Shown here: positions 1 through 51,993 of the stretch, piece after piece
How positions within the stretch are numbered: position 1 is the stretch's first letter
Layout: each line of letters starts with the position of its first letter
Source of the DNA: a virus
Strand: one strand, 5' to 3'
IMG/VR virus record: IMGVR_UViG_3300032177_000015
Location: 1 to 51,993 of that record
Length of the DNA: 51,993 bases
Program-made: the position numbers and the translations under genes
The notes under the pieces: generated by a model
Told to the model about the DNA's origin: nothing
Database searches by the model: none
The model's input: the letters and a program-made list of their open reading frames with translations, nothing else

Positions 1-2
1 AT

Positions 3-674
3 TGGATATTAGGATCAATGGGAGATTTGAAAGATATTCCAAAAGCTATTGTTAATCGTTGTACAACTTATAAACTTAAACCACATACTATTGAAGAAAT
101 ATCTAAACAATTATACTTTATATGTAAACAAGAAAATGTATTAATTGATAATGAAGAAAAAATAAATGTATTATTAACTATAGCAGAAAATAGTTATGGT
201 AGTATGAGACAAGCATTAAGTTACTTAGAAAGAATTATCTATTCAGAATTATGGACAGTTAATGAAGTTACAAAAGAACTTGAAATAATATCTAGTAGTG
301 ATTTAATAACAAGTATAAATTATTTATTCAAGGGAAATTCAGAAGCTTTTAATATTCAATATACAATAGAGTTAAAAGATAAATTAAGATATATGTTAGG
401 TACTATATATAAAAGTTTATCTGGAATTGAAGTTCCCTATTGGCAAACTCAACAACTTCAAGGTATAGATAAAACAATTAGTATTCAACAAGTTGAATAT
501 GCACTTAACAAATTATTCGAATTAAATAAATATCCCTATGTCAACCAGGAGATAATAGATTTTATTCTAGTGGATATTTTTAATCAGAATAAAGAAAAAA
601 ATGAAACTAAAAAAAGAATATCTGAAATTGATATATTACAAAATAAAGGAAATATAATAAGAAGGAGAAGTTAA
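3..674 (+). CDS. Sliding-clamp loader ATPase subunit, C-terminal part (5' end outside window)
   Basis: The reading frame is open from the left edge, so the gene starts outside the window; the first in-window ATG (18) is internal. The visible N-terminal residues (WILGSMGDLKDIPKAIVNRC) match the sensor-1 region of DnaX/RFC-type clamp loaders, which read like 'F-I-L-x-T-x-x-x-x-I-P-x-x-I-x-S-R-C'. The helical stretch ENSYGSMRQALSYLER fits the sensor-2/lid region, with its 'G-S/D-x-R-x-A' pattern. In the cell this protein would use ATP to load the sliding clamp onto primed DNA for the phage replisome. The Walker A and B motifs must lie upstream and cannot be checked. The remaining roughly 100 residues are a low-complexity, Lys/Glu-rich collar-like tail. 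T4 gp44 is the functional analogue, but DnaX-like origin is equally possible. Confidence 0.8.
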   Translation, partial: WILGSMGDLKDIPKAIVNRCTTYKLKPHTIEEISKQLYFICKQENVLIDNEEKINVLLTIAENSYGSMRQALSYLERIIYSELWTVNEVTKELEIISSSDLITSINYLFKGNSEAFNIQYTIELKDKLRYMLGTIYKSLSGIEVPYWQTQQLQGIDKTISIQQVEYALNKLFELNKYPYVNQEIIDFILVDIFNQNKEKNETKKRISEIDILQNKGNIIRRRS

Positions 675-732
675 TTATTATTTTAATTGAAGTTATAATA
701 ATTCATTAAAAATTAAAATAAAATAAAATAAA

Positions 733-744
733 TACTAATTATTA
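733..744 (+). promoter_or_regulatory. Late-promoter-like motif upstream of holin candidate
   Basis: TACTAATTATTA differs at two positions from TACTAATAAATA, the 12-mer found before structural genes elsewhere in the window. It lies 36 nt before the ATG at 780 and points toward it. Together with the terminator at 1088-1125 it would define a one-gene late unit. Confidence 0.4.
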
Positions 745-779
745 TTAAGTTTTAAAATTTAATTTTGAGGTAATTTTGT

Positions 780-1073
780 ATGGTTAAGCTTGTAGCATGG
801 TTAACAGCATTTGGTATTAAGATTTTAGGAGTTTTTGATGTAATTATAAGTTCTATTACATTACAATTAGCGAGTTTTAAAGGAGCGCTAATTTTAATTT
901 TTGTAACTGCTCTTATAATAGATGTAATTTTTACAGGTAAAGTAGGAATGATAGCATATATTCTTACAGTATCTAAAGATGTAATAACAATTATAAGCAC
1001 TGAACTAAAAAGTAATGGTTGGCAATTTATTACATTGTTAGCTATTTTATTATTGTTTAAAAAAACTAAATAA
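780..1073 (+). CDS. Small multi-pass membrane protein, holin candidate
   Basis: This 97-residue protein is almost entirely hydrophobic. Segments at about residues 5-30, 33-55 and 57-75 plus 80-92 could each span the inner membrane, and a short basic tail (KKTK) ends the protein, as in many phage holins. A GAGGT ribosome-binding site sits about 10 nt before the ATG. It has its own promoter-like motif (733-744) and a strong inverted-repeat terminator directly after it (1088-1125), so it is probably transcribed alone. No family signature beyond size and topology was recognised. A holin role (membrane hole formation at lysis) is an inference; no endolysin lies next to it in this window. Confidence 0.5.
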   Translation: MVKLVAWLTAFGIKILGVFDVIISSITLQLASFKGALILIFVTALIIDVIFTGKVGMIAYILTVSKDVITIISTELKSNGWQFITLLAILLLFKKTK

Positions 1074-1087
1074 TTTAAATAATAAAA

Positions 1088-1125
1088 AAACTTTAAATAA
1101 GAATTTAAATTCTTATTTAAAGTTT
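1088..1125 (+). terminator. Perfect 19-bp inverted repeat, intrinsic terminator
   Basis: The left arm 1088-1106 and right arm 1107-1125 are exact reverse complements, and a T-rich run follows (AATTTTTTAT). It lies 15 nt after the stop codon of the holin-like gene and is A/T-only apart from a few G/C pairs, as expected in this genome. The right end overlaps the promoter-like box at 1123. Confidence 0.75.
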
Positions 1126-1149
1126 AATTTTTTATAATTAGTTTATATT
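1123..1149 (+). promoter_or_regulatory. Possible early/host-type promoter (TTTAATTTTTTA box)
   Basis: TTTAATTTTTTA at 1123 is followed by a TATATT-like box at 1144-1149 and a GGAG ribosome-binding site before the ATG at 1172. The same upstream box recurs before the plus-strand units at 19399, 35662 and 39491. Because the sequence is pure A/T, chance similarity cannot be excluded. Confidence 0.35.
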
Positions 1150-1171
1150 TTATTAATAGGAGAAAATAGAA

Positions 1172-1426
1172 ATGAGACAAATATATTATAATTTTATTCG
1201 AGAACAAAATATAAATGATATATTGTCTAATATAATTGAAATTTCTTATAGTCAAAAACTTAAATTATTACAAAATTTACAAAAAAATTTTTCTACTAAA
1301 TTAATATGTATGGCATTAAATGAATATGATATGAAATATATTAGAAAGAATAGAATACAACTTAATATATTATATAATACTTTAAAAGGAATTTGTCAAA
1401 GATATAAGGAAAAAGGAATAATATGA
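1172..1426 (+). CDS. Unknown 84-aa basic protein
   Basis: No family recognised. The protein is helical in appearance, Lys/Asn/Ile-rich, with no cysteine cluster or membrane segment. An AGGAG ribosome-binding site precedes the ATG. Its stop overlaps the next start as ATGA (1423-1426), so it is translationally coupled to the 48-aa gene that follows and sits at the head of a short operon leading to the SbcD-like nuclease. Confidence 0.65.
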   Translation: MRQIYYNFIREQNINDILSNIIEISYSQKLKLLQNLQKNFSTKLICMALNEYDMKYIRKNRIQLNILYNTLKGICQRYKEKGII

Positions 1427-1569
1427 ATACTACTCTTATAGAAGATTTAGAAATATTAAAATATTTAATTGAAGATTTTGAAGATAATGTTAATAGTATA
1501 AGTGGTCTTGTTCCTGTTATAGATAAACTAATTAATAAATATAAGGCATATGAGGAAAATAAACTATGA
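1423..1569 (+). CDS. Unknown 48-aa acidic protein between two coupled genes
   Basis: A short open frame starts at the ATG of an ATGA overlap with the preceding gene and ends in a second ATGA-type overlap with the nuclease gene at 1566. AAGGA lies just upstream. The product (MNTTLIEDLEILKYLIEDFE...) is acidic and helical. The double 4-nt overlap argues that it is a real, translated link in the operon. Function unknown. Confidence 0.6.
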   Translation: MNTTLIEDLEILKYLIEDFEDNVNSISGLVPVIDKLINKYKAYEENKL

Positions 1570-2477
1570 TTTGTTGTTCTGATTTACATTTAAAAAATAA
1601 AGAACCTTTTTTAAAATCAACTAAACAATTTTTAAATTGGTTAAATGATAATTATTGTAATGAAGAATTAATTTTGTTAGGTGATATTTTTGATAATTCA
1701 ACTCCAGTTTGGTCAGTTTATAAAATTTTTAAAGAATTTCTTTTGAAAAGAAAAAATATAACTCATATATTAGAGGGCAATCATGATCTATCAAAAAACA
1801 AAGGGAGTGCTTTATCTGCATTTCAATTAATAGATAATGTATTTGTTTATGAAGATGCAACATCTGTTATTATAGATAATATGAATTGTCTTATGCTTCC
1901 TTTTAAATATGATTATAAAACATATCAAGATTTAGAAGGTAATTTTGATTTTATTTTTACTCATTTAATGCCACAAGAAACTCAATTTGCAGATGAAGGC
2001 GTATCTTTTCCAAATTTAAAAGGATGTTTTTTTCATGGCCATCATCATCTACAATCTTCTTTTATTGATAATTATAATAATCAACATCATATCGTAGGTA
2101 TTCCAGTAAGCACTCGACACTTAGAAGATCAAAATCATAAGATATTTAAAATAAATAATAAACAAATAGAAATTATTAAAGTTCCAATTTATTTTCAATA
2201 TGAAACTATTAATTATGGAGAAGAACCATCAAATAAAAATAATATACTTAATATTATAAATGTACCAAATAAAAAATTAGTATACGAAAAATATAAAGAT
2301 TATTATATAAGAGAAGCTGGTATTAAACTATTAAGAACAGAAAATACAGAAAGTTCTTTTAAACAAGAATTTGAAAAAGCAACAATACTTGAAAAGTTTA
2401 AAAAATATTCTATTGAAAAAATTTTATCAAAGGAGGTATCAGAAGAATGTTCATCAAGACTATTAAGCATTATATAA
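1566..2477 (+). CDS. SbcD/Mre11-type metallophosphoesterase (T4 gp47-like nuclease subunit)
   Basis: The 303-residue protein has the calcineurin-like phosphoesterase motifs in order: D6-L-H8 at the very N-terminus, LLGDIFDN with D40, GNHD at 71-74, a later histidine in FTHLMP, and a terminal HGHHH cluster. These supply the two-metal site of SbcD/Mre11/gp47 nucleases. Such proteins work with an SbcC/gp46 ATPase in recombination and DNA-end processing; the partner gene is not in this window. At 303 residues it is close to the length of T4 gp47 (about 340). The C-terminal third lacks clear motifs and would be the capping or partner-binding domain. It is coupled to the preceding 48-aa gene and overlaps the following gene by 31 nt. 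Confidence 0.85.
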   Translation: MICCSDLHLKNKEPFLKSTKQFLNWLNDNYCNEELILLGDIFDNSTPVWSVYKIFKEFLLKRKNITHILEGNHDLSKNKGSALSAFQLIDNVFVYEDATSVIIDNMNCLMLPFKYDYKTYQDLEGNFDFIFTHLMPQETQFADEGVSFPNLKGCFFHGHHHLQSSFIDNYNNQHHIVGIPVSTRHLEDQNHKIFKINNKQIEIIKVPIYFQYETINYGEEPSNKNNILNIINVPNKKLVYEKYKDYYIREAGIKLLRTENTESSFKQEFEKATILEKFKKYSIEKILSKEVSEECSSRLLSII

Positions 2478-2701
2478 GAAGAGAAAGAAATTTCTACTAT
2501 AATTATTTAATAAATAGAAGAAAAAAAAGATTTTTGCAATTAATTGAATTTCATGCACCTAAAGAAATTATAGTACAAGAAATTGAATTACTTAGACAAT
2601 CATTTAATAGATATATGAGAAAAAAGATTCAAAAAAAAATAGAACTTTTTATAAAATCTATTTTTTTAATTTCTAAACATAAACATCAACATAAAATATG
2701 A
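2447..2701 (+). CDS. Unknown 84-aa strongly basic protein
   Basis: An AGGAGG ribosome-binding site inside the 3' end of the nuclease gene precedes the ATG, so the 31-nt overlap looks genuine. The product is Lys/Arg-rich with a helical heptad-like middle and no recognised family; nucleic-acid binding is plausible from charge only. It ends 5 nt before the stop of the convergent response-regulator gene, and no terminator hairpin separates the two. Confidence 0.6.
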   Translation: MFIKTIKHYIRRERNFYYNYLINRRKKRFLQLIEFHAPKEIIVQEIELLRQSFNRYMRKKIQKKIELFIKSIFLISKHKHQHKI

Positions 2702-2706
2702 TTTGT

Positions 2707-3087
2707 TTACAATAATTTAAATGCCATTTTTATTGAGATGTCAAGATCGACATTATTTGAATTTTTTGTTATATAACTATATGAAGTTATTTTTTTTATA
2801 TTTTTAATCTTTTCTATAATATCCTGTTCTATATGACTTGAACGAAAAATTATTGGAATGTCATAATTTTTTAAAATTATTTCTGCAGTTTCAATACCAT
2901 CCAGTCCTTTTCCTAAATCAATATCTATAAGAAGAAGTTGAATATTAGGTATATTTTTTATAGTTTTTATTGCGTCTTCTCCAGTATTAACAATAATAAC
3001 AATATACCCATAATTTTCAAGAATTATTTTAGTTGTTATTGCTATAATAATTTCATCTTCAACAAGGAGTATTGTTTTTTTGTTCAT
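2707..3087 (-). CDS. Stand-alone response-regulator receiver (CheY-like) protein
   Basis: The 126-residue protein is a complete receiver domain. The acidic pair E10-D11 sits in ILLVEDE, the predicted phosphoacceptor is D55 in LLLIDIDLGKGLDG, the switch Ser is S83 in IIFRSSH, and the conserved lysine is K108 in SYITKN. There is no output domain. The C-terminal wording (SSH...TSYSYITKNS...SIKMAFKLL) closely resembles receiver domains attached to spirochaete sensor kinases, from memory. The start codon overlaps the stop of the hub-like tail gene (ATGA), so it is co-translated as the last gene of the tail operon. It could intercept a host phosphorelay or chemotaxis signal; that is inference. All four key residues are present, so it should be phosphorylatable. 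Confidence 0.9.
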   Translation of the reverse strand: MNKKTILLVEDEIIIAITTKIILENYGYIVIIVNTGEDAIKTIKNIPNIQLLLIDIDLGKGLDGIETAEIILKNYDIPIIFRSSHIEQDIIEKIKNIKKITSYSYITKNSNNVDLDISIKMAFKLL

Positions 3088-4403
3088 GGAGTAAAATCTT
3101 TTTTAAATGGATGGGATTGATCTATTTTTATTTGAGGTTTACTTATTGTAAGTTGTGAATAAGGAATACCATTTTTATCCATGATATGTATTGATTCACA
3201 TATTAACCATTTACCAGAAAACTCTCCAGCTATTTCATTTGTTTTAGTTTGTTTTTCTACTTCTATTTCTATAGTTTTTCCTGATACTAGTCCAGCATAA
3301 AAATCAACTACAATTACCATTCTATAACATAAAAGTGTATCTCTATAAAAATAATTTACAAAACCTTGATAAAATTCTAATCCATTTTCTTCTTCTTGTA
3401 TTCCACCATATGTTACTTTACTATTTACAGTTGGTATATATTGTTTTCTAATAAGAAGTTGAGTTGCTGTATCTAATTCAGATTCATTTGCATAAGTTTG
3501 AATATTTTTTGTTTCTGCGATATTTGTTCCATCTGCTTTATATCTATATATTTTTCTTTTATAATTTTCAAAATTAACTGGAACTCCACCATTTAATACT
3601 CGATAATCTTTAATATAATATTCATCTGTCATCATATCTTGATGTAAATCTATTTTATATTTTCTAACAGGGGGTTGATTTAACATACCTTGAATAGTCA
3701 TAAAATAAAATTCACCATTACAATTTATGAATGTATAAAATCCAGATGCTTTATTATTTTGACTATATGCATATTCTGCTAATTTAGAAATAAATAATTT
3801 ATTAGATATATTGTTTTGATTTAAATATGGCGTACCAGTAGTATCAGTAATAGAATTTATTTCTTTACCTTTTTCTCCACCTCTAAATTTACTTTTATCT
3901 ATTCCCCAAGCAGGTAATATTGTATTGATAAGTATATTACTTATTGTTTGTTTAGTAGAACTTTCATGATTAAAAGTTCTAGATTGTGGATAATCATTAT
4001 AAAAATGTTTAGATACCATCATAAACATATTATCACCAGATATTGATTGGGCAAATGTAATATTGTTTATTTCAAAAGCAGACCAAATATAATCATGTTC
4101 TAGATATCCACCAATTTTTTTATCATTATCATCTTTATCTTTTACTATTTCTTCTTGAAAACCTAATTTACAATGAAATTCAAGACCTTCTACAAAATAA
4201 ACACTATCAACTATTTGACCAGCAGAATCTTTAAAATATATTTCACTGTATGGAAAGAAATCAAATAAAGAATCTTTAAAAAGAATCTTTGACCAATTTC
4301 TAATAGGTGTACCTAATTTATCTCCATCTTTATAATCTTCTTTATAAAAATTGATACAACTAGGAGTTGAGAGCATTTCAAATTCATATTTAGATATTGA
4401 CAT
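3084..4403 (-). CDS. Putative baseplate hub protein (gp27/gpD-like)
   Basis: The 439-residue protein is soluble and beta-rich. Its N-terminal third (IYFKDSAGQIVDSVYFVEGLEFHCKLG and neighbours, about 60-90) and the middle segment ending GFYTFINCNGEFYFMT (about 220-240) read like gp27/gpD-type hub domains, where a strand pair 'x-F-x-x-x-x-N/D-G-x-F-x-F' is typical. In contractile tails the hub trimer holds the central spike (gp5/gpV) and joins it to the tube. It is the penultimate gene of the tail operon, after the fibres. The similarity is structural in flavour and no catalytic motif supports it, so 'virion structural protein' is the safe label. Confidence 0.5.
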   Translation of the reverse strand: MSISKYEFEMLSTPSCINFYKEDYKDGDKLGTPIRNWSKILFKDSLFDFFPYSEIYFKDSAGQIVDSVYFVEGLEFHCKLGFQEEIVKDKDDNDKKIGGYLEHDYIWSAFEINNITFAQSISGDNMFMMVSKHFYNDYPQSRTFNHESSTKQTISNILINTILPAWGIDKSKFRGGEKGKEINSITDTTGTPYLNQNNISNKLFISKLAEYAYSQNNKASGFYTFINCNGEFYFMTIQGMLNQPPVRKYKIDLHQDMMTDEYYIKDYRVLNGGVPVNFENYKRKIYRYKADGTNIAETKNIQTYANESELDTATQLLIRKQYIPTVNSKVTYGGIQEEENGLEFYQGFVNYFYRDTLLCYRMVIVVDFYAGLVSGKTIEIEVEKQTKTNEIAGEFSGKWLICESIHIMDKNGIPYSQLTISKPQIKIDQSHPFKKDFTP

Positions 4404-4416
4404 TTTTTTAAATTAC

Positions 4417-5673
4417 TTATCCTCTATAGCTTATACTACCTTTATGCATCGTATTAACATGGGGACCAAATGACATAAATCTTATAATTGTTCCTGCTAC
4501 ATAATATCTTAATGCTGATATTTGAGCAGAATTCCCATTAACGTCCATATGTGCCATAGAATACACGCTAGTATATGCTAACGGTGCATTTAATACAGTA
4601 GCATTAGCTGTAATATCAATTGGCTGGCCTACCCCACTAGCCCAACCAAGGAAATCTGCATAATAATGCCCACTTTTTAAAATAGTTACTTCTAGCCCTT
4701 TAGTTCCGTATGCGCCATGATTGTGTGAAAAGAAATTACCTATAGAATACAATACTCCAGCAAATTTAAGAACACAAGTGTCCGTAGACCCATATCCAGC
4801 AGAAGTAAGAAATGCTATTTCGCAAGTAATTCTTTCGTCGATAATTTCCCAGCAGTCTAAGGTTGCGCTTTGTTGTATAACAATAAAATCTTCAACCTTG
4901 GAAAGAACAATTGATGCTAATAAATCAGTGCTTAATTTTCCGGCATCTGTTGCATGAGGAGAAATTGTAACAACATCCAAAGATGCATCGTTTTTGACTA
5001 ATGCAATTTCTATTCTTCTACTAATATTATTAGCCATTAAAGGGAGAGTAATGGCTATGGCGTTAGAAGTAGTATTGCATTCAATTCGCGAATATCCATC
5101 ATTATCTAACATAACATAATTAGCTGTTTTTGCTACTGTGGTATTACCATATGTTGTAAGTGCTTTAGTACTATTATATAATCCATTAGCTCCTAAAATA
5201 GTAACATCTGTAGCAGCAATAACATTTGTACTTCTCATATTACCACTTCTATCAAATGTACCCCAAGTTTTAGATGTATAAGAAAATGAAGTTAAAGTAC
5301 TTGCTACATATACTCCCATACCAACAACTACATCAGAAGTAAGTAAGTCCCCTACGGCTTTAGCAGTAAAATCCATATAATTAGTTGTAGAATCTACCCA
5401 TGTAAATTGACACGTTATATATGGAGTAGATTCAGTAATAGGAAATACTATGTTTGTTGTAGTTTTTACATGCATCATTTGTAGTGCTGATGTTTCTACC
5501 AATAAATCAAGAGGTGCTATATTAACATTATTTCCAGAATTTATTGTAAGATTACCACCATCATATATACCTGGTTTAGTAATATTATAAAGTAGTTTTC
5601 CTAAATCAGAAGATATAAGTGCTTGATTATATCTAAAAGTTATTGTCTGTGTTCCATAATCTGTTGTTCCCAT
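4417..5673 (-). CDS. Tail fibre protein B (paralogue of 6076-7416)
   Basis: The 418-residue protein shares layout and sequence with the fibre gene at 6076-7416. The N-terminal part matches (TITFRYNQALISSDLGKLL versus YITFDYKHPAKGSDFNTLL; PGIYDGG versus PGVYKGG; NIAPLDLLVETS versus TIAPFVIYINTS). A highly conserved block at residues about 207-283 also matches (VKNDASLDVVTISPHATDAG is identical). The C-terminal ends diverge (YGSTDT... to SISYRG), as expected for receptor-binding tips. It would recognise the host surface. The part encoding the conserved block and tip looks visibly richer in G/C than the 5' half, suggesting an exchanged module. It lies between a small fibre-associated gene and the hub-like gene. 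Confidence 0.7.
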   Translation of the reverse strand: MGTTDYGTQTITFRYNQALISSDLGKLLYNITKPGIYDGGNLTINSGNNVNIAPLDLLVETSALQMMHVKTTTNIVFPITESTPYITCQFTWVDSTTNYMDFTAKAVGDLLTSDVVVGMGVYVASTLTSFSYTSKTWGTFDRSGNMRSTNVIAATDVTILGANGLYNSTKALTTYGNTTVAKTANYVMLDNDGYSRIECNTTSNAIAITLPLMANNISRRIEIALVKNDASLDVVTISPHATDAGKLSTDLLASIVLSKVEDFIVIQQSATLDCWEIIDERITCEIAFLTSAGYGSTDTCVLKFAGVLYSIGNFFSHNHGAYGTKGLEVTILKSGHYYADFLGWASGVGQPIDITANATVLNAPLAYTSVYSMAHMDVNGNSAQISALRYYVAGTIIRFMSFGPHVNTMHKGSISYRG

Positions 5674-5684
5674 GTTATACCTTT

Positions 5685-6074
5685 TTATTCTATTGGTTTT
5701 GGAAATCTAGTTTTTATTTCTTCAACTTTAGCTATCCATACTGATTTTTCTATTTCCCCTCGTTGAAAATCGAAAAATAATCCATCACTTTCGTTTATAT
5801 AAGCAGATTTTCTTTGAGATATACATATTTCTAAATCTCTATTATATCTAAATTCTTTTAAATTTACAGAAGTATCTATTTCAATAATTTCTTTATTTAT
5901 AAATTTAAATATTGGATTTCCCATTTCATCTGAAATACATTTATTTTCTATCCATATTGATTGTTCTTGAACTTCATCAAAAAATATTTCCGTTCCATCA
6001 AACTTAGAAACAACATGTTCATGAAATAAGTCTATAATTTCATTTTTTTCATTTATTTTTATATATCTTTTCAT
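5685..6074 (-). CDS. Tail-fibre-associated / fibre assembly-like protein
   Basis: The 129-residue acidic protein ends with the wording ESDGLFFDFQRGEIEKSVW followed by a Lys-Val-Glu-Glu-Ile-Lys tail, which resembles the C-terminus of many small phage proteins encoded next to fibres ('DPLFFKxQRGE...W...KVEEIKxRYP'). Such proteins often act as fibre assembly chaperones or are appended to fibres. Its position between the two paralogous fibre genes supports that role. It has no cysteines or membrane segments. Confidence 0.55.
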   Translation of the reverse strand: MKRYIKINEKNEIIDLFHEHVVSKFDGTEIFFDEVQEQSIWIENKCISDEMGNPIFKFINKEIIEIDTSVNLKEFRYNRDLEICISQRKSAYINESDGLFFDFQRGEIEKSVWIAKVEEIKTRFPKPIE

Positions 6075-6075
6075 T

Positions 6076-7416
6076 TTAATTTCCTAAATATGTGCAAGAA
6101 AAAAATATATTCCCCGGAGCTATTGCTGTTGAGTGTGGTCTCATAATATCTCCTTTTTTAAGATACGCTGTATAAGCCATAACAATTCCAGCTGTAGCTG
6201 ACCCAAAACTTATTGAGCAAATAGTATTAGCTGTAATTGATGTTACATCAGTTGTACGTTGTGCTGAATTAAGTGAGAGACCATAAAATGCAGCTGTCCC
6301 ACTTTCTACTCCAGAATGTATAAAAGCATATCTTCCTGATCGATTTATAGTAATTTCCAACCCTTTAGCATTACCAGAATACCCACTAACATGGTTTTCT
6401 GAAAACATATTTCCAAAATTTTCAGTAACAGTTGTAAATCTCATAATTTTTGTATCAGTTGATCCATAACCCGCATATGTGTCTAATCTCAACTGACTTG
6501 TAATTCTTTCATTTACAATTTCCCAACAATTAGAATTTGAGGATTGTTGCACAACTATAAAATCTCCAACTTTGGGAAGTATAATCGATGAGAGTAAATC
6601 ATTCGATAATTTACCGGCGTCTGTAGCATGAGGAGAGATTGTAACTACATCAAGAGAAGCATCATTTTTTACAAATTGGATTCGTATTTGTCTTCCTAGA
6701 TTATTAGCCATAAGAGGGAGAGTAATTGTAACTGCCCCCGCTGTCGTATCTACTTCGATAACTTGTAATCCATCTGTATCTGTTATAGGATATGTTGCTT
6801 GTTTATATGCTGTTATAGGATGTGATGTTAATGTTTTTACTGCTTTTTGACTAGGTATTAAAACATCACTATTTCCAGCAAAAGTTATGTCTGTACTTAA
6901 ATCTGCTCCATCAACTTGTTCTACATTAAGATTTGATACTTTAGTTGTAGAGGTTATTATAAAAGGAGAAGTTCCAATAGGAACATCATTTGTAAATTTT
7001 TTACCCCAAGTTTTACTAGCATAAGTTATACTTGTAATTACTCCACCACCAAATACACATTCACCTAAACATACTTCATTTGTTAATGCTCCAGATCCAG
7101 ATGCTCTTTGATTAAAATCTAACCAATCTTCTGAAACATCTTGCCAAGTATACGTAAGTGCTATTACTGGTGTAGATTCTGTAACTGTTATATTTACATT
7201 CGCTCTAGTTTCAATTCTTACAAGTTTGTCTGTACTTGTATTTATATATATAACAAAGGGAGCTATTGTTATTCCTGTACCAGAATAAGTAATAAGACCA
7301 CCTTTATAAACACCAGGAGTAATTGCTTCTCTAAGAAGAGTATTAAAATCACTTCCTTTTGCTGGGTGTTTATAATCAAATGTAATATATTGATCCCCTA
7401 GATTTGTTGCTGACAT
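6076..7416 (-). CDS. Tail fibre protein A
   Basis: The 446-residue protein is Thr/Ser/Gly/Val-rich and beta-structured throughout. It sits directly after the gpI-like gene, the position of the fibre gene in P2-type tails (J-I-fibre-assembly). It has the N-terminal anchor-like region shared with the fibre at 4417-5673, a middle spacer (SQKAVKTLTSH resembles the common fibre motif 'S-x-x-A-V-x-x-Y/L'), the conserved block at about 229-306, and a divergent C-terminal tip ending in CTYLGN. The likely role is adhesion to the host surface. Two fibres sharing a stem but differing in tip could widen host range or form a mixed fibre. Confidence 0.7.
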   Translation of the reverse strand: MSATNLGDQYITFDYKHPAKGSDFNTLLREAITPGVYKGGLITYSGTGITIAPFVIYINTSTDKLVRIETRANVNITVTESTPVIALTYTWQDVSEDWLDFNQRASGSGALTNEVCLGECVFGGGVITSITYASKTWGKKFTNDVPIGTSPFIITSTTKVSNLNVEQVDGADLSTDITFAGNSDVLIPSQKAVKTLTSHPITAYKQATYPITDTDGLQVIEVDTTAGAVTITLPLMANNLGRQIRIQFVKNDASLDVVTISPHATDAGKLSNDLLSSIILPKVGDFIVVQQSSNSNCWEIVNERITSQLRLDTYAGYGSTDTKIMRFTTVTENFGNMFSENHVSGYSGNAKGLEITINRSGRYAFIHSGVESGTAAFYGLSLNSAQRTTDVTSITANTICSISFGSATAGIVMAYTAYLKKGDIMRPHSTAIAPGNIFFSCTYLGN

Positions 7417-7432
7417 TTAAAAAACCTCTTAT

Positions 7433-8599
7433 TTAAATAATTTTAAATTCAAATTTTAAGTTATTATACATTCCTTCATCCCATTGAACTTTTGGAAATG
7501 TACTATATAATACACAAGTTCCTGACATATTTATAACAGCTAATTCAGTAAATTCTGTTATTTTTTGCATTTCTGTTATTAATAATCTAAAAGTATAGTT
7601 AATATCTGTTTCTATTATTTTATTAGTACCACTTCTATAATCCCATGAAAAAGAGTAATTATTTACATCAGTAATTGATGTAGTAATTACTGAATGTGCG
7701 CTTGTTCCAAATCTTATACCAGACCAATCAGTAAAAGAATTTTCTATTAAAATATTTTTTTGTATTGCTGTTGCTACTCCTAAATAATCTGTCCAAGTTT
7801 TATTAGTGATTGAATGATCAGAATTTAAATCAAAATGTAAATATGGTTCATAATAACATCTATCTGTCATTCTTTTAAATTGATCTATATCACTTTTAAG
7901 AACTTTAAGCGTATTTAAAGAAATAAATTCTGTCGCAGATTCAACAAATTTATGCGTATAATTAAATAACATGTTTCTTGTTAATGAATATAAAGTAGAA
8001 GATCCATCCAGTGTTGGAAATTCATAAAAATCTAAATATGATTCTGCTAATTCAGTATATGTTCCTATAGATATTCGATATAAAGTGTCCATATGATAGA
8101 ATGGAGAGTTATCTAAATTAATATAATTGTCTAAATTAATAAGACTTCCCATATATGTATAATTTTTATCTTCTCTATCTAAAGTAACTGTACCTTGTAC
8201 ATCTGATCCAATTAAAGTTTCATCCCCAATATATTTATCTAAATTATTATCATAAATAATTGAATATCCATTTGCTATTATATTAAATGGAATTCCTTGT
8301 AATTGATAACAAGTTGGAGTTGTTTTTGTTTTTAATCTTGGAATTAAAAATAACATTTCTTTTTTTATAAAATTTAAGGTAGAAGTATAACCATTTAAAG
8401 TTTTTAAATTGAATCCTAACATTACAGCTAAATCCCTTAATTCTTGTTCTGTAATATTATCAAAATCATATTGATTAAAAATTGCTTTTATTTTATCATT
8501 TTTAATATCTACATAAATAGATTGCCATACTTCAGTAAGAGACCCCCATTTGGTCTCTTGCATTACTTTTGGTATAAATTTTTTAAATGAAAAATTCAC
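7433..8599 (-). CDS. Baseplate protein, P2 gpI-like by position and N-terminus
   Basis: The 388-residue protein follows the J-like wedge gene by 14 nt and precedes the fibre gene, exactly where P2-type phages encode gpI. The N-terminal 120 residues contain a segment (ELRDLAVMLGFNLKTLNGYT..., then FLIPRLKTKTTPTCYQLQGI) that fits the gpI pattern, in which a helical 'L-x-x-L-A-x-x-x-x' stretch is followed by 'x-x-x-G-T-x-x-x-x-x'. The remainder is beta-rich and longer than P2 gpI (about 180), so a fibre-attachment domain may be fused. It probably links fibres to the baseplate wedge. Confidence 0.5.
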   Translation of the reverse strand: MNFSFKKFIPKVMQETKWGSLTEVWQSIYVDIKNDKIKAIFNQYDFDNITEQELRDLAVMLGFNLKTLNGYTSTLNFIKKEMLFLIPRLKTKTTPTCYQLQGIPFNIIANGYSIIYDNNLDKYIGDETLIGSDVQGTVTLDREDKNYTYMGSLINLDNYINLDNSPFYHMDTLYRISIGTYTELAESYLDFYEFPTLDGSSTLYSLTRNMLFNYTHKFVESATEFISLNTLKVLKSDIDQFKRMTDRCYYEPYLHFDLNSDHSITNKTWTDYLGVATAIQKNILIENSFTDWSGIRFGTSAHSVITTSITDVNNYSFSWDYRSGTNKIIETDINYTFRLLITEMQKITEFTELAVINMSGTCVLYSTFPKVQWDEGMYNNLKFEFKII

Positions 8600-8613
8600 T
8601 TAATCATTCTCCA

Positions 8614-10458
8614 TTAAGATATATAAGATAAATCAGCATTAATGAATGAATCTTCAATGTCTGTTATCTGATAAAAATATGGAAGTCTAATACTATTTTG
8701 TTGAGTTGCTGGAGTATTACCATCTTGCATTTTATATGAAATAAATATTTTATATCCTAAAGGATCAGAATCTCCTGGATCTGCAATACCATATATTACA
8801 TGAGTAACATCTGCTACAATTTCTGCTATTGTAAATGAAACTTGATTTGTTGAATATGATACAAAACCTCCAGTTATTGTATATCCATTCATACCTAAAA
8901 TAGTAATTCCTGAGGTATATGCTATTTGTAAAGGAGCAACCCAAGCATTTGCAATTTTTCGTTTTATCCAAATTTCAAAACTATCAAGAACTAAATAATT
9001 TTGTTTATCTAAATTAGGGGTGTCAATAGAAGTATAACTTGGTTTTAATTTTAAATTACTTGTTATTATATTAATATCTGATTCCATATAATAAATTTTA
9101 GTTGTATGATAGATAATATTTGGTATTTCATCAATAATTCTATAGAAATTAGATTCATATATATTTTTTTGAAATGTTGTAGTTAATATATCATATTCTG
9201 TATTTAATGCTGTTTTAATAGCCGCATCTAATACTGTAAAAGTTTGAGTTAGTGCAATTTTAGCAGTAATATCAAATCGTACATATATTTTTTGCAAGGC
9301 TGTATATGCTACCATTTCAGTTAAACATTTTTTAGGTGTTAAATAAGTTACTATAATATCTCCCTGTTGAATGGTAGTTAAATTTTCTCCAGTTGTAGAA
9401 ACTGCAGTAAAATATACAACATTTTGATCAGATACAGTAGTTGATAGTCCAAGACTTTCTATTGTCCATACAATTGATTTATTTACATAAGAAGCAAGAT
9501 TAATTGCAGCTTCCCAATTTGCAGTAGATGATAATAAAGATCCTATTTGAAATAAATTAGGGGCATTATTTCTAATTGATTCAATATTTTCTATTTCAGA
9601 TCCACCAACTATACCTTCATCATTTGTAACATATAAAGTAACTGGAAGATTATCTTCGTCAACTAAAGTTGTTACAAGAACAGTTATTACATTACTAGAT
9701 GTAATATCTCCTGATGCTCCTTTTGTATCTGCATATTTTACAAGAACTCTTTCTCCAGCAATTAATTTTTTAGAATTTATACCATCACCAAAACAAATTT
9801 TAATATAATCATAAGCAGCAGAATTTGAAATTTCACAGTAATAGTCTACAACATTATTTATAAGATATAAATTAGTTGTAATGATAGCTTCATATAAAAA
9901 ATTACCTGATGTATCAACTATCTGAACTTGAATTTCCGTATTATCAGTTGAATCAGAATATACATAAACACATTCATTAACTATTCCTTGAGCAATATAT
10001 AAAAATTCTTTGGGTGTTCCTTCTTTTACTGGAATAACTACGTTACCTATAAATCCAGTATAATAGAAAGTACTTTCTGTACAATATGTAATTAAATCAC
10101 TATCAGTATTTGTAAAAACTGCCCATCGTGGAATATTTACTTCTTTTCCTGTATATATTGACATTGAATTAAAAGTAGGATCATAACTTAATTTTAATTC
10201 TCCTATTGCTCCAGTTTTTCTATATGGAATATAGCCTAACCATATTGCAAGTTTAACAAGAGAATCTCTTTTTTCTGCTGTTATCCACTTAGCTTCCCTA
10301 TATAAAAATTCTGCTAAATATACAAGTTTTTCTCCAGTATACGCAAGCATATCTACTATACGTTGATATACTCCATAATATAATATTGTATTCCAATCAG
10401 ATAGAAGTGATAATCTGTTTTTTATTTCTGTTACTAACCCATCGTACGTGTATATCAT
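8614..10458 (-). CDS. Baseplate wedge protein, gpJ/gp6-like
   Basis: This 614-residue protein begins with the helical region typical of baseplate J (MIYTYDGLVTEIKNRL...; LYREAKWITAEKRDSLVKLA, then LGYIPY), followed by a strand-rich core and the 'R-x-x-A-P-x-L-F/x' type segment (ESIRNNAPNLF, about 290-300) common in gpJ/gp6 proteins. The family forms the ring of wedges that locks the baseplate and changes shape at contraction. T4 gp6 is 660 residues, so the length fits. It follows the gp25-like gene as in T4 (25 then 6) and P2 (W then J). No enzymatic motif. Confidence 0.8.
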   Translation of the reverse strand: MIYTYDGLVTEIKNRLSLLSDWNTILYYGVYQRIVDMLAYTGEKLVYLAEFLYREAKWITAEKRDSLVKLAIWLGYIPYRKTGAIGELKLSYDPTFNSMSIYTGKEVNIPRWAVFTNTDSDLITYCTESTFYYTGFIGNVVIPVKEGTPKEFLYIAQGIVNECVYVYSDSTDNTEIQVQIVDTSGNFLYEAIITTNLYLINNVVDYYCEISNSAAYDYIKICFGDGINSKKLIAGERVLVKYADTKGASGDITSSNVITVLVTTLVDEDNLPVTLYVTNDEGIVGGSEIENIESIRNNAPNLFQIGSLLSSTANWEAAINLASYVNKSIVWTIESLGLSTTVSDQNVVYFTAVSTTGENLTTIQQGDIIVTYLTPKKCLTEMVAYTALQKIYVRFDITAKIALTQTFTVLDAAIKTALNTEYDILTTTFQKNIYESNFYRIIDEIPNIIYHTTKIYYMESDINIITSNLKLKPSYTSIDTPNLDKQNYLVLDSFEIWIKRKIANAWVAPLQIAYTSGITILGMNGYTITGGFVSYSTNQVSFTIAEIVADVTHVIYGIADPGDSDPLGYKIFISYKMQDGNTPATQQNSIRLPYFYQITDIEDSFINADLSYIS

Positions 10459-10467
10459 ATTAAACCT

Positions 10468-11055
10468 CTAACTTCCATTGCAAATAAATAATATATCTGT
10501 AAAATATGGATCTGTTGGTAAAAGATTAACAAATTTATATTTTCCATATTTCCAACTATTTATATCATAATCATATATTAAACGATTAGAGCTTTGATCT
10601 GGTTTCTTAATTGTTACAAATTCTAATAAATTATGTTCAATATAACTAACAATTTCATATTCAAAAGAAGTAGTACTAAAAGCTGTATTTATAAATAATG
10701 CTATTGAATCAGTTATTCCTTCTTCTGGAATAGAATATGTTACTTCAATTTCTGTTATTCTATTTTGATAATCAGGAGTAATAGTTATATCAATAACTGT
10801 AATAGAAGGACTAAATTGATTTACTAATGCTGTAAGTAGTTGAGTTTTTAAAATTAAAAGATTTTCAGTTGTTAGTGTTTTAAATACAAAATTATCTAAT
10901 GCTCCACCAGCTCCTGGTGCCATTAAATAATCTCCTCTTTTAGAATTCGCCCATTGAGTAAGTGCATTTTTAATGGCATCAGCAGAATAATAAGTTATAG
11001 GAGTTCCATCTGCATTATCTCTTCCATACAAATCAATATCTTGAAAAACCGCCAT
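10468..11055 (-). CDS. Baseplate wedge protein, gp25/gpW-like
   Basis: The 195-residue protein carries the gp25-type fold signature: a helix (ADAIKNALTQWANSKRGDYL), then a Gly-rich turn (MAPGAGGALDNFVF), then a helix and paired strands (SPSITVIDITITPDYQNRI, then TEIEVTYSIPE). The 'G-D/E-x-x-x-x-P-x-x-G' core is present. In T4 gp25 is the smallest wedge subunit that starts sheath polymerisation. A late-promoter match lies just upstream (11075-11086) and an AGGGG ribosome-binding site before the ATG. About 60 extra C-terminal residues beyond the gp25 core are of unknown role. Confidence 0.75.
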   Translation of the reverse strand: MAVFQDIDLYGRDNADGTPITYYSADAIKNALTQWANSKRGDYLMAPGAGGALDNFVFKTLTTENLLILKTQLLTALVNQFSPSITVIDITITPDYQNRITEIEVTYSIPEEGITDSIALFINTAFSTTSFEYEIVSYIEHNLLEFVTIKKPDQSSNRLIYDYDINSWKYGKYKFVNLLPTDPYFTDILFICNGS

Positions 11056-11074
11056 TCTATACCCCTAATTATAT

Positions 11075-11086
11075 TATTTATTAGTA
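11075..11086 (-). promoter_or_regulatory. Late promoter, exact TACTAATAAATA
   Basis: An exact copy of the 12-mer reads on the minus strand in the gap between the spike gene and the gp25-like gene, 20 nt before the ATG at 11055. It resembles the T4 late -10 element (TATAAATA) extended by TACTAA. If active it restarts transcription of the baseplate-fibre half of the operon. Confidence 0.65.
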
Positions 11087-11088
11087 AT

Positions 11089-11787
11089 TTAATTATTTTT
11101 TATTTTTAAAGATAAAGTAGTTGGTACTTGTGTTGTTTTTATTAATGTAAATGCAGCAGCATTTCCAGGAGGAGAAGTAACTGCAGGTGCAGCAACATTT
11201 ATATAAGGATGAGTATGTGCAATAATTTGATCTAGTATTGCTTCTAATGTAGTTTTTAAAGTTTCTCCTAAAATAGAACTTTCAGAAGGAGTTGTTCCTC
11301 CAAGTAATTCTATCTCTGTAGCTTTTATTTTAATTTTACCATTTTTATCTATAAATATAGAAGCTGTTGGATGATAAATAAAAATTTCTTTATTTCCTGA
11401 ACTACTATCTACTCCTATACATATTCCATTAGGATAATAAGTATATTTAGCATTAGGGTATGCTGCTGCTGATCCAATAGAAGATTTAATATTATTTTCA
11501 AATAAATTATGAGGATGTAAATTACTAAAATGAATATCTGCTAAATAATAGGGTTGTCTCATTAACTCATCTACATCTTCATATCCTATCCATACATAAG
11601 AGTTATTTTCAGGTATACTTGATTTACCATAAGTACCGCTTCCACCTGTTGCAAGTGAATACTGTTTTGCCCATGGAAGTTCAGAATTTTTTATATTATA
11701 ATGAAGATGTTCAATTTTTATTTGAATTCTTCCTTTCTTTTTTGTATCATTATTATTTATAACTTTAGCTGGAAATGGTCCTTGCAC
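11089..11787 (-). CDS. Baseplate central spike protein (gpV/gp5 OB-fold type)
   Basis: The 232-residue protein starts with an OB-fold typical of gpV/gp5/VgrG spikes: KVINNNDTKKKGRIQIKIEH, the 'LPWAKQ' segment, and 'NSYVWIGYEDVDELMRQPYYL' matching 'V-x-V-x-F-x-x-G-D-x-x-x-P'. Repeated strands (IFIYHPTASIFIDKNGKIKI, then KATEIELLGG) fit the triple-stranded beta-needle. A His-Thr-His-Pro segment (HTHPYIN) near residue 190 may bind a metal at the tip, as in other spikes. No lysozyme domain is present, unlike T4 gp5. The spike pierces the outer membrane when the tail contracts. Confidence 0.8.
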   Translation of the reverse strand: MQGPFPAKVINNNDTKKKGRIQIKIEHLHYNIKNSELPWAKQYSLATGGSGTYGKSSIPENNSYVWIGYEDVDELMRQPYYLADIHFSNLHPHNLFENNIKSSIGSAAAYPNAKYTYYPNGICIGVDSSSGNKEIFIYHPTASIFIDKNGKIKIKATEIELLGGTTPSESSILGETLKTTLEAILDQIIAHTHPYINVAAPAVTSPPGNAAAFTLIKTTQVPTTLSLKIKNN

Positions 11788-11799
11788 TATAAACTCCTT

Positions 11800-12099
11800 T
11801 TATTTACGATTATCTAAAATGAATTGTTTTATATCGTCTAATTTTGGAATAAATAATTCACTTAAAGGAACAATTTCAAATATATCTTCAATATTATTTA
11901 AAAGTAATATAATATCCCAATAATCTATTATACCATAATAACTTTGAGAAATTAAATATGGGCGTTCTATCTCTATTTTAGATATTTTATGTTTATAATA
12001 TCCATTTGTCCATTTAAAGTCTTTCCATACAACAGATACTGAATCTCTTATTACATTTCCATCTGTTTCATCTAATATTAATTGTACTTTTTCTCTCAT
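11800..12099 (-). CDS. Small baseplate protein, gp53/LysM-like
   Basis: This 99-residue protein has the pattern of gp53/LysM-like baseplate components: RPYLISQSYYGIIDYWDIIL, then LNNIED, then IVPLSELFIPKLDDI, which corresponds to 'D-x-I-A-x-x-x-Y-G-x-x-x-x-W-x-I-x-x-x-N-x-I-x-D-x-x-x-L-x-x-G-x-x-L-x-I-P'. In T4 gp53 binds the wedge to the hub. It sits between the spike and the upstream structural gene, and the order supports a baseplate role. Confidence 0.55.
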   Translation of the reverse strand: MREKVQLILDETDGNVIRDSVSVVWKDFKWTNGYYKHKISKIEIERPYLISQSYYGIIDYWDIILLLNNIEDIFEIVPLSELFIPKLDDIKQFILDNRK

Positions 12100-12107
12100 A
12101 AATATTC

Positions 12108-12827
12108 CTATCTTTCAATTCCACCAGCAGTATAATTCATTCCATCTCTAAAATATTCAGCTAATGCAGGAGTTAAACTTTGTATTTGTAAATTAGCACT
12201 TGCCCATAGTGGATATCCTTTTTCTGTAACATGTTTAGAATATGTTGGAGCAATTGCAAAAATAAAAGCTACAGGAAGAAAAACAACTCCAGGAATTAAA
12301 ACAGAAAATAAAGCACTATATTGAGATTCAAGAATATTTCTAAGTTCTTTTTCTCCTGTTTTTCCACCACCCAATTCCTCAATTAATGCGGTACTTTTTT
12401 CTTTAGCCGCACCAATTATTTTATTAACATCACTAACATTTGTTGCATTCAGCCCTGGAATTTTAATTTTTCCTTCTACAAATCTAGGTAAATGAGCTCC
12501 AAGTAATGCATTCATAGGAATAAGTACATCTGTTACTGGATTTGTTTTTGTGTAAAAAAACAAATCAAGAGTTATTTTTACTGGATTAGTTTTTCGCCAT
12601 CTGGGGGCATCTAGTATAGATCTTATATTAAATCCAGCAGTAGAAACTCCACCCGAAGAGGCAGATTCATAAGTAATACCTAAATCTACAAGAGATGATA
12701 TTGTTGGACATAATTCAGCAAAATTACTAAATTCAGTTGATGTTTCTATTTGAAAATCTTCCATAATAGGATAAGTTAAAGTAGATGCCAAATCAGGAGT
12801 TTGAAAAGTTATAATCATTCTATTCAT
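12108..12827 (-). CDS. Virion structural protein between tape measure and baseplate genes
   Basis: No definite family recognised. The 239-residue protein has beta-rich ends (MIITFQTPDLASTLTY...; GYPLWASANLQIQSLTPALA) and a central region with a long Gly/Lys linker and a hydrophobic stretch (YSALFSVLIPGVVFLPVAFI, about 168-187) that could be a membrane segment or a buried core. In T4 the corresponding position after the tape measure holds gp48/gp54, which cap the baseplate and start the tube; this protein may do the same. That assignment rests on position only. Confidence 0.5.
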   Translation of the reverse strand: MNRMIITFQTPDLASTLTYPIMEDFQIETSTEFSNFAELCPTISSLVDLGITYESASSGGVSTAGFNIRSILDAPRWRKTNPVKITLDLFFYTKTNPVTDVLIPMNALLGAHLPRFVEGKIKIPGLNATNVSDVNKIIGAAKEKSTALIEELGGGKTGEKELRNILESQYSALFSVLIPGVVFLPVAFIFAIAPTYSKHVTEKGYPLWASANLQIQSLTPALAEYFRDGMNYTAGGIER

Positions 12828-12830
12828 TTA

Positions 12831-14399
12831 TTACCCCTTTTCAGCTAATTTTAAAGTTCCTGTTTTACTTAATGAAAAATTCATTGCTTTAACAGTTTGA
12901 GTTTGTTTTGAACTTATTTCCAAATCTGATAATAAACCAGTTTGTTTAGCCGCAGCTAATCTAGTAGCAGACATTCCAGTTTCTTTTGATAATTCTCTTA
13001 ACTTTAATGCATCTCTAGCTTCTGCAGCTGTTAATTGACCAGTTGCTACTAATTGTTTTTCTGTTGCATCTGTTTTTGCCGCTTGAACAACAATTGATTG
13101 TGCAGCTTCTTTTTCAGAAGCCTCTATTTGTTGTTTATGTTCTTTATAATCCATTATACCATAATCGGAAACAGCTCCAATCCAATCTAATAAATCACTT
13201 ATAACTTTAGTTACAGTAGACATTGCAGAAGTTACTCCACTAGCAACTGTACTAAAAAGACTACTTATCATATTTATTACAGGAGTTAATTTTTTAAGTA
13301 CTGGAGCGGCTGCTTTAGATAATGCTTTAAATAATCTTTTAATAGGGTCTATAAAAATAGATCTAAATATATTACTAAGTACAATATATCCTGTTTTGAA
13401 AACAGCAATTGCTCCTATTATAAAAGTATATAATCCTTTAATGAGTCTAATAGGAAGTAATATAATAGCTTTAATTACCTTTATTATTCCCATAAAAATA
13501 ATGCCAAGAATTTTAAATAAAAATTTACCAACTATCTTTAAATATGGTAACATAGGAACTATATAATTATTAAAAAATGATTTAATTTCATTAAACATAT
13601 CCATTAACATTGGTTTAATAAGAGCCCAATTATCATATATTAAATATCCTAATAATGCAACAGCTGCAACTAATGCAACAATAGGTAGACTTAGAGCCCC
13701 TATAACACCAGCTACAGTAGTTATTATTGGCATTATTGTAGATATTAACCAAATACCTGCTATTAGAAGTGGTAACCATTGTGCAATAAAATCAGCAAAT
13801 TTAAGTAATGTTTTATTTTCTATACCTAACATTTTAAAAATAGTTCTAAAAATTGTTTTTAAAATACTAGGTATAATTTTAGTTAATAAATTCCAAAAGA
13901 ATTTTAAGAGAGTCGGTATAAATTTAATTAACCCTATTATAGCACTTCCAATAATACTGAGGAACCAAGGAAGAAATTTTTGTATAATTCCCATTCTAAG
14001 TAATATTAAAAAGGCAATAAGAGTAGTAATAAAACTTACTGATGCCATTCCTTTTAAAAATCCTAAAGTTTTTTGAAAGAAATTAGATTTAATAACTTTT
14101 TGCCATTTTTCTGTTATCCAAGATTGTTTTTTCTTATCTCCATCTTTTGGTTCATTTTTTTTATCGAATTTATTTCCTGATTCTGTTTCTCCATATACTT
14201 TTTCTACAATTTCTATTAAACGAGTAAATCTAGTAATAAGCATATTATGTAGACCTTTGATAGCCATAGTAAACATACCATTGCCACCAAAAAATTTTAT
14301 CATAAAAGGGGTGTATATTTTATTAACTTTTATTTCTTCTTTTTTTAATTCCTTACTAAGAGGTTTATTAAAATCAGGCATTACAAAACTATCTTCCAT
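12831..14399 (-). CDS. Tail tape-measure protein
   Basis: The 522-residue protein has the tape-measure build: a charged N-terminal part with Lys/Glu-rich linker (to about 95), a very hydrophobic middle with many potential membrane helices (about 115-420), and an Ala/Lys-rich coiled-coil-like C-terminus (KEHKQQIEASEKEAAQSIVV...). It sits after the overlapping assembly-protein frames and before the baseplate genes, the canonical position. It sets tail length and is thought to enter the host membrane during DNA delivery. At roughly 1.5 Angstrom per residue of extended helix it would imply a tail of modest length. A late-promoter copy lies 19 nt upstream. Confidence 0.75.
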   Translation of the reverse strand: MEDSFVMPDFNKPLSKELKKEEIKVNKIYTPFMIKFFGGNGMFTMAIKGLHNMLITRFTRLIEIVEKVYGETESGNKFDKKNEPKDGDKKKQSWITEKWQKVIKSNFFQKTLGFLKGMASVSFITTLIAFLILLRMGIIQKFLPWFLSIIGSAIIGLIKFIPTLLKFFWNLLTKIIPSILKTIFRTIFKMLGIENKTLLKFADFIAQWLPLLIAGIWLISTIMPIITTVAGVIGALSLPIVALVAAVALLGYLIYDNWALIKPMLMDMFNEIKSFFNNYIVPMLPYLKIVGKFLFKILGIIFMGIIKVIKAIILLPIRLIKGLYTFIIGAIAVFKTGYIVLSNIFRSIFIDPIKRLFKALSKAAAPVLKKLTPVINMISSLFSTVASGVTSAMSTVTKVISDLLDWIGAVSDYGIMDYKEHKQQIEASEKEAAQSIVVQAAKTDATEKQLVATGQLTAAEARDALKLRELSKETGMSATRLAAAKQTGLLSDLEISSKQTQTVKAMNFSLSKTGTLKLAEKG

Positions 14400-14417
14400 T
14401 TATAAACCTCCTATTTT

Positions 14418-14429
14418 TATTTATTAGTA
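14418..14429 (-). promoter_or_regulatory. Late promoter, exact TACTAATAAATA
   Basis: An exact minus-strand copy lies 19 nt before the tape-measure ATG, followed closely by an AGGAGG ribosome-binding site. It comes directly after the hairpin at 14436-14460, so one unit appears to end and the next begin here. Confidence 0.65.
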
Positions 14430-14435
14430 AAAATA

Positions 14436-14460
14436 ATACCTTCTATTTGAAAGAAGGTAT
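14436..14460 (-). terminator. Intrinsic terminator after the assembly-protein genes
   Basis: The arms ATACCTTC and GAAGGTAT form an 8-bp stem around a 9-nt loop, followed on the minus strand by TATTTTTA. It overlaps the end of the short downstream frame (stop at 14443). The GC content of the stem is high for this genome, which favours a real terminator. Confidence 0.6.
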
Positions 14461-14727
14461 TTGACTTGTTGCTTTTTTCATTTCAGCTTGTTTAGCTTTT
14501 TGATAAATTTCATATTGATTCAGTCTTTTTTTAAGAATCCATCTTTTCATTTTAAGTATTTCAGTTTCAGACAATCCAACTCTATATACCAAAATAAAAA
14601 TCAAGTCCTGAATTGAGTTGAGATTTTCTCTGGGCATCATTTCCTGAATCTTGTTTACGATAATTGAGGGGGAGAAGTTGTCTTGGATCGATGAAATCCC
14701 GAAGTAACCTCTTTTCCGATTCACCAC
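14443..14727 (-). CDS. Overlapping downstream frame of tail-assembly protein (frameshift or internal start)
   Basis: This frame overlaps the 390-aa gene by 146 nt in a different frame and runs 139 nt past its stop. Its downstream part (DLIFILVYRVGLSETEILKM and the basic helix after it) looks like genuine protein, whereas the upstream part shadows the other frame. Reaching it from the 390-aa gene needs a +1 or -2 shift. A run CTC CCC CTC inside the overlap (about 14661-14669) is a plausible +1 slip site at CCC-C. Alternatively, an internal ATG at 14637 has AGGA just upstream. Position directly before the tape-measure gene is where tail-assembly chaperone frameshift pairs occur. Start therefore uncertain. 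Confidence 0.5.
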   Translation of the reverse strand: MVNRKRGYFGISSIQDNFSPSIIVNKIQEMMPRENLNSIQDLIFILVYRVGLSETEILKMKRWILKKRLNQYEIYQKAKQAEMKKATSQIPSFK

Positions 14728-15754
14728 ATAAAGGGCAAATCAGCTCTGTTTCCGTTTGTAGACCAAAAGAAATATTTTCAAATAAATCTTCTATATTTCT
14801 CATTGTTTTACGTTTAATAACATTTTTAAATTCCTCATATTTTTCACTATCAGAAAGAATTAAATTATTTTTAGTTATTAACATCATTGATTTTGCATAA
14901 AGAACTATTACTTTTGCTTGTTCGTCTTTTAATTCTTTTATTTCATTTTCTTTTTTTTCTTTTAATTCATAAAGAGGAACATTTGCTTCTCGTCTATTTT
15001 GAATATTTTTTATTTTAGATCCATATAATTTATCTGCATATTTTTTTGCTTTAATTATATCTTCAAGTCTAGGATATCTTATTGTATATATATCTTTTTG
15101 TGCAATAATATGGAAGGGTTCCTTTACTAATACTTTTGATATTTCTTCTTCTTTGGTATAAGTATCAATATCATCTAAAGGATTAGTTTTATATTTAACT
15201 AATAGATATTGTTTAAATTCATCTGAAGTCATATCAGCAAATCTTTCAGTTAAGAATTTTTTCATTTCTTCATCAACCTGAGTCATTGATTTAAAATTAA
15301 GATCTGATAATTCAAGAATAAGTTCATTTATGATTCTATCTTTATCGCTTTTTTCAGATTGACAATTACATACCCAATAATGAATATGAGTATTACCTTC
15401 AAATTGTTGTTTTATTGCAATGAGTGTTTCTAATAAATCTTCTGCACTCATATCTTTAATATTAAAATTTGGTTCATTTCTTTTTAAATTGTTAAGAATA
15501 ACAATTAAATTTTCTAGAAGATTATCTTGAGTAGATAATTCAATATCATTAATGTGTTGACCATTAAAATCATCAAAATAAAGAGTAGTAGGTGTTCCAA
15601 ATCTTCCTTGGGATTCATAATTAATTTTAACTAATCCTGCTGTATTTTGAAATTCATTTTCTTTTTCTGTTTGTTCTTCTAATTTTTTATTTTCTATTGT
15701 TTGATTTCTTCTTCTTGCTACCTCTTCTGGTTTTAATATAAAACTTTCAGCCAT
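14582..15754 (-). CDS. Tail/baseplate assembly protein with zinc-binding cysteines (tentatively gp26-like)
   Basis: The 390-residue protein is acidic and helical. It has a Cys pair in HYWVCNCQSEKSD (about 148-150) and a second pair CPLCGESEKRL (about 342-345), which could form a structural zinc site. Proteins of this kind (T4 gp26-type hub assembly factors and tail chaperones) are encoded just before the tape measure in myoviruses. The C-terminal ~35 residues fall in the overlap with the following frame. A late-promoter-like motif precedes it at 15782-15793. I cannot assign a precise role; assembly chaperone is inferred from position and overlap. Confidence 0.5.
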   Translation of the reverse strand: MAESFILKPEEVARRRNQTIENKKLEEQTEKENEFQNTAGLVKINYESQGRFGTPTTLYFDDFNGQHINDIELSTQDNLLENLIVILNNLKRNEPNFNIKDMSAEDLLETLIAIKQQFEGNTHIHYWVCNCQSEKSDKDRIINELILELSDLNFKSMTQVDEEMKKFLTERFADMTSDEFKQYLLVKYKTNPLDDIDTYTKEEEISKVLVKEPFHIIAQKDIYTIRYPRLEDIIKAKKYADKLYGSKIKNIQNRREANVPLYELKEKKENEIKELKDEQAKVIVLYAKSMMLITKNNLILSDSEKYEEFKNVIKRKTMRNIEDLFENISFGLQTETELICPLCGESEKRLLRDFIDPRQLLPLNYRKQDSGNDAQRKSQLNSGLDFYFGI

Positions 15755-15781
15755 GTATATTCTCCTTTAATTATTAAATAC

Positions 15782-15793
15782 TTTTTATTAGTA
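15782..15793 (-). promoter_or_regulatory. Late-promoter-like motif (one mismatch)
   Basis: TACTAATAAAAA on the minus strand lies 28 nt before the ATG at 15754, with AAAGGAGA as ribosome-binding site in between. It sits in the gap after the second tube-like gene. Confidence 0.55.
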
Positions 15794-15800
15794 TGTTGAC

Positions 15801-16433
15801 TTATAATGCAGACGTGCCTAATGATAATCTGATACTATCACAAGTAAATTCTGTAGTTAATATCTCATTTTCTCCTGAAGTATGATCATAACCAATACCC
15901 GTTATATTTTTAAATTTCATTCCATCTATTTTTATCCATTCTGGAGAAGGTAACATATCTGTTTGAAGAGGAATAATTAAACCTGTTCTTTTACTATCAT
16001 CTTGATTATCTTTAAAAAGATAATCTCTCTTTAATGTTCCTAATGCTGGAGTATATACAGCTATTGCATCTTGCCATTTTCTAAAATATCCTTTTACACT
16101 ACCAGTTCCATTCTCAATAAAAGTACAATTAAAAGTATCTGGATATATCATATCTTTTATATAATTCATTCCACCGTATCGTTGATATTCAAATCCAACT
16201 AAAGGAATATCATTGATCGAATATAAATTAAATTTCATGATTATTGTATCTAATGAAGTTAAAACAATTCCACCAGCAGTAGAAGGAAAAGTTTCTGGAT
16301 AAATAATCATTTCAAATAAACACTTATGCTGCATAGAAGTATTACTTAATATAGCAATATCAGCTTCATTAAGTATTCCTGCAGTATCTACTCCTTTTTT
16401 ATAAGTATTTATAATATTGTTTGCTATTGCCAC
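15801..16433 (-). CDS. Tail-tube-like structural protein (second copy type)
   Basis: The 210-residue protein has the tube-fold pattern: an N-terminal helix, a strand with FEMIIYPETFP, a central INDIPLVGFEYQRYGGMNY, then DTFNCTFIENG followed by a helix YFRKWQDAIAVY as in gp19-type subunits ('F-x-x-T-F-x-E-x-x-x-x-x-x-x-x-F-x-x-W-x-x-x-I'). It overlaps the preceding tube gene by one base. It is longer than T4 gp19 (163) and may form a tube-initiator or terminator ring rather than the main tube. Ends at a promoter-containing gap. Confidence 0.6.
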   Translation of the reverse strand: MAIANNIINTYKKGVDTAGILNEADIAILSNTSMQHKCLFEMIIYPETFPSTAGGIVLTSLDTIIMKFNLYSINDIPLVGFEYQRYGGMNYIKDMIYPDTFNCTFIENGTGSVKGYFRKWQDAIAVYTPALGTLKRDYLFKDNQDDSKRTGLIIPLQTDMLPSPEWIKIDGMKFKNITGIGYDHTSGENEILTTEFTCDSIRLSLGTSAL

Positions 16434-16945
16434 TATTCTACCGTCATTACTACATAAATAAAAATAACAGTAATTCGTAAAGGATCGCCTGATTGATTGT
16501 CAAATGTTTGAATTTTAACAGACTTTGGCTTGGCATATTTAAAACTAATTGATTTTACTCCTGCTTGTGTTCTATCTTCTGCTTGAATTATAACAGTACT
16601 TCTAGCCATTATTTCTGGAAGAGCTGTACCATTACTATGATCATAAGACATATCAGCCCATTTTCGCATATCATCATATACTTTCCAAGCTTGATCAAGT
16701 CTTATATCTATTGTAAATTCTTTAGTAGTTTCTTGTAACATACCTGTTTTAGGAATTTTAAAACCTTTTCTAAATATTTCATATACATTTACTACATCTT
16801 CAGGTGGATCAAAAGTTTGGTCACATCTTAAAGATATTGCATTTGCATCTCCACCACCTGGAATACCATTTGGAAATATAATTGAGAACTGGCTGGCCAA
16901 AGCGTCATCACCAAGCGAAAGTATCTGATCAGTAGAAATTGTCAT
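16433..16945 (-). CDS. Major tail tube protein
   Basis: The 170-residue protein lies immediately downstream of the sheath gene, as gp19 follows gp18 in T4, and matches gp19 in length. Features include DDALASQFSIIFPNGIPGGG at the N-terminus, a middle segment KEFTIDIRLDQAWKVYDDMR with tube-like strand-then-helix, and a C-terminal strand DPLRITVIFIYVVMTVE. It would polymerise into the hexameric tube inside the sheath. A late-promoter-like motif overlaps the hairpin upstream, allowing separate high-level transcription. Confidence 0.7.
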   Translation of the reverse strand: MTISTDQILSLGDDALASQFSIIFPNGIPGGGDANAISLRCDQTFDPPEDVVNVYEIFRKGFKIPKTGMLQETTKEFTIDIRLDQAWKVYDDMRKWADMSYDHSNGTALPEIMARSTVIIQAEDRTQAGVKSISFKYAKPKSVKIQTFDNQSGDPLRITVIFIYVVMTVE

Positions 16946-16976
16946 TTATTTTACCTCTTATCTTTTTCAAAATTAT

Positions 16977-16988
16977 TTTATATTAGTA
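16977..16988 (-). promoter_or_regulatory. Late-promoter-like motif (TACTAATATAAA)
   Basis: This minus-strand sequence differs at two positions from the consensus and overlaps the 3' arm of the hairpin at 16982-17020. It is 32 nt before the tail-tube ATG, with AGAGGT as ribosome-binding site. Confidence 0.5.
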
Positions 16989-17020
16989 CTGTAAATAAAA
17001 GTTTTATTTACAGTACTAAT
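16982..17020 (-). terminator. Perfect 19-bp inverted repeat between sheath and tube genes
   Basis: Arms 16982-17000 and 17002-17020 are exact reverse complements around a single base. It lies 6 nt after the sheath stop codon. It may end or attenuate sheath transcription, or protect mRNA 3' ends so that sheath and tube are made in different amounts. The T-run is better on the plus strand than the minus strand, so terminator strength is uncertain. Confidence 0.6.
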
Positions 17021-17026
17021 TTATTT

Positions 17027-19177
17027 TTAAATTATTAAACTTTCAATAGAAATTGTTTGAGAAACTCGTGTAAGTCTTAAAATAATCCACTCACTTGTTG
17101 GAGTTATTTTACAGTAAAAATCCAAAATAAATTGACGATTATTTAAAACAATATCAGTATTGTTACTAGAATCACACACAATTTTGAATTCCCGGATCCA
17201 ACCATTCGCTCTAATAGGTTCAACAAATTCTTCTGTTTGAACTTTTGCCATAAGTCTATGAAGAGGATCATTTATTTTAAATTCTTGTTTTCTAAGAATT
17301 TGTTTAGAAATAACATCTAGCATATATTTATATACTCGTCTTGTTCCTACAAAACTTGTATCGCTATTCGTTACTTGAAGAGTTTGATCTCCATAAGCTA
17401 ATAAACCATAAGAAGGATCAAGTAGTAATGGATTTATTTGAGCATTATAAAAAGAATCTAATTCTGCTTGAGTATAATCTATTTCTACTTCTTTCACTGA
17501 CCAATCATTTAATTGTCCACCATGTCCATTTTCATCAAGTCCTGCAGGAGCAGCAGCATCATAAACATCTGACATATAAGCAAATTTTTTACCTACTGAT
17601 CCTACATGAGATATCCATGCAAAACTATTATTATAATCATCTTGAATTTTAGCCCAATTATGATAAAGTCCTATATCATCTGTATCAAGAGCTAGTGCAG
17701 ATCTAAAAGATAAAGCTTGTGAAGCACTATAACCAAGTGGAACACATGTAATACCTTGTGCTTGTGTTTGATAAGTTTGAATAAGAGTATTTATTGTTGA
17801 TGCATGTGTACCATATACATCCATAAATATTTTAGCTTTATATTTATTAGCATATTGAAATTGATTCCATGCTGTAGTATAATCCCCTGTTAATGGAGTA
17901 GCTCCCCTAGATCCACCAGAAAATGCAATTGCTGTAGAAGCAACTGTATATGGAGTAGAAACAAAAGCAGAATTAAGTTTAAAAGTTACATATGGATTTT
18001 CATCAAATACGTCTATATAATATAAAGATTTACCAAATGCATCTTTTTCATTTATGAGTGAATAATTATAAGTATTAAGAAGTGAATTGCCTGTTGAAAG
18101 AACTCTATAAAGGGTTAAGGTAAATTTACTCCCAGATACATAAGTTATTGAAGCTGCTAAATCATCTATATAGGGAGAAGTTGTAAAAAAACTATGAGAA
18201 ACTACAGAAGAAGTATCAACTGTATAATGATAATTAAAAATAACTGCTTCTCCATATTTAGGAATTGATAAAGTTGGGTTAGATCCAATATCTGTTAAAC
18301 TTGTTCCACCAGAACTGAAAACTATTGTTAATGCTGAATCTCCTGTTGTAGGAGTTTCAACTGTTATACTACCAATGGTACTTCCATTTCTTCCTGTTAA
18401 TCTAATATAATTTGTATCGACTACTGCTGCAGTATATCCAAAAGCTGAATTAATGGCAGAAATTACAGAAGCTCTTGAAGTAGTCGCAGATTGACCAAGA
18501 TTAATAGTTTGAATATTACCATCAATAGATATTTTAATATATTTATCTGTTGATCCTAAACTTAAATCTAAAGTTGAACTAAAATTTACATTTGTAATAA
18601 CAGTTGCATAACTTCCAACAACTCCAGCAAATGTAATTGAATATACACCTGTTGCTAATACTACTGAACCTGCTGTAATATCTGTTCCAGATAATGCACC
18701 ACCTGTCGCCATTGTAACAACTTTTTCATAACCATTAACTAATACTTTAAAATTAGCTTCATCAGCTACTGGAATATTTGTTATAATTCCTGAATAAGTA
18801 GCTGTAATACCTGTACCTATCCCAACTGAATGAGTTGCTCCTTTTAAAGTAGATCCATAATTAAAGGTACTAGGTGTTCTACCAACTCCAAAAGTAGTTA
18901 CAGTTGCTGCACCTACATCTACTCCACCATAAACTGCTCCAATTCCAATTGCACAAGCTACATATAAAGGGGCTCTTCGTGTAAATGCAATTGCTTCAAA
19001 AACTCCATGATAAGTTGCAGAAGGTCTACCCAATTCTCTTAAACAATCTTCTTCTGATTGTAAATACATTGGAGTTGATTTTCCTTTTGCTGTAGTTAAA
19101 ACCATCGCTCCTGTTTCATCAACAAGAGTATTTATAAATCCTGAAAGATCTTTTTCTATAATTTGTGTTCTACTCAT
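17027..19177 (-). CDS. Contractile tail sheath protein
   Basis: At 716 residues it is similar in size to T4 gp18 (659). The N-terminal region (MSRTQIIEKDLSGFINTLVD...TRRAPLYVACAIG) and the C-terminal domain have the gp18/FI sheath pattern: 'AFSGGSRG' near 420, 'LYHNWAKIQDDYNN' and 'AYMSDVYDAAAPAGLDENGH' in the middle. Near the end comes 'VQTEEFVEPIRANGWIREFK', then 'IVCDSSNNTDIVLNNRQF', the C-terminal domain that binds neighbouring subunits. The central roughly 250 residues (Gly/Thr/Ser/Val-rich) form the exposed insertion domain. It contracts to drive the tube through the envelope. Its own exact late-promoter copy lies 51 nt upstream. Confidence 0.9.
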   Translation of the reverse strand: MSRTQIIEKDLSGFINTLVDETGAMVLTTAKGKSTPMYLQSEEDCLRELGRPSATYHGVFEAIAFTRRAPLYVACAIGIGAVYGGVDVGAATVTTFGVGRTPSTFNYGSTLKGATHSVGIGTGITATYSGIITNIPVADEANFKVLVNGYEKVVTMATGGALSGTDITAGSVVLATGVYSITFAGVVGSYATVITNVNFSSTLDLSLGSTDKYIKISIDGNIQTINLGQSATTSRASVISAINSAFGYTAAVVDTNYIRLTGRNGSTIGSITVETPTTGDSALTIVFSSGGTSLTDIGSNPTLSIPKYGEAVIFNYHYTVDTSSVVSHSFFTTSPYIDDLAASITYVSGSKFTLTLYRVLSTGNSLLNTYNYSLINEKDAFGKSLYYIDVFDENPYVTFKLNSAFVSTPYTVASTAIAFSGGSRGATPLTGDYTTAWNQFQYANKYKAKIFMDVYGTHASTINTLIQTYQTQAQGITCVPLGYSASQALSFRSALALDTDDIGLYHNWAKIQDDYNNSFAWISHVGSVGKKFAYMSDVYDAAAPAGLDENGHGGQLNDWSVKEVEIDYTQAELDSFYNAQINPLLLDPSYGLLAYGDQTLQVTNSDTSFVGTRRVYKYMLDVISKQILRKQEFKINDPLHRLMAKVQTEEFVEPIRANGWIREFKIVCDSSNNTDIVLNNRQFILDFYCKITPTSEWIILRLTRVSQTISIESLII

Positions 19178-19227
19178 ATGATTTTATACCTCGTTTTTGT
19201 CATAATTTGTCTTTTTTTTCCTACTTT

Positions 19228-19239
19228 TATTTATTAGTA
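19228..19239 (-). promoter_or_regulatory. Late promoter, exact TACTAATAAATA
   Basis: An exact minus-strand copy 51 nt before the sheath ATG, with GAGGT ahead of the start. This is the head of the tail module. Confidence 0.65.
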
Positions 19240-19299
19240 AGAAAAAAATTTAAAAATTTAAAAATTGTTATAGTTTTAAATGGATGTTACAAGAAATTC

Positions 19300-19318
19300 A
19301 CGAAGTCTTTAGCTTCGT
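19300..19318. repeat. Lone hairpin resembling the ends of the IS200/IS605 element
   Basis: ACGAAG-TCTTTAG-CTTCGT forms a 6-bp stem. Its TCTTTAG centre is the same as in both end hairpins of the TnpB element at 43639-44955, read on that element's strand. No transposase gene lies nearby, and no T-run follows as in a terminator. It may be a leftover transposon end or an unrelated structure. Confidence 0.35.
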
Positions 19319-19361
19319 AGCAGTTTACGAATAAAATTTTTTATAGTAGTTTACTTCAAGG

Positions 19362-19373
19362 TACTAATAAAAT
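19362..19373 (+). promoter_or_regulatory. Late-promoter-like motif before the lipoprotein gene
   Basis: TACTAATAAAAT (with one extra A, TACTAATAAAATA) on the plus strand, 88 nt before the lipoprotein ATG and pointing to it. A second promoter-like box (19399) lies between. Confidence 0.45.
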
Positions 19374-19398
19374 AAACTATAAAAATTATAATAAATAG

Positions 19399-19427
19399 TT
19401 TAATTTTTTAAATATTTTTATATATTA
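19399..19427 (+). promoter_or_regulatory. TTTAATTTTTTA-type promoter-like sequence
   Basis: A TTTAATTTTTTA box at 19399-19410 is followed after about 11 nt by TATATTAT. It has the same arrangement as at 35662 and 39491 and lies 35 nt before the lipoprotein start, so this gene may have both an early-type and a late-type promoter. Confidence 0.35.
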
Positions 19428-19461
19428 TAAATTATAAAAAATTAAATAAAGGAGATTAAAG

Positions 19462-20760
19462 ATGAAAAATTTTAAATATTTACTAAGTTTTATAACAATT
19501 ATTTTTCTTATTTCTTGTGGTGGTAGTAGTAGCAATAATAATGACAGTAATGGAAAAGAAGAAAATGATAATCCTATAACCTCTAATTCTAAGGCATTAA
19601 TATCATTTTCTATTATAACTCCCGAAGTTGTTGGTCTAATAGATGAAACAATGAAAACAGTTTCTATAATAGTACCAATAGGAACAAATAAAGTAAATCT
19701 TATTACTGCTTTTGAAACAACTGGAGTAAAAACAACAATAAATGGAATTGAACAAATAACTGAAGAAATCCCTAATGATTTTACAAATTCCGTTATTTAT
19801 ACTATACATGCAGAAGATACTTCAACAGTAAACTATACTATAACAGTTATAACTGCAACTAGTGTAGATAAAAGTATATTATCTTTTTCTTTAAATGGAA
19901 TAAATGCTACTATCAATGAAACATTAAAAACTATTGATTTAACTGTTCCAAATGGAACAGATGTAACTTCTATGGTAGCTACTTTTTCAATATCAGGAAC
20001 TACTGTTAAAATTGGAAGTACAATTCAAATTAGTGAGGAAACTACAAATAATTTTACAAATCCTGTAACTTATAAAGTAATAGCGGCAAATTTAAGTGAA
20101 CAAGAATATTTAGTGACTGTAACTATAGCAGAATCAATAATTACTTATAATATTACAAGAAATATTCCTTTAATTCCAATTGATTCAAATTTCTTCTATT
20201 TAATAGAAGCAACTAAAGAACTTTGGTATTATAGAACTAAAACATTAAGTAAATACATTTGTTCATATACTGAAACAATATCAACATATTCTAATGGAAT
20301 ATTTGTCAGTTCAATTACATCTGATCCAATTATATATACTTTTACAGATTTCTTTTCTATAGGACTTGGAATAAATAAAGTATTATATTTTACAATAGAT
20401 AATAAAAATTATAAACAACAAAATGGAATTATTACAGAAATTGTAACTCTTCCTATAAGACCAATAAAATCACTGGTAACTGGTTCAACAGTAAACTTTA
20501 CAATTACTTATAACTCATACACAGATACATCTCAAGTTCGGGGATTTAATTCATCTAATACATTTCAAAGTAAAATAATTACTGATTTTGTAGAATCTTA
20601 TTGTCCAGTAGGTACGGGGTTTGAAACTGCTCCTGCTTTATTTACAAATGTATCTATTGCAAGTTTTGATTTTTCTGTAGGTCTTTATTACTTAAGAAGA
20701 AGTAGTGTTGCTGGAGTGTATGGAATAATGGTTAAAGCTGGTAAAGGAGAAATGTGGTAA
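19462..20760 (+). CDS. Phage-encoded surface lipoprotein with two cadherin-like beta repeats
   Basis: The N-terminus is a lipoprotein signal: basic start, hydrophobic core and lipobox LISC with C19 as the lipidated residue, then a Gly/Ser/Asn linker. Two related domains of about 85 residues follow (45-130 and 138-223), sharing 'L-I/S-F-S-I/L', 'I-N/D-E-T-L/M-K-T-I/V', 'V-P-x-G-T', 'T-x-F-x-x-x-G' and a final 'x-Y-x-I/V-T-V'. This is the pattern of DUF5018/cadherin-like repeats seen in bacterial surface lipoproteins. The C-terminal half (about 225-432) is beta-rich and unrecognised. It could be placed in the host outer membrane during infection, for superinfection exclusion or receptor masking, or be a virion-associated protein. 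AGGAG precedes the ATG. Confidence 0.75.
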   Translation: MKNFKYLLSFITIIFLISCGGSSSNNNDSNGKEENDNPITSNSKALISFSIITPEVVGLIDETMKTVSIIVPIGTNKVNLITAFETTGVKTTINGIEQITEEIPNDFTNSVIYTIHAEDTSTVNYTITVITATSVDKSILSFSLNGINATINETLKTIDLTVPNGTDVTSMVATFSISGTTVKIGSTIQISEETTNNFTNPVTYKVIAANLSEQEYLVTVTIAESIITYNITRNIPLIPIDSNFFYLIEATKELWYYRTKTLSKYICSYTETISTYSNGIFVSSITSDPIIYTFTDFFSIGLGINKVLYFTIDNKNYKQQNGIITEIVTLPIRPIKSLVTGSTVNFTITYNSYTDTSQVRGFNSSNTFQSKIITDFVESYCPVGTGFETAPALFTNVSIASFDFSVGLYYLRRSSVAGVYGIMVKAGKGEMW

Positions 20761-20857
20761 AATTATTAAACTTAATTATTATTATCTGTTTAAAACTAAA
20801 TGGAATTCTTTTACAGTATTTTTGAAAAAATAAACCTTATTATTGGAAAAAATAAAA

Positions 20858-21115
20858 ATGAATAAAATTACATTTTGTAAAAAATGTAAATATTATAGAA
20901 TTTATTATAATAGTAGTAGTAGTAGTACTATTTCTTATAATAATAAATTTTTAAATACTTTAAAATTAATACCAACTTATATTTGTATACAAAAACGCCC
21001 TTTTTCTTATCCTCAAAATAAAAATAATAATTGTATAAATTTTAAACATAATTTTTGGTCATTAGTACTTCCACAAATTTGGCATAAATTTAAAATAATT
21101 TTAAATAATAAATAA
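20858..21115 (+). CDS. Unknown 85-aa basic protein with CxxC motif
   Basis: The ATG at 20858 is preferred over an in-frame TTG at 20843. The product starts MNKITFCKKCKYY and has a later Cys pair (C in TYICIQ and in NNNCINF), which could bind a metal. A run of five Ser is encoded by a repeated AGT triplet (20911-20928), a likely slippage site. It is basic overall. It lies between the lipoprotein and the first glycosyltransferase, with weak ribosome-binding site GGAA. Function unknown. Confidence 0.5.
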   Translation: MNKITFCKKCKYYRIYYNSSSSSTISYNNKFLNTLKLIPTYICIQKRPFSYPQNKNNNCINFKHNFWSLVLPQIWHKFKIILNNK

Positions 21116-21138
21116 AAATAGTAAGGGATAAAGAATAG

Positions 21139-22269
21139 ATGAAAAAAATTTTATATATTTCACCATATGAAGAATTTATTTTAGCACAAAATGGTGGATA
21201 TGGAGTGATAGCAGAATCATTTAAGAAAATGTTTGATATTATAGAAAATATAGAAGTAACTTATATAAATATAAATGAATTAAGTATGGGAATATATAAG
21301 AATATTGTTAATAAATATGATATTTGTATTATATTAACTCATCCATTATCATTTGAAAATAAAATAGTTAAACAAAATATAGAACAAGTTACAACTTCAT
21401 GTATTAAAATTTATTTACATTTATTTTGGGAAACTATTCCTTTACCTTCTAAGTGGAAATGGTTATGGGCATCTAATTTATTTACTGGATTTATATCACC
21501 ATCTAAATTTATTTATGATATGATTAAAGATGAAATAAAAGGAACAAATAAAGAAAATCATCTTATATATTGCCCAATATTTAAAGATGATTTTTCTAAA
21601 TATAAAATAAAAATAGAAAATAAAAATAATGAAAATATATTTACTGTTTTATATATAGGACAATATACTAAAAGAAAAGGAATGGAAGATGCAATAATAG
21701 GATTTTTACATGCATTATCTCAATATAAAGATTGTAGATTGATATTAAAATATCATCCACTATCTAATAAAGAGTTAGAAATTCCATTATTATTAAAAAC
21801 ATTAGTTAGTACAAATTCAAAAGAAATGAAAGCAAAAATTTATGAAATTACTCAAAATTTAAATAAAGATGAAATTTATTCTCTATATACAGAATCATCT
21901 ATATTATTATTTCCTTCTAGAGGTGAAGGATTTGGATTACCTTTAATAGAAGCTGGAATGATTGGATTACCTTGCATTTATACAAATTGGTCATCAACTA
22001 TTGAAACTGGAAAATTTAAGGGAAATAAATCTATCTCTTGTATTCTTGATACTGCTCAAGGTATGTCTCATTATGAGTATGAATCAAATTCAATTTATGC
22101 TATTCCATCAATAAAAGATATTATTAAAAATTTAAGAGATTGTTATAATATGTGGAAGTTAAATAAACAAGAATATTATATGAATACTAATAATAATGAT
22201 CTTGAAATTATTAAAAAATTTGGTAAAAAAAATTTTATTGAACAAATAAATAAACTCATAGGAGAATAA
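21139..22269 (+). CDS. GT-B glycosyltransferase (GT4-like)
   Basis: The 376-residue protein has the two-domain GT-B layout. An N-terminal acceptor half has a Gly-rich loop (NGGYGVIAESFKK), and a C-terminal donor half starts at about 172 (VLYIGQYTKRKGMEDAIIGF). The diagnostic donor-site segment LLFPSRGEGFGLPLIEAGMI (about 258-277) holds the E-x7-E motif of GT4 enzymes. It would move a sugar from a nucleotide-sugar to a growing glycan in the cytoplasm. It opens a tightly packed plus-strand operon: the next gene starts 3 nt after its stop. The real substrate cannot be read from sequence. Confidence 0.8.
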   Translation: MKKILYISPYEEFILAQNGGYGVIAESFKKMFDIIENIEVTYININELSMGIYKNIVNKYDICIILTHPLSFENKIVKQNIEQVTTSCIKIYLHLFWETIPLPSKWKWLWASNLFTGFISPSKFIYDMIKDEIKGTNKENHLIYCPIFKDDFSKYKIKIENKNNENIFTVLYIGQYTKRKGMEDAIIGFLHALSQYKDCRLILKYHPLSNKELEIPLLLKTLVSTNSKEMKAKIYEITQNLNKDEIYSLYTESSILLFPSRGEGFGLPLIEAGMIGLPCIYTNWSSTIETGKFKGNKSISCILDTAQGMSHYEYESNSIYAIPSIKDIIKNLRDCYNMWKLNKQEYYMNTNNNDLEIIKKFGKKNFIEQINKLIGE

Positions 22270-22272
22270 TTT

Positions 22273-23304
22273 TTGAAAACTGCTTTAATAACTGGTATAA
22301 GAGGACAAGATGCCGCTTGGTTAACAAAACTTCTTTTAGATAAAGGGTATAGAATTATTGGAACAGATAGAAGAAGTGGAGGTTCAAGTAATTGGAGATT
22401 AGAAGAATTAGGTATTGCCAATCATCCATATTTAATTTATGAATATATGGATATTACAGAACAAAACAATGTTAATTCTATTATAAAAAAATATAAACCT
22501 AATGAATTATATCAATTAGCTGCACAAAGTTTTGTAGGATCTTCATTTGAAATGCCATATGTTACAAATGATGTAAATTATTATGGACATTTAAATATAT
22601 TAGAAGCAGTTAAAAATTATAGTTTTAATACAAAGGTATGTTTTGCAGCAACTAGTGAAATGTTTGGTAAAGTTAAAGAAATTCCTCAAACAGAAACAAC
22701 TCCTTTTTATCCTCGTAGCCCTTATGGAGTATCAAAAGTTGCTAGTTTTTATTTAGGAATAAACTATAGAGAAAGTTATGGAATGTTTATAAGTAATAGT
22801 ATTTCGTTTAATCATACAGGATCATTAAGAGGAATAGAATTTATTTCTCAAAAATGCGTAAAAGAATTATATAAAATACAAAAAAGCATTATTGAAGATA
22901 GAGGATTTCTTCCTTTAAAAATAGGTAATATTTATTCAGAAAGAGATTTTTCTCACGCTAAAGATATAGTAAATGGAATGTGGTTAATGTTACAACAATC
23001 TATTCCAAATGATTTTATTCTTTCTAGTGGAGAATCAATTAGTATTAAAAATTTTATTAATAAAATTTGTAATAAATTAAATTTAAATTTAATATGGCAT
23101 AATGAAAATAAAGGAATAGAAGAATATGCAACAATAGATAATGTAAAAATTATAGAAATATCTAATAAATTTTATCGACCATGTGAAGTTGATAATCTTA
23201 TAGGAGATAATTCAAAAGCAAAACAATTTTTAAATTGGCAAGTACAGTATACAATTGATACTATAATTGAAGAAATGATACATGCAGAACAAAAAAGAAA
23301 ATAA
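22273..23304 (+). CDS. GDP-mannose 4,6-dehydratase-like SDR enzyme
   Basis: The 343-residue protein starts at TTG with GGAG upstream. The N-terminal NAD(P)-binding motif TGIRGQDAAWLTKLLL matches the Gmd wording 'T-G-I-T-G-Q-D-G-x-x-L'. The catalytic residues are T127 (in AATSEMFG, with E129) and the Y151-x3-K155 pair in SPYGVSK. FNHTGSLRG (reading 'N-H-E-S-P-x-R-G' in typical Gmd) and the later FYRPCEVDNLIGDNSKAK are also Gmd-like. Gmd makes GDP-4-keto-6-deoxymannose, the precursor of GDP-fucose, GDP-rhamnose and GDP-perosamine. The substitution of the usual ESPRRG by TGSLRG is unusual and may alter specificity. It supplies an activated deoxysugar to the neighbouring glycosyltransferases. Confidence 0.85.
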   Translation: MKTALITGIRGQDAAWLTKLLLDKGYRIIGTDRRSGGSSNWRLEELGIANHPYLIYEYMDITEQNNVNSIIKKYKPNELYQLAAQSFVGSSFEMPYVTNDVNYYGHLNILEAVKNYSFNTKVCFAATSEMFGKVKEIPQTETTPFYPRSPYGVSKVASFYLGINYRESYGMFISNSISFNHTGSLRGIEFISQKCVKELYKIQKSIIEDRGFLPLKIGNIYSERDFSHAKDIVNGMWLMLQQSIPNDFILSSGESISIKNFINKICNKLNLNLIWHNENKGIEEYATIDNVKIIEISNKFYRPCEVDNLIGDNSKAKQFLNWQVQYTIDTIIEEMIHAEQKRK

Positions 23305-24331
23305 TCAAAAATATATCTTATATGGAGCAGGAGAACTTGGTAAATTAGCTAGTCAATTCTTTGATTTTTACAATATTAAATATATTTTATGTGAAGATAC
23401 CCCACAAAATGAAAATATATTTAGAATAGAAGATATTATTATTGAAGATAATCCTTTAGTTATTATTTGTATCTCTACTACTTCATATATAGAGATATTA
23501 AATAAATTACAAAATAAGGGATTTAATAATATTAAATCATTCTTTGAAGTAGCTGAAGAAATAAATAAAGCTAATGATTATAAACACCCTTTAACTAATG
23601 GATGGAGAAAAGAAAAATGGAAAAAATCAGAAGAAATCTATTGTGATAAAGTTGCACATAATTTAAATGATGAAGCTTCAATTAAACAGTATTATTCATT
23701 TATTCATTGGCATATTTATTATACTGAATTTCTATATAATCAAACAATAAATTGTAATAATAGATATTTTATTTCTGAAATTACATCTGTATTACATGAT
23801 CATGAAGTATTTGTAGATGTAGGTACTTATGATGGAAGAGTCATTAAAAAATTTATTGAAAATATACATGGTAGATTTAATTCAATTTATTGTTTTGAAC
23901 CTGATTTAGAAAATTGTTTTAATCTTTCTCAATCAATAGGGGATATAGAATTTTTATATTTATATAATATAGCACTTGGAAATAAGAAAGGTTATGTCAA
24001 TTTCAATAATTGTAAATATTTATCAAAAGTAGATAAAAGATCAAAAAATAAAGTTCCAATAAATAAATTAGATAATATTGAACTTACACCAACTTTTATC
24101 AAATATCACTTAGAAGGATATGAATTAGAAGCAATTAAAGGATCAATTAAAACTATTAAAAAATATAGACCAATTATAGCAGTTACTACTTATCATACAA
24201 AAGAAGGATTATATAAACTTCCACTATATTTAATTAAGAATCTTAAAAATTATAATTTTTATTGGAGAAATCATAACTATATGGGGCAAGGAGCAGTAAT
24301 GTACTGTATACCAAAGGAGAGAAGTAAGTGA
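23282..24331 (+). CDS. FkbM-family methyltransferase with N-terminal nucleotide-binding-like domain
   Basis: Residues 10-75 (YILYGAGELGKLASQFFDFY) form a short Rossmann-like unit often found in front of FkbM or sugar-modification domains. From about 175 the FkbM methyltransferase begins: VFVDVGTYDGRVIKKFIE (SAM motif I), SIYCFEPDLENC (acidic residue after strand 2), then ALGNKKGYVNFN and the terminal FIKYHLEGYELEAIKGSIKT, which matches 'K-x-D-V-E-G-x-E-x-x-x-L-x-G'. The Asp of the KxDVEG motif is replaced by His here. It probably O-methylates a sugar of the glycan. It overlaps the Gmd gene by 23 nt. Confidence 0.75.
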   Translation: MQNKKENNQKYILYGAGELGKLASQFFDFYNIKYILCEDTPQNENIFRIEDIIIEDNPLVIICISTTSYIEILNKLQNKGFNNIKSFFEVAEEINKANDYKHPLTNGWRKEKWKKSEEIYCDKVAHNLNDEASIKQYYSFIHWHIYYTEFLYNQTINCNNRYFISEITSVLHDHEVFVDVGTYDGRVIKKFIENIHGRFNSIYCFEPDLENCFNLSQSIGDIEFLYLYNIALGNKKGYVNFNNCKYLSKVDKRSKNKVPINKLDNIELTPTFIKYHLEGYELEAIKGSIKTIKKYRPIIAVTTYHTKEGLYKLPLYLIKNLKNYNFYWRNHNYMGQGAVMYCIPKERSK

Positions 24332-25632
24332 ACATACTACATCTAGTTCCACATCTTGGAGGAGGCGTTAAGGTTGTGCTTCTTAGTTGGGCAATTAATG
24401 ATAATATTAATAATCATATATTTATGTCATTAGGATATGCAGATGAACAAGTAGAGCAGCTCTGTAATAAAAATAATATTAAAATATTTAGTAATGCAGA
24501 ATATAATTTAATTTGTAAATATGTACAAGATTTTGCAGATATAGTTGTTATTCATTATTGGAATTTTCCATTACTATTAGATTTTTTAATACAAAAAACT
24601 TTACCTAAATGTAGAGTTATAACATGGTTTCATAATTCTGGTTTTTATGCACCATATAATTTACCAAAAGAAATAATAGAATATTCAGATAAGTTTATAT
24701 TTACTTCTCCTATAAGTTATGAGTTAGAAGTAATTACTAATTTACCTAAAGAATCAAAAGATAAATTAGGATGCATTTGGTCTACAGGAGGAATAGAAAA
24801 ATATAAAGATGTAAAACAAAATAAACATGAAGGATTTAATATACTTTATGTAGGTACTTTAGATTTTGCAAAAATGTATAATAATTTTGTTGAAGTTTGT
24901 TTTAGAATAAGTAAACAAATACCAGAAGCAAATTTTATTATTTGTGGAACTGGGTCTTCTGAACAAGAAATTATAGAACAAACTGAATTTTATGGAATTA
25001 GAGATAAATTTATATTTGCAGGGTTAGTTAAAAATTTAATTCCTTATTTTGAAATAGCAGATATATTTTTATATTTATTAGAACCAACTCATTTTGGAAC
25101 AGCAGAGCAAATACTTGGTGAAATTATGGCTAGTGGAATTATTCCAGTTGTATTTAGAAATAGATGTGAAAAACAAATAGTAGAAAATAATATAAATGGT
25201 TATATAATATCAACTGATGATGAATGTTTGTCCGTTGTACAACAAATATATAATGATAAAGATAAATTAACTACATCTTCTATTTCTTTAAATGCTTCAA
25301 TAAGTGCGCAAGAAAAATATTCAATAGAAATAATGATTAATGATTGGAATAAATTATTTAATGAAGTTATTCTTTTACCTAAAAAAGAAAGACAATGGTT
25401 TACTAATTTTAAAGATATGTATGGAGAAGGTACAATAGCTTTTTTAGAATCATTAGATTATAAAATAGCTACTGCATTTCAAAAATATATAACTTATGAA
25501 CAACAAATAGAAAACATATTTAATTCTAATTTACAGTGGCAATCAACCAGTAAAGGTAGTATAAAACAATATCTACAATATTTTCCTAATGATAAATATT
25601 TAAATAAATTTCAAAAAATAATGAATAAATAG
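24328..25632 (+). CDS. GT-B glycosyltransferase (GT4-like) with extra C-terminal domain
   Basis: The GTG start overlaps the preceding stop (GTGA) after AAAGGAGAG. N-terminal MNILHLVPHLGGGVKVVLLS is the glycine-rich acceptor loop typical of GT4 enzymes. The donor half starts near 170 (FNILYVGTLDFAKMYNNFVE) and includes ADIFLYLLEPTHFGTAEQIL and GEIMASGIIPVVFRN. The second Glu of E-x7-E corresponds to E268 in LGEIMASG. About 90 residues beyond the usual end contain no known motif. Ends with TAG, which shows TAG is used as a normal stop in this phage. Confidence 0.7.
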   Translation: MNILHLVPHLGGGVKVVLLSWAINDNINNHIFMSLGYADEQVEQLCNKNNIKIFSNAEYNLICKYVQDFADIVVIHYWNFPLLLDFLIQKTLPKCRVITWFHNSGFYAPYNLPKEIIEYSDKFIFTSPISYELEVITNLPKESKDKLGCIWSTGGIEKYKDVKQNKHEGFNILYVGTLDFAKMYNNFVEVCFRISKQIPEANFIICGTGSSEQEIIEQTEFYGIRDKFIFAGLVKNLIPYFEIADIFLYLLEPTHFGTAEQILGEIMASGIIPVVFRNRCEKQIVENNINGYIISTDDECLSVVQQIYNDKDKLTTSSISLNASISAQEKYSIEIMINDWNKLFNEVILLPKKERQWFTNFKDMYGEGTIAFLESLDYKIATAFQKYITYEQQIENIFNSNLQWQSTSKGSIKQYLQYFPNDKYLNKFQKIMNK

Positions 25633-25634
25633 TA

Positions 25635-26741
25635 ATGCAAATAATTTATAATAATATACCCTTTGAAATTGCAGAGTTATATCAACCTATTTATAATTTT
25701 AATGAAGTACAAGAGTATAAAAGAAATAGTAATGATAGATGGAAAACTATTCTACAAGCAGAAGAAGGATATAATAACAATAAAATGTTTGAAGGTAGTA
25801 TTTGTGATTGGGGATGTAGTCTTGGTTATTTTTCTTTTAAATTAGCAGAAAAAACAAAAAAAATAATAACTGCTATTGATTACGACTATAATAATATATT
25901 ATTATGTAATGAAATAAGAAAATTTAATCAAATTAAAAATGTAGAATTTTTAACTGGTATAATACCAGAAGCAATTCCTGAAAATTATGAATCTCATATT
26001 ATTTTATCAACCCTACATCATTTTCAAAAAAATTATAAATTACCCAATGAAGTTTATGAAAAAATAAAAAACTCAACTACTATTTATTTAGAATTAGCGC
26101 ATTGTAATGAATCACCTAGTTGGGCAAATAAACTACTTCCTGAAGATTATGAATCTCTTTCCCCTATTCATACATTATTTAATTATATAACTAATCAATT
26201 TTTAACTCATACAGTTAGACTTATTGGTGTACATAAAACTCATATAGGGAGTCTTAGACCATTATTTCAATTAAAAAAACATATTTCAGAAAAAATAGAA
26301 ACTGAATTATTTACTGGAATTATTTATGATAGATTTTTATTGCCTTATATAGACTTTGGAGATTTTTCTTTAACTCTTCAAGGAAAACTAGCTCATGGAA
26401 AAAGAGAAAAACAAGGAATATCATACGCTTTTGCAAAAGATGTATTAAATGAAAAATATTTTTTAAAATTTATTAATAATGTTTTAACTAAAAAATCAAA
26501 ATTTATTAATGGATTTTTATTAAGTGATATAATTAAATTTGGATTACTTCCTTATTATGATAGATTTAAAATAAAAACTCAACTTACAAAATATAATTCT
26601 ACCAATCATACAGATCCACATACTTGGAATTTTTTTATTACTGAACAATCAGAAGTAATTCCTATTGATTTTAATGAATATACAACAACAACAAATGAAA
26701 ATCTAAATGCCTTTATCTCAATATTAATACAAACTATTTGA
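25635..26741 (+). CDS. SAM methyltransferase fused to a phosphotransferase/kinase-like C-terminus
   Basis: The N-terminal half is a class I methyltransferase: SICDWGCSLGYFSFKLA (motif I, 55-71), ITAIDYDYNNILLC (acidic D82/D84) and IILSTLHHF (motif IV region). Near the end, HTDPHTWNFF (H325, D327, N332) followed by VIPIDFNEY (D345) reproduces the catalytic loop and metal-binding Asp of aminoglycoside-phosphotransferase/choline-kinase-like enzymes ('H-G-D-x-H-x-x-N ... I-D-F/W-x'). A single protein could methylate and phosphorylate a sugar or lipid, but the kinase ATP-binding lobe is not obvious between them, so the second activity is inference. It lies 2 nt after the previous stop. Confidence 0.65.
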   Translation: MQIIYNNIPFEIAELYQPIYNFNEVQEYKRNSNDRWKTILQAEEGYNNNKMFEGSICDWGCSLGYFSFKLAEKTKKIITAIDYDYNNILLCNEIRKFNQIKNVEFLTGIIPEAIPENYESHIILSTLHHFQKNYKLPNEVYEKIKNSTTIYLELAHCNESPSWANKLLPEDYESLSPIHTLFNYITNQFLTHTVRLIGVHKTHIGSLRPLFQLKKHISEKIETELFTGIIYDRFLLPYIDFGDFSLTLQGKLAHGKREKQGISYAFAKDVLNEKYFLKFINNVLTKKSKFINGFLLSDIIKFGLLPYYDRFKIKTQLTKYNSTNHTDPHTWNFFITEQSEVIPIDFNEYTTTTNENLNAFISILIQTI

Positions 26742-26754
26742 GGTTGAAAAATCA

Positions 26755-27759
26755 ATGACTATTGGAACTCGTATTATTCTTGAAAATAGAAAACCATTAG
26801 AAACTCTATTGCCATTAGAGGCTCCATTAGTACTTTTTATAGACCCTTCTGATTGGTGCTGTCTTAAATGTTTGTTTTGTCCAACCTCTGATAAAAAATT
26901 AATGAAGAAAGTTAATCGTCCCTTACAATCAATGAATTTTTCATTATTTACTTCAATTATAGATGATCTATTACAATTTAAAACTAAAATTAAAGTAGTT
27001 AGACTTTATGGACATGGTGAACCACTACTTAATATTAATTTTAGTAGAATGATTAAATATGCTAAACAATCAAATAGAGTAGAAATGGTAGATACTACAA
27101 CTAATGCTATTTGTTTATATCCTCAATTAAACTTAGAATTAATTGCATCAGGAATAGATAGAATAAATATTTCAGTTAATGGATTGAGTGATGAACAATA
27201 TCACAAATTTACTAGAGTTAAAATAGATTTTAAAAAATATGTTGAGCATATAAAACATTTATATGAAAATAAAAAACAGTGTTATATATTTATAAAAATA
27301 AATGGAGATACAATTTCTAAAGAGGATGAACAAAAATTTTTAGAAATATTTGAACCAATTGCGGATGCAGTAGCAGTTGAAAAATCTATGGCCTGTTGGC
27401 AAAGTTTTAAACCAAAAGGATTTTTAAGATCAGATGATACTATAGGAATTTATGGACAATCACTCAAAGAAGAAGCTCTGGTTTGTCCATATATAATGTA
27501 TTCTCTTTTTATACATAGTGATGGATTGGTATCTTCTTGTTTTTTAGATTGGAATAGAAAATTGAAAATAGGAGATATTAATACTACTTCAATTTATGAT
27601 ATATGGAATGGAGAACAATTAAAAAATTTTAGAAATTTTATGTTAGAAGGCAAACGTAAATCACATCGTTATTGTAAAAATTGTGATCAATTAAAAAAAG
27701 GTATGCCATCAAATATAGATAATTATGCAGAAGAATTAATAAAAAAATATAATTTTTAG
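26755..27759 (+). CDS. Radical-SAM enzyme with SPASM-like C-terminus
   Basis: C35-x3-C39-x2-C42 within DPSDWCCLKCLFCPTS is the radical-SAM [4Fe-4S] ligand motif. RLYGHGEPLLN (about 83-93) matches the 'G-G-E-P' SAM-binding motif with His for Gly. The C-terminal part has further cysteines (VCPYIMYSLFIHSDGLVSSC and RYCKNCDQL), separated as in SPASM/Twitch domains, which carry extra iron-sulphur clusters; 'G-D-I-x-x-x-S-I-x-D-I-W-N' is typical of that tail. It could perform a radical modification of a sugar, peptide or lipid. Its place among glycosyltransferases points to unusual glycan chemistry. Confidence 0.8.
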   Translation: MTIGTRIILENRKPLETLLPLEAPLVLFIDPSDWCCLKCLFCPTSDKKLMKKVNRPLQSMNFSLFTSIIDDLLQFKTKIKVVRLYGHGEPLLNINFSRMIKYAKQSNRVEMVDTTTNAICLYPQLNLELIASGIDRINISVNGLSDEQYHKFTRVKIDFKKYVEHIKHLYENKKQCYIFIKINGDTISKEDEQKFLEIFEPIADAVAVEKSMACWQSFKPKGFLRSDDTIGIYGQSLKEEALVCPYIMYSLFIHSDGLVSSCFLDWNRKLKIGDINTTSIYDIWNGEQLKNFRNFMLEGKRKSHRYCKNCDQLKKGMPSNIDNYAEELIKKYNF

Positions 27760-27770
27760 GAAATATTAAA

Positions 27771-28619
27771 ATGGGATTATTACTTCCTCAAATAGAATAT
27801 ACAATTAAAACATGTAAAGAAAATAATATAACAGGATCAATATTAAGTTTAGGAAGATTAGATTATTTTATTAATTTTGAACAATTTGAAAAATTAATGA
27901 TAAAATATGAATTAGCATATTATGTTAATACTACATTAAAATTTTTTGATTCAAAAATAGATACTGCTGTTAAGAACTTAATTGAACAACATAAACATAT
28001 GAGTCTTTCAAAACAAACAATAATAGCATATCCTTGTATAAGTGATACTCTTTTTTATACAGCTTTAGGTTTTGAAATAATGGATTCAATTGATGTTCAA
28101 GGTACAGCAACAATTATTTTTAATTTAAATAATAAAGGTATTATTGATATTATTGATAAAAGATATAATCTAGTTATTGATGCAGGAGTAATGGAACATG
28201 TATTTGATATACGTAGTGTATTTTTAAATTCTACTGATTTATTAACTCCTGAAGGATATATAATACATATATTACCAGCTAATAATACTATGGATCATGG
28301 ATTTTATCAATTTTCTCCAACATTATTTAATGATTATTATTTGACGAATAAATATGAAATAATAAATAATATTATTTTAGAATTACTTCCAAATAAATAT
28401 TCAAGATCTACTTTTTTTGTCGATAGATGGGATTATTATAGATTAATTGAATATGATCCTTATTTTTTTGGTAAAAATAGTTTTGGACAGTTATCTGATA
28501 ATATATATTATGTAATGATGTGTGCAAAAAAACAAATAAATTCTTTAAGAGATCAAGCTCCACATCAATATGCTTTTGCTGGAAATCCTATAATTTCTCC
28601 ATGGTATTGTAGTAGATAA
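27771..28619 (+). CDS. Methyltransferase-like protein
   Basis: The 282-residue protein has a central segment resembling class I methyltransferases from motif IV on: YNLVIDAGVMEHVFDIRSVF, then LLTPEGYIIHILPANNTMDH, then GFYQFSPTLFNDYYLTN, like the 'D-x-V-x-x-x-x-x-x-E-H-x' wording of small-molecule methyltransferases. The N-terminal glycine motif is degenerate (TGSILSLGRLDYF), so SAM binding is uncertain. Proteins of this type are common in polysaccharide loci. It starts 12 nt after the radical-SAM stop and precedes an FkbM gene. Confidence 0.6.
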   Translation: MGLLLPQIEYTIKTCKENNITGSILSLGRLDYFINFEQFEKLMIKYELAYYVNTTLKFFDSKIDTAVKNLIEQHKHMSLSKQTIIAYPCISDTLFYTALGFEIMDSIDVQGTATIIFNLNNKGIIDIIDKRYNLVIDAGVMEHVFDIRSVFLNSTDLLTPEGYIIHILPANNTMDHGFYQFSPTLFNDYYLTNKYEIINNIILELLPNKYSRSTFFVDRWDYYRLIEYDPYFFGKNSFGQLSDNIYYVMMCAKKQINSLRDQAPHQYAFAGNPIISPWYCSR

Positions 28620-28629
28620 AGAGGTTAAG

Positions 28630-29310
28630 ATGCAAAATAATAAATTAATATTTGATTTAGGTTTTTGTGATGGAGCAGACACCGAGTATTATTTATCAAA
28701 AGGATATGAGGTAGTAGCAGTAGAAGGTAACCCCAATTTAACTGAAATAGGAAATAAAAAATTTAAAGATGAAATAAATAAAGGTCAATTAATTCTTTTA
28801 AATAATGTAGTATCTGATGAAATAACTAAAATAGATTTTTATATTCATCCAACTAAATTAGAATGGGGAAGTATCTATCAACATATTGCAGAACAAGATG
28901 GAGAAACAAGTACTAAAATAATAGTTGAGTCAATAAATATAAGTAGTCTTTTTGAAAAGTATGGAATACCATATTATATGAAAGTTGATATAGAAGGTTG
29001 TGATATAATAACTTCCTTTCATTTAAGGTTTGCTAAAGAAAAACCTAAATTTGTTTCTTTTGAATTAAATAAAATAGATTATATGCATTTATTTATAAAT
29101 CTTCAAAAAGCTGGGTATAAATATTTTCAGTTAAGAAATCAGGCCAATAATACACCATTAAGTTCAGGTTTATTTGGACAATTACTTCCTTTAGATAAAT
29201 GGGTTAGTGCTGATATCGCTTTAGATAGGTATATAAAATTTAATGAATTACGAGGATTAGATAGAGAAAATTTAAGTTTTGGATGGTTGGATATACATGC
29301 TCAACAATAA
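28630..29310 (+). CDS. FkbM-family methyltransferase
   Basis: The 226-residue protein is a compact FkbM enzyme. The N-terminal LIFDLGFCDGADTEYYLSKG holds motif I, VVAVEGNPNLTEIG supplies the conserved acidic residue, and KVDIEGCDIITSF is the FkbM signature ('K-x-D-V-E-G-x-x-x-x-x-L') with all key residues present, unlike the FkbM gene at 23282. It would methylate a hydroxyl of the glycan. RBS GAGG upstream; the next gene starts inside its 3' end. Confidence 0.8.
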   Translation: MQNNKLIFDLGFCDGADTEYYLSKGYEVVAVEGNPNLTEIGNKKFKDEINKGQLILLNNVVSDEITKIDFYIHPTKLEWGSIYQHIAEQDGETSTKIIVESINISSLFEKYGIPYYMKVDIEGCDIITSFHLRFAKEKPKFVSFELNKIDYMHLFINLQKAGYKYFQLRNQANNTPLSSGLFGQLLPLDKWVSADIALDRYIKFNELRGLDRENLSFGWLDIHAQQ

Positions 29311-30931
29311 AATATTATTTATAATTCCTCCCTATCTTCCATTTGATGAATATAAACCTTCTAAAGTAGGACAAAAATTACCAACCTTAACACCACCTTA
29401 TGGAGTATTATCTATTATTTCATACATAAATCAAAATAAAGAATATAATATAGAAATTTTAGATTTAAATTATGAGATATTAAATACACCCAATTTAGAA
29501 GTAAATATATATCAAGAATATATTATTAACATAGTTACAATAAAATTAAAATCTTTTGATCCTAAATACATCTGTATTTCAGCTCTATTTAATACTAGTT
29601 TTCCTCATATGAAATATTTATGTCCTATAATTAAAGAAATATTACCAGAAAATATTCTTATTATTGGTGGTGGATTAGCTACAAATTTATATGAAGATTT
29701 ATTTACTGAAATTTCTTGTATTGATATTCTATGTTATGGTGAAGGAGAATTACCTTTTAAAAAATTATTAGATGATAAAGAGAATAAGCAAGTACATGAA
29801 ATAAGTAAATCTTTAATAACAAAAAAATCATTAAAATTAAATATTAAACCTGAATATGATTTTATTTATAATCTTGATGATATTCCAATTATTAATTTTA
29901 CTTATATAAATTTAAAAAAATATAATGGACGATCTTATGTAGATAAAGATTCTAATAAAATAGAAGTAAGTATTCATACTTCACGTGGATGCCCTTATAA
30001 TTGTTGTTATTGTAGTAATTATATCGTTCATGGTAAAAAAATTAGAATAATGTCTAATGAAAGATTTTTAGAAACTATTAAATATTACATTAATAATTAT
30101 AAAATGAATACTCTTCTTATTGAAGATGATCATTTTCTTGCTAATAAAGAAAGAGCTTTATATTTATTAGAAGAAATTAGAAAATTAAATATTAATATAG
30201 AATTCCCTAATGGTATTGCTGTTTTTAAAATAGATGAAGAAATAGCAAAAGCATTGGCAGATACTAAAATAAAATTACTTCCTTTAGCTATTGAATCTGG
30301 GTCAGAATATGTTTTACATAAAATAATAAATAAACCTCTTAAAAAAGAACAAATATATAAAGCTGTAAAATTATTAAAAAAATATAATATAAGACTTCAT
30401 GCATTTATTGTAATTGGTTTTCCCAATGAATATGATAAACATAGAAAAGAAACTTTAGATTTATTACTTGATATAGGGATAGATTGGGCTCATATATTTA
30501 TTGTTGTTCCTATTGCTGGAAGCCGATTATATCAACAATGTAAAGATAATGGATATTTACTAACTACTGACTATAATAAATATACTGTATCTAATTGTAA
30601 TATCAAAGCACCTGGAGTAAAACCAGAACAAATAGAAGAATATGCTCAGTATATGAATTTAATTGTAAATTTTTTAGAAAATACTAATTATAAAAATAAT
30701 AGATATGATATTTGTTTACCTTATTTTCAAAATGTAGTTAATCATTATCCTAGTCATGCAATTGCTCATTATATGTTATATAAAATATATATTAAAAGTA
30801 AAATATTAAATAATATAGAAAAAGCTGAATATCATTATAATTTGTTTAATAATTTAAAAATTAATAATGAATTTTATAAAAAAATAATAGATAAATTTAA
30901 AAAAGAAGGTTATAATTTTGATAGATTATAG
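29297..30931 (+). CDS. B12-binding-domain-type radical-SAM enzyme
   Basis: The ATG at 29297 is preferred to an in-frame TTG at 29279; it overlaps the preceding gene by 14 nt. Residues about 1-150 have the cobalamin-binding-like Rossmann fold seen in B12-radical-SAM proteins (PPYGVLSIISYI; ILIIGGGLATNLYEDLF; ILCYGEGELPFKKLL), although the DxHxxG cobalamin motif is not apparent. The radical-SAM ligands are in SRGCPYNCCYCS (C-x3-C-x2-C). VIGFPNE and the downstream TIM-barrel strands follow. The last 100 residues resemble a TPR pair (YFQNVVNHYPSHAIAHYMLY). Relatives methylate unactivated carbons or modify lipids and antibiotics. Confidence 0.8.
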   Translation: MLNNKILFIIPPYLPFDEYKPSKVGQKLPTLTPPYGVLSIISYINQNKEYNIEILDLNYEILNTPNLEVNIYQEYIINIVTIKLKSFDPKYICISALFNTSFPHMKYLCPIIKEILPENILIIGGGLATNLYEDLFTEISCIDILCYGEGELPFKKLLDDKENKQVHEISKSLITKKSLKLNIKPEYDFIYNLDDIPIINFTYINLKKYNGRSYVDKDSNKIEVSIHTSRGCPYNCCYCSNYIVHGKKIRIMSNERFLETIKYYINNYKMNTLLIEDDHFLANKERALYLLEEIRKLNINIEFPNGIAVFKIDEEIAKALADTKIKLLPLAIESGSEYVLHKIINKPLKKEQIYKAVKLLKKYNIRLHAFIVIGFPNEYDKHRKETLDLLLDIGIDWAHIFIVVPIAGSRLYQQCKDNGYLLTTDYNKYTVSNCNIKAPGVKPEQIEEYAQYMNLIVNFLENTNYKNNRYDICLPYFQNVVNHYPSHAIAHYMLYKIYIKSKILNNIEKAEYHYNLFNNLKINNEFYKKIIDKFKKEGYNFDRL

Positions 30932-31892
30932 GGATAAAAAATGGTTAATAATGCAACCAATAGAAGGAGGAAGATGGTCTACTCCTAATTTTAATGCACC
31001 TTGGAATGATGATTGCAATATTGCTTTAGGTAAATTATTACAATGTGGAGCAAGTCATATAAATAATGTAGATATAGATATGACAGCTGATATATATATT
31101 TTACTTTCAGCTTATACACATACTTATGAACATGAAATAGAATTTATTAAAAAAGTTAAAGCAAATGGATCTAAAGTAATCTTATCAATATCATCTGATT
31201 ATAAATTTCTTACAGGTGATAATTTAATAAATAAAAATGGTATTATATATACAGCATTATGTAAGGAAGTTGATATTATTATGTCTGGAATTCCATCACA
31301 CATGAAATTCTTTGGTAGATATCAACATAAAGTTATAGATATGGGAATGTTTCTTGAAAGGGTAAATTTTTCTTTACCATATGAACAAAGAGATATCGAT
31401 ATTCTTTTATCAGGATCAATTAATAGAAATGAAATAACATTAGCCTTTGCTATTGAAATAATGTTGATGCTTAAAGAGAAATATCCAGATAAAAGAATTG
31501 TTTATCCTACAAATAGAAAAAATATTTTACAACCATTATACCCTGAAATTGAATTTCAAGATGCAATAACTACTAATAATCGAGGATTAATTCCTTGGTT
31601 ATCTAAATCAAAAGTATATATAAATCCTGATGCTAGACCAGGACCAGGAAGAGCGATAATAGAATCTTTTTATTCACGAACCCCTTATATTAGCAGTACT
31701 ATGTGCTATGCTTCAAAATATTATCCAGATTTTACTTATAATCATATGAATATAGAAAAAATAGTTAATCAATATGATAAATTATTAAATTCAAATAGAG
31801 AAGAAATACTTAAAAAATCAGAACAATTAGCAGAAGAAGATTATTTTGATAATGCTATACAACGAATTATGAATACTCTATATTCAGACTAA
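30918..31892 (+). CDS. Glycosyltransferase-like protein (GT-B fold, donor half)
   Basis: The TTG start at 30918 has AGAAGG upstream and overlaps the radical-SAM stop; KKWLIMQPIEGGRWSTP gives a natural first strand. The C-terminal half (IDILLSGSINRNEI; KRIVYPTNRKN; GLIPWLSKSKVYINPDARPG; RAIIESFYSRTPYISSTMCY) matches the donor-binding half of glycosyltransferases that share 'x-x-x-S-K-x-x-x-x-P-x-x-x-E-x-x-x-x-x-x-P'. The E of AIIESF is the likely donor-site acid. No clear acceptor-loop motif was seen, so substrate is unknown. Confidence 0.6.
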   Translation: MIDYRDKKWLIMQPIEGGRWSTPNFNAPWNDDCNIALGKLLQCGASHINNVDIDMTADIYILLSAYTHTYEHEIEFIKKVKANGSKVILSISSDYKFLTGDNLINKNGIIYTALCKEVDIIMSGIPSHMKFFGRYQHKVIDMGMFLERVNFSLPYEQRDIDILLSGSINRNEITLAFAIEIMLMLKEKYPDKRIVYPTNRKNILQPLYPEIEFQDAITTNNRGLIPWLSKSKVYINPDARPGPGRAIIESFYSRTPYISSTMCYASKYYPDFTYNHMNIEKIVNQYDKLLNSNREEILKKSEQLAEEDYFDNAIQRIMNTLYSD

Positions 31893-31925
31893 ACAATTAT
31901 TTTTAAATTATAAGGAGAAGTTAAG

Positions 31926-32675
31926 TTGAAAATTTTATATATGAGTCTTTTTCCAGAGCAAAATAATTGTCATGAAATAGAAAATTTAAACTATTTTATG
32001 GAGTCATCTAAATATAATAAAATATCTAATTTATTTACTTATCGATTATTTTCTTGTCATAATCAAATGACAAAAAATCTTCAAGATATTTTATCATGCA
32101 CAGAATGCCCTGAAGAGAATTTATTTAATTTTGAAACATATAATATACAAGTTACAAAATTACCTTTTGATGCTATTTATAAAGAAAATATGAATGAAAA
32201 AAATGCTCATGAAGTTGGATGGGCAAAACAAAGAATATATATGTTTATGAATATTAAGAAAGTACTTACTTCTTTTGATTATATTTTTTATATTGATGCT
32301 GATATAAAAATTGATGCTAATGATATATATAAATTATGTAAAATTCTTGAAAGAAAAAATAAAGAAATAATTCCATATATTATAAATATCCCATATATTA
32401 TAAAATCTAAAAAACAAGTAATGTCTGATAGTTTTGGTTGTTTCATCTTACCTATTAAAATATTAAATAATATAATAGATATAACACAAAATCTTTATGA
32501 AGTAATAAATGATGGTGAAAAATTATATAGAAGATATGCTCCAGATTGGATATTAAGAAAATTATTACTTCGAGAAGGATGTAAAGAAATACGAGGAGAT
32601 AGTTGTAATACTAAACACTATTTAAATAATACTAATTTTTATGAATTTGATTCAAATAAAATAACTTTCAATTAA
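31926..32675 (+). CDS. GT-A-type glycosyltransferase (DXD motif)
   Basis: The TTG start follows AAGGAGAAG. Residues 118-127 (FDYIFYIDADIKI) carry a D124-A-D126 motif, the metal and nucleotide-sugar binding 'DXD' of GT-A enzymes, after an alpha/beta N-terminal half. SFGCFILPIK and YAPDWILRKLLL resemble the acceptor-side segments of GT-A family members. Its stop lies 9 nt before the TnpB gene, so the usual operon spacing is kept despite the insertion. The sugar is unknown. Confidence 0.65.
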   Translation: MKILYMSLFPEQNNCHEIENLNYFMESSKYNKISNLFTYRLFSCHNQMTKNLQDILSCTECPEENLFNFETYNIQVTKLPFDAIYKENMNEKNAHEVGWAKQRIYMFMNIKKVLTSFDYIFYIDADIKIDANDIYKLCKILERKNKEIIPYIINIPYIIKSKKQVMSDSFGCFILPIKILNNIIDITQNLYEVINDGEKLYRRYAPDWILRKLLLREGCKEIRGDSCNTKHYLNNTNFYEFDSNKITFN

Positions 32676-32684
32676 ATTAAAATT

Positions 32685-33911
32685 ATGAAAATAAATAAAG
32701 CCTATAAAATAAGAATCTATCCAAATATAATTCAAAAAGAAACTTTTGAGAAGTATTTTGGTGTCTGTAGATTTGTTTGGAATTCAGTCTTAGGTTATAA
32801 AATTGACTCCTATAAACATGGAATAAAATATTCAGCCTATAATGCTATAAAAGATTTTACTATTATTAAAAAATTAGAAGGTTATGAATGGATGAATGAA
32901 ATAGATTCTCAGGTTTTACAGCAATCAATTTTAAATCTAGAAAAAGCCTATTTAAACTTTTTTAGAAGAGTAAAACAAGGTAAAAAAGAATTAGGTTTTC
33001 CTAAATTTAAGAGTAAACATAAAAGACAAAATTCTTTTAGAGTACCCAAGGATTTTAAAATAGATTTTAAAAATAAAAAAATTAAAATTCCAAAAATTGA
33101 TTGGATTAAATTTAAGGATAAGAGAATTTTCGATTCAAAAATAAAATCTATTACAATTTCAAAAAACAAATGTAATCAATACTTTGCTTCTATTTTAGTT
33201 GAAAAAGATTTTGAAATAAATCTTCCAATTGAGATTCAAGAATCAAAAGTTTTTAGTGCTGATATGTCTTGTAAAAATTTTCTTGTAAGTTCAGAAATGG
33301 AATTTGAAAATCAAAAATTTTATCGAAGAAAAGAAAGAAGATTAAAAATTAGACATAGAAAATTTTCAAAGAAAAAGAACGATTCAAATAATTTTGAAAA
33401 ACAAAGAGTGGTTTTAGCTAAAACTTATTTGAACATTACAAATCAAAGAACAGGGTTTCAATGGAATTTAGCCCATGAATTAGTTTCAAAGTTTGATGTT
33501 TTAATATTTGAGGATTTAAATATTGAAGGAATGAAGCAATTCAATAAAGGTATTTCAAAAACAGTAACACTTGATTTTAGTTTTTCAGAATTTTTAACCA
33601 ATCTCAAATGGAAAGCATTTAAAGCAAATAAACATTTTGTAACAACTGACAGATGGTTTCCAAGTAGTAAACTTTGTTCAAATTGTGGACAAGTTAAGAA
33701 AGAACTTTTATTGTCAGAACGGACGTATATTTGTGATTGTGGACTAGAAATTGATAGGGATTTAAATGCTTCAATAAATATTAAAAGAGAAGGAATAAAC
33801 CTTTTAAAAAATTCTACTGTTATCAAAACAGAAAGTTACGCTTGTGGAAATATGAGTGAAGATTTAAATAACTCAGCCCAAGAAATATATTATTTAAAAG
33901 GTTTTTACTAA
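32685..33911 (+). CDS. tnpB: TnpB-type RNA-guided nuclease (IS200/IS605 family), intact
   Basis: The 408-residue protein has the TnpB domain order: N-terminal helix-turn-helix/WED part (KAYKIRIYPN; FGVCRFVWN), Lys/Arg-rich middle, and a split RuvC nuclease with D193 (SADMSCKNF), E276 (LIFEDLNIEG) and D357/D359 (EIDRDLNASINI). The zinc ribbon is C331-x2-C334 and C350-x-C352. All catalytic residues are present. Known TnpBs are guided by an RNA from their 3' end to cut DNA and favour retention of the element. No tnpA is adjacent. It sits inside the glycan operon, 9 nt after a glycosyltransferase stop, without an obvious left-end hairpin. Its last codons (TAC TAA TAA ATA) double as an exact late promoter. 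Confidence 0.9.
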   Translation: MKINKAYKIRIYPNIIQKETFEKYFGVCRFVWNSVLGYKIDSYKHGIKYSAYNAIKDFTIIKKLEGYEWMNEIDSQVLQQSILNLEKAYLNFFRRVKQGKKELGFPKFKSKHKRQNSFRVPKDFKIDFKNKKIKIPKIDWIKFKDKRIFDSKIKSITISKNKCNQYFASILVEKDFEINLPIEIQESKVFSADMSCKNFLVSSEMEFENQKFYRRKERRLKIRHRKFSKKKNDSNNFEKQRVVLAKTYLNITNQRTGFQWNLAHELVSKFDVLIFEDLNIEGMKQFNKGISKTVTLDFSFSEFLTNLKWKAFKANKHFVTTDRWFPSSKLCSNCGQVKKELLLSERTYICDCGLEIDRDLNASINIKREGINLLKNSTVIKTESYACGNMSEDLNNSAQEIYYLKGFY

Positions 33912-33917
33912 TAAATA
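33906..33917 (+). promoter_or_regulatory. Late promoter, exact TACTAATAAATA, overlapping the tnpB stop codon
   Basis: An exact plus-strand copy whose TAC-TAA-TAA supplies the last Tyr and stop codons of tnpB. It points to the 93-aa gene at 34013 (95 nt away), which ends in its own terminator. Confidence 0.6.
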
Positions 33918-33923
33918 ATATTA

Positions 33924-33943
33924 TTCATGCTTTACAGTATGAA
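33924..33943 (+). repeat. Hairpin downstream of tnpB, possible transposon right end
   Basis: TTCATG-CTTTACAG-TATGAA forms a 6-bp stem (one G-T pair) 13 nt after the tnpB stop, where IS200/IS605 elements carry the right-end hairpin that also forms part of the guide-RNA scaffold. The loop CTTTA is reminiscent of the CTTTAG loop of the other element. Confidence 0.35.
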
Positions 33944-33973
33944 CGATAATTAAATGATATAGAGGGCACTCTT

Positions 33974-33993
33974 AATTGTTTTATAAAACAATT
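33974..33993 (+). repeat. 20-nt perfect palindrome in the leader of the 93-aa gene
   Basis: AATTGTTTTATAAAACAATT is exactly self-complementary and followed by TTAT and then a strong GGGGG ribosome-binding region. It may stabilise the mRNA leader, act as an operator, or terminate transcription from upstream weakly. Confidence 0.4.
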
Positions 33994-34012
33994 TTATCAG
34001 GGGGTATTTTTA

Positions 34013-34294
34013 ATGTTTAAAACATGGAGAAAAGTTAAAACTCTTCAAGACACTGTAACTGCTGCAGAAGTAACAGCTACAAAAAAAATTATGTTTGTAG
34101 GTACAGGAGTTCCAGCACATGCAACAGATCCTTTTGCATATACACTTGGAATTAAAAGAGGAGAAGTAGATTATTCGTTTAAAACAAAACATGCATATAG
34201 TACTGCATCAGGAGCAGTTGTTATTTATAATAATAGTTCCGATTATGTTCTCACAGCAGGGGATGTAGTTACTATTATAGGTACTTACGTGTAA
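34013..34294 (+). CDS. 93-aa beta-rich protein in its own late-type transcription unit
   Basis: The protein (MFKTWRKVKTLQDTVTAAEV...DYVLTAGDVVTIIGTYV) is Thr/Val/Ala-rich with strand-turn patterns, no signal and no cysteine. It has an unusually strong CAGGGGG ribosome-binding site, an exact late promoter 95 nt upstream and a classic terminator 11 nt after its stop, so it is designed for separate, high expression. Small, abundant beta proteins of this kind are often capsid or tail decoration proteins; that is inference. It interrupts the glycan operon and may be the protein whose modification the operon provides. No homologue recognised. Confidence 0.65.
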   Translation: MFKTWRKVKTLQDTVTAAEVTATKKIMFVGTGVPAHATDPFAYTLGIKRGEVDYSFKTKHAYSTASGAVVIYNNSSDYVLTAGDVVTIIGTYV

Positions 34295-34304
34295 CCCACC
34301 AGTT

Positions 34305-34332
34305 AAACTCCTTTTGAAATATAAAGGAGTTT
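34305..34332 (+). terminator. Intrinsic terminator
   Basis: AAACTCCTTT and AAAGGAGTTT pair over 10 bp around an 8-nt loop, followed by TTTTAAAAAA. With two G/C-rich steps it is the clearest terminator in the window. Confidence 0.85.
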
Positions 34333-34361
34333 TTTAAAAAATAGATCATTAGGAGAATTTT

Positions 34362-35636
34362 TTGAAATCTAAAAATAGTCCTCGAATATTAATATGTAGT
34401 GATTCATTTAAGAATATAACTGGTTTATCATATGTAGCTTTGAATTTATGTAATTTTTTTATTCAAAAAGAATATTTAGTAAATTATTGCATTTTGAGTG
34501 GAGAAGATTGTACGATAAATGATCTTCCTAATAAAGGGCATTTCTTTTATGAAAATTTATTTGATTCAAAAATTTATAATTGTCAAAATAAAAAACAAGA
34601 TTCTTTAACTATCTTAAATGATTGTATAAAAGAATTTAAACCTAATATAGTTTTAACAATTCATGATTTATGGCAATTTGAAAATATCATATTATCTGCA
34701 TATAGAGATACATTTACATGGATAGCATATTGTCCAATAGAAAGTGATTTCTATTCTGAATATGTAATTAATCCAACACAAATAGATCCAAATATAAGAA
34801 AATCTTTAAGTGATATATGTAAAAATATAGATTATTCTATTGCTTATAATGAAGTTGGTAAAATACAATTAAATAAATTTGGAGCTAATACTTTAGAATC
34901 TTTACCAAATGGGTTAGATAATTTTTATTTTGAAGAAGAAGAATTAACTAAACAATTAGTTTTTCGTGGAGCAATTAAAGAGGATGATTTTGTTTTTATT
35001 ACAGTTGGACATAATTTCAATAGAAAAGGATTAGATTTTGTCATAGAAGCTTTTTATAAATTTTTACAAAAAGTAGATAATAAAGAAAAATATAAATTGT
35101 ATCTTCATGGAATGGTAGATACAGTAGATGCAGGAACTGATATAAAATCTATGATTTATGAATTGAAAATATCAGATAATATTATACTATCTAAGCCTGA
35201 ACAAATATCAAAAAGAGAATTATATAAAAGATATCGATGTTGTAATTGCTATATAGGATTGCCTCTTGCAGAAGGGTTTGGATATGGATTTATGGAAGCA
35301 ATGATAAATGGTCTTCCTATTATATATCATAATGTAGGTGGTATATCACAATATATACAAGATTTTGGTTTTCCTATATCAAGTGTTGCTACTATAAGAC
35401 CAAATAATTATTTCTGTGATTGGAAAATACCCAATATAAATGAAACAGTTGAAAAAATGTTAGAAGTAATTCAATTAAATTTAACTGAATTAGATATTAT
35501 TAAAAAAAGAAATCAAGAAGAAGGACAAAAATACCTTTGGGAAAATATATATAATCAATTAGATTCTATATTAGATTTTAATAGTATAAATAAAATAGAT
35601 ATATTTAATAAATTAAGTATTAAAAGAACTGCCTAA
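34362..35636 (+). CDS. GT-B glycosyltransferase (GT4-like)
   Basis: The TTG start has AGGAG upstream. The N-terminal RILICSDSFKNITGLSYVAL is the acceptor loop region; the donor half begins at VFITVGHNFNRKGLDFVIEA (about 207) and includes CYIGLPLAEGFGYGFMEAMI, giving the E-x7-E motif, and GLPIIYHNVGGISQYI. It is the last glycosyltransferase, separated from the operon by the tnpB gene and the 93-aa unit. It could have been one operon with the upstream genes before those insertions. Confidence 0.8.
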   Translation: MKSKNSPRILICSDSFKNITGLSYVALNLCNFFIQKEYLVNYCILSGEDCTINDLPNKGHFFYENLFDSKIYNCQNKKQDSLTILNDCIKEFKPNIVLTIHDLWQFENIILSAYRDTFTWIAYCPIESDFYSEYVINPTQIDPNIRKSLSDICKNIDYSIAYNEVGKIQLNKFGANTLESLPNGLDNFYFEEEELTKQLVFRGAIKEDDFVFITVGHNFNRKGLDFVIEAFYKFLQKVDNKEKYKLYLHGMVDTVDAGTDIKSMIYELKISDNIILSKPEQISKRELYKRYRCCNCYIGLPLAEGFGYGFMEAMINGLPIIYHNVGGISQYIQDFGFPISSVATIRPNNYFCDWKIPNINETVEKMLEVIQLNLTELDIIKKRNQEEGQKYLWENIYNQLDSILDFNSINKIDIFNKLSIKRTA

Positions 35637-35637
35637 T

Positions 35638-35687
35638 ATATAAAATATTCTTAAAAAATAATTTAATTTTTTAAGAATATTTTATAT
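35638..35687 (+). terminator. 22-bp inverted repeat after the glycan cluster
   Basis: Arms 35638-35659 and 35666-35687 are exact reverse complements around a 6-nt loop, starting 2 nt after the glycosyltransferase stop. It is A/T-rich, and its right arm coincides with the TTTAATTTTTTA promoter-like sequence, so it may act both as the end of one unit and as the start of the next. Confidence 0.6.
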
Positions 35688-35690
35688 ATT
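35662..35690 (+). promoter_or_regulatory. TTTAATTTTTTA-type promoter-like sequence
   Basis: TTTAATTTTTTA at 35662-35673 is followed by AGAATATTTTA and TATATTAT. The same 25 or so bases recur almost unchanged at 39491, where no matching left hairpin arm exists. That argues the sequence has a role beyond the hairpin, probably as promoter for the accessory genes. Confidence 0.45.
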
Positions 35691-35740
35691 ATAAATAAAA
35701 TTAAATTAAATAAGGAAAAAATAAAATAAAACCAATTGAT

Positions 35741-35820
35741 GAGTTATGTTTGGTTCACCGATTTCAAAAATAAAATAAAATAAAATAAAATAAATATAGT
35801 TAGAGTTGTATTTAGTTCAC
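35741..35820 (+). repeat. Two imperfect 18-nt direct repeats flanking an AAAAT microsatellite
   Basis: GAGTTATGTTTGGTTCAC (35741-35758) and GAGTTGTATTTAGTTCAC (35803-35820) agree at 15 of 18 positions, 62 nt apart. Between them lies about five copies of AAAAT. They lie in the leader before the zinc-ribbon gene and could be operators or duplicated leader segments. Confidence 0.4.
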
Positions 35821-35859
35821 TAAATAATAGATAAAGAAAATAACAAGGAAGAATAAAAA

Positions 35860-36264
35860 ATGAAAGATAAAAAATGTTATATATGTGATGAAACAAAACC
35901 AGAATATTTTAATAGATGTGAAAAACATGACGTATGTTTGTCTTGTGGAAAACACACTTCAGAATTAGGTACTATGAATCGATGGGGAACTCTTGGTGGA
36001 TTTAGATGTCAAGATTGTGAAGAGAAAAGAATACAATCTGAAATAGAAAACTTCCAAAAAGAACATGAAGAGGATGATTATCAATATAGTAATGATGGAG
36101 TAATTTGTCCATATTGTGGTTATTTGCATAAACCGGATAGTGAAAGTTCTTATTTTTATAATGATGGAGATGAGAATATAGAATGTAGTAATTGTGGAAA
36201 TGAATTTAATATAGAAACTTATATTTCTTATTCTTATACTACAACTAAAAAGGAGAATAAATAA
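35860..36264 (+). CDS. Zinc-ribbon protein with multiple CxxC pairs
   Basis: The 134-residue protein has C6-x2-C9 (KKCYICDE), CLSCGK, CQDCEE, CPYCGYLH and CSNCGNEF, enough for two or three zinc knuckles joined by an acidic linker (ENFQKEHEEDDYQY). Such small zinc proteins are common in phage early regions and usually bind nucleic acid or host proteins. AAGGAAG precedes the ATG. Specific role unknown. Confidence 0.65.
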   Translation: MKDKKCYICDETKPEYFNRCEKHDVCLSCGKHTSELGTMNRWGTLGGFRCQDCEEKRIQSEIENFQKEHEEDDYQYSNDGVICPYCGYLHKPDSESSYFYNDGDENIECSNCGNEFNIETYISYSYTTTKKENK

Positions 36265-36474
36265 ATGTCTAAAGTATTAAATTTAGAATTCAAATCTCTT
36301 AAAGATATGAATGAATGGCTTGAATAGTATATAGATGGTGGTGGAGAACAAAATGCTAATTTTTATACTGTTTTTAAAAAATCAAATTATTTTAAAAATA
36401 GAAAAATAAATAATGAAGGAATGTTTATAGATAAACCAAAAATATTTCATTTGAAATTAGAAAAAGGAAAATAA
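36265..36474 (+). pseudogene. 70-codon gene interrupted by an in-frame TAG
   Basis: ATG at 36265 has AAGGAG upstream and starts one base after the previous stop. The frame runs 20 codons to TAG (36325-36327), then continues open for 48 more codons to TAA, ending exactly next to the ATG of the RNA-ligase gene at 36475. The perfect spacing on both sides indicates an intact gene until recently. TAG ends other genes here (for example at 25630 and 40564), so general recoding is unlikely. It is either a pseudogene, readthrough-regulated, or dependent on an amber suppressor. Function unknown. Confidence 0.6.
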
Positions 36475-37845
36475 ATGAAAATAGAACTTAAAGGAAATCC
36501 AAATTATTGTGCAACTATAGTACAAATAGATAGTATAATTGAACTTGAAGATTGTACACAAATACAAGGAACTATTATTCAAGGTAATCATGTAATAATA
36601 TCTAAAGATGTAAAAATAAGTGAGGATGCAAGAATAAATGATATAGGTATATTTTTTCCTATTGAATGCTCTATCAAAGAAATATTTCTTAGAGCAAATA
36701 ATCTATATAGGGATAAAGAACTTAATGAGGATAAAACTAAATCTGGATTTTTTGAATTAAATGGTAGAGTAAGATGTGTGAAATTAAGAGGATTTAAATC
36801 AGAAGGATTTTTTATTCCTTTACAAAGCATAAATTTTTTAACATCTAAAGATACTATATTTGATTTGACTAAAAACATACCTCTTATTACAATCGGGACA
36901 GATTTTGATCATATAAATGGGCAAATGATTTGTAAAAAGTATTTTGTACCAACTAAACAAGTTCAAAATGTTTCTAAGAAAGATAAGAAGAATAATAGAA
37001 TAAAAAGATTTAATAAATTGCTGGACAATCAATTTAAATTTCATATTGATACAGCACAATTGGCAAAAAATATTCATATGATACAACCAAATAATTTAAT
37101 AAGTATTACAGAGAAAATTCATGGCACTTCTGCAATAACTTCTTATATACTTTGTAATAGGAAACTTACATTAAAAGATAAAATTGTTAAGTTTTTTGGT
37201 GTTAAGGTAGAAGAAACAGAGTATAGCTATATATATGCATCTAGAAAAGTTATAAAAAATCAATATTTATATGAAGATAAACTTAATCATTATTATACTA
37301 CTGATATATGGAAAGTAGGAGCAGAAGAACTTAAACCATTTCTTCAAAAAAATATGACTATATATTATGAAATCGTGGGATATTTATCTGATGGTAAAAT
37401 GGTACAGAAGAGTTTTGACTATGGTTGTAGACAAGGACAACATGAGAAATATATCTATCGTATAACAACTACAAATTCAGATGGAAAAGTAACTGAATGG
37501 TCTATGTTTCAAATTCAACAATGGTGTAAACAAAATGGTCTTAAGGCAGTACTTGAACATTATTATGGATATGCTAAGGATTTATTTAAAGAAATAATAG
37601 AGTTTACTTCTAATGATATAGAAACATGGCAACATTTATTTCTTGAAAAATTACAAGAAACTTATCTTGAAAAACAATGCTCAATGTGTCTGAATAAAGT
37701 TCCGAATGAGGGAATCTGTTTAAGAAAGGAATCTTTAAATATTGAAGTATGGAAATTAAAATCATTTTTATTTAAACAGTTGGAAAGTAAACAAGCAGAT
37801 GAAGGATTAGAAAATATAGAGGATAATCAAGGAGAAGAGATATGA
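36475..37845 (+). CDS. RNA ligase, DraRnl (Rnl5) type
   Basis: The N-terminal ~180 residues form an OB-like domain as in Deinococcus RNA ligase. The nucleotidyltransferase core follows: motif I TEKIHGTS with K214 as adenylated lysine, motif III YYEIVGYLSDG, motif IV EGICLRKES, motif V EVWKLKSFLF. The 'K-x-H-G-T-S' wording is characteristic of the DraRnl group, which seals 3'-OH/5'-phosphate nicks in RNA-containing duplexes. Phage RNA ligases often repair tRNAs cut by host anticodon nucleases or other abortive-infection systems. A C-terminal acidic tail (EGLENIEDNQGEE) is extra. Its start abuts the amber-interrupted gene. Confidence 0.85.
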   Translation: MKIELKGNPNYCATIVQIDSIIELEDCTQIQGTIIQGNHVIISKDVKISEDARINDIGIFFPIECSIKEIFLRANNLYRDKELNEDKTKSGFFELNGRVRCVKLRGFKSEGFFIPLQSINFLTSKDTIFDLTKNIPLITIGTDFDHINGQMICKKYFVPTKQVQNVSKKDKKNNRIKRFNKLLDNQFKFHIDTAQLAKNIHMIQPNNLISITEKIHGTSAITSYILCNRKLTLKDKIVKFFGVKVEETEYSYIYASRKVIKNQYLYEDKLNHYYTTDIWKVGAEELKPFLQKNMTIYYEIVGYLSDGKMVQKSFDYGCRQGQHEKYIYRITTTNSDGKVTEWSMFQIQQWCKQNGLKAVLEHYYGYAKDLFKEIIEFTSNDIETWQHLFLEKLQETYLEKQCSMCLNKVPNEGICLRKESLNIEVWKLKSFLFKQLESKQADEGLENIEDNQGEEI

Positions 37846-37899
37846 TATATTTAATTACAAATAAAAAAGCATGAGATTGAATTAAGGATGGAGAAAGAA

Positions 37900-38382
37900 A
37901 TGTCAAAAGGTAGTAGAGAAGAAATTATGGAAGCAAATATTGATATGCTTTTTAGAATTAGTAGTGAGAAGGGTAAAAGAATATCTGATTTAGAAAAGTT
38001 AAAGGAAAAATCAATGTGTAGAACGTGCGAAAAATTTGTAGATTGTAAAAAAATAGAAAAAGCGGATAACAGGTGCTGTATAGGATATATACCAAAGGAT
38101 AAACCAATGGAAAAAAAATTTATGTTTGATAGTGAAGAACAGGCAAGAGATTTATTCATTGAACTTGGTAGGCCGTTAACTGCAAGAGAGTTCCATCATC
38201 TTAATAGTAACGGTTACATCCGCAAATCAGAACTACAACAGAGGGTTGATGAAGCGGAAGAGATGATTACTACATGGGAAGAATCAGCACATGATTTAAA
38301 TGATTGGGATACAAGGTTCATAGTTAAATTGATACCGGCATTTCAAGCCCTGAAGAAAGATCATCCAGAGTTTAAGATATGA
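37900..38382 (+). CDS. Unknown ~160-aa protein with Cys pair
   Basis: The second in-frame ATG (37900) is preferred because GGAG lies six bases before it; an ATG at 37888 is too close to its AAGG. The product has CRTCEKFVDCKK and RCCIGYIP, which may bind a metal, a helical acidic middle and a DLNDWDTRF segment. Codon choice in the second half is noticeably richer in G and C than neighbours, suggesting recent acquisition. It overlaps the Lar-like gene by 4 nt. Confidence 0.55.
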   Translation: MSKGSREEIMEANIDMLFRISSEKGKRISDLEKLKEKSMCRTCEKFVDCKKIEKADNRCCIGYIPKDKPMEKKFMFDSEEQARDLFIELGRPLTAREFHHLNSNGYIRKSELQQRVDEAEEMITTWEESAHDLNDWDTRFIVKLIPAFQALKKDHPEFKI

Positions 38383-38666
38383 ATTTAAAACCATGTCCAT
38401 TTTGTGGATCTGATAAAATTAAGTTGTTAGATAAAGATGAAACTATAAGTGAGTATTGTAAATATAAATATTTAATTATAGTATGTGATAACTGCAAAGC
38501 CACTTCAGGAGAATATTATATAAAGTTTTTTAACGAATTTTCAAAATATACAGTTCAGGATTTTAGAGAAAATAATGCTTTAAGATCAAGAGAAGAAGAT
38601 TCTTATGAATTATATATAAATAAAGAAAAAATAGAATTATCAGAAAAATGGAATAAAAGGGTTTAA
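38379..38666 (+). CDS. Lar-like restriction-alleviation family zinc protein
   Basis: The 95-residue protein begins LKPCPFCGSDKIKLL and later has VCDNCKATSGEY and ends KWNKRV. This is the Lar-family pattern 'L-K-P-C-P-F-C-G ... C-x-x-C-x-A ... W-N-x-R'. Lar of Rac prophage reduces type I restriction by promoting modification; many phage relatives are uncharacterised. An insert of about 25 residues before the terminal W-N-x-R is unusual. The 4-nt overlap with the preceding gene indicates co-translation. Confidence 0.6.
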   Translation: MNLKPCPFCGSDKIKLLDKDETISEYCKYKYLIIVCDNCKATSGEYYIKFFNEFSKYTVQDFRENNALRSREEDSYELYINKEKIELSEKWNKRV

Positions 38667-38669
38667 GAA

Positions 38670-38852
38670 ATGAATATACATTATTTTTGTTACGACACTG
38701 AGAAAGAAATGCCAGCTTGGTTAAAAAATAAAGAATATAAGGATTATTCTGGAACAAAATGTGGGTATATGAGAAAAAATAAAACAGTCACAGCTCTATT
38801 AACGCATGTAACGTGTACACAATGTTTAAAGAAAATTAATGTGATATGTTAA
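38670..38852 (+). CDS. Small Cys-containing protein, 60 aa
   Basis: It starts 3 nt after the Lar-like stop. TKCGYMRKN and HVTCTQCLKKI give three cysteines in a zinc-knuckle-like arrangement; short phage proteins with a final 'V-T-C-x-x-C-L' are common in accessory regions. No function known. Confidence 0.5.
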   Translation: MNIHYFCYDTEKEMPAWLKNKEYKDYSGTKCGYMRKNKTVTALLTHVTCTQCLKKINVIC

Positions 38853-38877
38853 CTTGTAAAAAATATGAGGCTGAAAA

Positions 38878-39450
38878 ATGATAACTGAAAAGAATATAGA
38901 TGAAGCTATGCACGAGTACAAATTAGCGTTAGCGTGGGTACAGGCAGAAGGGGGCAATCCTGTTAATAGCATGATGGAATTCGGATATACTTACAAAGAA
39001 GCGGTGTTTATACATGATAAATATTTAAGGAGAAATAAAATGAGTGGTTATTGCAAAAATTGTGACAATCAACAATGTATATGTGTGGAAAATAATTTTG
39101 AAATAATTTATGGATCGGTAGTCAATTCATTTGGTGAAAGATGTTTTTTAAAGTACATCGAAGGCGGTCAAACAGAATGCTGTTTTTTTGATGACCCTTG
39201 TATAAATCATAAAACTGATGTTTTTATGGAGTCAGTTTATGAGGCTTTAGGCTGGCAGGGTGGGACGGTGCATCAAGTAGTTTCTGAACTTAAAAGATTA
39301 AAAGAAATAGAGGACAAATTTAACGATGCGACAAATTGTCTTGGGTGTAAGTGGTCAACTAGATATGACGTTTCTGGACATTGGAATCCTAAGCAATGTA
39401 ATTACTGTGTGCGAAATACACATGAGTTTGATTATTATGAAAAATGTTAA
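38878..39450 (+). CDS. Unknown 190-aa protein, possibly two fused short genes
   Basis: The frame is open throughout. An internal ATG at 39040 (residue 55) has a better ribosome-binding site (AAGGAG, 7 nt away) than the first ATG. Residues 1-54 are helical with no Cys, while from 55 on the protein is Cys-rich (YCKNCDNQQCICVE; NCLGCKWS; QCNYCVRN). This looks like two formerly separate genes joined in frame, or one gene with a shorter second product. Composition is less A/T-rich than most of the window. Function unknown; zinc binding is likely for the second part. Confidence 0.55.
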   Translation: MITEKNIDEAMHEYKLALAWVQAEGGNPVNSMMEFGYTYKEAVFIHDKYLRRNKMSGYCKNCDNQQCICVENNFEIIYGSVVNSFGERCFLKYIEGGQTECCFFDDPCINHKTDVFMESVYEALGWQGGTVHQVVSELKRLKEIEDKFNDATNCLGCKWSTRYDVSGHWNPKQCNYCVRNTHEFDYYEKC

Positions 39451-39490
39451 AATTAAAGAAGAAAAATTCACTATTAATAAAATAAAATAA

Positions 39491-39519
39491 TTTAATTTTT
39501 TAAGAATATTTTATATACT
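39491..39519 (+). promoter_or_regulatory. TTTAATTTTTTA-type promoter-like sequence
   Basis: TTTAATTTTTTA at 39491-39502, then AGAATATTTTA and TATACT at 39514-39519, 44 nt before the small membrane-protein start. It nearly repeats the sequence at 35662 without the flanking inverted repeat. Confidence 0.45.
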
Positions 39520-39562
39520 ATATTAGATTTTATAAAATAAATAAAAGGAGATTAGTAGAAAA

Positions 39563-39721
39563 ATGCAATATTTTAAAAAAATAATTAGGATTTTAATTTT
39601 TCCAATGATATTTGTATTAATTTTAGTTTCTCCAATTATATTTTTAATATTATTTAATATATTATTAATAATAATGGTAATGTATGCTTCATATAAGATA
39701 ACTACTACAATATGGGAATAA
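39563..39721 (+). CDS. 52-aa membrane protein
   Basis: AGGAG lies 14 nt before the ATG. After a basic start (MQYFKKIIR) nearly all residues to about 42 are Ile/Leu/Phe/Val, enough for one long or two short membrane helices. Short membrane proteins of phages include holin-like, antiholin and superinfection-exclusion proteins; nothing here distinguishes them. Confidence 0.55.
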   Translation: MQYFKKIIRILIFPMIFVLILVSPIIFLILFNILLIIMVMYASYKITTTIWE

Positions 39722-39728
39722 ACAAATA

Positions 39729-39902
39729 ATGTTAAAAAATAAAATTGAATTTCTACAAAATGAAGAAAGTGGTTATTGTTTTACACCTTGTCCATATGGT
39801 AGAAATAAAATGGTTAATAGTTCTAGTTGTTCTAATTGTATTCATAATTTTGGTATTATTAGAAATGAATTAAAAATAAAATGTACTGGGCATAGAATTT
39901 AA
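39729..39902 (+). CDS. 57-aa Cys-rich protein
   Basis: The open frame begins 7 nt after the preceding stop. The product has cysteines in GYCFTPCPYG, SSCSNCIHNF and IKCTGH, spaced like a small zinc-binding domain. The ribosome-binding site is weak (the AATAA context lacks GGAG), so expression is less sure. Function unknown. Confidence 0.45.
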   Translation: MLKNKIEFLQNEESGYCFTPCPYGRNKMVNSSSCSNCIHNFGIIRNELKIKCTGHRI

Positions 39903-39941
39903 AATTTTAATAAATTTTTTCTATGTATGGAAAAATAAAAA

Positions 39942-40289
39942 ATGAAAAAATTAAGTTTAATAATTACATTATTAGTTATACCAATTTTTGGATATGCTCA
40001 TACTTTTCCTGATTTAAAAAAAAATCAAATAGAGTTTAAAATAAAAGCGAATAATTATTATGAATTTAAAATTAATTTACAAGAAAATACTCAATATATA
40101 TTTAAATTAACTGGTATGAATATTTTTACTTTTAGAATTATTGATCCTAATGGATATAATTGTCCATTATATTTCTCAATAGATAATCAATTATTATTAT
40201 GGGAAAATATAATAGATAAAGGAGAATATACTATTAAGGTCTATTCTGAATTAGAAAATAGAATAAAAATGATGTGGTGTATCTATTAA
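39942..40289 (+). CDS. Secreted beta-sandwich protein, 115 aa
   Basis: A Sec signal peptide (MKKLSLIITLLVIPIFGYAHT) with predicted cleavage after YA. The mature part is beta-rich (YYEFKINLQENTQYIFKLTG; FRIIDPNGYN; KGEYTIKVYSELE), resembling the pre-peptidase C-terminal type of beta-sandwich with 'G-x-Y-T-I-x-V'. It would act in the periplasm or outside the host cell. A periplasmic phage protein outside the lysis and tail cassettes may block further infection; that is speculative. Confidence 0.6.
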   Translation: MKKLSLIITLLVIPIFGYAHTFPDLKKNQIEFKIKANNYYEFKINLQENTQYIFKLTGMNIFTFRIIDPNGYNCPLYFSIDNQLLLWENIIDKGEYTIKVYSELENRIKMMWCIY

Positions 40290-40338
40290 TAACAAAGTCA
40301 CAAATAAAATTAAAAAATAAATTAGGAGAATATTAAAA

Positions 40339-40566
40339 ATGATCTGTAATAATTGTACTGAAAAAGGGTCTTGTATTTATATATGTAAATACATATGTCC
40401 AAAATTTCTTGAATCTGATAATTTTCAATCAAAGGAAAAACAAGTAAAAGATAAAATAATCTTTGAAAGTGAAGAAAAATTTAACGAATTTTACCAAACT
40501 TGTATACTAAATATTGTTTCATATAATGAAATATTAAGACAAGTTAAAACTAATGGTTATCTTTAG
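40339..40566 (+). CDS. Unknown 75-aa Cys-rich protein
   Basis: AGGAG precedes the ATG. The N-terminal half has CNNCTEKGSCIYICKYICPKF (six cysteines counting all), which could hold a metal cluster; the C-terminal half resembles the 'F-x-S-E-E-x-x-x-x-F' segment also present in the protein at 37900 (FDSEEQARDLF), including a following G-Y-x. The two may share a small domain. Ends with TAG. Confidence 0.5.
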   Translation: MICNNCTEKGSCIYICKYICPKFLESDNFQSKEKQVKDKIIFESEEKFNEFYQTCILNIVSYNEILRQVKTNGYL

Positions 40567-40645
40567 TAATTAACTCTTTTTAGTATTGTAAAAATTATAT
40601 AATTTATTTTATTGAAGACTAATATGAAAAAAAGTGATTAATAAA

Positions 40646-41032
40646 ATGAAAACAGAACAAGAATTAAAAAATCAATGTACTCTTGAATTCATAAATTGGA
40701 TGTATGAATTAGCAGAAGGGTTTGAATGTGCAGAATTTAATTCTAAACAATATGATAAAATTATAATTAATTCTAATGATACTTTACAATGGGGAGAAGA
40801 ATTTGTTTTTTCTATACTTATTCGTAGAGCTATAGATGGATGGAATAAACAATATTTTCCAAAACAACGAATAACAATTCTTTATAATCTTACTGTAAGA
40901 TATAATCAAAATTTAAAAAAATATTATAAATATTGTGATTATCGATGTAAAAAATTAACAGTAATAGAATGCGCCTGTCTTGAATGTTTATTAGATATCT
41001 TTGAGAAGGAAGAAGATGAAATCAAAGAATGA
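40646..41032 (+). CDS. Accessory protein, paralogue of 42374-42745
   Basis: The ATG at 40646 (MKTEQELKNQC) is chosen over a GTG 12 nt upstream by comparison with its paralogue, which starts MITEKELKDRC. Shared segments are 'T-x-E-F-I-x-W-M-x-E-L-A-E-G-F-E', 'F-x-x-L-I-x-R-A-x-x-G-W-N' and a final 'L-T-x-x-E-C-A-x-L-x-C-L-L-x-I-F-E'. The family is a common phage protein of unknown function. Divergence between the two is large, so duplication is old or they were acquired separately. The next gene starts inside its 3' end. Confidence 0.6.
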   Translation: MKTEQELKNQCTLEFINWMYELAEGFECAEFNSKQYDKIIINSNDTLQWGEEFVFSILIRRAIDGWNKQYFPKQRITILYNLTVRYNQNLKKYYKYCDYRCKKLTVIECACLECLLDIFEKEEDEIKE

Positions 41033-41297
41033 AAAAAAAATTAATAAAAAAGAGATAAAGGATTTAACAGATAATTTTATTATAGGAATAATAGATTCAT
41101 ATGGAGCTGTCCACTCAAAACTTATAGGTATGTCATCAGGCGAAAATCATGAGAGTGTTTATCCTTCTCAGATATTTTACCGTTGGTCATGGTGGGATGA
41201 TCATAAAGGAATAGAAATTTCAGTTTTATCTTCACCAATTAATGATGAAGATTTTAATAAAATCGAAAGGCATCTAAAAAGAAAATACAATATTTAA
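41016..41297 (+). CDS. Unknown 93-aa protein
   Basis: ATG at 41016 has GAGAAGGAAG before it and overlaps the preceding gene by 17 nt; an in-frame TTG at 41001 is less likely. The N-terminus is Lys-rich, followed by IIGIIDSYGAVHSKLIGM and RWSWWDDHKGIEISVLSSP. No family recognised. Confidence 0.5.
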   Translation: MKSKNEKKINKKEIKDLTDNFIIGIIDSYGAVHSKLIGMSSGENHESVYPSQIFYRWSWWDDHKGIEISVLSSPINDEDFNKIERHLKRKYNI

Positions 41298-41419
41298 AAG
41301 ATATTACTTTATATAAATATCCTTACAAAATTAAAAAAAAGTAGAAATATTTGATAAAGAAATTGATGAGATGTTAAAAAAATATATATGAGATGAAATT
41401 AAAGTAAGGAGTTAGTTTT

Positions 41420-41719
41420 ATGAAAAGAGTTTATACCACAGGAGACAAAATTTGGGTTTATGATTGTCCTTGTTCACCAAGATTTGCAACCATACTAAGC
41501 AAAATGGATGAAATAGATGCTTATCATGTTGAGCATAAAAATGGAAGAGATAAGGTTAGGGTTTATACAGAATCACATATATATAAATACCCCGAAGATA
41601 GAATGAGACTTCTTTCTAGTTTAAAAGATGATAGTTATCATCTTGGCAAAATGGCAAATGAATTTGAAGAATCTATAAATAATAATAATCCTAATAATGA
41701 ATTTATATGGAGCGACTAA
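41420..41719 (+). CDS. Unknown 99-aa protein
   Basis: AAGGAG precedes the ATG at good distance. The product (MKRVYTTGDKIWVYDCPCSP...) begins like a small beta-barrel, with 'V-x-D-C-P-C' at 14-19, and ends in an acidic tail. It is followed with a one-base gap overlap by a 45-aa frame. Function unknown. Confidence 0.5.
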   Translation: MKRVYTTGDKIWVYDCPCSPRFATILSKMDEIDAYHVEHKNGRDKVRVYTESHIYKYPEDRMRLLSSLKDDSYHLGKMANEFEESINNNNPNNEFIWSD

Positions 41720-41857
41720 ATGGGAAATATGAAAACATGGTTTATTTTTGGTTATGAAAAATGGGGTAATTTAAAACCTGCATATTGTTGTAGTAATGAT
41801 GGTATTTATATGAAGCCTTTGTTTTTTGGCTTATGGATAAGGTATAAGCATGATTAA
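41720..41857 (+). CDS. 45-aa unknown protein
   Basis: The ATG overlaps the stop of the preceding gene by one base (TAAATGG) and the stop overlaps the next gene by 8 nt. The product (MGNMKTWFIFGYEKWGNLKP...) is aromatic-rich with a CC pair. Support comes only from tight packing in an operon-like run. Confidence 0.4.
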   Translation: MGNMKTWFIFGYEKWGNLKPAYCCSNDGIYMKPLFFGLWIRYKHD

Positions 41858-41993
41858 AAAAATGAGATCAACTAAATATGGGTCTATGAAAAAATCTTAT
41901 TGGGAAACTTGTTCCATATGCAGAGTATCTAAATACTACCCCTATATTATAAATGGTATCTGTGAGGAGTGCTCAAAAATATGGGGTCAATAG
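41850..41993 (+). CDS. 47-aa zinc-ribbon-like protein
   Basis: The open frame starts in the 3' end of the 45-aa gene and stops just before the YopX-like gene. CSICRVSKYYPYIINGICEECS has two CxxC pairs spaced as in a zinc ribbon, and the N-terminus is basic. Small and unverified, but the Cys pattern suggests a real protein. Confidence 0.45.
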   Translation: MIKKMRSTKYGSMKKSYWETCSICRVSKYYPYIINGICEECSKIWGQ

Positions 41994-42008
41994 ATTATGA
42001 GGGAAGAT

Positions 42009-42377
42009 ATGAGAGAAATAAAGTTTAGAGCGTGGAATAAAATAGAAAAATGTTTTTTTATGTGGAATATTTCCTTTGCATTTGGTGGCACTGGTAAAGT
42101 GTGGGTCGACGTCGAACAATACACCAGCTTAAAAGATAAAAACGGGAAAGAGATTTATGAAGGGGATATTTTAAATATTAAAACAACGTTTGAAAATAAC
42201 ATGGCAGATAAGCGTTTTCAAAACAAAACTATTTGTACTGTATCATTTAAAAATGGGTGTTTTATAAAAGCCGAAACCGATGAAGCGCTATATGACGTTA
42301 TTTACAGTATAGTCTTAAAAAATATAGATTATGAAATCATCGGAAATATACACGAAAATCCGGAGTTTAAGAAATGA
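42009..42377 (+). CDS. YopX-family protein
   Basis: The second ATG (42009) gives the family start MREIKFRAWNK and has GAGGGAAG upstream; an ATG at 41997 would add four residues. The diagnostic wording 'Q-Y-T-S-L-K-D-K-N-G-K-E-I-Y-E-G-D-I-L' occupies the middle, and 'Y-E-I-I-G-N-I-H-E-N-P-E' the end. YopX proteins occur widely in phages and prophages; function unknown. G/C content is above that of its neighbours. Overlaps the next gene by 4 nt. Confidence 0.8.
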   Translation: MREIKFRAWNKIEKCFFMWNISFAFGGTGKVWVDVEQYTSLKDKNGKEIYEGDILNIKTTFENNMADKRFQNKTICTVSFKNGCFIKAETDEALYDVIYSIVLKNIDYEIIGNIHENPEFKK

Positions 42378-42745
42378 TAACGGAAAAAGAATTAAAAGAC
42401 AGATGTACGCCAGAGTTTATAAAATGGATGTGTGAACTTGCGGAAGGGTTTGAAGTAACCGATCATCCTATACCAATGGTACAATATAGTATTATTTTAA
42501 AATATATTGATAAATTTAAAGATAGTATGAATTTCCCTCTCCTCATTCATCGGGCAGCCGAGGGCTGGAATAATTTAAAAACTAATAAATTTGTACATCT
42601 CTATTCAAAGGGGGTTAGCCTCTTAACAAGGAAAGAAGATTGTTGTTTAACAACATTTGATTATTTGGAATATCAACCAGAAAATCTAACTCAACTCGAA
42701 TGTGCCTTGTTGAATTGTTTATTAGAGATATTTGAGGAGGAATGA
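42374..42745 (+). CDS. Accessory protein, paralogue of 40646-41032
   Basis: MITEKELKDRCTPEFIKWM with the later 'L-L-I-H-R-A-A-E-G-W-N' and 'L-E-C-A-L-L-N-C-L-L-E-I-F-E' define the same family as 40646-41032. It is coupled by ATGA overlap to the YopX-like gene and by another overlap to the DUF551-like gene, forming a three-gene cassette typical of phage accessory regions. Confidence 0.65.
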   Translation: MITEKELKDRCTPEFIKWMCELAEGFEVTDHPIPMVQYSIILKYIDKFKDSMNFPLLIHRAAEGWNNLKTNKFVHLYSKGVSLLTRKEDCCLTTFDYLEYQPENLTQLECALLNCLLEIFEEE

Positions 42746-42936
42746 TGAGTAAATGGTATAATTATCCGGATAAAATTCCAGAACCAAAAAAAACATTGAA
42801 GGTAATTCATTCTAATGGATACGAAGGGTATGCATATTTATGCGGATGCTGTAAAAAAGAATGGAGATGTGTTGTTTCTGGTGGAGGTTTGGCCATAGAT
42901 GTTATAAAATGGAGATATGACGAGGAGGAAGTATGA
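42745..42936 (+). CDS. DUF551-like small protein
   Basis: The second of two adjacent ATGs has GAGGAGG at good spacing. The 63-residue product (MSKWYNYPDKIPEPKKTLKV...IDVIKWRYDEEE) fits the small phage family with 'W-x-x-x-P-x-x-x-P' near the start and 'I-x-x-W' near the end. CGCCKKEWRC adds possible metal ligands. Function unknown. Confidence 0.5.
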   Translation: MSKWYNYPDKIPEPKKTLKVIHSNGYEGYAYLCGCCKKEWRCVVSGGGLAIDVIKWRYDEEEV

Positions 42937-43103
42937 ATCAGAAAAAATATGAAGAAGCTTTGACGGAGAATTATAGGCTGAGTAAAAAAGTATCTCAACT
43001 CGAATCAGAAAATAAAACTTTAAAACAAGATATTAGAGACAGGGAGGGGATAATTGTAAAACTATCCGACAAAATTGTTATACTCAAAAAGGTTAATAAA
43101 TGA
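42933..43103 (+). CDS. 56-aa coiled-coil protein
   Basis: Starts in ATGA-like overlap after GAGGAGGAAG. The product (MNQKKYEEALTENYRLSKKV...) has regular heptads through residues 8-50 and no Cys, so a small coiled coil. The following 100 nt contain no confident gene but an open stretch in another frame (about 43102-43220) that looks like decayed coding sequence. Confidence 0.5.
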   Translation: MNQKKYEEALTENYRLSKKVSQLESENKTLKQDIRDREGIIVKLSDKIVILKKVNK

Positions 43104-43204
43104 GCAAAGCAAGAGAGAACTAGATTATATTATTTCAATCAAAAAACTTAAATCAGAGAAAGTTAGCATATATAATATTAAAAAGATGAATAAAGGATGT
43201 ATAA

Positions 43205-43618
43205 ATGAGGAATGTAATGGTTAAAAAATTTATAATAAAACTTTTTATGTTAACTGATATAAATGATATGATCTTACAAGGAAAGAAAAAACAAAAGCAT
43301 CTAGATGAAAAATTTTGGAAAGAAAAATTACAAGATAATACTATTCATTTAAATAGAGAACACAGTCTAGAAATTCAAGAACTACAAGCACAAATATCAA
43401 TGTTAGAAGATTCAATAAAAGTATATAAAAGTAAAGCAAAAGAAGTAGAAAATAAAGAATATGAAAATAGAAAGTGCGCAAAAAAAAATTCATTTGTAGC
43501 AACTAAAATGAGTACTCAAATAGAAGATTTTGCTATGTCTATTATGTCAATAGTTGGTAAAATGAAAGGAATAAAAGAAGAAGCAGAAAAAAATAAATTA
43601 GAGATAACTCAAAGATAA
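43205..43618 (+). CDS. Unknown 137-aa coiled-coil protein
   Basis: AAAGGA precedes the ATG. A short hydrophobic N-terminus (KKFIIKLFMLTDI) is followed by a long Glu/Lys-rich helical stretch (about 30-85) and a second helix (QIEDFAMSIMSIVGKMK). It could be a phage scaffold, membrane-associated or DNA-binding protein; nothing decides. It is the last plus-strand gene before the transposon. Confidence 0.5.
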   Translation: MRNVMVKKFIIKLFMLTDINDMILQGKKKQKHLDEKFWKEKLQDNTIHLNREHSLEIQELQAQISMLEDSIKVYKSKAKEVENKEYENRKCAKKNSFVATKMSTQIEDFAMSIMSIVGKMKGIKEEAEKNKLEITQR

Positions 43619-43638
43619 TTTAAAAATGTGAACTTAAC

Positions 43639-43656
43639 ACAACTCTAAAGAGTTGT
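43639..43656 (-). repeat. Right-end hairpin of the IS200/IS605-type element
   Basis: ACAACTCT-AA-AGAGTTGT pairs over 8 bp, 38 nt after the tnpB stop on the minus strand. Read on the element's strand the centre is CTCTTTAGAG, shared with the hairpin at the other end. Confidence 0.65.
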
Positions 43657-43693
43657 ATCTTCCTACTCTGAGTGTCTAATAACTTGCTCATAT

Positions 43694-44842
43694 CTAACAG
43701 GCGTTAATTTCCTCTGTTCCGGAGGTATTTAATTTTAAAAGTGGGTAATCCACTTTAGTTAAACCAAAATTCTTAATATTTATAGCAGCATTAATATCTC
43801 TATCATGAGTTTCACCACAATCACAAGTCCATTGTCTATCTGATAATGTCAAATTATTATTTAACATTCCGCAAGAATGACATAATTTAGTTGATGGGTC
43901 AAAACGACCAATAGAGATTATGGTTTTACCATACCAATTAGCTTTGTAATTTAATTGTCTAACAAACTCAGACCAGCTAACATCACTTATTGCTTTAGCT
44001 AATTTGTGATTTTTAACCATATTAGATACTGCTAAATCCTCAATACAAATAGTTTGGTTTTCACTAATTATTTTTGAAGAAAGTTTGTGCAAGAAGTCCT
44101 TACGCTGATTAGTAATTTTTTGATGAGTTCTTGCTACTTTAATTCTACTTTTATTTTTATTATTACTTCCTTTTATTTTATGACTATATTTTCTTTGAGC
44201 TTTCTTTAACTTCTTTTCTGATTTCTTCAAGTGTTTAGGATTAGAAATCTTTTCTCCATTACTTGTTACTAAAAAATCCTTAATTCCCAAGTCAATACCA
44301 ATAGTAGTTTTCTCATTTACTGTCTTTGGTTCAATTATATTATCTGTTGTCTCAACAAGAATAGTAGCAAAATATTGGTCAGAAGGATTTTTAGAAATAG
44401 TTAATGTTTTTTCTTTTCCTTCGTATAATCTGTGTTGAATTATTTTAATTCCTTCTTTTAATTTAGGAATATATAATATTCCTTCTTCTATTTTATAATG
44501 TTGAGGAATTTGAAAACTTTTATGATTATCGTGTTTCTTTTTAAATTTAGGAAAACCCTTTTTATTACGGAAAAAATTCTTAAAAGCTATATCTAAATTT
44601 CTCATTTCCATTTGAAGAGATTGAGAATTTATTTCATTTAACCAAGGATATTCTTTTTTGAGTTCTGGTATTTTGTTGTTTAATTCAATCCATGATATAC
44701 TTTTCTTGGTATTAGTATAATGTTTAGTTTTAGCGTCAAGACCCCAATTATATAAGAAACGTGTAGAACCAAAGTGTTTAGCTAAAAACACTTTCTGTTC
44801 TTTGTTAGGGTAAATGCGATATTTATAACCTTTCTGTATCAT
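43694..44842 (-). CDS. tnpB: TnpB-type RNA-guided nuclease, intact
   Basis: The 382-residue protein has the full TnpB order with catalytic D184 (GIDLGIKDF), E268 (CIEDLAVSNM) and D347/D349 (THDRDINAAINI), and zinc ligands C321-x2-C324 and C340-x-C342. The C-terminus SGTEEINAC is a widespread ending in this family. A guide RNA would come from its 3' part and the right end, about 43620-43760 on the minus strand; CCTCCGGAACAGAGG there can form a scaffold hairpin. Its sequence differs strongly from the TnpB at 32685 (SADMS in place of GIDLG), so the two arrived independently. Confidence 0.92.
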   Translation of the reverse strand: MIQKGYKYRIYPNKEQKVFLAKHFGSTRFLYNWGLDAKTKHYTNTKKSISWIELNNKIPELKKEYPWLNEINSQSLQMEMRNLDIAFKNFFRNKKGFPKFKKKHDNHKSFQIPQHYKIEEGILYIPKLKEGIKIIQHRLYEGKEKTLTISKNPSDQYFATILVETTDNIIEPKTVNEKTTIGIDLGIKDFLVTSNGEKISNPKHLKKSEKKLKKAQRKYSHKIKGSNNKNKSRIKVARTHQKITNQRKDFLHKLSSKIISENQTICIEDLAVSNMVKNHKLAKAISDVSWSEFVRQLNYKANWYGKTIISIGRFDPSTKLCHSCGMLNNNLTLSDRQWTCDCGETHDRDINAAINIKNFGLTKVDYPLLKLNTSGTEEINAC

Positions 44843-44938
44843 ATTTATATATTAACCAATTATTTATAAAAGTAAACAAATTTTTCTTAAATTTTAACAT
44901 TTTTTTAAAAAAACTTAAATTACTTCGCCTTATATACA

Positions 44939-44955
44939 CACCTCTAAAGAGGGTG
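44939..44955 (-). repeat. Left-end hairpin of the IS200/IS605-type element
   Basis: CCTCT-AA-AGAGG (44941-44952) forms the core stem, with CA and TG pairing outside across one bulged G. It lies 97 nt upstream of the tnpB ATG. The CTCTTTAGAG core on the minus strand is identical to that of the right-end hairpin. Confidence 0.6.
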
Positions 44956-44991
44956 CATTTTTACGGCAGTTTTATAAATTGAATTTGTTAT

Positions 44992-45990
44992 TTAACACAT
45001 ATGAATAAAACTAATATCAGGAATTTGTAACCATTTCTCTTCTATTTTATCTTTAAGATCTGTTACATACACCCAAATAAATTTTCTTCTTTCTTTTTGT
45101 CTTTTAATATTTTGTTTATTGCTTCTAGCTTGGCTTCTAATAATTTTCGCACTAATTCCAGATTCTTGTTCTGCTATATAGCAATTTTGATAGGTTTTTA
45201 TAAAATCTCCTTGTAAACTATATTGAGAAATTGGATTAACACTCATTAAGTTTTTATTTTTTAAACTTATTTTCATTGCCTCACTTCTTTTTTGAATAGT
45301 AATTTTTGATTGTTTTATTCCTTTATGAGAATCAGAACATTTTTTCTTAGATTCTTCTGAATTTTTTTGCCCTTTTCTGGGGCTTGATTTTCCTAATTTT
45401 TTATCACTCATTATTTTCAATGTTTCATTTGAAAAAACACCAATTTTCCCTCTACTCCAATGACTGCCACCATTCTTATAATATTCAATAAGAGAATTTG
45501 ATGTATTTATTCCAATCATTAAAATAGAAATATTATCATCTTTAGTTAGTCCTTTATTCCAAGGAGTTGGCATAATTGCGCCACTAACTCCCTCGCCGCC
45601 ATCAGTCATATTTGTTAAAATACCTAATTTTTTATCTTTTCTTCCAATTAACTTTATAAAAAATCTTTCCAATAAATAAGAAGTTTCTTCTTCTAACTTC
45701 TCACAAATTTTATAAATAATTATTTCTTCTCCTTCTCTTTGAATTTGATTTATAGTATTTATTTTATGTCTGTTGTATTTTAGTTTTTCTTCTTTAATAG
45801 TTTCTTCTTCGATGATATCATAATATTTTTTAGCTTCTTTTAAATGAGAATCTAATCTCAAATCTTTTCCTTTTCCAATATAAAATGGAGCACAGGGAAA
45901 ATCTATACCTATTCCGTTTTCCATATAACTATAACTTCCGGGTTTTAAGGGGTTACAATAAACATATACATATACATAAAATTTATTCAT
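44992..45990 (-). CDS. GIY-YIG homing endonuclease with NUMOD repeats
   Basis: ATG at 45990 (MNKFYVYVYVYCNP) has GAGGT upstream and gives the usual family start; an ATG 21 nt earlier lacks one. The GIY-YIG core contains VYVYVY, FYIGKGKDLRLDSH (conserved Arg and His) and the catalytic Glu in TSYLLERFFIK, then LTNMTDGGEG. DNA-binding NUMOD3-type repeats (TPWNKGLTKDD; SPRKGQKNSEESKKKCSDSH) and a NUMOD1-like segment (SQYSLQGDFIKTYQNCYIAE) follow. The last about 22 residues (LKDKIEEKW-x2-IPD...FIHMC) copy the end of the neighbouring structural protein (LKEDIQTKW-x2-IPD...FVHMV), indicating insertion at that gene's 3' end. Such enzymes spread into phages lacking them. Confidence 0.85.
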   Translation of the reverse strand: MNKFYVYVYVYCNPLKPGSYSYMENGIGIDFPCAPFYIGKGKDLRLDSHLKEAKKYYDIIEEETIKEEKLKYNRHKINTINQIQREGEEIIIYKICEKLEEETSYLLERFFIKLIGRKDKKLGILTNMTDGGEGVSGAIMPTPWNKGLTKDDNISILMIGINTSNSLIEYYKNGGSHWSRGKIGVFSNETLKIMSDKKLGKSSPRKGQKNSEESKKKCSDSHKGIKQSKITIQKRSEAMKISLKNKNLMSVNPISQYSLQGDFIKTYQNCYIAEQESGISAKIIRSQARSNKQNIKRQKERRKFIWVYVTDLKDKIEEKWLQIPDISFIHMC

Positions 45991-46042
45991 CTTTCTACTT
46001 ACCTCTAACATTTTGAAATAATAAAAAACTGTAATTTTCTAT

Positions 46043-46054
46043 TATTTATTAATA
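46043..46054 (-). promoter_or_regulatory. Late-promoter-like motif before the homing endonuclease
   Basis: TATTAATAAATA on the minus strand, one mismatch from the consensus (the characteristic C is T). It lies in the 123-nt gap between the structural gene and the endonuclease. Weak evidence in A/T-rich DNA. Confidence 0.3.
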
Positions 46055-46134
46055 TAAATATTTTAAAAAATATTGGAAAATATATAAAAGTTAGAGATTT
46101 ATATATCTTATCAGGGTACAGCCTTATCCAAAAT

Positions 46135-46884
46135 TTATACCATGTGAACAAAAATATTATCAGGGATAGCATCCCATTTTGTTTGAATATCTTCTTTTAA
46201 TTTAGAGGCTCTTTCACTTAATTTCTCGATATTTATATTTATTTCCAATCCGGAATCTACTAATATAGAAGCACTATCTGATAAATGATCTAAAACTTCT
46301 GCCTGACAAAGTTTAATTACATCATCTCGTCTTTCAAATTTAACATCAGCAAAATCATTACTATATTTAGCCCAAGTAACATTCAATGCTCCAGTAATAG
46401 AGCTATATACAATTAGTTTTCTATTTTCTATATCTACTCTTGTTTTAATAGTTGTATACATATTTTGTTGAGATTTAAATCTATATCTTTCCATATCTCT
46501 TTGTTGCATTAACTGTGATGGATTATAACCTTTTACACCATAAGCACCAACACCTTTAATTGTTGCTGTATTTGATGTTGTATTCATAAATAAAATTAAA
46601 TCCCAAAATGATGTACCACTTCCCGGAAGTAATCCAATATCCACTACTCTTGCATCTAAAACACCGAAGGTGTAATCGTCTGGAAATGTTACAAATGTTT
46701 CTCCATTTATTGAAGCAGTATATTCCTCTTTAAGAGGAAATTTTGTAAAATATCGCTGTAAAACAGGGAATATACAAAGATCTTTTATTTCTTCGTCATC
46801 TAATAAAAGTGAATCGACCATCGGCGCAGCAATGACTTTTTTTATAAGATTTAAATAATTATCTTCTATTAAAATATCTGACAT
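46135..46884 (-). CDS. Virion structural protein, probably neck/connector
   Basis: The 249-residue protein has an N-terminal helical part (YLNLIKKVIAAPMVDSLL; LCIFPVLQRYFTKFP), a beta middle (ETFVTFPDDYTFGVLDARVV) and a C-terminal helix pair (DVIKLCQAEVLDHLSDSASI; LSERASKLKEDIQTKW). This pattern occurs in head-completion or neck proteins of large myoviruses. It is downstream of the terminase and has an exact late promoter 16 nt ahead of its ATG. Its C-terminal ~21 residues are duplicated at the end of the adjacent homing endonuclease. Exact role unproven. Confidence 0.5.
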   Translation of the reverse strand: MSDILIEDNYLNLIKKVIAAPMVDSLLLDDEEIKDLCIFPVLQRYFTKFPLKEEYTASINGETFVTFPDDYTFGVLDARVVDIGLLPGSGTSFWDLILFMNTTSNTATIKGVGAYGVKGYNPSQLMQQRDMERYRFKSQQNMYTTIKTRVDIENRKLIVYSSITGALNVTWAKYSNDFADVKFERRDDVIKLCQAEVLDHLSDSASILVDSGLEININIEKLSERASKLKEDIQTKWDAIPDNIFVHMV

Positions 46885-46899
46885 TTGATTTCCTCTTTA

Positions 46900-46911
46900 T
46901 ATTTATTAGTA
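46900..46911 (-). promoter_or_regulatory. Late promoter, exact TACTAATAAATA
   Basis: An exact minus-strand copy 16 nt before the ATG of the neck-like gene, with AAAGAGG as ribosome-binding site. Confidence 0.65.
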
Positions 46912-46929
46912 ATATAATATTATAAATTA

Positions 46930-47364
46930 TTATAAAAAAAGTACTAATATAAGAATTAAAAGTCCTCCTGTTATTGGAAAACCAATTTCTGATAGATCTC
47001 GATATACAATTCTCCATTCAGGTATATTTTGAGAAGTATCATTATCTATATTTAATATAAGTTCTACTTCAATAAAATTTATTTCCATATTATTTTTATT
47101 TATCCAGATAATACGAATATTAGTTTTATATTCTCCTTTTATATCTGTTTCCTTAATTTCTGAACAAACAATATTTACTCTTTTTTCTACTTGAGCTAAC
47201 ATAATTTCTTTATATTTATCAGCACCTTGTACAAGAGTTTCAAATTGTTCTGGAGTAAATCTACCAATAATTTTATCAGATTGTGTTATATAAATATTAT
47301 TATCTATTCCATAAAGTAAACTGCTAACACATATAAATAATATAACTAATATTAATTTTTTCAT
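46930..47364 (-). CDS. Secreted/membrane protein with signal peptide and C-terminal membrane segment
   Basis: MKKLILVILFICVSSLLYG is a Sec signal peptide. The periplasmic middle (about 20-125) is mixed alpha/beta with one Cys (VCSEIK), and the last 15-17 residues (PITGGLLILILVLFL) form a C-terminal anchor. It overlaps the upstream 78-aa membrane gene by 4 nt. A type I-like inner-membrane protein facing the periplasm, encoded among head genes, could take part in lysis or block further infection. No family recognised. Confidence 0.55.
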   Translation of the reverse strand: MKKLILVILFICVSSLLYGIDNNIYITQSDKIIGRFTPEQFETLVQGADKYKEIMLAQVEKRVNIVCSEIKETDIKGEYKTNIRIIWINKNNMEINFIEVELILNIDNDTSQNIPEWRIVYRDLSEIGFPITGGLLILILVLFL

Positions 47365-47597
47365 TTTTTTACCTTTGATAATATTTCTTTTGCTATATTA
47401 ATTGATTCAGAAAGAGTATTTAAATTATCTTCTTTTTTACAATCTATAATTTTAAATGTTGGAATTATTTGTAATTTTTTATTATTATTTTTAAGATATA
47501 ATACAAAAGCAACTATACCTACAAATATAATTATTATAAAAATAATAGTGAGTATTGTTATTAAGTATATTTTAACATTCATTAAAAATTTTACCAT
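47361..47597 (-). CDS. 78-aa membrane protein (single N-terminal segment)
   Basis: Residues 8-34 (KIYLITILTIIFIIIIFVGIVAF) form a strong membrane helix; the remaining 40 residues are charged and helical (DCKKEDNLNTLSESINIAKE). It overlaps the following secreted protein by 4 nt and starts 3 nt after the zincin stop. The pair resembles in layout, not sequence, inner-membrane lysis accessory pairs. Confidence 0.5.
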   Translation of the reverse strand: MVKFLMNVKIYLITILTIIFIIIIFVGIVAFVLYLKNNNKKLQIIPTFKIIDCKKEDNLNTLSESINIAKEILSKVKK

Positions 47598-47600
47598 TTT

Positions 47601-48302
47601 TTATTCATCCTCCTCAAGATACATATACATATATTTATACAGTAATTTTAATTGCCAATCCTTCATAGTAAATTCATCATGATAAACTCTTAATGTGAAA
47701 TTTTGATATTTTTCTAATTCTTTTGATTTTAATATTTCCCGAATTTTATCTTGTTGATAATTAAATAATTTAAAAAGTTCAATAATTTCCCAAGCTTTTG
47801 CCATAATTTCTTGTTTATCAGATAAATATTCTCGTCTATCTTTTGGAGATTTTTGAAATACTTCATTTCTTAATTTAGCATCTTTAACCTTTAAATGTTG
47901 ACCTCTATGAACTAATTCATGTTTTAAAACAAAAAGTAACCATTTTACAAAAAATGGGTATGCCTCTTTATTCTGCAAACTTCTTACAATATTTTCATTT
48001 ATAAAGATACCTATATCATTTGTTTTATTAGATATAGTTGCCCCACTATTTATACCAAATTTAATATTTGGCTCATAAGGATCATCATTTATATTTGATT
48101 GAGGTATAAATTGAATCTTACTTTTTCTAAAAATTATATTTAATTTAAATGATATATTTTTTAAAGAAACATTTTTGAATTTAAAGAATGATAAATCATT
48201 TAAATCTTTTTTAATTTGATCTAAATATAAATTAGGATTAATAATTGCTTCCGTAATTTTAAATGAATCATCTATACCAAAATATCTTACATATCTTTTC
48301 AT
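47601..48302 (-). CDS. Zincin-type metallopeptidase-like protein
   Basis: H128-E129-x2-H132 in LKHELVHRGQH is the zinc-binding HExxH motif of zincins. A downstream acidic segment REYLSDKQEIMAKA supplies the third ligand, most likely E165, as in peptidases with 'H-E-x-x-H ... E-I-x-A-x-A'. The N-terminal about 100 residues are of unknown fold. It is coded between terminase and neck-like genes, so it may mature the capsid or scaffold, or be carried in the virion. It does not resemble the T4 gp21 protease or serine prohead proteases. Activity is inferred from the motif. Confidence 0.65.
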   Translation of the reverse strand: MKRYVRYFGIDDSFKITEAIINPNLYLDQIKKDLNDLSFFKFKNVSLKNISFKLNIIFRKSKIQFIPQSNINDDPYEPNIKFGINSGATISNKTNDIGIFINENIVRSLQNKEAYPFFVKWLLFVLKHELVHRGQHLKVKDAKLRNEVFQKSPKDRREYLSDKQEIMAKAWEIIELFKLFNYQQDKIREILKSKELEKYQNFTLRVYHDEFTMKDWQLKLLYKYMYMYLEEDE

Positions 48303-48309
48303 TTTAAAT

Positions 48310-48681
48310 TTAAATTCCTAAGATACTAAGATTACAATTCATTGGAAGAATACTATTTGTAGACATATCTATACTTGTAATTAAATTAGCAAATACAGTA
48401 TCTACAGAATAAACAAATATACCATTTATGGGAATAACAATACCAGATGAATTATAAACAATTCTTAAATTTGCTGTAGCAAGAGTATTACTTGGATCTT
48501 CTACATTTGCAATAATTTTTGATATAGTACCTATTTTAGAAATAGAATTAGTAATCCAACCATCTGTAGATGTTAATTCATACATTTCTCTTTCCAACTT
48601 TCCTGTCAATGTTAAATCTTCTGATGAGTACTGGTCAGAAATTTCTTTATTGCCAACAACTTCAAAATTTAAAGTTACCAT
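48310..48681 (-). CDS. Unknown 123-aa beta-rich protein, likely structural
   Basis: No signal, membrane segment or Cys pair. Strand-rich text (LNFEVVGNKEISDQY; NLRIVYNSSGIVIPINGIFV; LPMNCNLSILGI) fits a small head or tail component. It has a tandem late-promoter-like motif upstream (48713-48734) and lies directly after the terminase gene. Confidence 0.5.
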   Translation of the reverse strand: MVTLNFEVVGNKEISDQYSSEDLTLTGKLEREMYELTSTDGWITNSISKIGTISKIIANVEDPSNTLATANLRIVYNSSGIVIPINGIFVYSVDTVFANLITSIDMSTNSILPMNCNLSILGI

Positions 48682-48712
48682 CTATATCACCTGTATAATT
48701 TTCTCTTTAACG

Positions 48713-48734
48713 AACTTATTAGTAATTATTAGTA
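48713..48734 (-). promoter_or_regulatory. Tandem late-promoter-like motifs
   Basis: Two overlapping minus-strand copies, TACTAATAATTA (48723-48734) and TACTAATAAGTT (48713-48724), lie 32-54 nt before the ATG at 48681. Neither is exact (one and two differences or more), but the doubled TACTAATAA is unlikely to be chance. Confidence 0.5.
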
Positions 48735-48745
48735 AATGAACTATT

Positions 48746-48764
48746 TATAAGTTAAAAACTTATA
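48746..48764 (-). terminator. Hairpin after the terminase gene
   Basis: TATAAGTT and AACTTATA pair over 8 bp around AAA, 28 nt past the terminase stop on the minus strand. The T-run is poor, so it may be an mRNA end-stabilising hairpin rather than a strong terminator. Confidence 0.4.
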
Positions 48765-48791
48765 GACTTCTTACAACATTTATTTAAAAAA

Positions 48792-50804
48792 TTATAGATG
48801 TGGACGAGTTTTCAAAAGATTTATTAATGCTTTATTTATAATATCTTTAGTATCAATTATATCTTTAGAAAATCTTTTATTTTCTTCTTGATATATAATT
48901 GTAGGAGATATATTCGATACAAACGCACCATATAAAGCATTAGCTAGTGAATCACTTACATCTTTAGCAAAAGTACCACAAGTTGACTTATTCCAATCAC
49001 TATTATATTTATTATTTATTACTCCTTCTGGATGATCTATTTTATCTTTGCCTGTTTGAGATTTGGTAACCATTAAACATTGTAAATTATTCTTTAAAAA
49101 TATATTTCTTCCTGATTTAACTAAACCATTAATCATAGTCGTAAGTAGTATTTGATAAGGAACTACATCTCTATCAACACTTTGTTTTATTACTTTTACA
49201 TTGTTTCTTTCCAAAAATTGTTTACCTGTTTCACTTTGAAAAGTATCTATATAAAGAGCATAAATAGGCAATCCAGCTTCAGAAATTAAATCTAATAATA
49301 AATATGGAACTGCTTCTAAATTTATTCCTTTTTCTTTTCCTATTATAGCACAACTTAAATCTACTACATAAACACATTCTTTTTTTTCTATATCATATTC
49401 TTTATGAAGAATTGTTATTCCTGTAGCATCTCCATTTATAGAATAACTTGTATCTAATCCAACAAATCTAGGAGCTCCAATTGCCCTATTTATCTGAAAA
49501 GAATTAGAAGGTGTTCTATGAAAAAATAAATTTGTATTAATTTGATTCCATAATAATTTTTCAGGCATTGAATTAGAATCTGCTATTATAGCTCCTTCAA
49601 TATTGTTTAATAAAGAATTATTAAACATGTTTGTAATTAGTTCAACATTATTAATAAACTTATTCTCTGACACCGTGGGCCTACCAGCGATATCCTTAAT
49701 ACTTTTTATAAGATTATCTTTAAATGCATCATAAGAATCTATTGGAACATTGATAATTAAATCTAATGGTATATCTTCTAATTGTCTATTATCTGTAACT
49801 ATAGCTGCAGGAATAGATCCATTACCAGTAATTACTTTAAATGTTTCTCCAGTTTTATGCCATTTTTTAAAATTTTTACTATTATTAGGAAGAGCTTCCC
49901 ATCTAGTTACCCAATTGAATCTTACTCCTTCTCTATATCTTAATTCAGTAAGTATATGTTTTTCTATTATTGAATCTACATTATTTGCAGAAGTATCAAG
50001 ATAAAGAAATGTTAAATAATCTTCACCAACAGTAGCTTTAATTCTATCTGCAATATCTGTATATAATCTAAAAATATTTTCTTCTGTTGCTCCTGCATTT
50101 TCAACCCAAAATGAAATTTCTGATATATAGGCAGAAATTATATTAGACCCTATAAAAGCTAATGCATCATCATTACCTAATTGTAATTGTAATCCAGATG
50201 CTAAAGTAATTTCTCCTGAAGTTGAAGCTTTACTATATACAATTTTATCTCGACCTAACCTTCTTTGTTCTGTTGCTACTTTATCTTGAAATTTTACTTG
50301 TATAAATCTATCTGATTTTTCCATCATTTTAAACATAGGACGTAAATACAATTCTCTAGTTTTATCATATTTAAAGGATATAATGTATATAGCAAGATCT
50401 GTAAGAGGTGATAATCCATAATACATTGCGGGTTCTCTAAGAAAATGTATAAATACTATTGTATAAGTAATAAGTAATATTGCTAGATATGTTTTACCAA
50501 TCCTTGTTGATCCATATTGTACTATTTTATTATATTTTTTTTCTTTATCTAAACATTCTAAAAATTCAGCTTTTACCCATGGATATATACTTTGTACAAA
50601 TGATCCAGATAACCAACCATTAGTAGGATCAAGAAATTCTTCTGGTGTTGGAGGAGTAGAATAATATATTATACTTTCAACTTGTTTTTTAAGTTCATCT
50701 CTAGTTTCTTTATCAAAATACATCTTATATAGAGTTTGTTTTTCTTCAATTGATAAATCATTATATTTATCATCTATTAACTGTTCTTTGTTTATATTAA
50801 CCAT
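48792..50804 (-). CDS. Terminase large subunit (DNA-packaging ATPase/nuclease)
   Basis: The 670-residue protein has a Walker A at 98-105 (GSTRIGKT), a degenerate Walker B (AYISEISFW, with Ser-Glu in place of Asp-Glu), and a coupling motif segment LTFLYLDTSANN. The RNase H-like nuclease has its first Asp in RFVGLDTSYSINGDATG, its second in LYIDTFQSETGKQF and its third in FAKDVSDSLANALYG. It cuts concatemers and drives DNA into the prohead. The Asp-to-Ser change in Walker B is unusual, but the family tolerates variation. No small terminase was seen in this window. Confidence 0.88.
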   Translation of the reverse strand: MVNINKEQLIDDKYNDLSIEEKQTLYKMYFDKETRDELKKQVESIIYYSTPPTPEEFLDPTNGWLSGSFVQSIYPWVKAEFLECLDKEKKYNKIVQYGSTRIGKTYLAILLITYTIVFIHFLREPAMYYGLSPLTDLAIYIISFKYDKTRELYLRPMFKMMEKSDRFIQVKFQDKVATEQRRLGRDKIVYSKASTSGEITLASGLQLQLGNDDALAFIGSNIISAYISEISFWVENAGATEENIFRLYTDIADRIKATVGEDYLTFLYLDTSANNVDSIIEKHILTELRYREGVRFNWVTRWEALPNNSKNFKKWHKTGETFKVITGNGSIPAAIVTDNRQLEDIPLDLIINVPIDSYDAFKDNLIKSIKDIAGRPTVSENKFINNVELITNMFNNSLLNNIEGAIIADSNSMPEKLLWNQINTNLFFHRTPSNSFQINRAIGAPRFVGLDTSYSINGDATGITILHKEYDIEKKECVYVVDLSCAIIGKEKGINLEAVPYLLLDLISEAGLPIYALYIDTFQSETGKQFLERNNVKVIKQSVDRDVVPYQILLTTMINGLVKSGRNIFLKNNLQCLMVTKSQTGKDKIDHPEGVINNKYNSDWNKSTCGTFAKDVSDSLANALYGAFVSNISPTIIYQEENKRFSKDIIDTKDIINKALINLLKTRPHL

Positions 50805-50917
50805 TTTTTCCTTCTTTATATTTTAATTTTTATAACTATTCTACATTTTCTTATATAACTAAAAAAATGAATTTTTTTTAAAAAAGTAAAAAAGCATTGT
50901 ACTTTTCTAACGTAGGT

Positions 50918-50929
50918 ATTATATTAGTA
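50918..50929 (-). promoter_or_regulatory. Late-promoter-like motif before the terminase
   Basis: TACTAATATAAT on the minus strand, 114 nt before the terminase ATG. The first seven bases match the consensus exactly and the rest forms a perfect TATAAT. It lies in the intergenic region shared with the divergent plus-strand gene at 50964. Confidence 0.4.
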
Positions 50930-50963
50930 TTAGATTTAATAAAGTAAGTAAGGAGAAAATAGA

Positions 50964-51422
50964 ATGAGAAAAATAATAGATACTCATCATGCTATTGATC
51001 AATATGTTAAAAGGTATAAAGATCAATTTTCAAAAGAAATAGTAAATAAAGTGATTACTAATGCAATAAATAAAATAATTACTGAATATGATGACGAAGC
51101 AACTATTTATGCTATATGGTCAAAATCTACTGGTATATGTGCTATTATAGATTGGAGAAAAGACATACATAATAAAAAAGATACTCAAAATCACGCAGTT
51201 ATTATAACACTTCCTCCTATAAAAAAGAATTTTAAAGATCTTCATACTACTCATCCTAATGATGTTAAAATGATAGTAGAATCATTATTGCAAAAATGTA
51301 TAAAATTACAAGAAGGTTATTATAACTATATTCAAGAAGTTAAAATAGGAGCACTTAAATTATTTTTTGAAAAAGGGAAATTATTTGATTCTGGGATAGC
51401 ATATTTCATAGAAATAGCATAA
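50964..51422 (+). CDS. Unknown 152-aa protein
   Basis: AAGGAGA precedes the ATG. The protein begins MRKIIDTHHAIDQYVKRY, reminiscent of small proteins with a leading 'H-A-x-x-R-x-x-x-R', then alternates helices and strands (IYAIWSKSTGICAIIDW; HAVIITLPPIKK). No firm family. It is divergent from the terminase and upstream of the sigma-like gene, so it belongs to a plus-strand, probably earlier, unit. Confidence 0.55.
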   Translation: MRKIIDTHHAIDQYVKRYKDQFSKEIVNKVITNAINKIITEYDDEATIYAIWSKSTGICAIIDWRKDIHNKKDTQNHAVIITLPPIKKNFKDLHTTHPNDVKMIVESLLQKCIKLQEGYYNYIQEVKIGALKLFFEKGKLFDSGIAYFIEIA

Positions 51423-51547
51423 ATTAAATAAGGAGAAAACTTAAAAATAAAAAATAAAAAATAAAATAAAATTTTTAATAACAAATTATAAAAAAACTTT
51501 TTAAAAATTAAATAAGGAAAAATTAAATACATGTAGGAGTGTATACA

Positions 51548-51993
51548 ATGAAAAAAACAAATAATTATTCAAACAAAACAGATTTAGAAGTAATAGAAAT
51601 TTATAAGAATAATTCACATTGGAGAACGAAACAAGAAATAGAAACTTATTTTTATAAAAAATATGCACCTCTTTGTAAAAAGTATTCTAATGCATATAGA
51701 TATCTCTCAAGTATGGAAGATAATATGCAAGAATGTTATTTTTTAATGATCAAAGCCCTTGAATTTGTAAATATAAATAAAATAAATAATGAATCTTCTT
51801 TTTCTTTTGGTTATATATTTAAATCATACATCGAACCTTATTTTAAGTATGAAGGTACAAAAAATAAAAAATATATATATGAAGTAGATAGAGAAAAAAT
51901 TATTGTACAAAATAAAACAAAATCTTTTGAAGACATACTAATATTTAATACTAATTTAGAAATTTTTAAAAAACAACTTACTTCTTATGAATT
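51548..51993 (+). CDS. Sigma-factor-like protein, N-terminal part (3' end outside window)
   Basis: ATG at 51548 with GTAGGAG upstream; the frame is open to the window edge, about 148 residues. The segment ETYFYKKYAPLCKKYSNAYR, then YLSSMEDNMQECYFLMIKAL, then SFSFGYIFKSYIEPYFK matches sigma-70 region 2, with the core-binding 'D/E-D-x-x-Q-E-x-x-x-x-x-x-K-A' helix (EDNMQECYFLMIKA) and a following 'F-S-x-Y/G-x-x-x-x-I' helix. Region 4 would lie outside. Phages of this type (T4 gp55, SPO1 gp28) use such sigma factors for late transcription. It is a candidate reader of the TACTAATAAATA promoters. Confidence 0.65.
   Translation, partial: MKKTNNYSNKTDLEVIEIYKNNSHWRTKQEIETYFYKKYAPLCKKYSNAYRYLSSMEDNMQECYFLMIKALEFVNINKINNESSFSFGYIFKSYIEPYFKYEGTKNKKYIYEVDREKIIVQNKTKSFEDILIFNTNLEIFKKQLTSYE

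Follow-up and report, generated by a model that had tools for sequence, protein, structure and literature searches.

The window analysed here is the whole 51,993-nucleotide stretch of viral DNA held in IMG/VR record IMGVR_UViG_3300032177_000015, and the gene of interest sits close to its beginning, on the minus strand, at the downstream end of a block of tail genes (sheath, tube, tape measure and baseplate wedges; Table 1). Its product is a response-regulator receiver domain standing alone. In Pfam it matches Response_reg (PF00072) with an E value of 3.2e-12 (47 bits against a cut-off of 30.2, over profile positions 1-106 of 111), a sequence search of the PDB returns 35 matching receiver chains (best E 4e-20), and AlphaFold2 models a complete (beta-alpha)5 receiver with a pLDDT of 88. 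Compared with solved receivers, the model reaches Z values of 20-21.5, and its fold matches include CheY4 and CheY. The full phosphorylation pocket is present: E10, D11, D55, S83 (at the Thr/Ser position) and K108. A preliminary description of this DNA had placed a stand-alone receiver with all phosphorylation residues at this locus, and the domain match, the PDB matches, the model and the pocket together bear that out. One other receiver family was considered and rejected, namely cREC (PF20274), the cyclic-phosphate processing receiver of jumbo phages: at E<=0.001 the protein matches PF00072 alone, and a weak cREC match occurs only in another viral contig, L090, which is taken up below. A PADLOC search of the receiver and its neighbours gave no match.

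The receiver gene and the tail gene before it share the stop/start overlap that the preliminary description had noticed. The predicted pairing of the receiver's ribosome-binding region with the anti-Shine-Dalgarno sequence is feeble (-1.1 kcal/mol, the third weakest of 34 genes in the window, where the median is -6.45). Given this weak signal and the overlap, the receiver is most likely translated by coupling to the tail gene before it, so that the protein would be made together with the late proteins, as the earlier suggestion of production alongside the virion proteins has it. The name "hub-like" for the preceding gene should be read loosely: the protein has a single, weak PHROG tail-protein match (Table 1) and no match in the PDB, and a model made without an alignment (AlphaFold, pLDDT 30) gave no usable structure.

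Table 1. Features around the receiver gene and in the tail operon (window coordinates).
Feature	Position	Strand	Basis or remark
Stand-alone receiver (REC) protein, P0001	2707..3087	-	126 aa; start 3087, stop 2707-2709; Pfam, PDB sequence and AlphaFold matches; 4 near-identical contigs
Predicted phosphoacceptor, D55 codon	2923..2925	-	invariant in 53/53 relatives
3-residue insertion I94-N96, alpha4-beta5 region	2800..2808	-	only in the window phage; absent from 53/53 relatives
ATGA stop/start overlap of receiver with upstream tail gene	3084..3087	-	sequence; very weak receiver Shine-Dalgarno
Hub-like tail protein, 439 aa	3084..4403	-	PHROG tail protein, 1.5e-5; last tail-operon gene in sister phages
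Fibre-like variable tail gene	4417..5673	-	paralogue of 6076-7416; partly swapped between strains
Baseplate wedge subunit	8614..10458	-	PHROG 219, 4.8e-28
Tape measure protein	12831..14399	-	PHROG tape measure matches
Tail sheath, early operon gene	17027..19177	-	PHROG 23, 1.4e-29
Convergent small ORF, 84 aa	2447..2701	+	ends 5 bases from receiver stop; conserved beside hub in sister phages
SbcD-like metallophosphoesterase	1566..2477	+	Pfam Metallophos, NCBIfam sbcd; syntenic in sister phages

Several other features of the window deserve mention in their own right. Two paralogous fibre-like genes, each with a small ORF as partner, occupy positions 4417-7416. Between strains (L002:1930-3455) the gene at 4417-5673 is partly swapped (80% identity), and an additional ORF of 79 aa is present in the other strain; the swapped gene and the extra ORF suggest that host-range genes recombine. 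A large plus-strand cassette (21139-32675 and 34362-35636) in this tailed phage carries glycosyltransferase-, GDP-mannose dehydratase-, methyltransferase- and radical-SAM-like genes. A TnpB gene lies at 43694-44842, and a 99% identical copy is found at the end of a sister contig (G001:82212-83309). Circularity does not explain the orientation of this copy, which is probably a mobile one of the IS200/IS605 type.

The relatives of the receiver are parts of larger proteins. Its best matches in prokaryote genomes are the N-terminal receivers of spirochaete REC-PAS(n)-HisKA_2-HATPase proteins; Chloroflexi and Ignavibacteria bins contribute a small number. Among 393 spirochaete genomes, the roughly 100 matches listed at E<=1e-30 reach 62% identity, and all of them lie in open frames of at least 190 aa, none being stand-alone; of the 54 relatives read in detail, the two that extend least beyond the receiver are truncated by a contig end or lie near one. 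The phage frame, for its part, stops directly behind the receiver domain, and the fused PAS and HisKA_2/HATPase parts are absent. No relatives were found in 50,697 phage records (INPHARED) or 72,556 plasmids (PLSDB). (Two of the four rows of one search alignment, A1, were probes typed from general family knowledge to supply patterns; confirmation relied on the protein of the window, and the probes carry none of the conclusions.) By sequence, the phage domain goes back to the N-terminal receiver of a REC-PAS-HisKA_2/HATPase kinase from a host, and the remainder of that kinase has been removed. A CheY lineage was rejected: the closest relatives are sensor-kinase receivers, and the 52-kb and 83-kb records of the phage have no HATPase or CheA-type domain.

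Set beside spirochaete REC-PAS(n)-HisKA_2-HATPase kinases (for example L014, L118 and L119), the phage domain is 48-62% identical over its whole length and has the same pocket and the same "SHxE...ITSYxY..KNS" core, but it stands alone, with neither PAS nor kinase, and has features of its own: a 3-aa insertion, R82, S104 and D114. Conservation of the pocket across the family is nearly complete, with D11, D55 and K108 unchanged in all 53 relatives, Ser or Thr at position 83 in all 53 and an acidic residue at position 10 in 52. The insertion follows K93, where the model has its lowest local pLDDT, and R82, S104 and D114 are changes at otherwise conserved family positions that leave the pocket itself intact. 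Two consequences may be considered. First, R82 and S104, which adjoin pocket positions, could make phosphorylation slower or prevent it. Second, to judge from the changes in alpha4-beta5, the output face seems no longer to serve its original intramolecular partner. The third-position GC content of the gene (GC3 0.11) is at the level of six other genes of the phage (0.07-0.12), and the receiver was therefore not acquired very recently from a genome of higher GC content.

The same site in related phages provides a direct comparison with and without the gene. Four near-identical contigs of the window's phage all carry the receiver and all keep its pocket, one of them with a D63N change outside it; the copies differ by one nonsynonymous and one or two synonymous changes each and are too alike for a selection test. 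The tail-gene alignment brought in three further viral contigs (L181, L182 and L183) in which the hub-like gene is 64-66% identical and which have the window's gene order: fibre-like genes, hub-like gene, convergent small ORF, SbcD-like gene and clamp loader. In all three, the hub-like gene is followed by a terminator-type hairpin and then by the convergent gene, with no receiver at the site (the sister-phage hairpins have stems of 9 and 11 pairs and z values of -3.5 and -3.8). The window lacks this terminator-like hairpin; there the receiver spans the gap between one stop codon and the other. Because sister phages with the same gene order lack the receiver here, it is evidently an accessory gene of the window's lineage at this site and no conserved tail gene. 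A role for the receiver as a tail protein was rejected on the same comparison, the sister phages having the same tail genes without it. The earlier placement of the receiver as the last gene of the tail operon holds in the four contigs of this phage and fails in the sister phages, where the hub-like gene comes last.

Between the hairpin and the convergent ORF, the sister phages have a noncoding GGAGGTT(A/T)ATGAAAAGA motif, a Shine-Dalgarno sequence plus start (L181:4912, L182:7360 and L183:3920), which opens an ORF of merely 3 to 9 codons. Such a motif could be what remains of a gene once located at the receiver's site, or could serve in regulation.

Another stand-alone receiver, of 129 aa, is encoded in a 155-kb sister contig (G401, 155,573 bases; L184:1471-1860, minus strand). 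It belongs to a different subfamily, has the ED/D/S/K residues and lies on the same strand as the hub gene of that contig, just downstream of ORFs of 260, 138 and 160 aa and of an unannotated 614-aa ORF. An ORF of 1153 aa is also among its unannotated neighbours, and PHROG gave no labels for the genes around it or for the neighbour of L090. Because two receivers of different ancestry occur in one phage group, a free receiver appears to be useful to these phages; the two cases suggest that the function, and not just the gene, is favoured. The preliminary description had named loss of pocket residues among related phages as evidence that would count against a working receiver. What is found is the opposite: the pocket is kept in the four contigs, and the different receiver of the sister phage is pocket-complete as well.

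As for the host, the virus probably infects spirochaetes, because the relatives of the receiver point there and because a tail gene has a DNA match in a spirochaete prophage. When the first 20 kb of the window were searched against the 393 spirochaete genomes, the only long DNA match outside the receiver was to the neighbouring tail gene, in genome G209, where the hub-like homologue is 44% identical. The matching region (L178:1-4329, in G209:C40) contains the hub-like homologue, a fibre-like gene with chitobiase-type repeats and a phage integrase, followed by chromosomal genes (an FGGY-type kinase and S-adenosylmethionine synthetase); these genes mark the place where a prophage ends within a spirochaete chromosome. 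No receiver follows the hub-like homologue in G209, and relatives of the receiver in that genome are weak only. A sheath search of G209, which had no positive control, gave no match. The TnpB gene is at most about 48-50% identical to spirochaete copies and is uninformative on the host.

If the receiver is phosphorylated, the donor would be a cellular one. HATPase_c was found neither in the 52-kb window (G000) nor in this phage's 83-kb contig (G001), and HisKA_2 is likewise missing from G001; the viral contigs G002 and G399 have both domains. With no kinase domain in the records of this phage, the phosphate would have to come from the host. The reading that we prefer, at a probability of roughly 0.45, is that a spirochaete phage has captured a single-domain response regulator and would use it late in infection as a decoy or sink for the HisKA_2-type kinases of its host. 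The receiver would first be made, late and in large amounts, through translational coupling to the tail gene before it. HisKA_2-type kinases of the host would then phosphorylate it, or it would dock on them. A receiver without an output domain would drain or block the flow of phosphoryl groups to the normal receivers of those kinases, and a host response (stress, envelope or developmental) would be damped or redirected in the late phase. Published precedents for this reading are MrrA, a single-domain receiver that HisKA2/HWE kinases phosphorylate (PMC5964349), and Osp and FixT, which inhibit kinases (PMC9430884). A sink role would need high amounts or fast turnover of the receiver. In the preliminary description the protein could be a phosphate sink or mimic that disrupts chemotaxis or stress signalling: a sink or decoy is compatible with the pocket and the coupling, but chemotaxis as the target finds no support, the relatives being receivers of HisKA_2 kinases.

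The closest rival, unlikely in our estimate, would dispense with phosphorylation: the receiver would bind the DHp/transmitter domain of a host kinase and block its autophosphorylation. There is precedent for this in Osp and FixT, single-domain receivers that inhibit kinases directly without being phosphorylated (PMC9430884), and in PIT4 of Pseudomonas phage LSL4, an early phage protein that interacts with several host two-component kinase domains (PMC10714779). The changes near the pocket (R82 and S104) and in alpha4-beta5 fit such an inhibitor too, but the phage has kept every pocket residue, which a pure binder would not need. The intact pocket would equally serve an active output or relay, to which we give a lower chance, in which the receiver, once phosphorylated, works on a target in the host (as CheY and DivK do) or passes its phosphate on (as Spo0F and MrrA do) and so switches a programme on. 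MrrA, a single-domain receiver phosphorylated by many HisKA2/HWE kinases (PMC5964349), is a relay-hub precedent, and the phage-specific insertion falls on the usual output face; the relatives, however, are never stand-alone output proteins, and the records of the phage show no partner gene.

Lower again we place the idea of a passenger, a host fragment caught by illegitimate recombination at the operon junction and with no present function. The presence of the receiver at this site in one phage lineage only would be expected of a passenger, as would its truncation exactly behind the domain. Yet the open frame and the pocket have been kept despite about 40% divergence, the base composition is fully adapted to the phage, the start is fused to the tail gene, and a sister phage keeps another receiver. 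Delivery with the tail as a virion component acting at the start of the next infection, which the preliminary description had also entertained, is very improbable: the gene belongs to the tail operon and is coupled to a tail gene, but it is absent beside the same hub gene in the sister phages and in the spirochaete prophage, it is fused to no tail protein, and the sister's own receiver is of a different subfamily. Just as improbable is a CheY mimic perturbing host chemotaxis and motility, for which the receiver-only architecture and the fold matches to CheY4 and CheY might speak, as the fold match is general to all receivers and the sequence relatives are sensor-kinase receivers.

If the favoured decoy or sink is right, a virus would have made a freely acting signalling decoy out of one domain of a host sensor kinase; the sister phages with an empty site offer a clean comparison, and other phages provide independent parallels. 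On this evidence, the receiver probably lets the virus tap or damp host signalling late in infection.

Among viruses, receivers of the same type (43-59% identical to that of the window) are found in the contigs L090 (REC-HisKA_2-HATPase), L152 (REC-PAS3-HisKA_2-HATPase) and L091 (REC-PAS-PAS), but there they are fused to kinase or PAS domains, whereas the window phage has the receiver only. The terminase on the contig of L090 shares 26% identity with that of the window. A 54-kb viral contig (L152:3611-5773, G399:8907-9470) encodes two HisKA_2 kinases, one of them a REC-PAS-PAS-PAS-HisKA_2 protein whose receiver is 59% identical to the window's, with a STAS-like ORF nearby. The receiver tree, mostly unresolved, speaks neither for nor against a common origin of the phage receivers and gives no support to a single monophyletic phage clade: the window's receiver, L090 and L091 fall apart in it, L091 on a long branch.

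Receivers in phages are, as the preliminary description had it, roughly speaking rare, with the qualification that Alteromonas phages also carry CheY-like genes behind their tail-fibre modules. V22 (ORF30; a myovirus), A5 (gp11; a schitovirus) and R9Y1 (gp12) each have a stand-alone, pocket-complete receiver behind tail-fibre genes on the late strand, and the CheY-like gene of V22 and A5 has been published as a class II auxiliary metabolic gene (AMG) in a shared host-recognition module (PMC7289586, PMC10579305). The window receiver has the same position as these tail-module genes, standing alone behind tail genes. The Alteromonas receivers differ in belonging to another subfamily, in their length of about 150 aa and in lying beside spanin- or lysis-like genes, whereas the window's is coupled to the hub gene; a BLAST comparison of the window receiver with V22 gp30 gave no significant alignment. 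In R9Y1-like contigs (L161:5627-6947 and L167-L170) the stand-alone receiver lies between a small membrane-anchored protein and a lysozyme-like gene and overlaps its neighbours, at the tail/lysis boundary. A position of this kind is thus already known; what the window phage adds is the lineage, the origin from a kinase and the comparison with empty sites. It is a doubtful generalization that spirochaete phages, and independently Alteromonas phages, repeatedly acquire host receivers or receiver-kinases, and that the freely diffusing late decoy that would have replaced the hairpin in the window exemplifies a general strategy of "receiver decoys" that silence host stress kinases. Tail-module receivers have until now been classed as auxiliary metabolic genes whose role is unclear, and their possible late action on host kinases becomes testable.

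FixT, Osp and MrrA are, like the window's protein, receivers without an output domain, and MrrA is served by kinases of the HisKA2 type; they are cellular and alphaproteobacterial, and the comparison of the window receiver with them is at the level of the domain. PIT4 resembles the role proposed here in being aimed at two-component kinases of the host, but it is made early and binds kinase domains, whereas the window receiver would be a late product.

Follow-up and report, generated by a model that had tools for sequence, protein, structure and literature searches.

A candidate late promoter element lacking a −35 box, and a divergent sigma-70-family gene, in an uncultured lineage of contractile-tailed phages

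Results

A recurrent 8-mer upstream of structural genes

We found that the word TACTAATA, eight letters long and trailed by about seven positions filled almost exclusively by A and T, recurs immediately upstream of genes in a group of uncultured contractile-tailed phages. We consider that it probably acts as a late (or middle/late) promoter without a −35 element, read most likely by a phage sigma factor on the host RNA polymerase. The stretch analyzed here (‘the window’) is a complete virus record of 51,993 bases with a GC content of 25%, itself probably a fragment of a larger genome.

The first-pass annotation had described five exact copies of the 12-mer TACTAATAAATA in the window and had estimated that chance would give fewer than one. 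All five are present at the positions and on the strands given there, and dinucleotide shuffles give only 0.15 expected copies (sd 0.44), with five or more copies in none of 100 shuffles. When up to two mismatches were allowed, the count rose to 76 against 66.6 expected, which is the chance level; a 12-mer with free mismatches is therefore the wrong description, and the 8-mer core was taken instead. The window contains 20 copies of the core, about 12 of which stand directly upstream of genes, and the bases that follow the core vary (AATA, ATTA, ATAA or TAAA), so that the conserved unit is shorter than first described. A literature search on TACTAATAAATA found nothing related, and one on TACTAATA together with phage and promoter found no relevant work among the papers listed.

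The structural identities of the minus-strand genes (sheath, tube, tape measure and baseplate genes) are clear in the window, and several of the sites on this strand precede them. Exact 12-mers lie at 11075-11086 (core 11079-11086), upstream of a baseplate wedge gene (10468-11055) with an orthologous site at 107289 in the related contig G001; at 14418-14429 (core 14422-14429), upstream of a tape-measure-like gene (12831-14399) and conserved in G001 and G003; and at 19228-19239 (core 19232-19239), in the gap between divergent genes, ahead of the tail sheath gene (17027-19177). Cores are also found on this strand at 15786-15793, before a 390-aa gene of the structural block (14582-15754; conserved in G001, G002 and G003), and at 16981-16988, before the tail tube gene (16433-16945; conserved in G001 and G002). 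Further along the minus strand, an exact 12-mer at 46900-46911 (core 46904-46911) precedes a 249-aa gene with no assigned function (46135-46884; site conserved in G001 and G002), two tandem cores at 48717-48724 and 48727-48734 precede the gene 48310-48681, and a core at 50922-50929 lies 117 nt upstream of a 670-aa gene (48792-50804). On the plus strand, a core at 19362-19369 precedes a 432-aa gene (19462-20760), and another at 22185-22192 lies inside the 3′ end of the gene 21139-22269, upstream of 22273-23304, with the G001 orthologue arranged likewise. The fifth exact 12-mer (33906-33917, plus strand) overlaps the stop codon of 32685-33911 and stands upstream of a 93-aa ORF (34013-34294) and a glycosyltransferase gene (34362-35636); it is kept before the same ORF in G001, G002 and G003.

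Among the near-matches proposed earlier, those at 15782, 16977, 19362, 48713-48734 and 50918 contain the core, but those at 733 (TACTAATT) and 46043 (TATTAATA) do not. The statement that all copies face late genes across short gaps is roughly correct, except at 33906, with its stop-codon overlap and the 93-aa ORF and glycosyltransferase gene ahead, and at 19362, which faces a 432-aa gene without identification.

Several other genes of the window could also be assigned. The glycosyltransferase genes at 21139-22269 and 34362-35636 both belong to the plus-strand block, 36475-37845 encodes an RNA ligase (phrog_968), and a transposase-family gene at 43694-44842 (phrog_506) adjoins a homing-endonuclease-like gene at 44992-46011.

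Enrichment, orientation and conservation in related contigs

Related contigs were found by a scan with the sheath gene; those that carry the motif range from 65 to 156 kb. The sheath is 81% identical to that of the window in G001 (155,573 b), 75% in G002 (77,111 b), 64% in G003 (65,884 b), 100% in G004 (83,334 b) and 53% in G005 (45,538 b). G004 is not independent of the window, because the two are nearly identical where they overlap. Exact copies of the 12-mer number 11 in G001, five in G002, two in G003 and four in G004, against none, none, one and one, respectively, of the reversed word.

Across the window and G001–G003, TACTAATAA occurs 77 times; 49 of these copies are intergenic, in the roughly 6% of the DNA that is intergenic, and 45 of the 49 point toward the next gene. 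The reversed word is intergenic in only three of 22 cases. Upstream intergenic sites of TACTAATA itself number 55, compared with an average of 1.9 (sd 2.7, maximum 23) for the 279 other orderings of the same letters, the top-scoring of which are shifted copies of the TACTAATA site. The condition that the first-pass annotation had named as refuting, a similar frequency within genes or in the opposite orientation, therefore does not apply to the core. The median distance from motif to start codon is 31 nt. Genes were called with a simple script that placed a few starts wrongly (for example, the 11055 start too far in), so these site counts tend to be conservative.

Unseeded motif discovery in the relatives, which the first-pass annotation had proposed, recovered the same word. 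TACTAATA ranked first in G002 and G003 and second in G004; in G003 it was merged with an early-type variant, TTTAATTATATTATA. A weak ACTAATA was returned for G005, and in the pooled search TACTAATA came second, behind the ribosome-binding site. Among reciprocal orthologue pairs, the core is upstream of both members in 55, of one only in 23 and of neither in 215, an odds ratio of 94 whose P-value is indicative only because the pairs are not independent; control words gave between zero and five shared pairs. The sheath gene is preceded by TACTAATA in the contigs L001–L009, L063 and L064, with identity down to 43% (L063, L064). G005 is the sole exception at this gene among the relatives checked: it has AACTAATA(A/T), in which the first position of the core is changed, before several genes. 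The earlier proposal of a promoter with strand logic and a late bias is supported by this orientation, intergenic enrichment and gene content, and late genes of the lineage can be searched for by means of the motif.

Divergent back-to-back pairs of TACTAATA with 30-31 bp spacing were also observed, at 115474 (minus)/115504 (plus) and 139101 (minus)/139131 (plus) in G001, 57981 (minus)/58011 (plus) in G002 and 63637 (minus)/63668 (plus) in G003; they represent at least two separate loci.

Architecture of the element

To describe the surroundings of the core, we aligned 71 non-redundant sites chosen by the exact 8-mer. Positions 9-15, counted from the core start, are nearly devoid of G and C. 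No column between −49 and 0 exceeded about 0.1 bit in these sites, and TTGACA-like words upstream of them numbered six compared with five in the control zone, so no −35 element was detected. In DNA this rich in A and T, the C that had been called invariant indeed carries more information than any other letter of the core, and it also ranks highest in the unseeded search; its invariance among the 71 aligned sites arises by construction, because they were picked by the exact 8-mer.

A second, bipartite promoter-like class

G001 also contains a second motif, TTTAATTtT-N10-TTTCTATATATTATA, in 17 copies, 15 of them on the plus strand. It can be read as TTTAAT-N17-TATATT, which has the spacing of sigma70 hexamers, and it precedes the helicase loader, methyltransferase and clamp loader genes as well as many small genes. 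In the replication block of G001 (39.5-98.9 kb) lie 12 of the 17 bipartite copies versus seven of 35 TACTAATA sites (Fisher p = 0.0007). G003, G004 with the window, G002 and G005 each have their own variants of this class. In the window, candidate early (sigma70-like) elements GTTTAATTTTT are found on the plus strand at 1122-1132, upstream of 1172-1426, and at 19398-19408, upstream of 19462-20760, the gene that also has the core at 19362. The bipartite class would thus mark the replication/early block, as expected of a host sigma-70 promoter. The gene content behind TACTAATA suggests late timing; given that several TACTAATA sites precede replication-block genes, ‘late only’ would be too strict.

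Other features of these genomes may be mentioned here. G001 encodes a 550-aa protein (48269-49921; L030:8269-9921) with about 62 copies of an NQVx-tetrapeptide repeat in its middle. In addition, an N-terminal tag, MKRY(K/E/V)xFxE, recurs on otherwise different proteins, at 48302 and 6074 on the minus strand of the window, in 17 ORFs of G002 and in 10 ORFs of G001. It recalls the capsid targeting sequence of T4, a 10-residue N-terminal tag in which residues 4 and 7 matter (PMC9026906), and may mark internal head proteins.

A divergent sigma-70-family gene

A 210-aa protein of G002 weakly matches Pfam Sigma70_r2 (PF04542; E = 0.0015 in a six-frame search, below the curated cut-off). Its homologues are encoded at 142642-143265 in G001 (40%) and by the last gene of the window (51%), which starts at 51548 on the plus strand and is cut by the window end at 51993. 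The contig L075 overlaps this end at 98.3% and supplies the complete 200-aa protein (L075:684-1286); straight after it, at L075:1311-2495 and 2512-3804, are genes for a PARP/WGR-domain protein and an ATP-dependent DNA ligase. The sigma factor family PHROG 1740 (phrog_1740) gives a match with E = 1.2e-5. An AlphaFold model (pLDDT 67) shows two helical domains. The top matches listed by Foldseek against the PDB are sigma factors, with a best E of 0.011 and none passing 0.001, and the best match among viral folds is a phage Sigma70-ECF protein (8e-4). Profile and fold matches thus agree on similarity to region 2 of the sigma-70 family.

The C-terminus of the model contains a helix-turn-helix-like unit that resembles region 4 (pLDDT 67); Pfam searches for region 4, including those with C-terminal pieces of the protein, gave no match. 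The extreme C-terminus is conserved as GYE[LF][AT][IV]. Upstream of the G002 gene lies a sigma70-like TAGACA...TATTAT, as would suit an early gene that switches on the next class. The gene was not found in G003–G005, all of which are fragments, and no close relative of the protein was found in the phage collection.

Discussion

Comparison with known single-element promoters

The closest parallels come from other phages. Promoters of phiEco32 gp36 (tAATGTAtA) consist of a single element at the −10 position, without a −35 element, serve middle and late genes and start 6-8 nt downstream of the element; the sigma factor, of about 200-215 aa, works on the host core RNA polymerase (PMC8948821; PMC4281155). 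The present system is alike in having a short element that lies ahead of genes and keeps one orientation, no −35 element and a small phage-encoded sigma-family protein, the last resting on a model of modest confidence. However, the word differs from TACTAATA, the genome of phiEco32 has six sites where dozens are found here, and hhalign detected no homology between the sigma factors (probability 0.3% against gp36). Moreover, gp36 is said to lack region 4, whereas the protein described here seems to keep a region-4-like C-terminus. Among phiEco32-like phages, sigma factors without region 4 (gp36) go with a single element, and those with region 4 (gp47 of phage 7-11) with a bipartite promoter, GTAAtg-(16)-aCTA, that drives late genes (PMC8948821). 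Phage 7-11 gp47 would thus resemble the present protein in its region-4-like C-terminus and in serving late genes, but not in the form of the promoter.

The late promoters of T4 are 8 bp long, lack a −35 element, are A/T-rich downstream and occur at dozens of sites on both strands, the early class having one polarity; they tolerate A for T at the first position (PMC2988020). All of these features have counterparts here, including the one polarity of the early class, the two of the TACTAATA class and the changed first position of AACTAATA in G005, and the gp55 promoter TATAAATA matches TACTAATA at six of eight positions. The first-pass annotation had accordingly read the motif as the T4 late −10 box with a TACTAA extension. 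We find no support for that identification, given the 8-mer unit with its variable 3′ part: upstream of genes, TATAAATA shows no clear enrichment (27 intergenic sites that face a gene versus 17 for the reversed word), no gp55 was found, and the replication genes of the group (DNA polymerase, DnaB/DnaC and others) differ from the T4 set. A better description is that of an 8-bp element without a −35 box that belongs to its own lineage. In its mode of action it resembles the gp55 and gp36 promoters, but the features tested place it in neither group. A known kind of switch appears here in a new variant that is unusually clear.

Alternative readings

It is very unlikely that a true T4-type late system, with a gp55 homologue, gp33 and a sliding clamp, is present and too diverged to be seen. 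The promoter architecture is shared (PMC2988020), the tail genes are distantly T4-like, and G001 encodes a clamp loader and, as T4 does, a sliding clamp (phrog_947). Against this, searches for gp55 with the PHROG families phrog_234 and phrog_19643, tblastn, an eight-member home-made profile and hhalign gave nothing credible in these possibly incomplete records, and hhalign detected no similarity between the sigma protein and gp55. The best multi-genome gp55 match, a 162-aa protein of G001 (83440-83928), reached a probability of just 5.8% with a poor model (pLDDT 52), and was rejected. In addition, the T4-like Campylobacter phage CP81 (Eucampyvirinae), whose sheath ranks with the nearest in the phage collection (27%), shows no enrichment of TACTAATAA (three versus 7.7 expected), and no counterpart of its gp55-like sigma was detected in this group. 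A single-subunit phage RNA polymerase (PF00940) was also sought without a match, which says little because the control genomes likewise gave none. A 162-aa protein of G001 looks like a helix-turn-helix protein and has the motif upstream of its own gene, and this, together with the fixed short spacing to start codons, would suit a site bound by an activator or repressor of the phage, or an element acting at the RNA level in the 5′ leader, in place of a promoter. We regard this as similarly improbable, since the motif is non-palindromic and strongly single in orientation and has no companion −10 or −35 nearby, and an RNA element would have no need for melting-like A/T-only columns downstream.

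Rather less remote, but still improbable, is the reading in which TACTAATA is recognized by a host factor, either the housekeeping or an alternative sigma, while the phage protein serves another promoter class. TACTAATA does resemble a −10 box, and a region-4-like domain would suit a bipartite promoter. The bipartite class with its 17-bp spacing, however, already fits the host sigma70 type, and TACTAATA lacks a −35 element and stays identical across phages whose bipartite class differs. A search of bacterial genomes for sheath relatives that might indicate the host found none. Finally, TACTAATAA includes stop codons and would be expected often at gene ends in DNA of 25% GC, and the site at 33906 does overlap a stop codon. 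Nevertheless, sites such as that of the sheath (19228) lie in divergent regions without gene ends, and the same-letter control (1.9 sites versus 55) together with the conservation at orthologues refutes a chance or codon effect.

A possible two-step cascade

We therefore return to the phage promoter as the preferred reading. TACTAATA and the A/T-rich stretch behind it would occupy the −10 position of a late (or middle/late) promoter that has no −35 element and switches on the virion genes of an uncultured myovirus lineage. On balance, the divergent sigma-70-family factor (51548 onwards in the window, with its G001 and G002 homologues) is probably the reader, and it would guide the host core RNA polymerase to TACTAATA. 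By analogy with T4 and phiEco32, transcription would start about 6-8 nt past the 8-mer, or, at a typical site, about 20-25 nt ahead of the start codon. The early genes would rely on the separate host-type bipartite promoter (TTTAAT-N17-TATATT in G001), so that transcription would proceed as a two-step cascade.

A motif without a −35 element is hard to reconcile with the region-4-like C-terminus of the model: either this sigma does not contact DNA through region 4, or its target is something other than TACTAATA. It is because of this mismatch that we hold the promoter reading at probable, and the assignment of the sigma somewhat lower. One speculative solution, which we consider doubtful, is that region 4 only holds the flap of the RNA polymerase, or that the GYE[LF][AT][IV] C-terminus tethers the enzyme to the phage sliding clamp, which would be an independent invention of the replication-coupled late transcription of T4.

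Taken together, these results outline a transcription programme for an uncultured lineage from sequence alone, with its early and late genes, approximate start sites and probable sigma factor. If the pairing of sigma and element is true, then this lineage separates region 4 from the −35 element, two features that are paired in phiEco32-like phages, and it would offer a direct test of the role of region 4.

Follow-up and report, generated by a model that had tools for sequence, protein, structure and literature searches.

Homing genes that duplicate the end of their host gene have been described among the mORFs of fungal mitochondria, in atp6 of Allomyces macrogynus and in atp6, atp9, cox2 and nad3 of Glomus sp. 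(PMC3630166). The phage locus described here resembles them in several respects; in both, an endonuclease gene lies behind a gene whose C-terminus is duplicated, with one copy forming the end of the host gene and the other following the endonuclease, and the copies have diverged (63.5% DNA identity in the fungal atp6). The atp9 case is also like ours in its GIY-YIG enzyme and in the mORF directly abutting the displaced tail (PMC3630166). Among phage systems, the T4-type Seg and Mob enzymes share with our locus an intron-less gene behind an essential gene, and spread by double-strand-break repair with co-conversion of the flanks, while the homing gene mobE of phage Aeh1 has likewise inserted into an essential phage gene, nrdA, that remains functional (PMC2988022). 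In ICP1-type phages, unrelated classes of homing endonuclease genes cluster at the same favourable places, as they do behind our structural gene (PMC10448857).

The window analysed here is the whole 51,993-base record of an uncultivated virus. Its minus strand carries, in order, a 249-aa gp13-like gene, a 339-aa endonuclease gene and a TnpB-like gene, and both open reading frames on which the original prediction was built are present at the coordinates it gave. The features of the locus are as follows.

46135..46884, minus strand: gp13-like portal-neck connector gene, 249 aa (Foldseek match to T4 portal-neck chains; relatives 66-72% identical in phages without the homing gene)
46138..46209, minus strand: last 24 codons of the structural gene, the upstream one of the two tail copies (end-anchored comparison)
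46012..46139, minus strand: 5' leader of the mobile cassette, common to the endonuclease locus of phage G001 (DNA similarity)
44992..46011, minus strand: GIY-YIG homing endonuclease gene, 339 aa as called (PF22945 match, dN/dS)
46002..46006, minus strand: probable endonuclease ribosome-binding site, AGAGG (sequence)
45064..45432, minus strand: DNA-binding modules resembling NUMOD3 and NUMOD1, with KFIWVY at their end (NUMOD3 E 0.006, below cut-off; likeness to the NUMOD1-type repeats of cr6_1)
44995..45066, minus strand: 24-codon tail repeated as the in-frame end of the endonuclease gene (BLASTP and end-anchored comparison)
43694..44842, minus strand: TnpB-like (IS605 OrfB) gene directly downstream of the endonuclease (PF01385 E 7.5e-32; phrog_506 E 8e-130)

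Two selfish nucleases, the endonuclease and then the IS605-type TnpB-like gene, are thus stacked at one site. Elsewhere in the window, plus-strand genes at 29279-30931, 34362-35636 and 36475-37845 match a radical SAM protein with a B12-binding domain, a glycosyltransferase and, weakly, an RNA ligase.

The original prediction held that the C-terminus of the endonuclease copies that of its neighbour and that the underlying DNA is similar though diverged, and both parts stood up. We compared the last 24 residues of the enzyme (VTDLKDKIEEKWLQIPDISFIHMC) and the structural protein (ASKLKEDIQTKWDAIPDNIFVHMV) without gaps and anchored at the end; 11/24 are identical, the two sequences finish flush at their stop codons, and the BLOSUM62 score is 59. 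None of 200,000 shuffles reached this score (z = 7.0). Among 434 open frames of the window and related loci, no unrelated C-terminus scores above 8. BLASTP of the two proteins gives E = 3e-5, and at the DNA level 42/72 bases (58%) agree between the copies. Residues of the window's structural tail that recur in the enzyme tail include the tryptophan, the IPD and the F-x-H-M. The enzyme tail is closer still to the structural tail of the related, uninserted locus L005 (13/24 identical, score 70); searched blind, it matches structural genes in two phage records (E 0.001-0.009). At the sequence level, these comparisons confirm that the final 24 residues of the neck protein recur, in diverged form, at the end of the endonuclease, and a gp13-like C-terminus stands both before and behind the endonuclease domain.

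A recent tandem duplication is rejected because the copies are too diverged (58% DNA identity). Nor is the tail a conserved domain of the enzyme family that recurs away from this structural gene, an outcome that would have counted against the original prediction and that we looked for among enzyme relatives at other loci. It is missing from the nearest of them (catalytic domain 73% identical, at another locus in a related phage) and from 11 other phage endonucleases; the absence covers L011, L014 and the phage enzymes that were each set against the gene upstream.

The structural protein has no Pfam match, and no relative appeared in searches of annotated phages or genome contigs. However, Foldseek with its AlphaFold model (pLDDT 69) returns T4 portal-neck chains first (E 3.5e-7, TM about 0.5), and the lengths of the matched chains (290-308) fit gp13. 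The modelled protein thus has the predicted fold of the T4 neck protein gp13, which bears out its initial labelling as "neck-like". A terminase large subunit gene lies nearby, and by eye a sheath-like gene lies downstream in the related loci L009 and L042. As the last helix of the model spans residues 219-238, the copied part corresponds to the end of that helix and the arm. The arm that follows helix 6 of T4 gp13 reaches in between the portal clip domains (PMC12270204).

The enzyme matches the LEM-3-type GIY-YIG nucleases (PF22945, 43.5 bits against a cut-off of 27, E 4.1e-11), and the catalytic motifs Y-x-Y, FYIGKGK-x2-R, ERFF and TN can be found by eye in its translation. The catalytic domain is followed by a NUMOD3-like stretch, a NUMOD1-like region and the 24-residue tail. 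In the crAss-like phage cr6_1, the NUMOD1-type repeats of an enzyme end in KFIWRYKE and a stop codon, and the corresponding region in the window ends in KFIWVY; the tail therefore starts where such an enzyme normally ends. There is no intron or intein around the enzyme (no Rfam match, upstream gene complete), which by its sequence is an intron-less, free-standing phage homing endonuclease, with DNA cleavage as its predicted activity. Its start is probably the internal ATG at 45990 rather than the called start at 46011, with AGAGG at 46002-46006. A search of genome contigs found no relative of the enzyme.

A relative does exist in G001, the 155-kb phage of L005, which carries it between other genes at 26673-27884. 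Its catalytic domain is 73% identical to that in the window, but its C-terminal module is different. Comparison of the catalytic domains (dN/dS 0.145/0.711, about 0.2) indicates that the endonuclease is under purifying selection. The DNA that the two loci share (77% over 563 nt, window 46139 to 45581) sets in immediately after the stop codon upstream, in G001 as in the window, and stops with the catalytic domain. The first boundary gives the 5' limit of the mobile unit, and the second implies that catalytic and DNA-binding parts get exchanged. The catalytic domains have a dS of 0.71, lower than that of phage genes from the same two phages (terminase 1.39, gp13-like 1.19, a further gene 1.18), and the cassette has therefore crossed between lineages after the phages split. 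In G001 the leader folds into a long hairpin (z -5.2; L021 1920-2058, minus strand); the fold in the window (46000-46140, minus strand) is weaker (z -1.9) and is predicted to pair the probable ribosome-binding site of the enzyme with TCTCTAAC of the leader. We also observed a 29-residue relic behind an ATPase-like gene of the same phage (L028 1501-1587), 69% identical to the C-terminus of the G001 endonuclease and probably a decayed copy of its end.

Searches with the terminase and gp13 yielded four relatives, L004, L005, L006 and L007, whose gp13-like genes are 66-67% (the first three) and 72% (L007) identical to that of the window. All four have a single gp13-like tail, with no endonuclease and no TnpB behind the gene, and share with the window the opposite-strand gene downstream (43205-43618), so that they are collinear with it on both sides. 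The enzyme gene is thus an insertion at the 3' end of the structural gene, as originally predicted, and the structural gene was left intact, with one complete tail closing it and the other duplicated behind the enzyme. Beyond the enzyme's stop codon, no homology of the 3' flank to the relatives' downstream DNA was found; the TnpB element, missing at this place in all four, follows there. In the more distant L009 and L019, GIY-YIG genes start 23 and 4 bases behind the stop codon of the gp13-like gene. The L009 enzyme is of the T5orf172 type (6259-6561), the L019 enzyme is a GIY-YIG protein with an I-HmuI-type NUMOD (5752-6633), and neither carries a tail copy. That these unrelated genes lie behind the same gene suggests a favoured landing place for homing genes.

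We propose, with a probability of roughly two in three, that one-sided repair placed a homing cassette at the 3' end of the essential gp13-like gene, leaving one tail to close the gene and the other fused to the enzyme. The cassette would consist of the leader of about 120 nt and the LEM-3-type GIY-YIG endonuclease gene, and a donor phage would have coded the enzyme just behind its own gp13-like gene. The enzyme may then have cut the gp13 tail of a co-infecting phage, and repair would have copied the end of the donor gp13, the leader and the enzyme gene by homology on the left, while on the right the copy was presumably joined to the cut end without homology. The enzyme would thereby have lost its stop codon and come to read in frame into the displaced tail of the recipient, while the structural gene would have retained a complete, sequence-diverged tail. 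The duplication of the tail, the loss of the enzyme's stop codon and the co-conversion of the gene's end would then all follow from a single event. The enzyme tail would be mostly a scar, perhaps kept because it supplies the enzyme's stop codon, and as a further step the diverged new tail may also shield the structural gene from re-cutting. With just 46% identity between them, the two tails either go back to an old event or have different phage sources. The analysis turned up neither a donor phage nor an intermediate.

According to the original prediction, the enzyme carries the original tail and the structural gene a new one, and relatives lacking the insertion should have tails nearer the enzyme version. 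Scored against the enzyme tail and the structural tail, the relatives give 70/52 (L005), 42/66 (L007), 39/30 (L009), 35/41 (L019), 51/35 (L042) and 26/22 (L046). L005, L009 and L042 thus side with the enzyme version, L007 and L019 with the structural one. The same scores identify the enzyme tail as a genuine member of the gp13 tail family rather than a decayed copy of the neighbouring tail. We also counted the sites agreeing with only one of L007 and L005. L007-only and L005-only sites number 9 to 31 in codons 147-210 of the structural gene, 26 to 12 from codon 210 on, and 7 to 12 in the enzyme tail, which places a switch from L005-like to L007-like near codon 210-221. The gene upstream of the tail is L005-like, as is the enzyme tail; locally, therefore, the enzyme tail reads as the gene's continuation and the structural tail as an import. 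The permutation p-values are 0.013 (two breakpoints) and 0.04 (3' breakpoint), for breakpoints chosen from the data after looking. Overall, the mosaic sites lean weakly towards the original tail lying on the enzyme, as first proposed.

A tree of the structural gene without its tail does not agree with this placement; it joins the window and L007 (UFBoot 91), which by itself would make the structural tail native. The same cassette would then have acted in the reverse direction, the structural gene keeping its own tail and the enzyme arriving with one captured earlier from an L005-like phage. The structural tail shares KLKE and WDA with L007, the closest relative of the whole gene. Grouping the enzyme tail with L007 is disfavoured (AU p 0.018 for 6 tails with two outgroups, 0.065 for 8 tails with four outgroups), in tail trees (4, 6 and 8 tails) whose 24 sites hold little phylogenetic power. 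L005 has the tail most similar to that of the enzyme, and its phage also carries the closest enzyme gene, which was exchanged after the phages split; this position of the cassette's known relative would fit an L005-like donor, not an L007-like one. We nevertheless consider the reverse direction the less likely of the two, since it requires an earlier capture event, of which none was seen, and since the gene just upstream of the tail, as far as the switch, is L005-like in the same way as the enzyme tail.

Perhaps the enzyme tail is instead a functional portal-docking arm that would bring the enzyme to the portal or neck of the virion, get it packaged there or let it interfere with the neck, for example in packaging or in the exclusion of rival phages. 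The C-terminal arm of T4 gp13 does insert into the portal clip (PMC12270204), and the copy retains the conserved residues noted above. However, 24 codons are too few to show selection, base identities between the enzyme tail and L005 are nearly even over the codon positions (15, 15 and 12 of 24), and a short arm alone may bind poorly without the dodecamer, so that we think such a role very improbable. Still harder to credit is a reading in which the tail of the enzyme is the second exon of a split gene or of one interrupted by a group I intron: the enzyme frame does run on into the tail, as in the many intron-borne enzymes whose reading frame is continuous with the exon, but the stretch 43000-48500, searched for a catalytic RNA core, matched nothing in Rfam up to E 5, the gene upstream is already complete with tail and stop codon, and just 124 nt separate the two reading frames.

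An intron-less homing gene that settles in conserved, essential sequence has to leave its host gene functional. Under the one-sided repair that we favour, the window suggests how this can be done, and in a gene whose T4 counterpart contacts the portal through its extreme C-terminus. The two tails of the window offer a concrete allele pair on which one-sided break repair could be studied, and the in-frame capture of host-gene sequence by an endonuclease is a possible route to new enzyme domains. The T4-type Seg and Mob enzymes listed in PMC2988022 lie between genes or split them, with no duplicated host-gene tail described; nrdA of Aeh1 is split into two working polypeptides, again with no duplicated tail, whereas the host gene in the window stays whole (PMC2988022). 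The portions of the ICP1 report that we draw on contain no such tail duplication in the endonuclease clusters (PMC10448857). We found no phage case of tail duplication by a homing gene in the open literature, subscription journals being mostly outside this search. The window differs from the fungal mORFs in that its host gene is a phage structural gene and its second tail is in frame as the C-terminus of the enzyme; moreover, in the fungal cases the tail nearer the relatives is clearly the displaced one (PMC3630166), whereas in the window the evidence points both ways. C-terminal duplication by a homing gene has so far been described mainly in fungal mitochondria, and the window suggests that it extends to phages.
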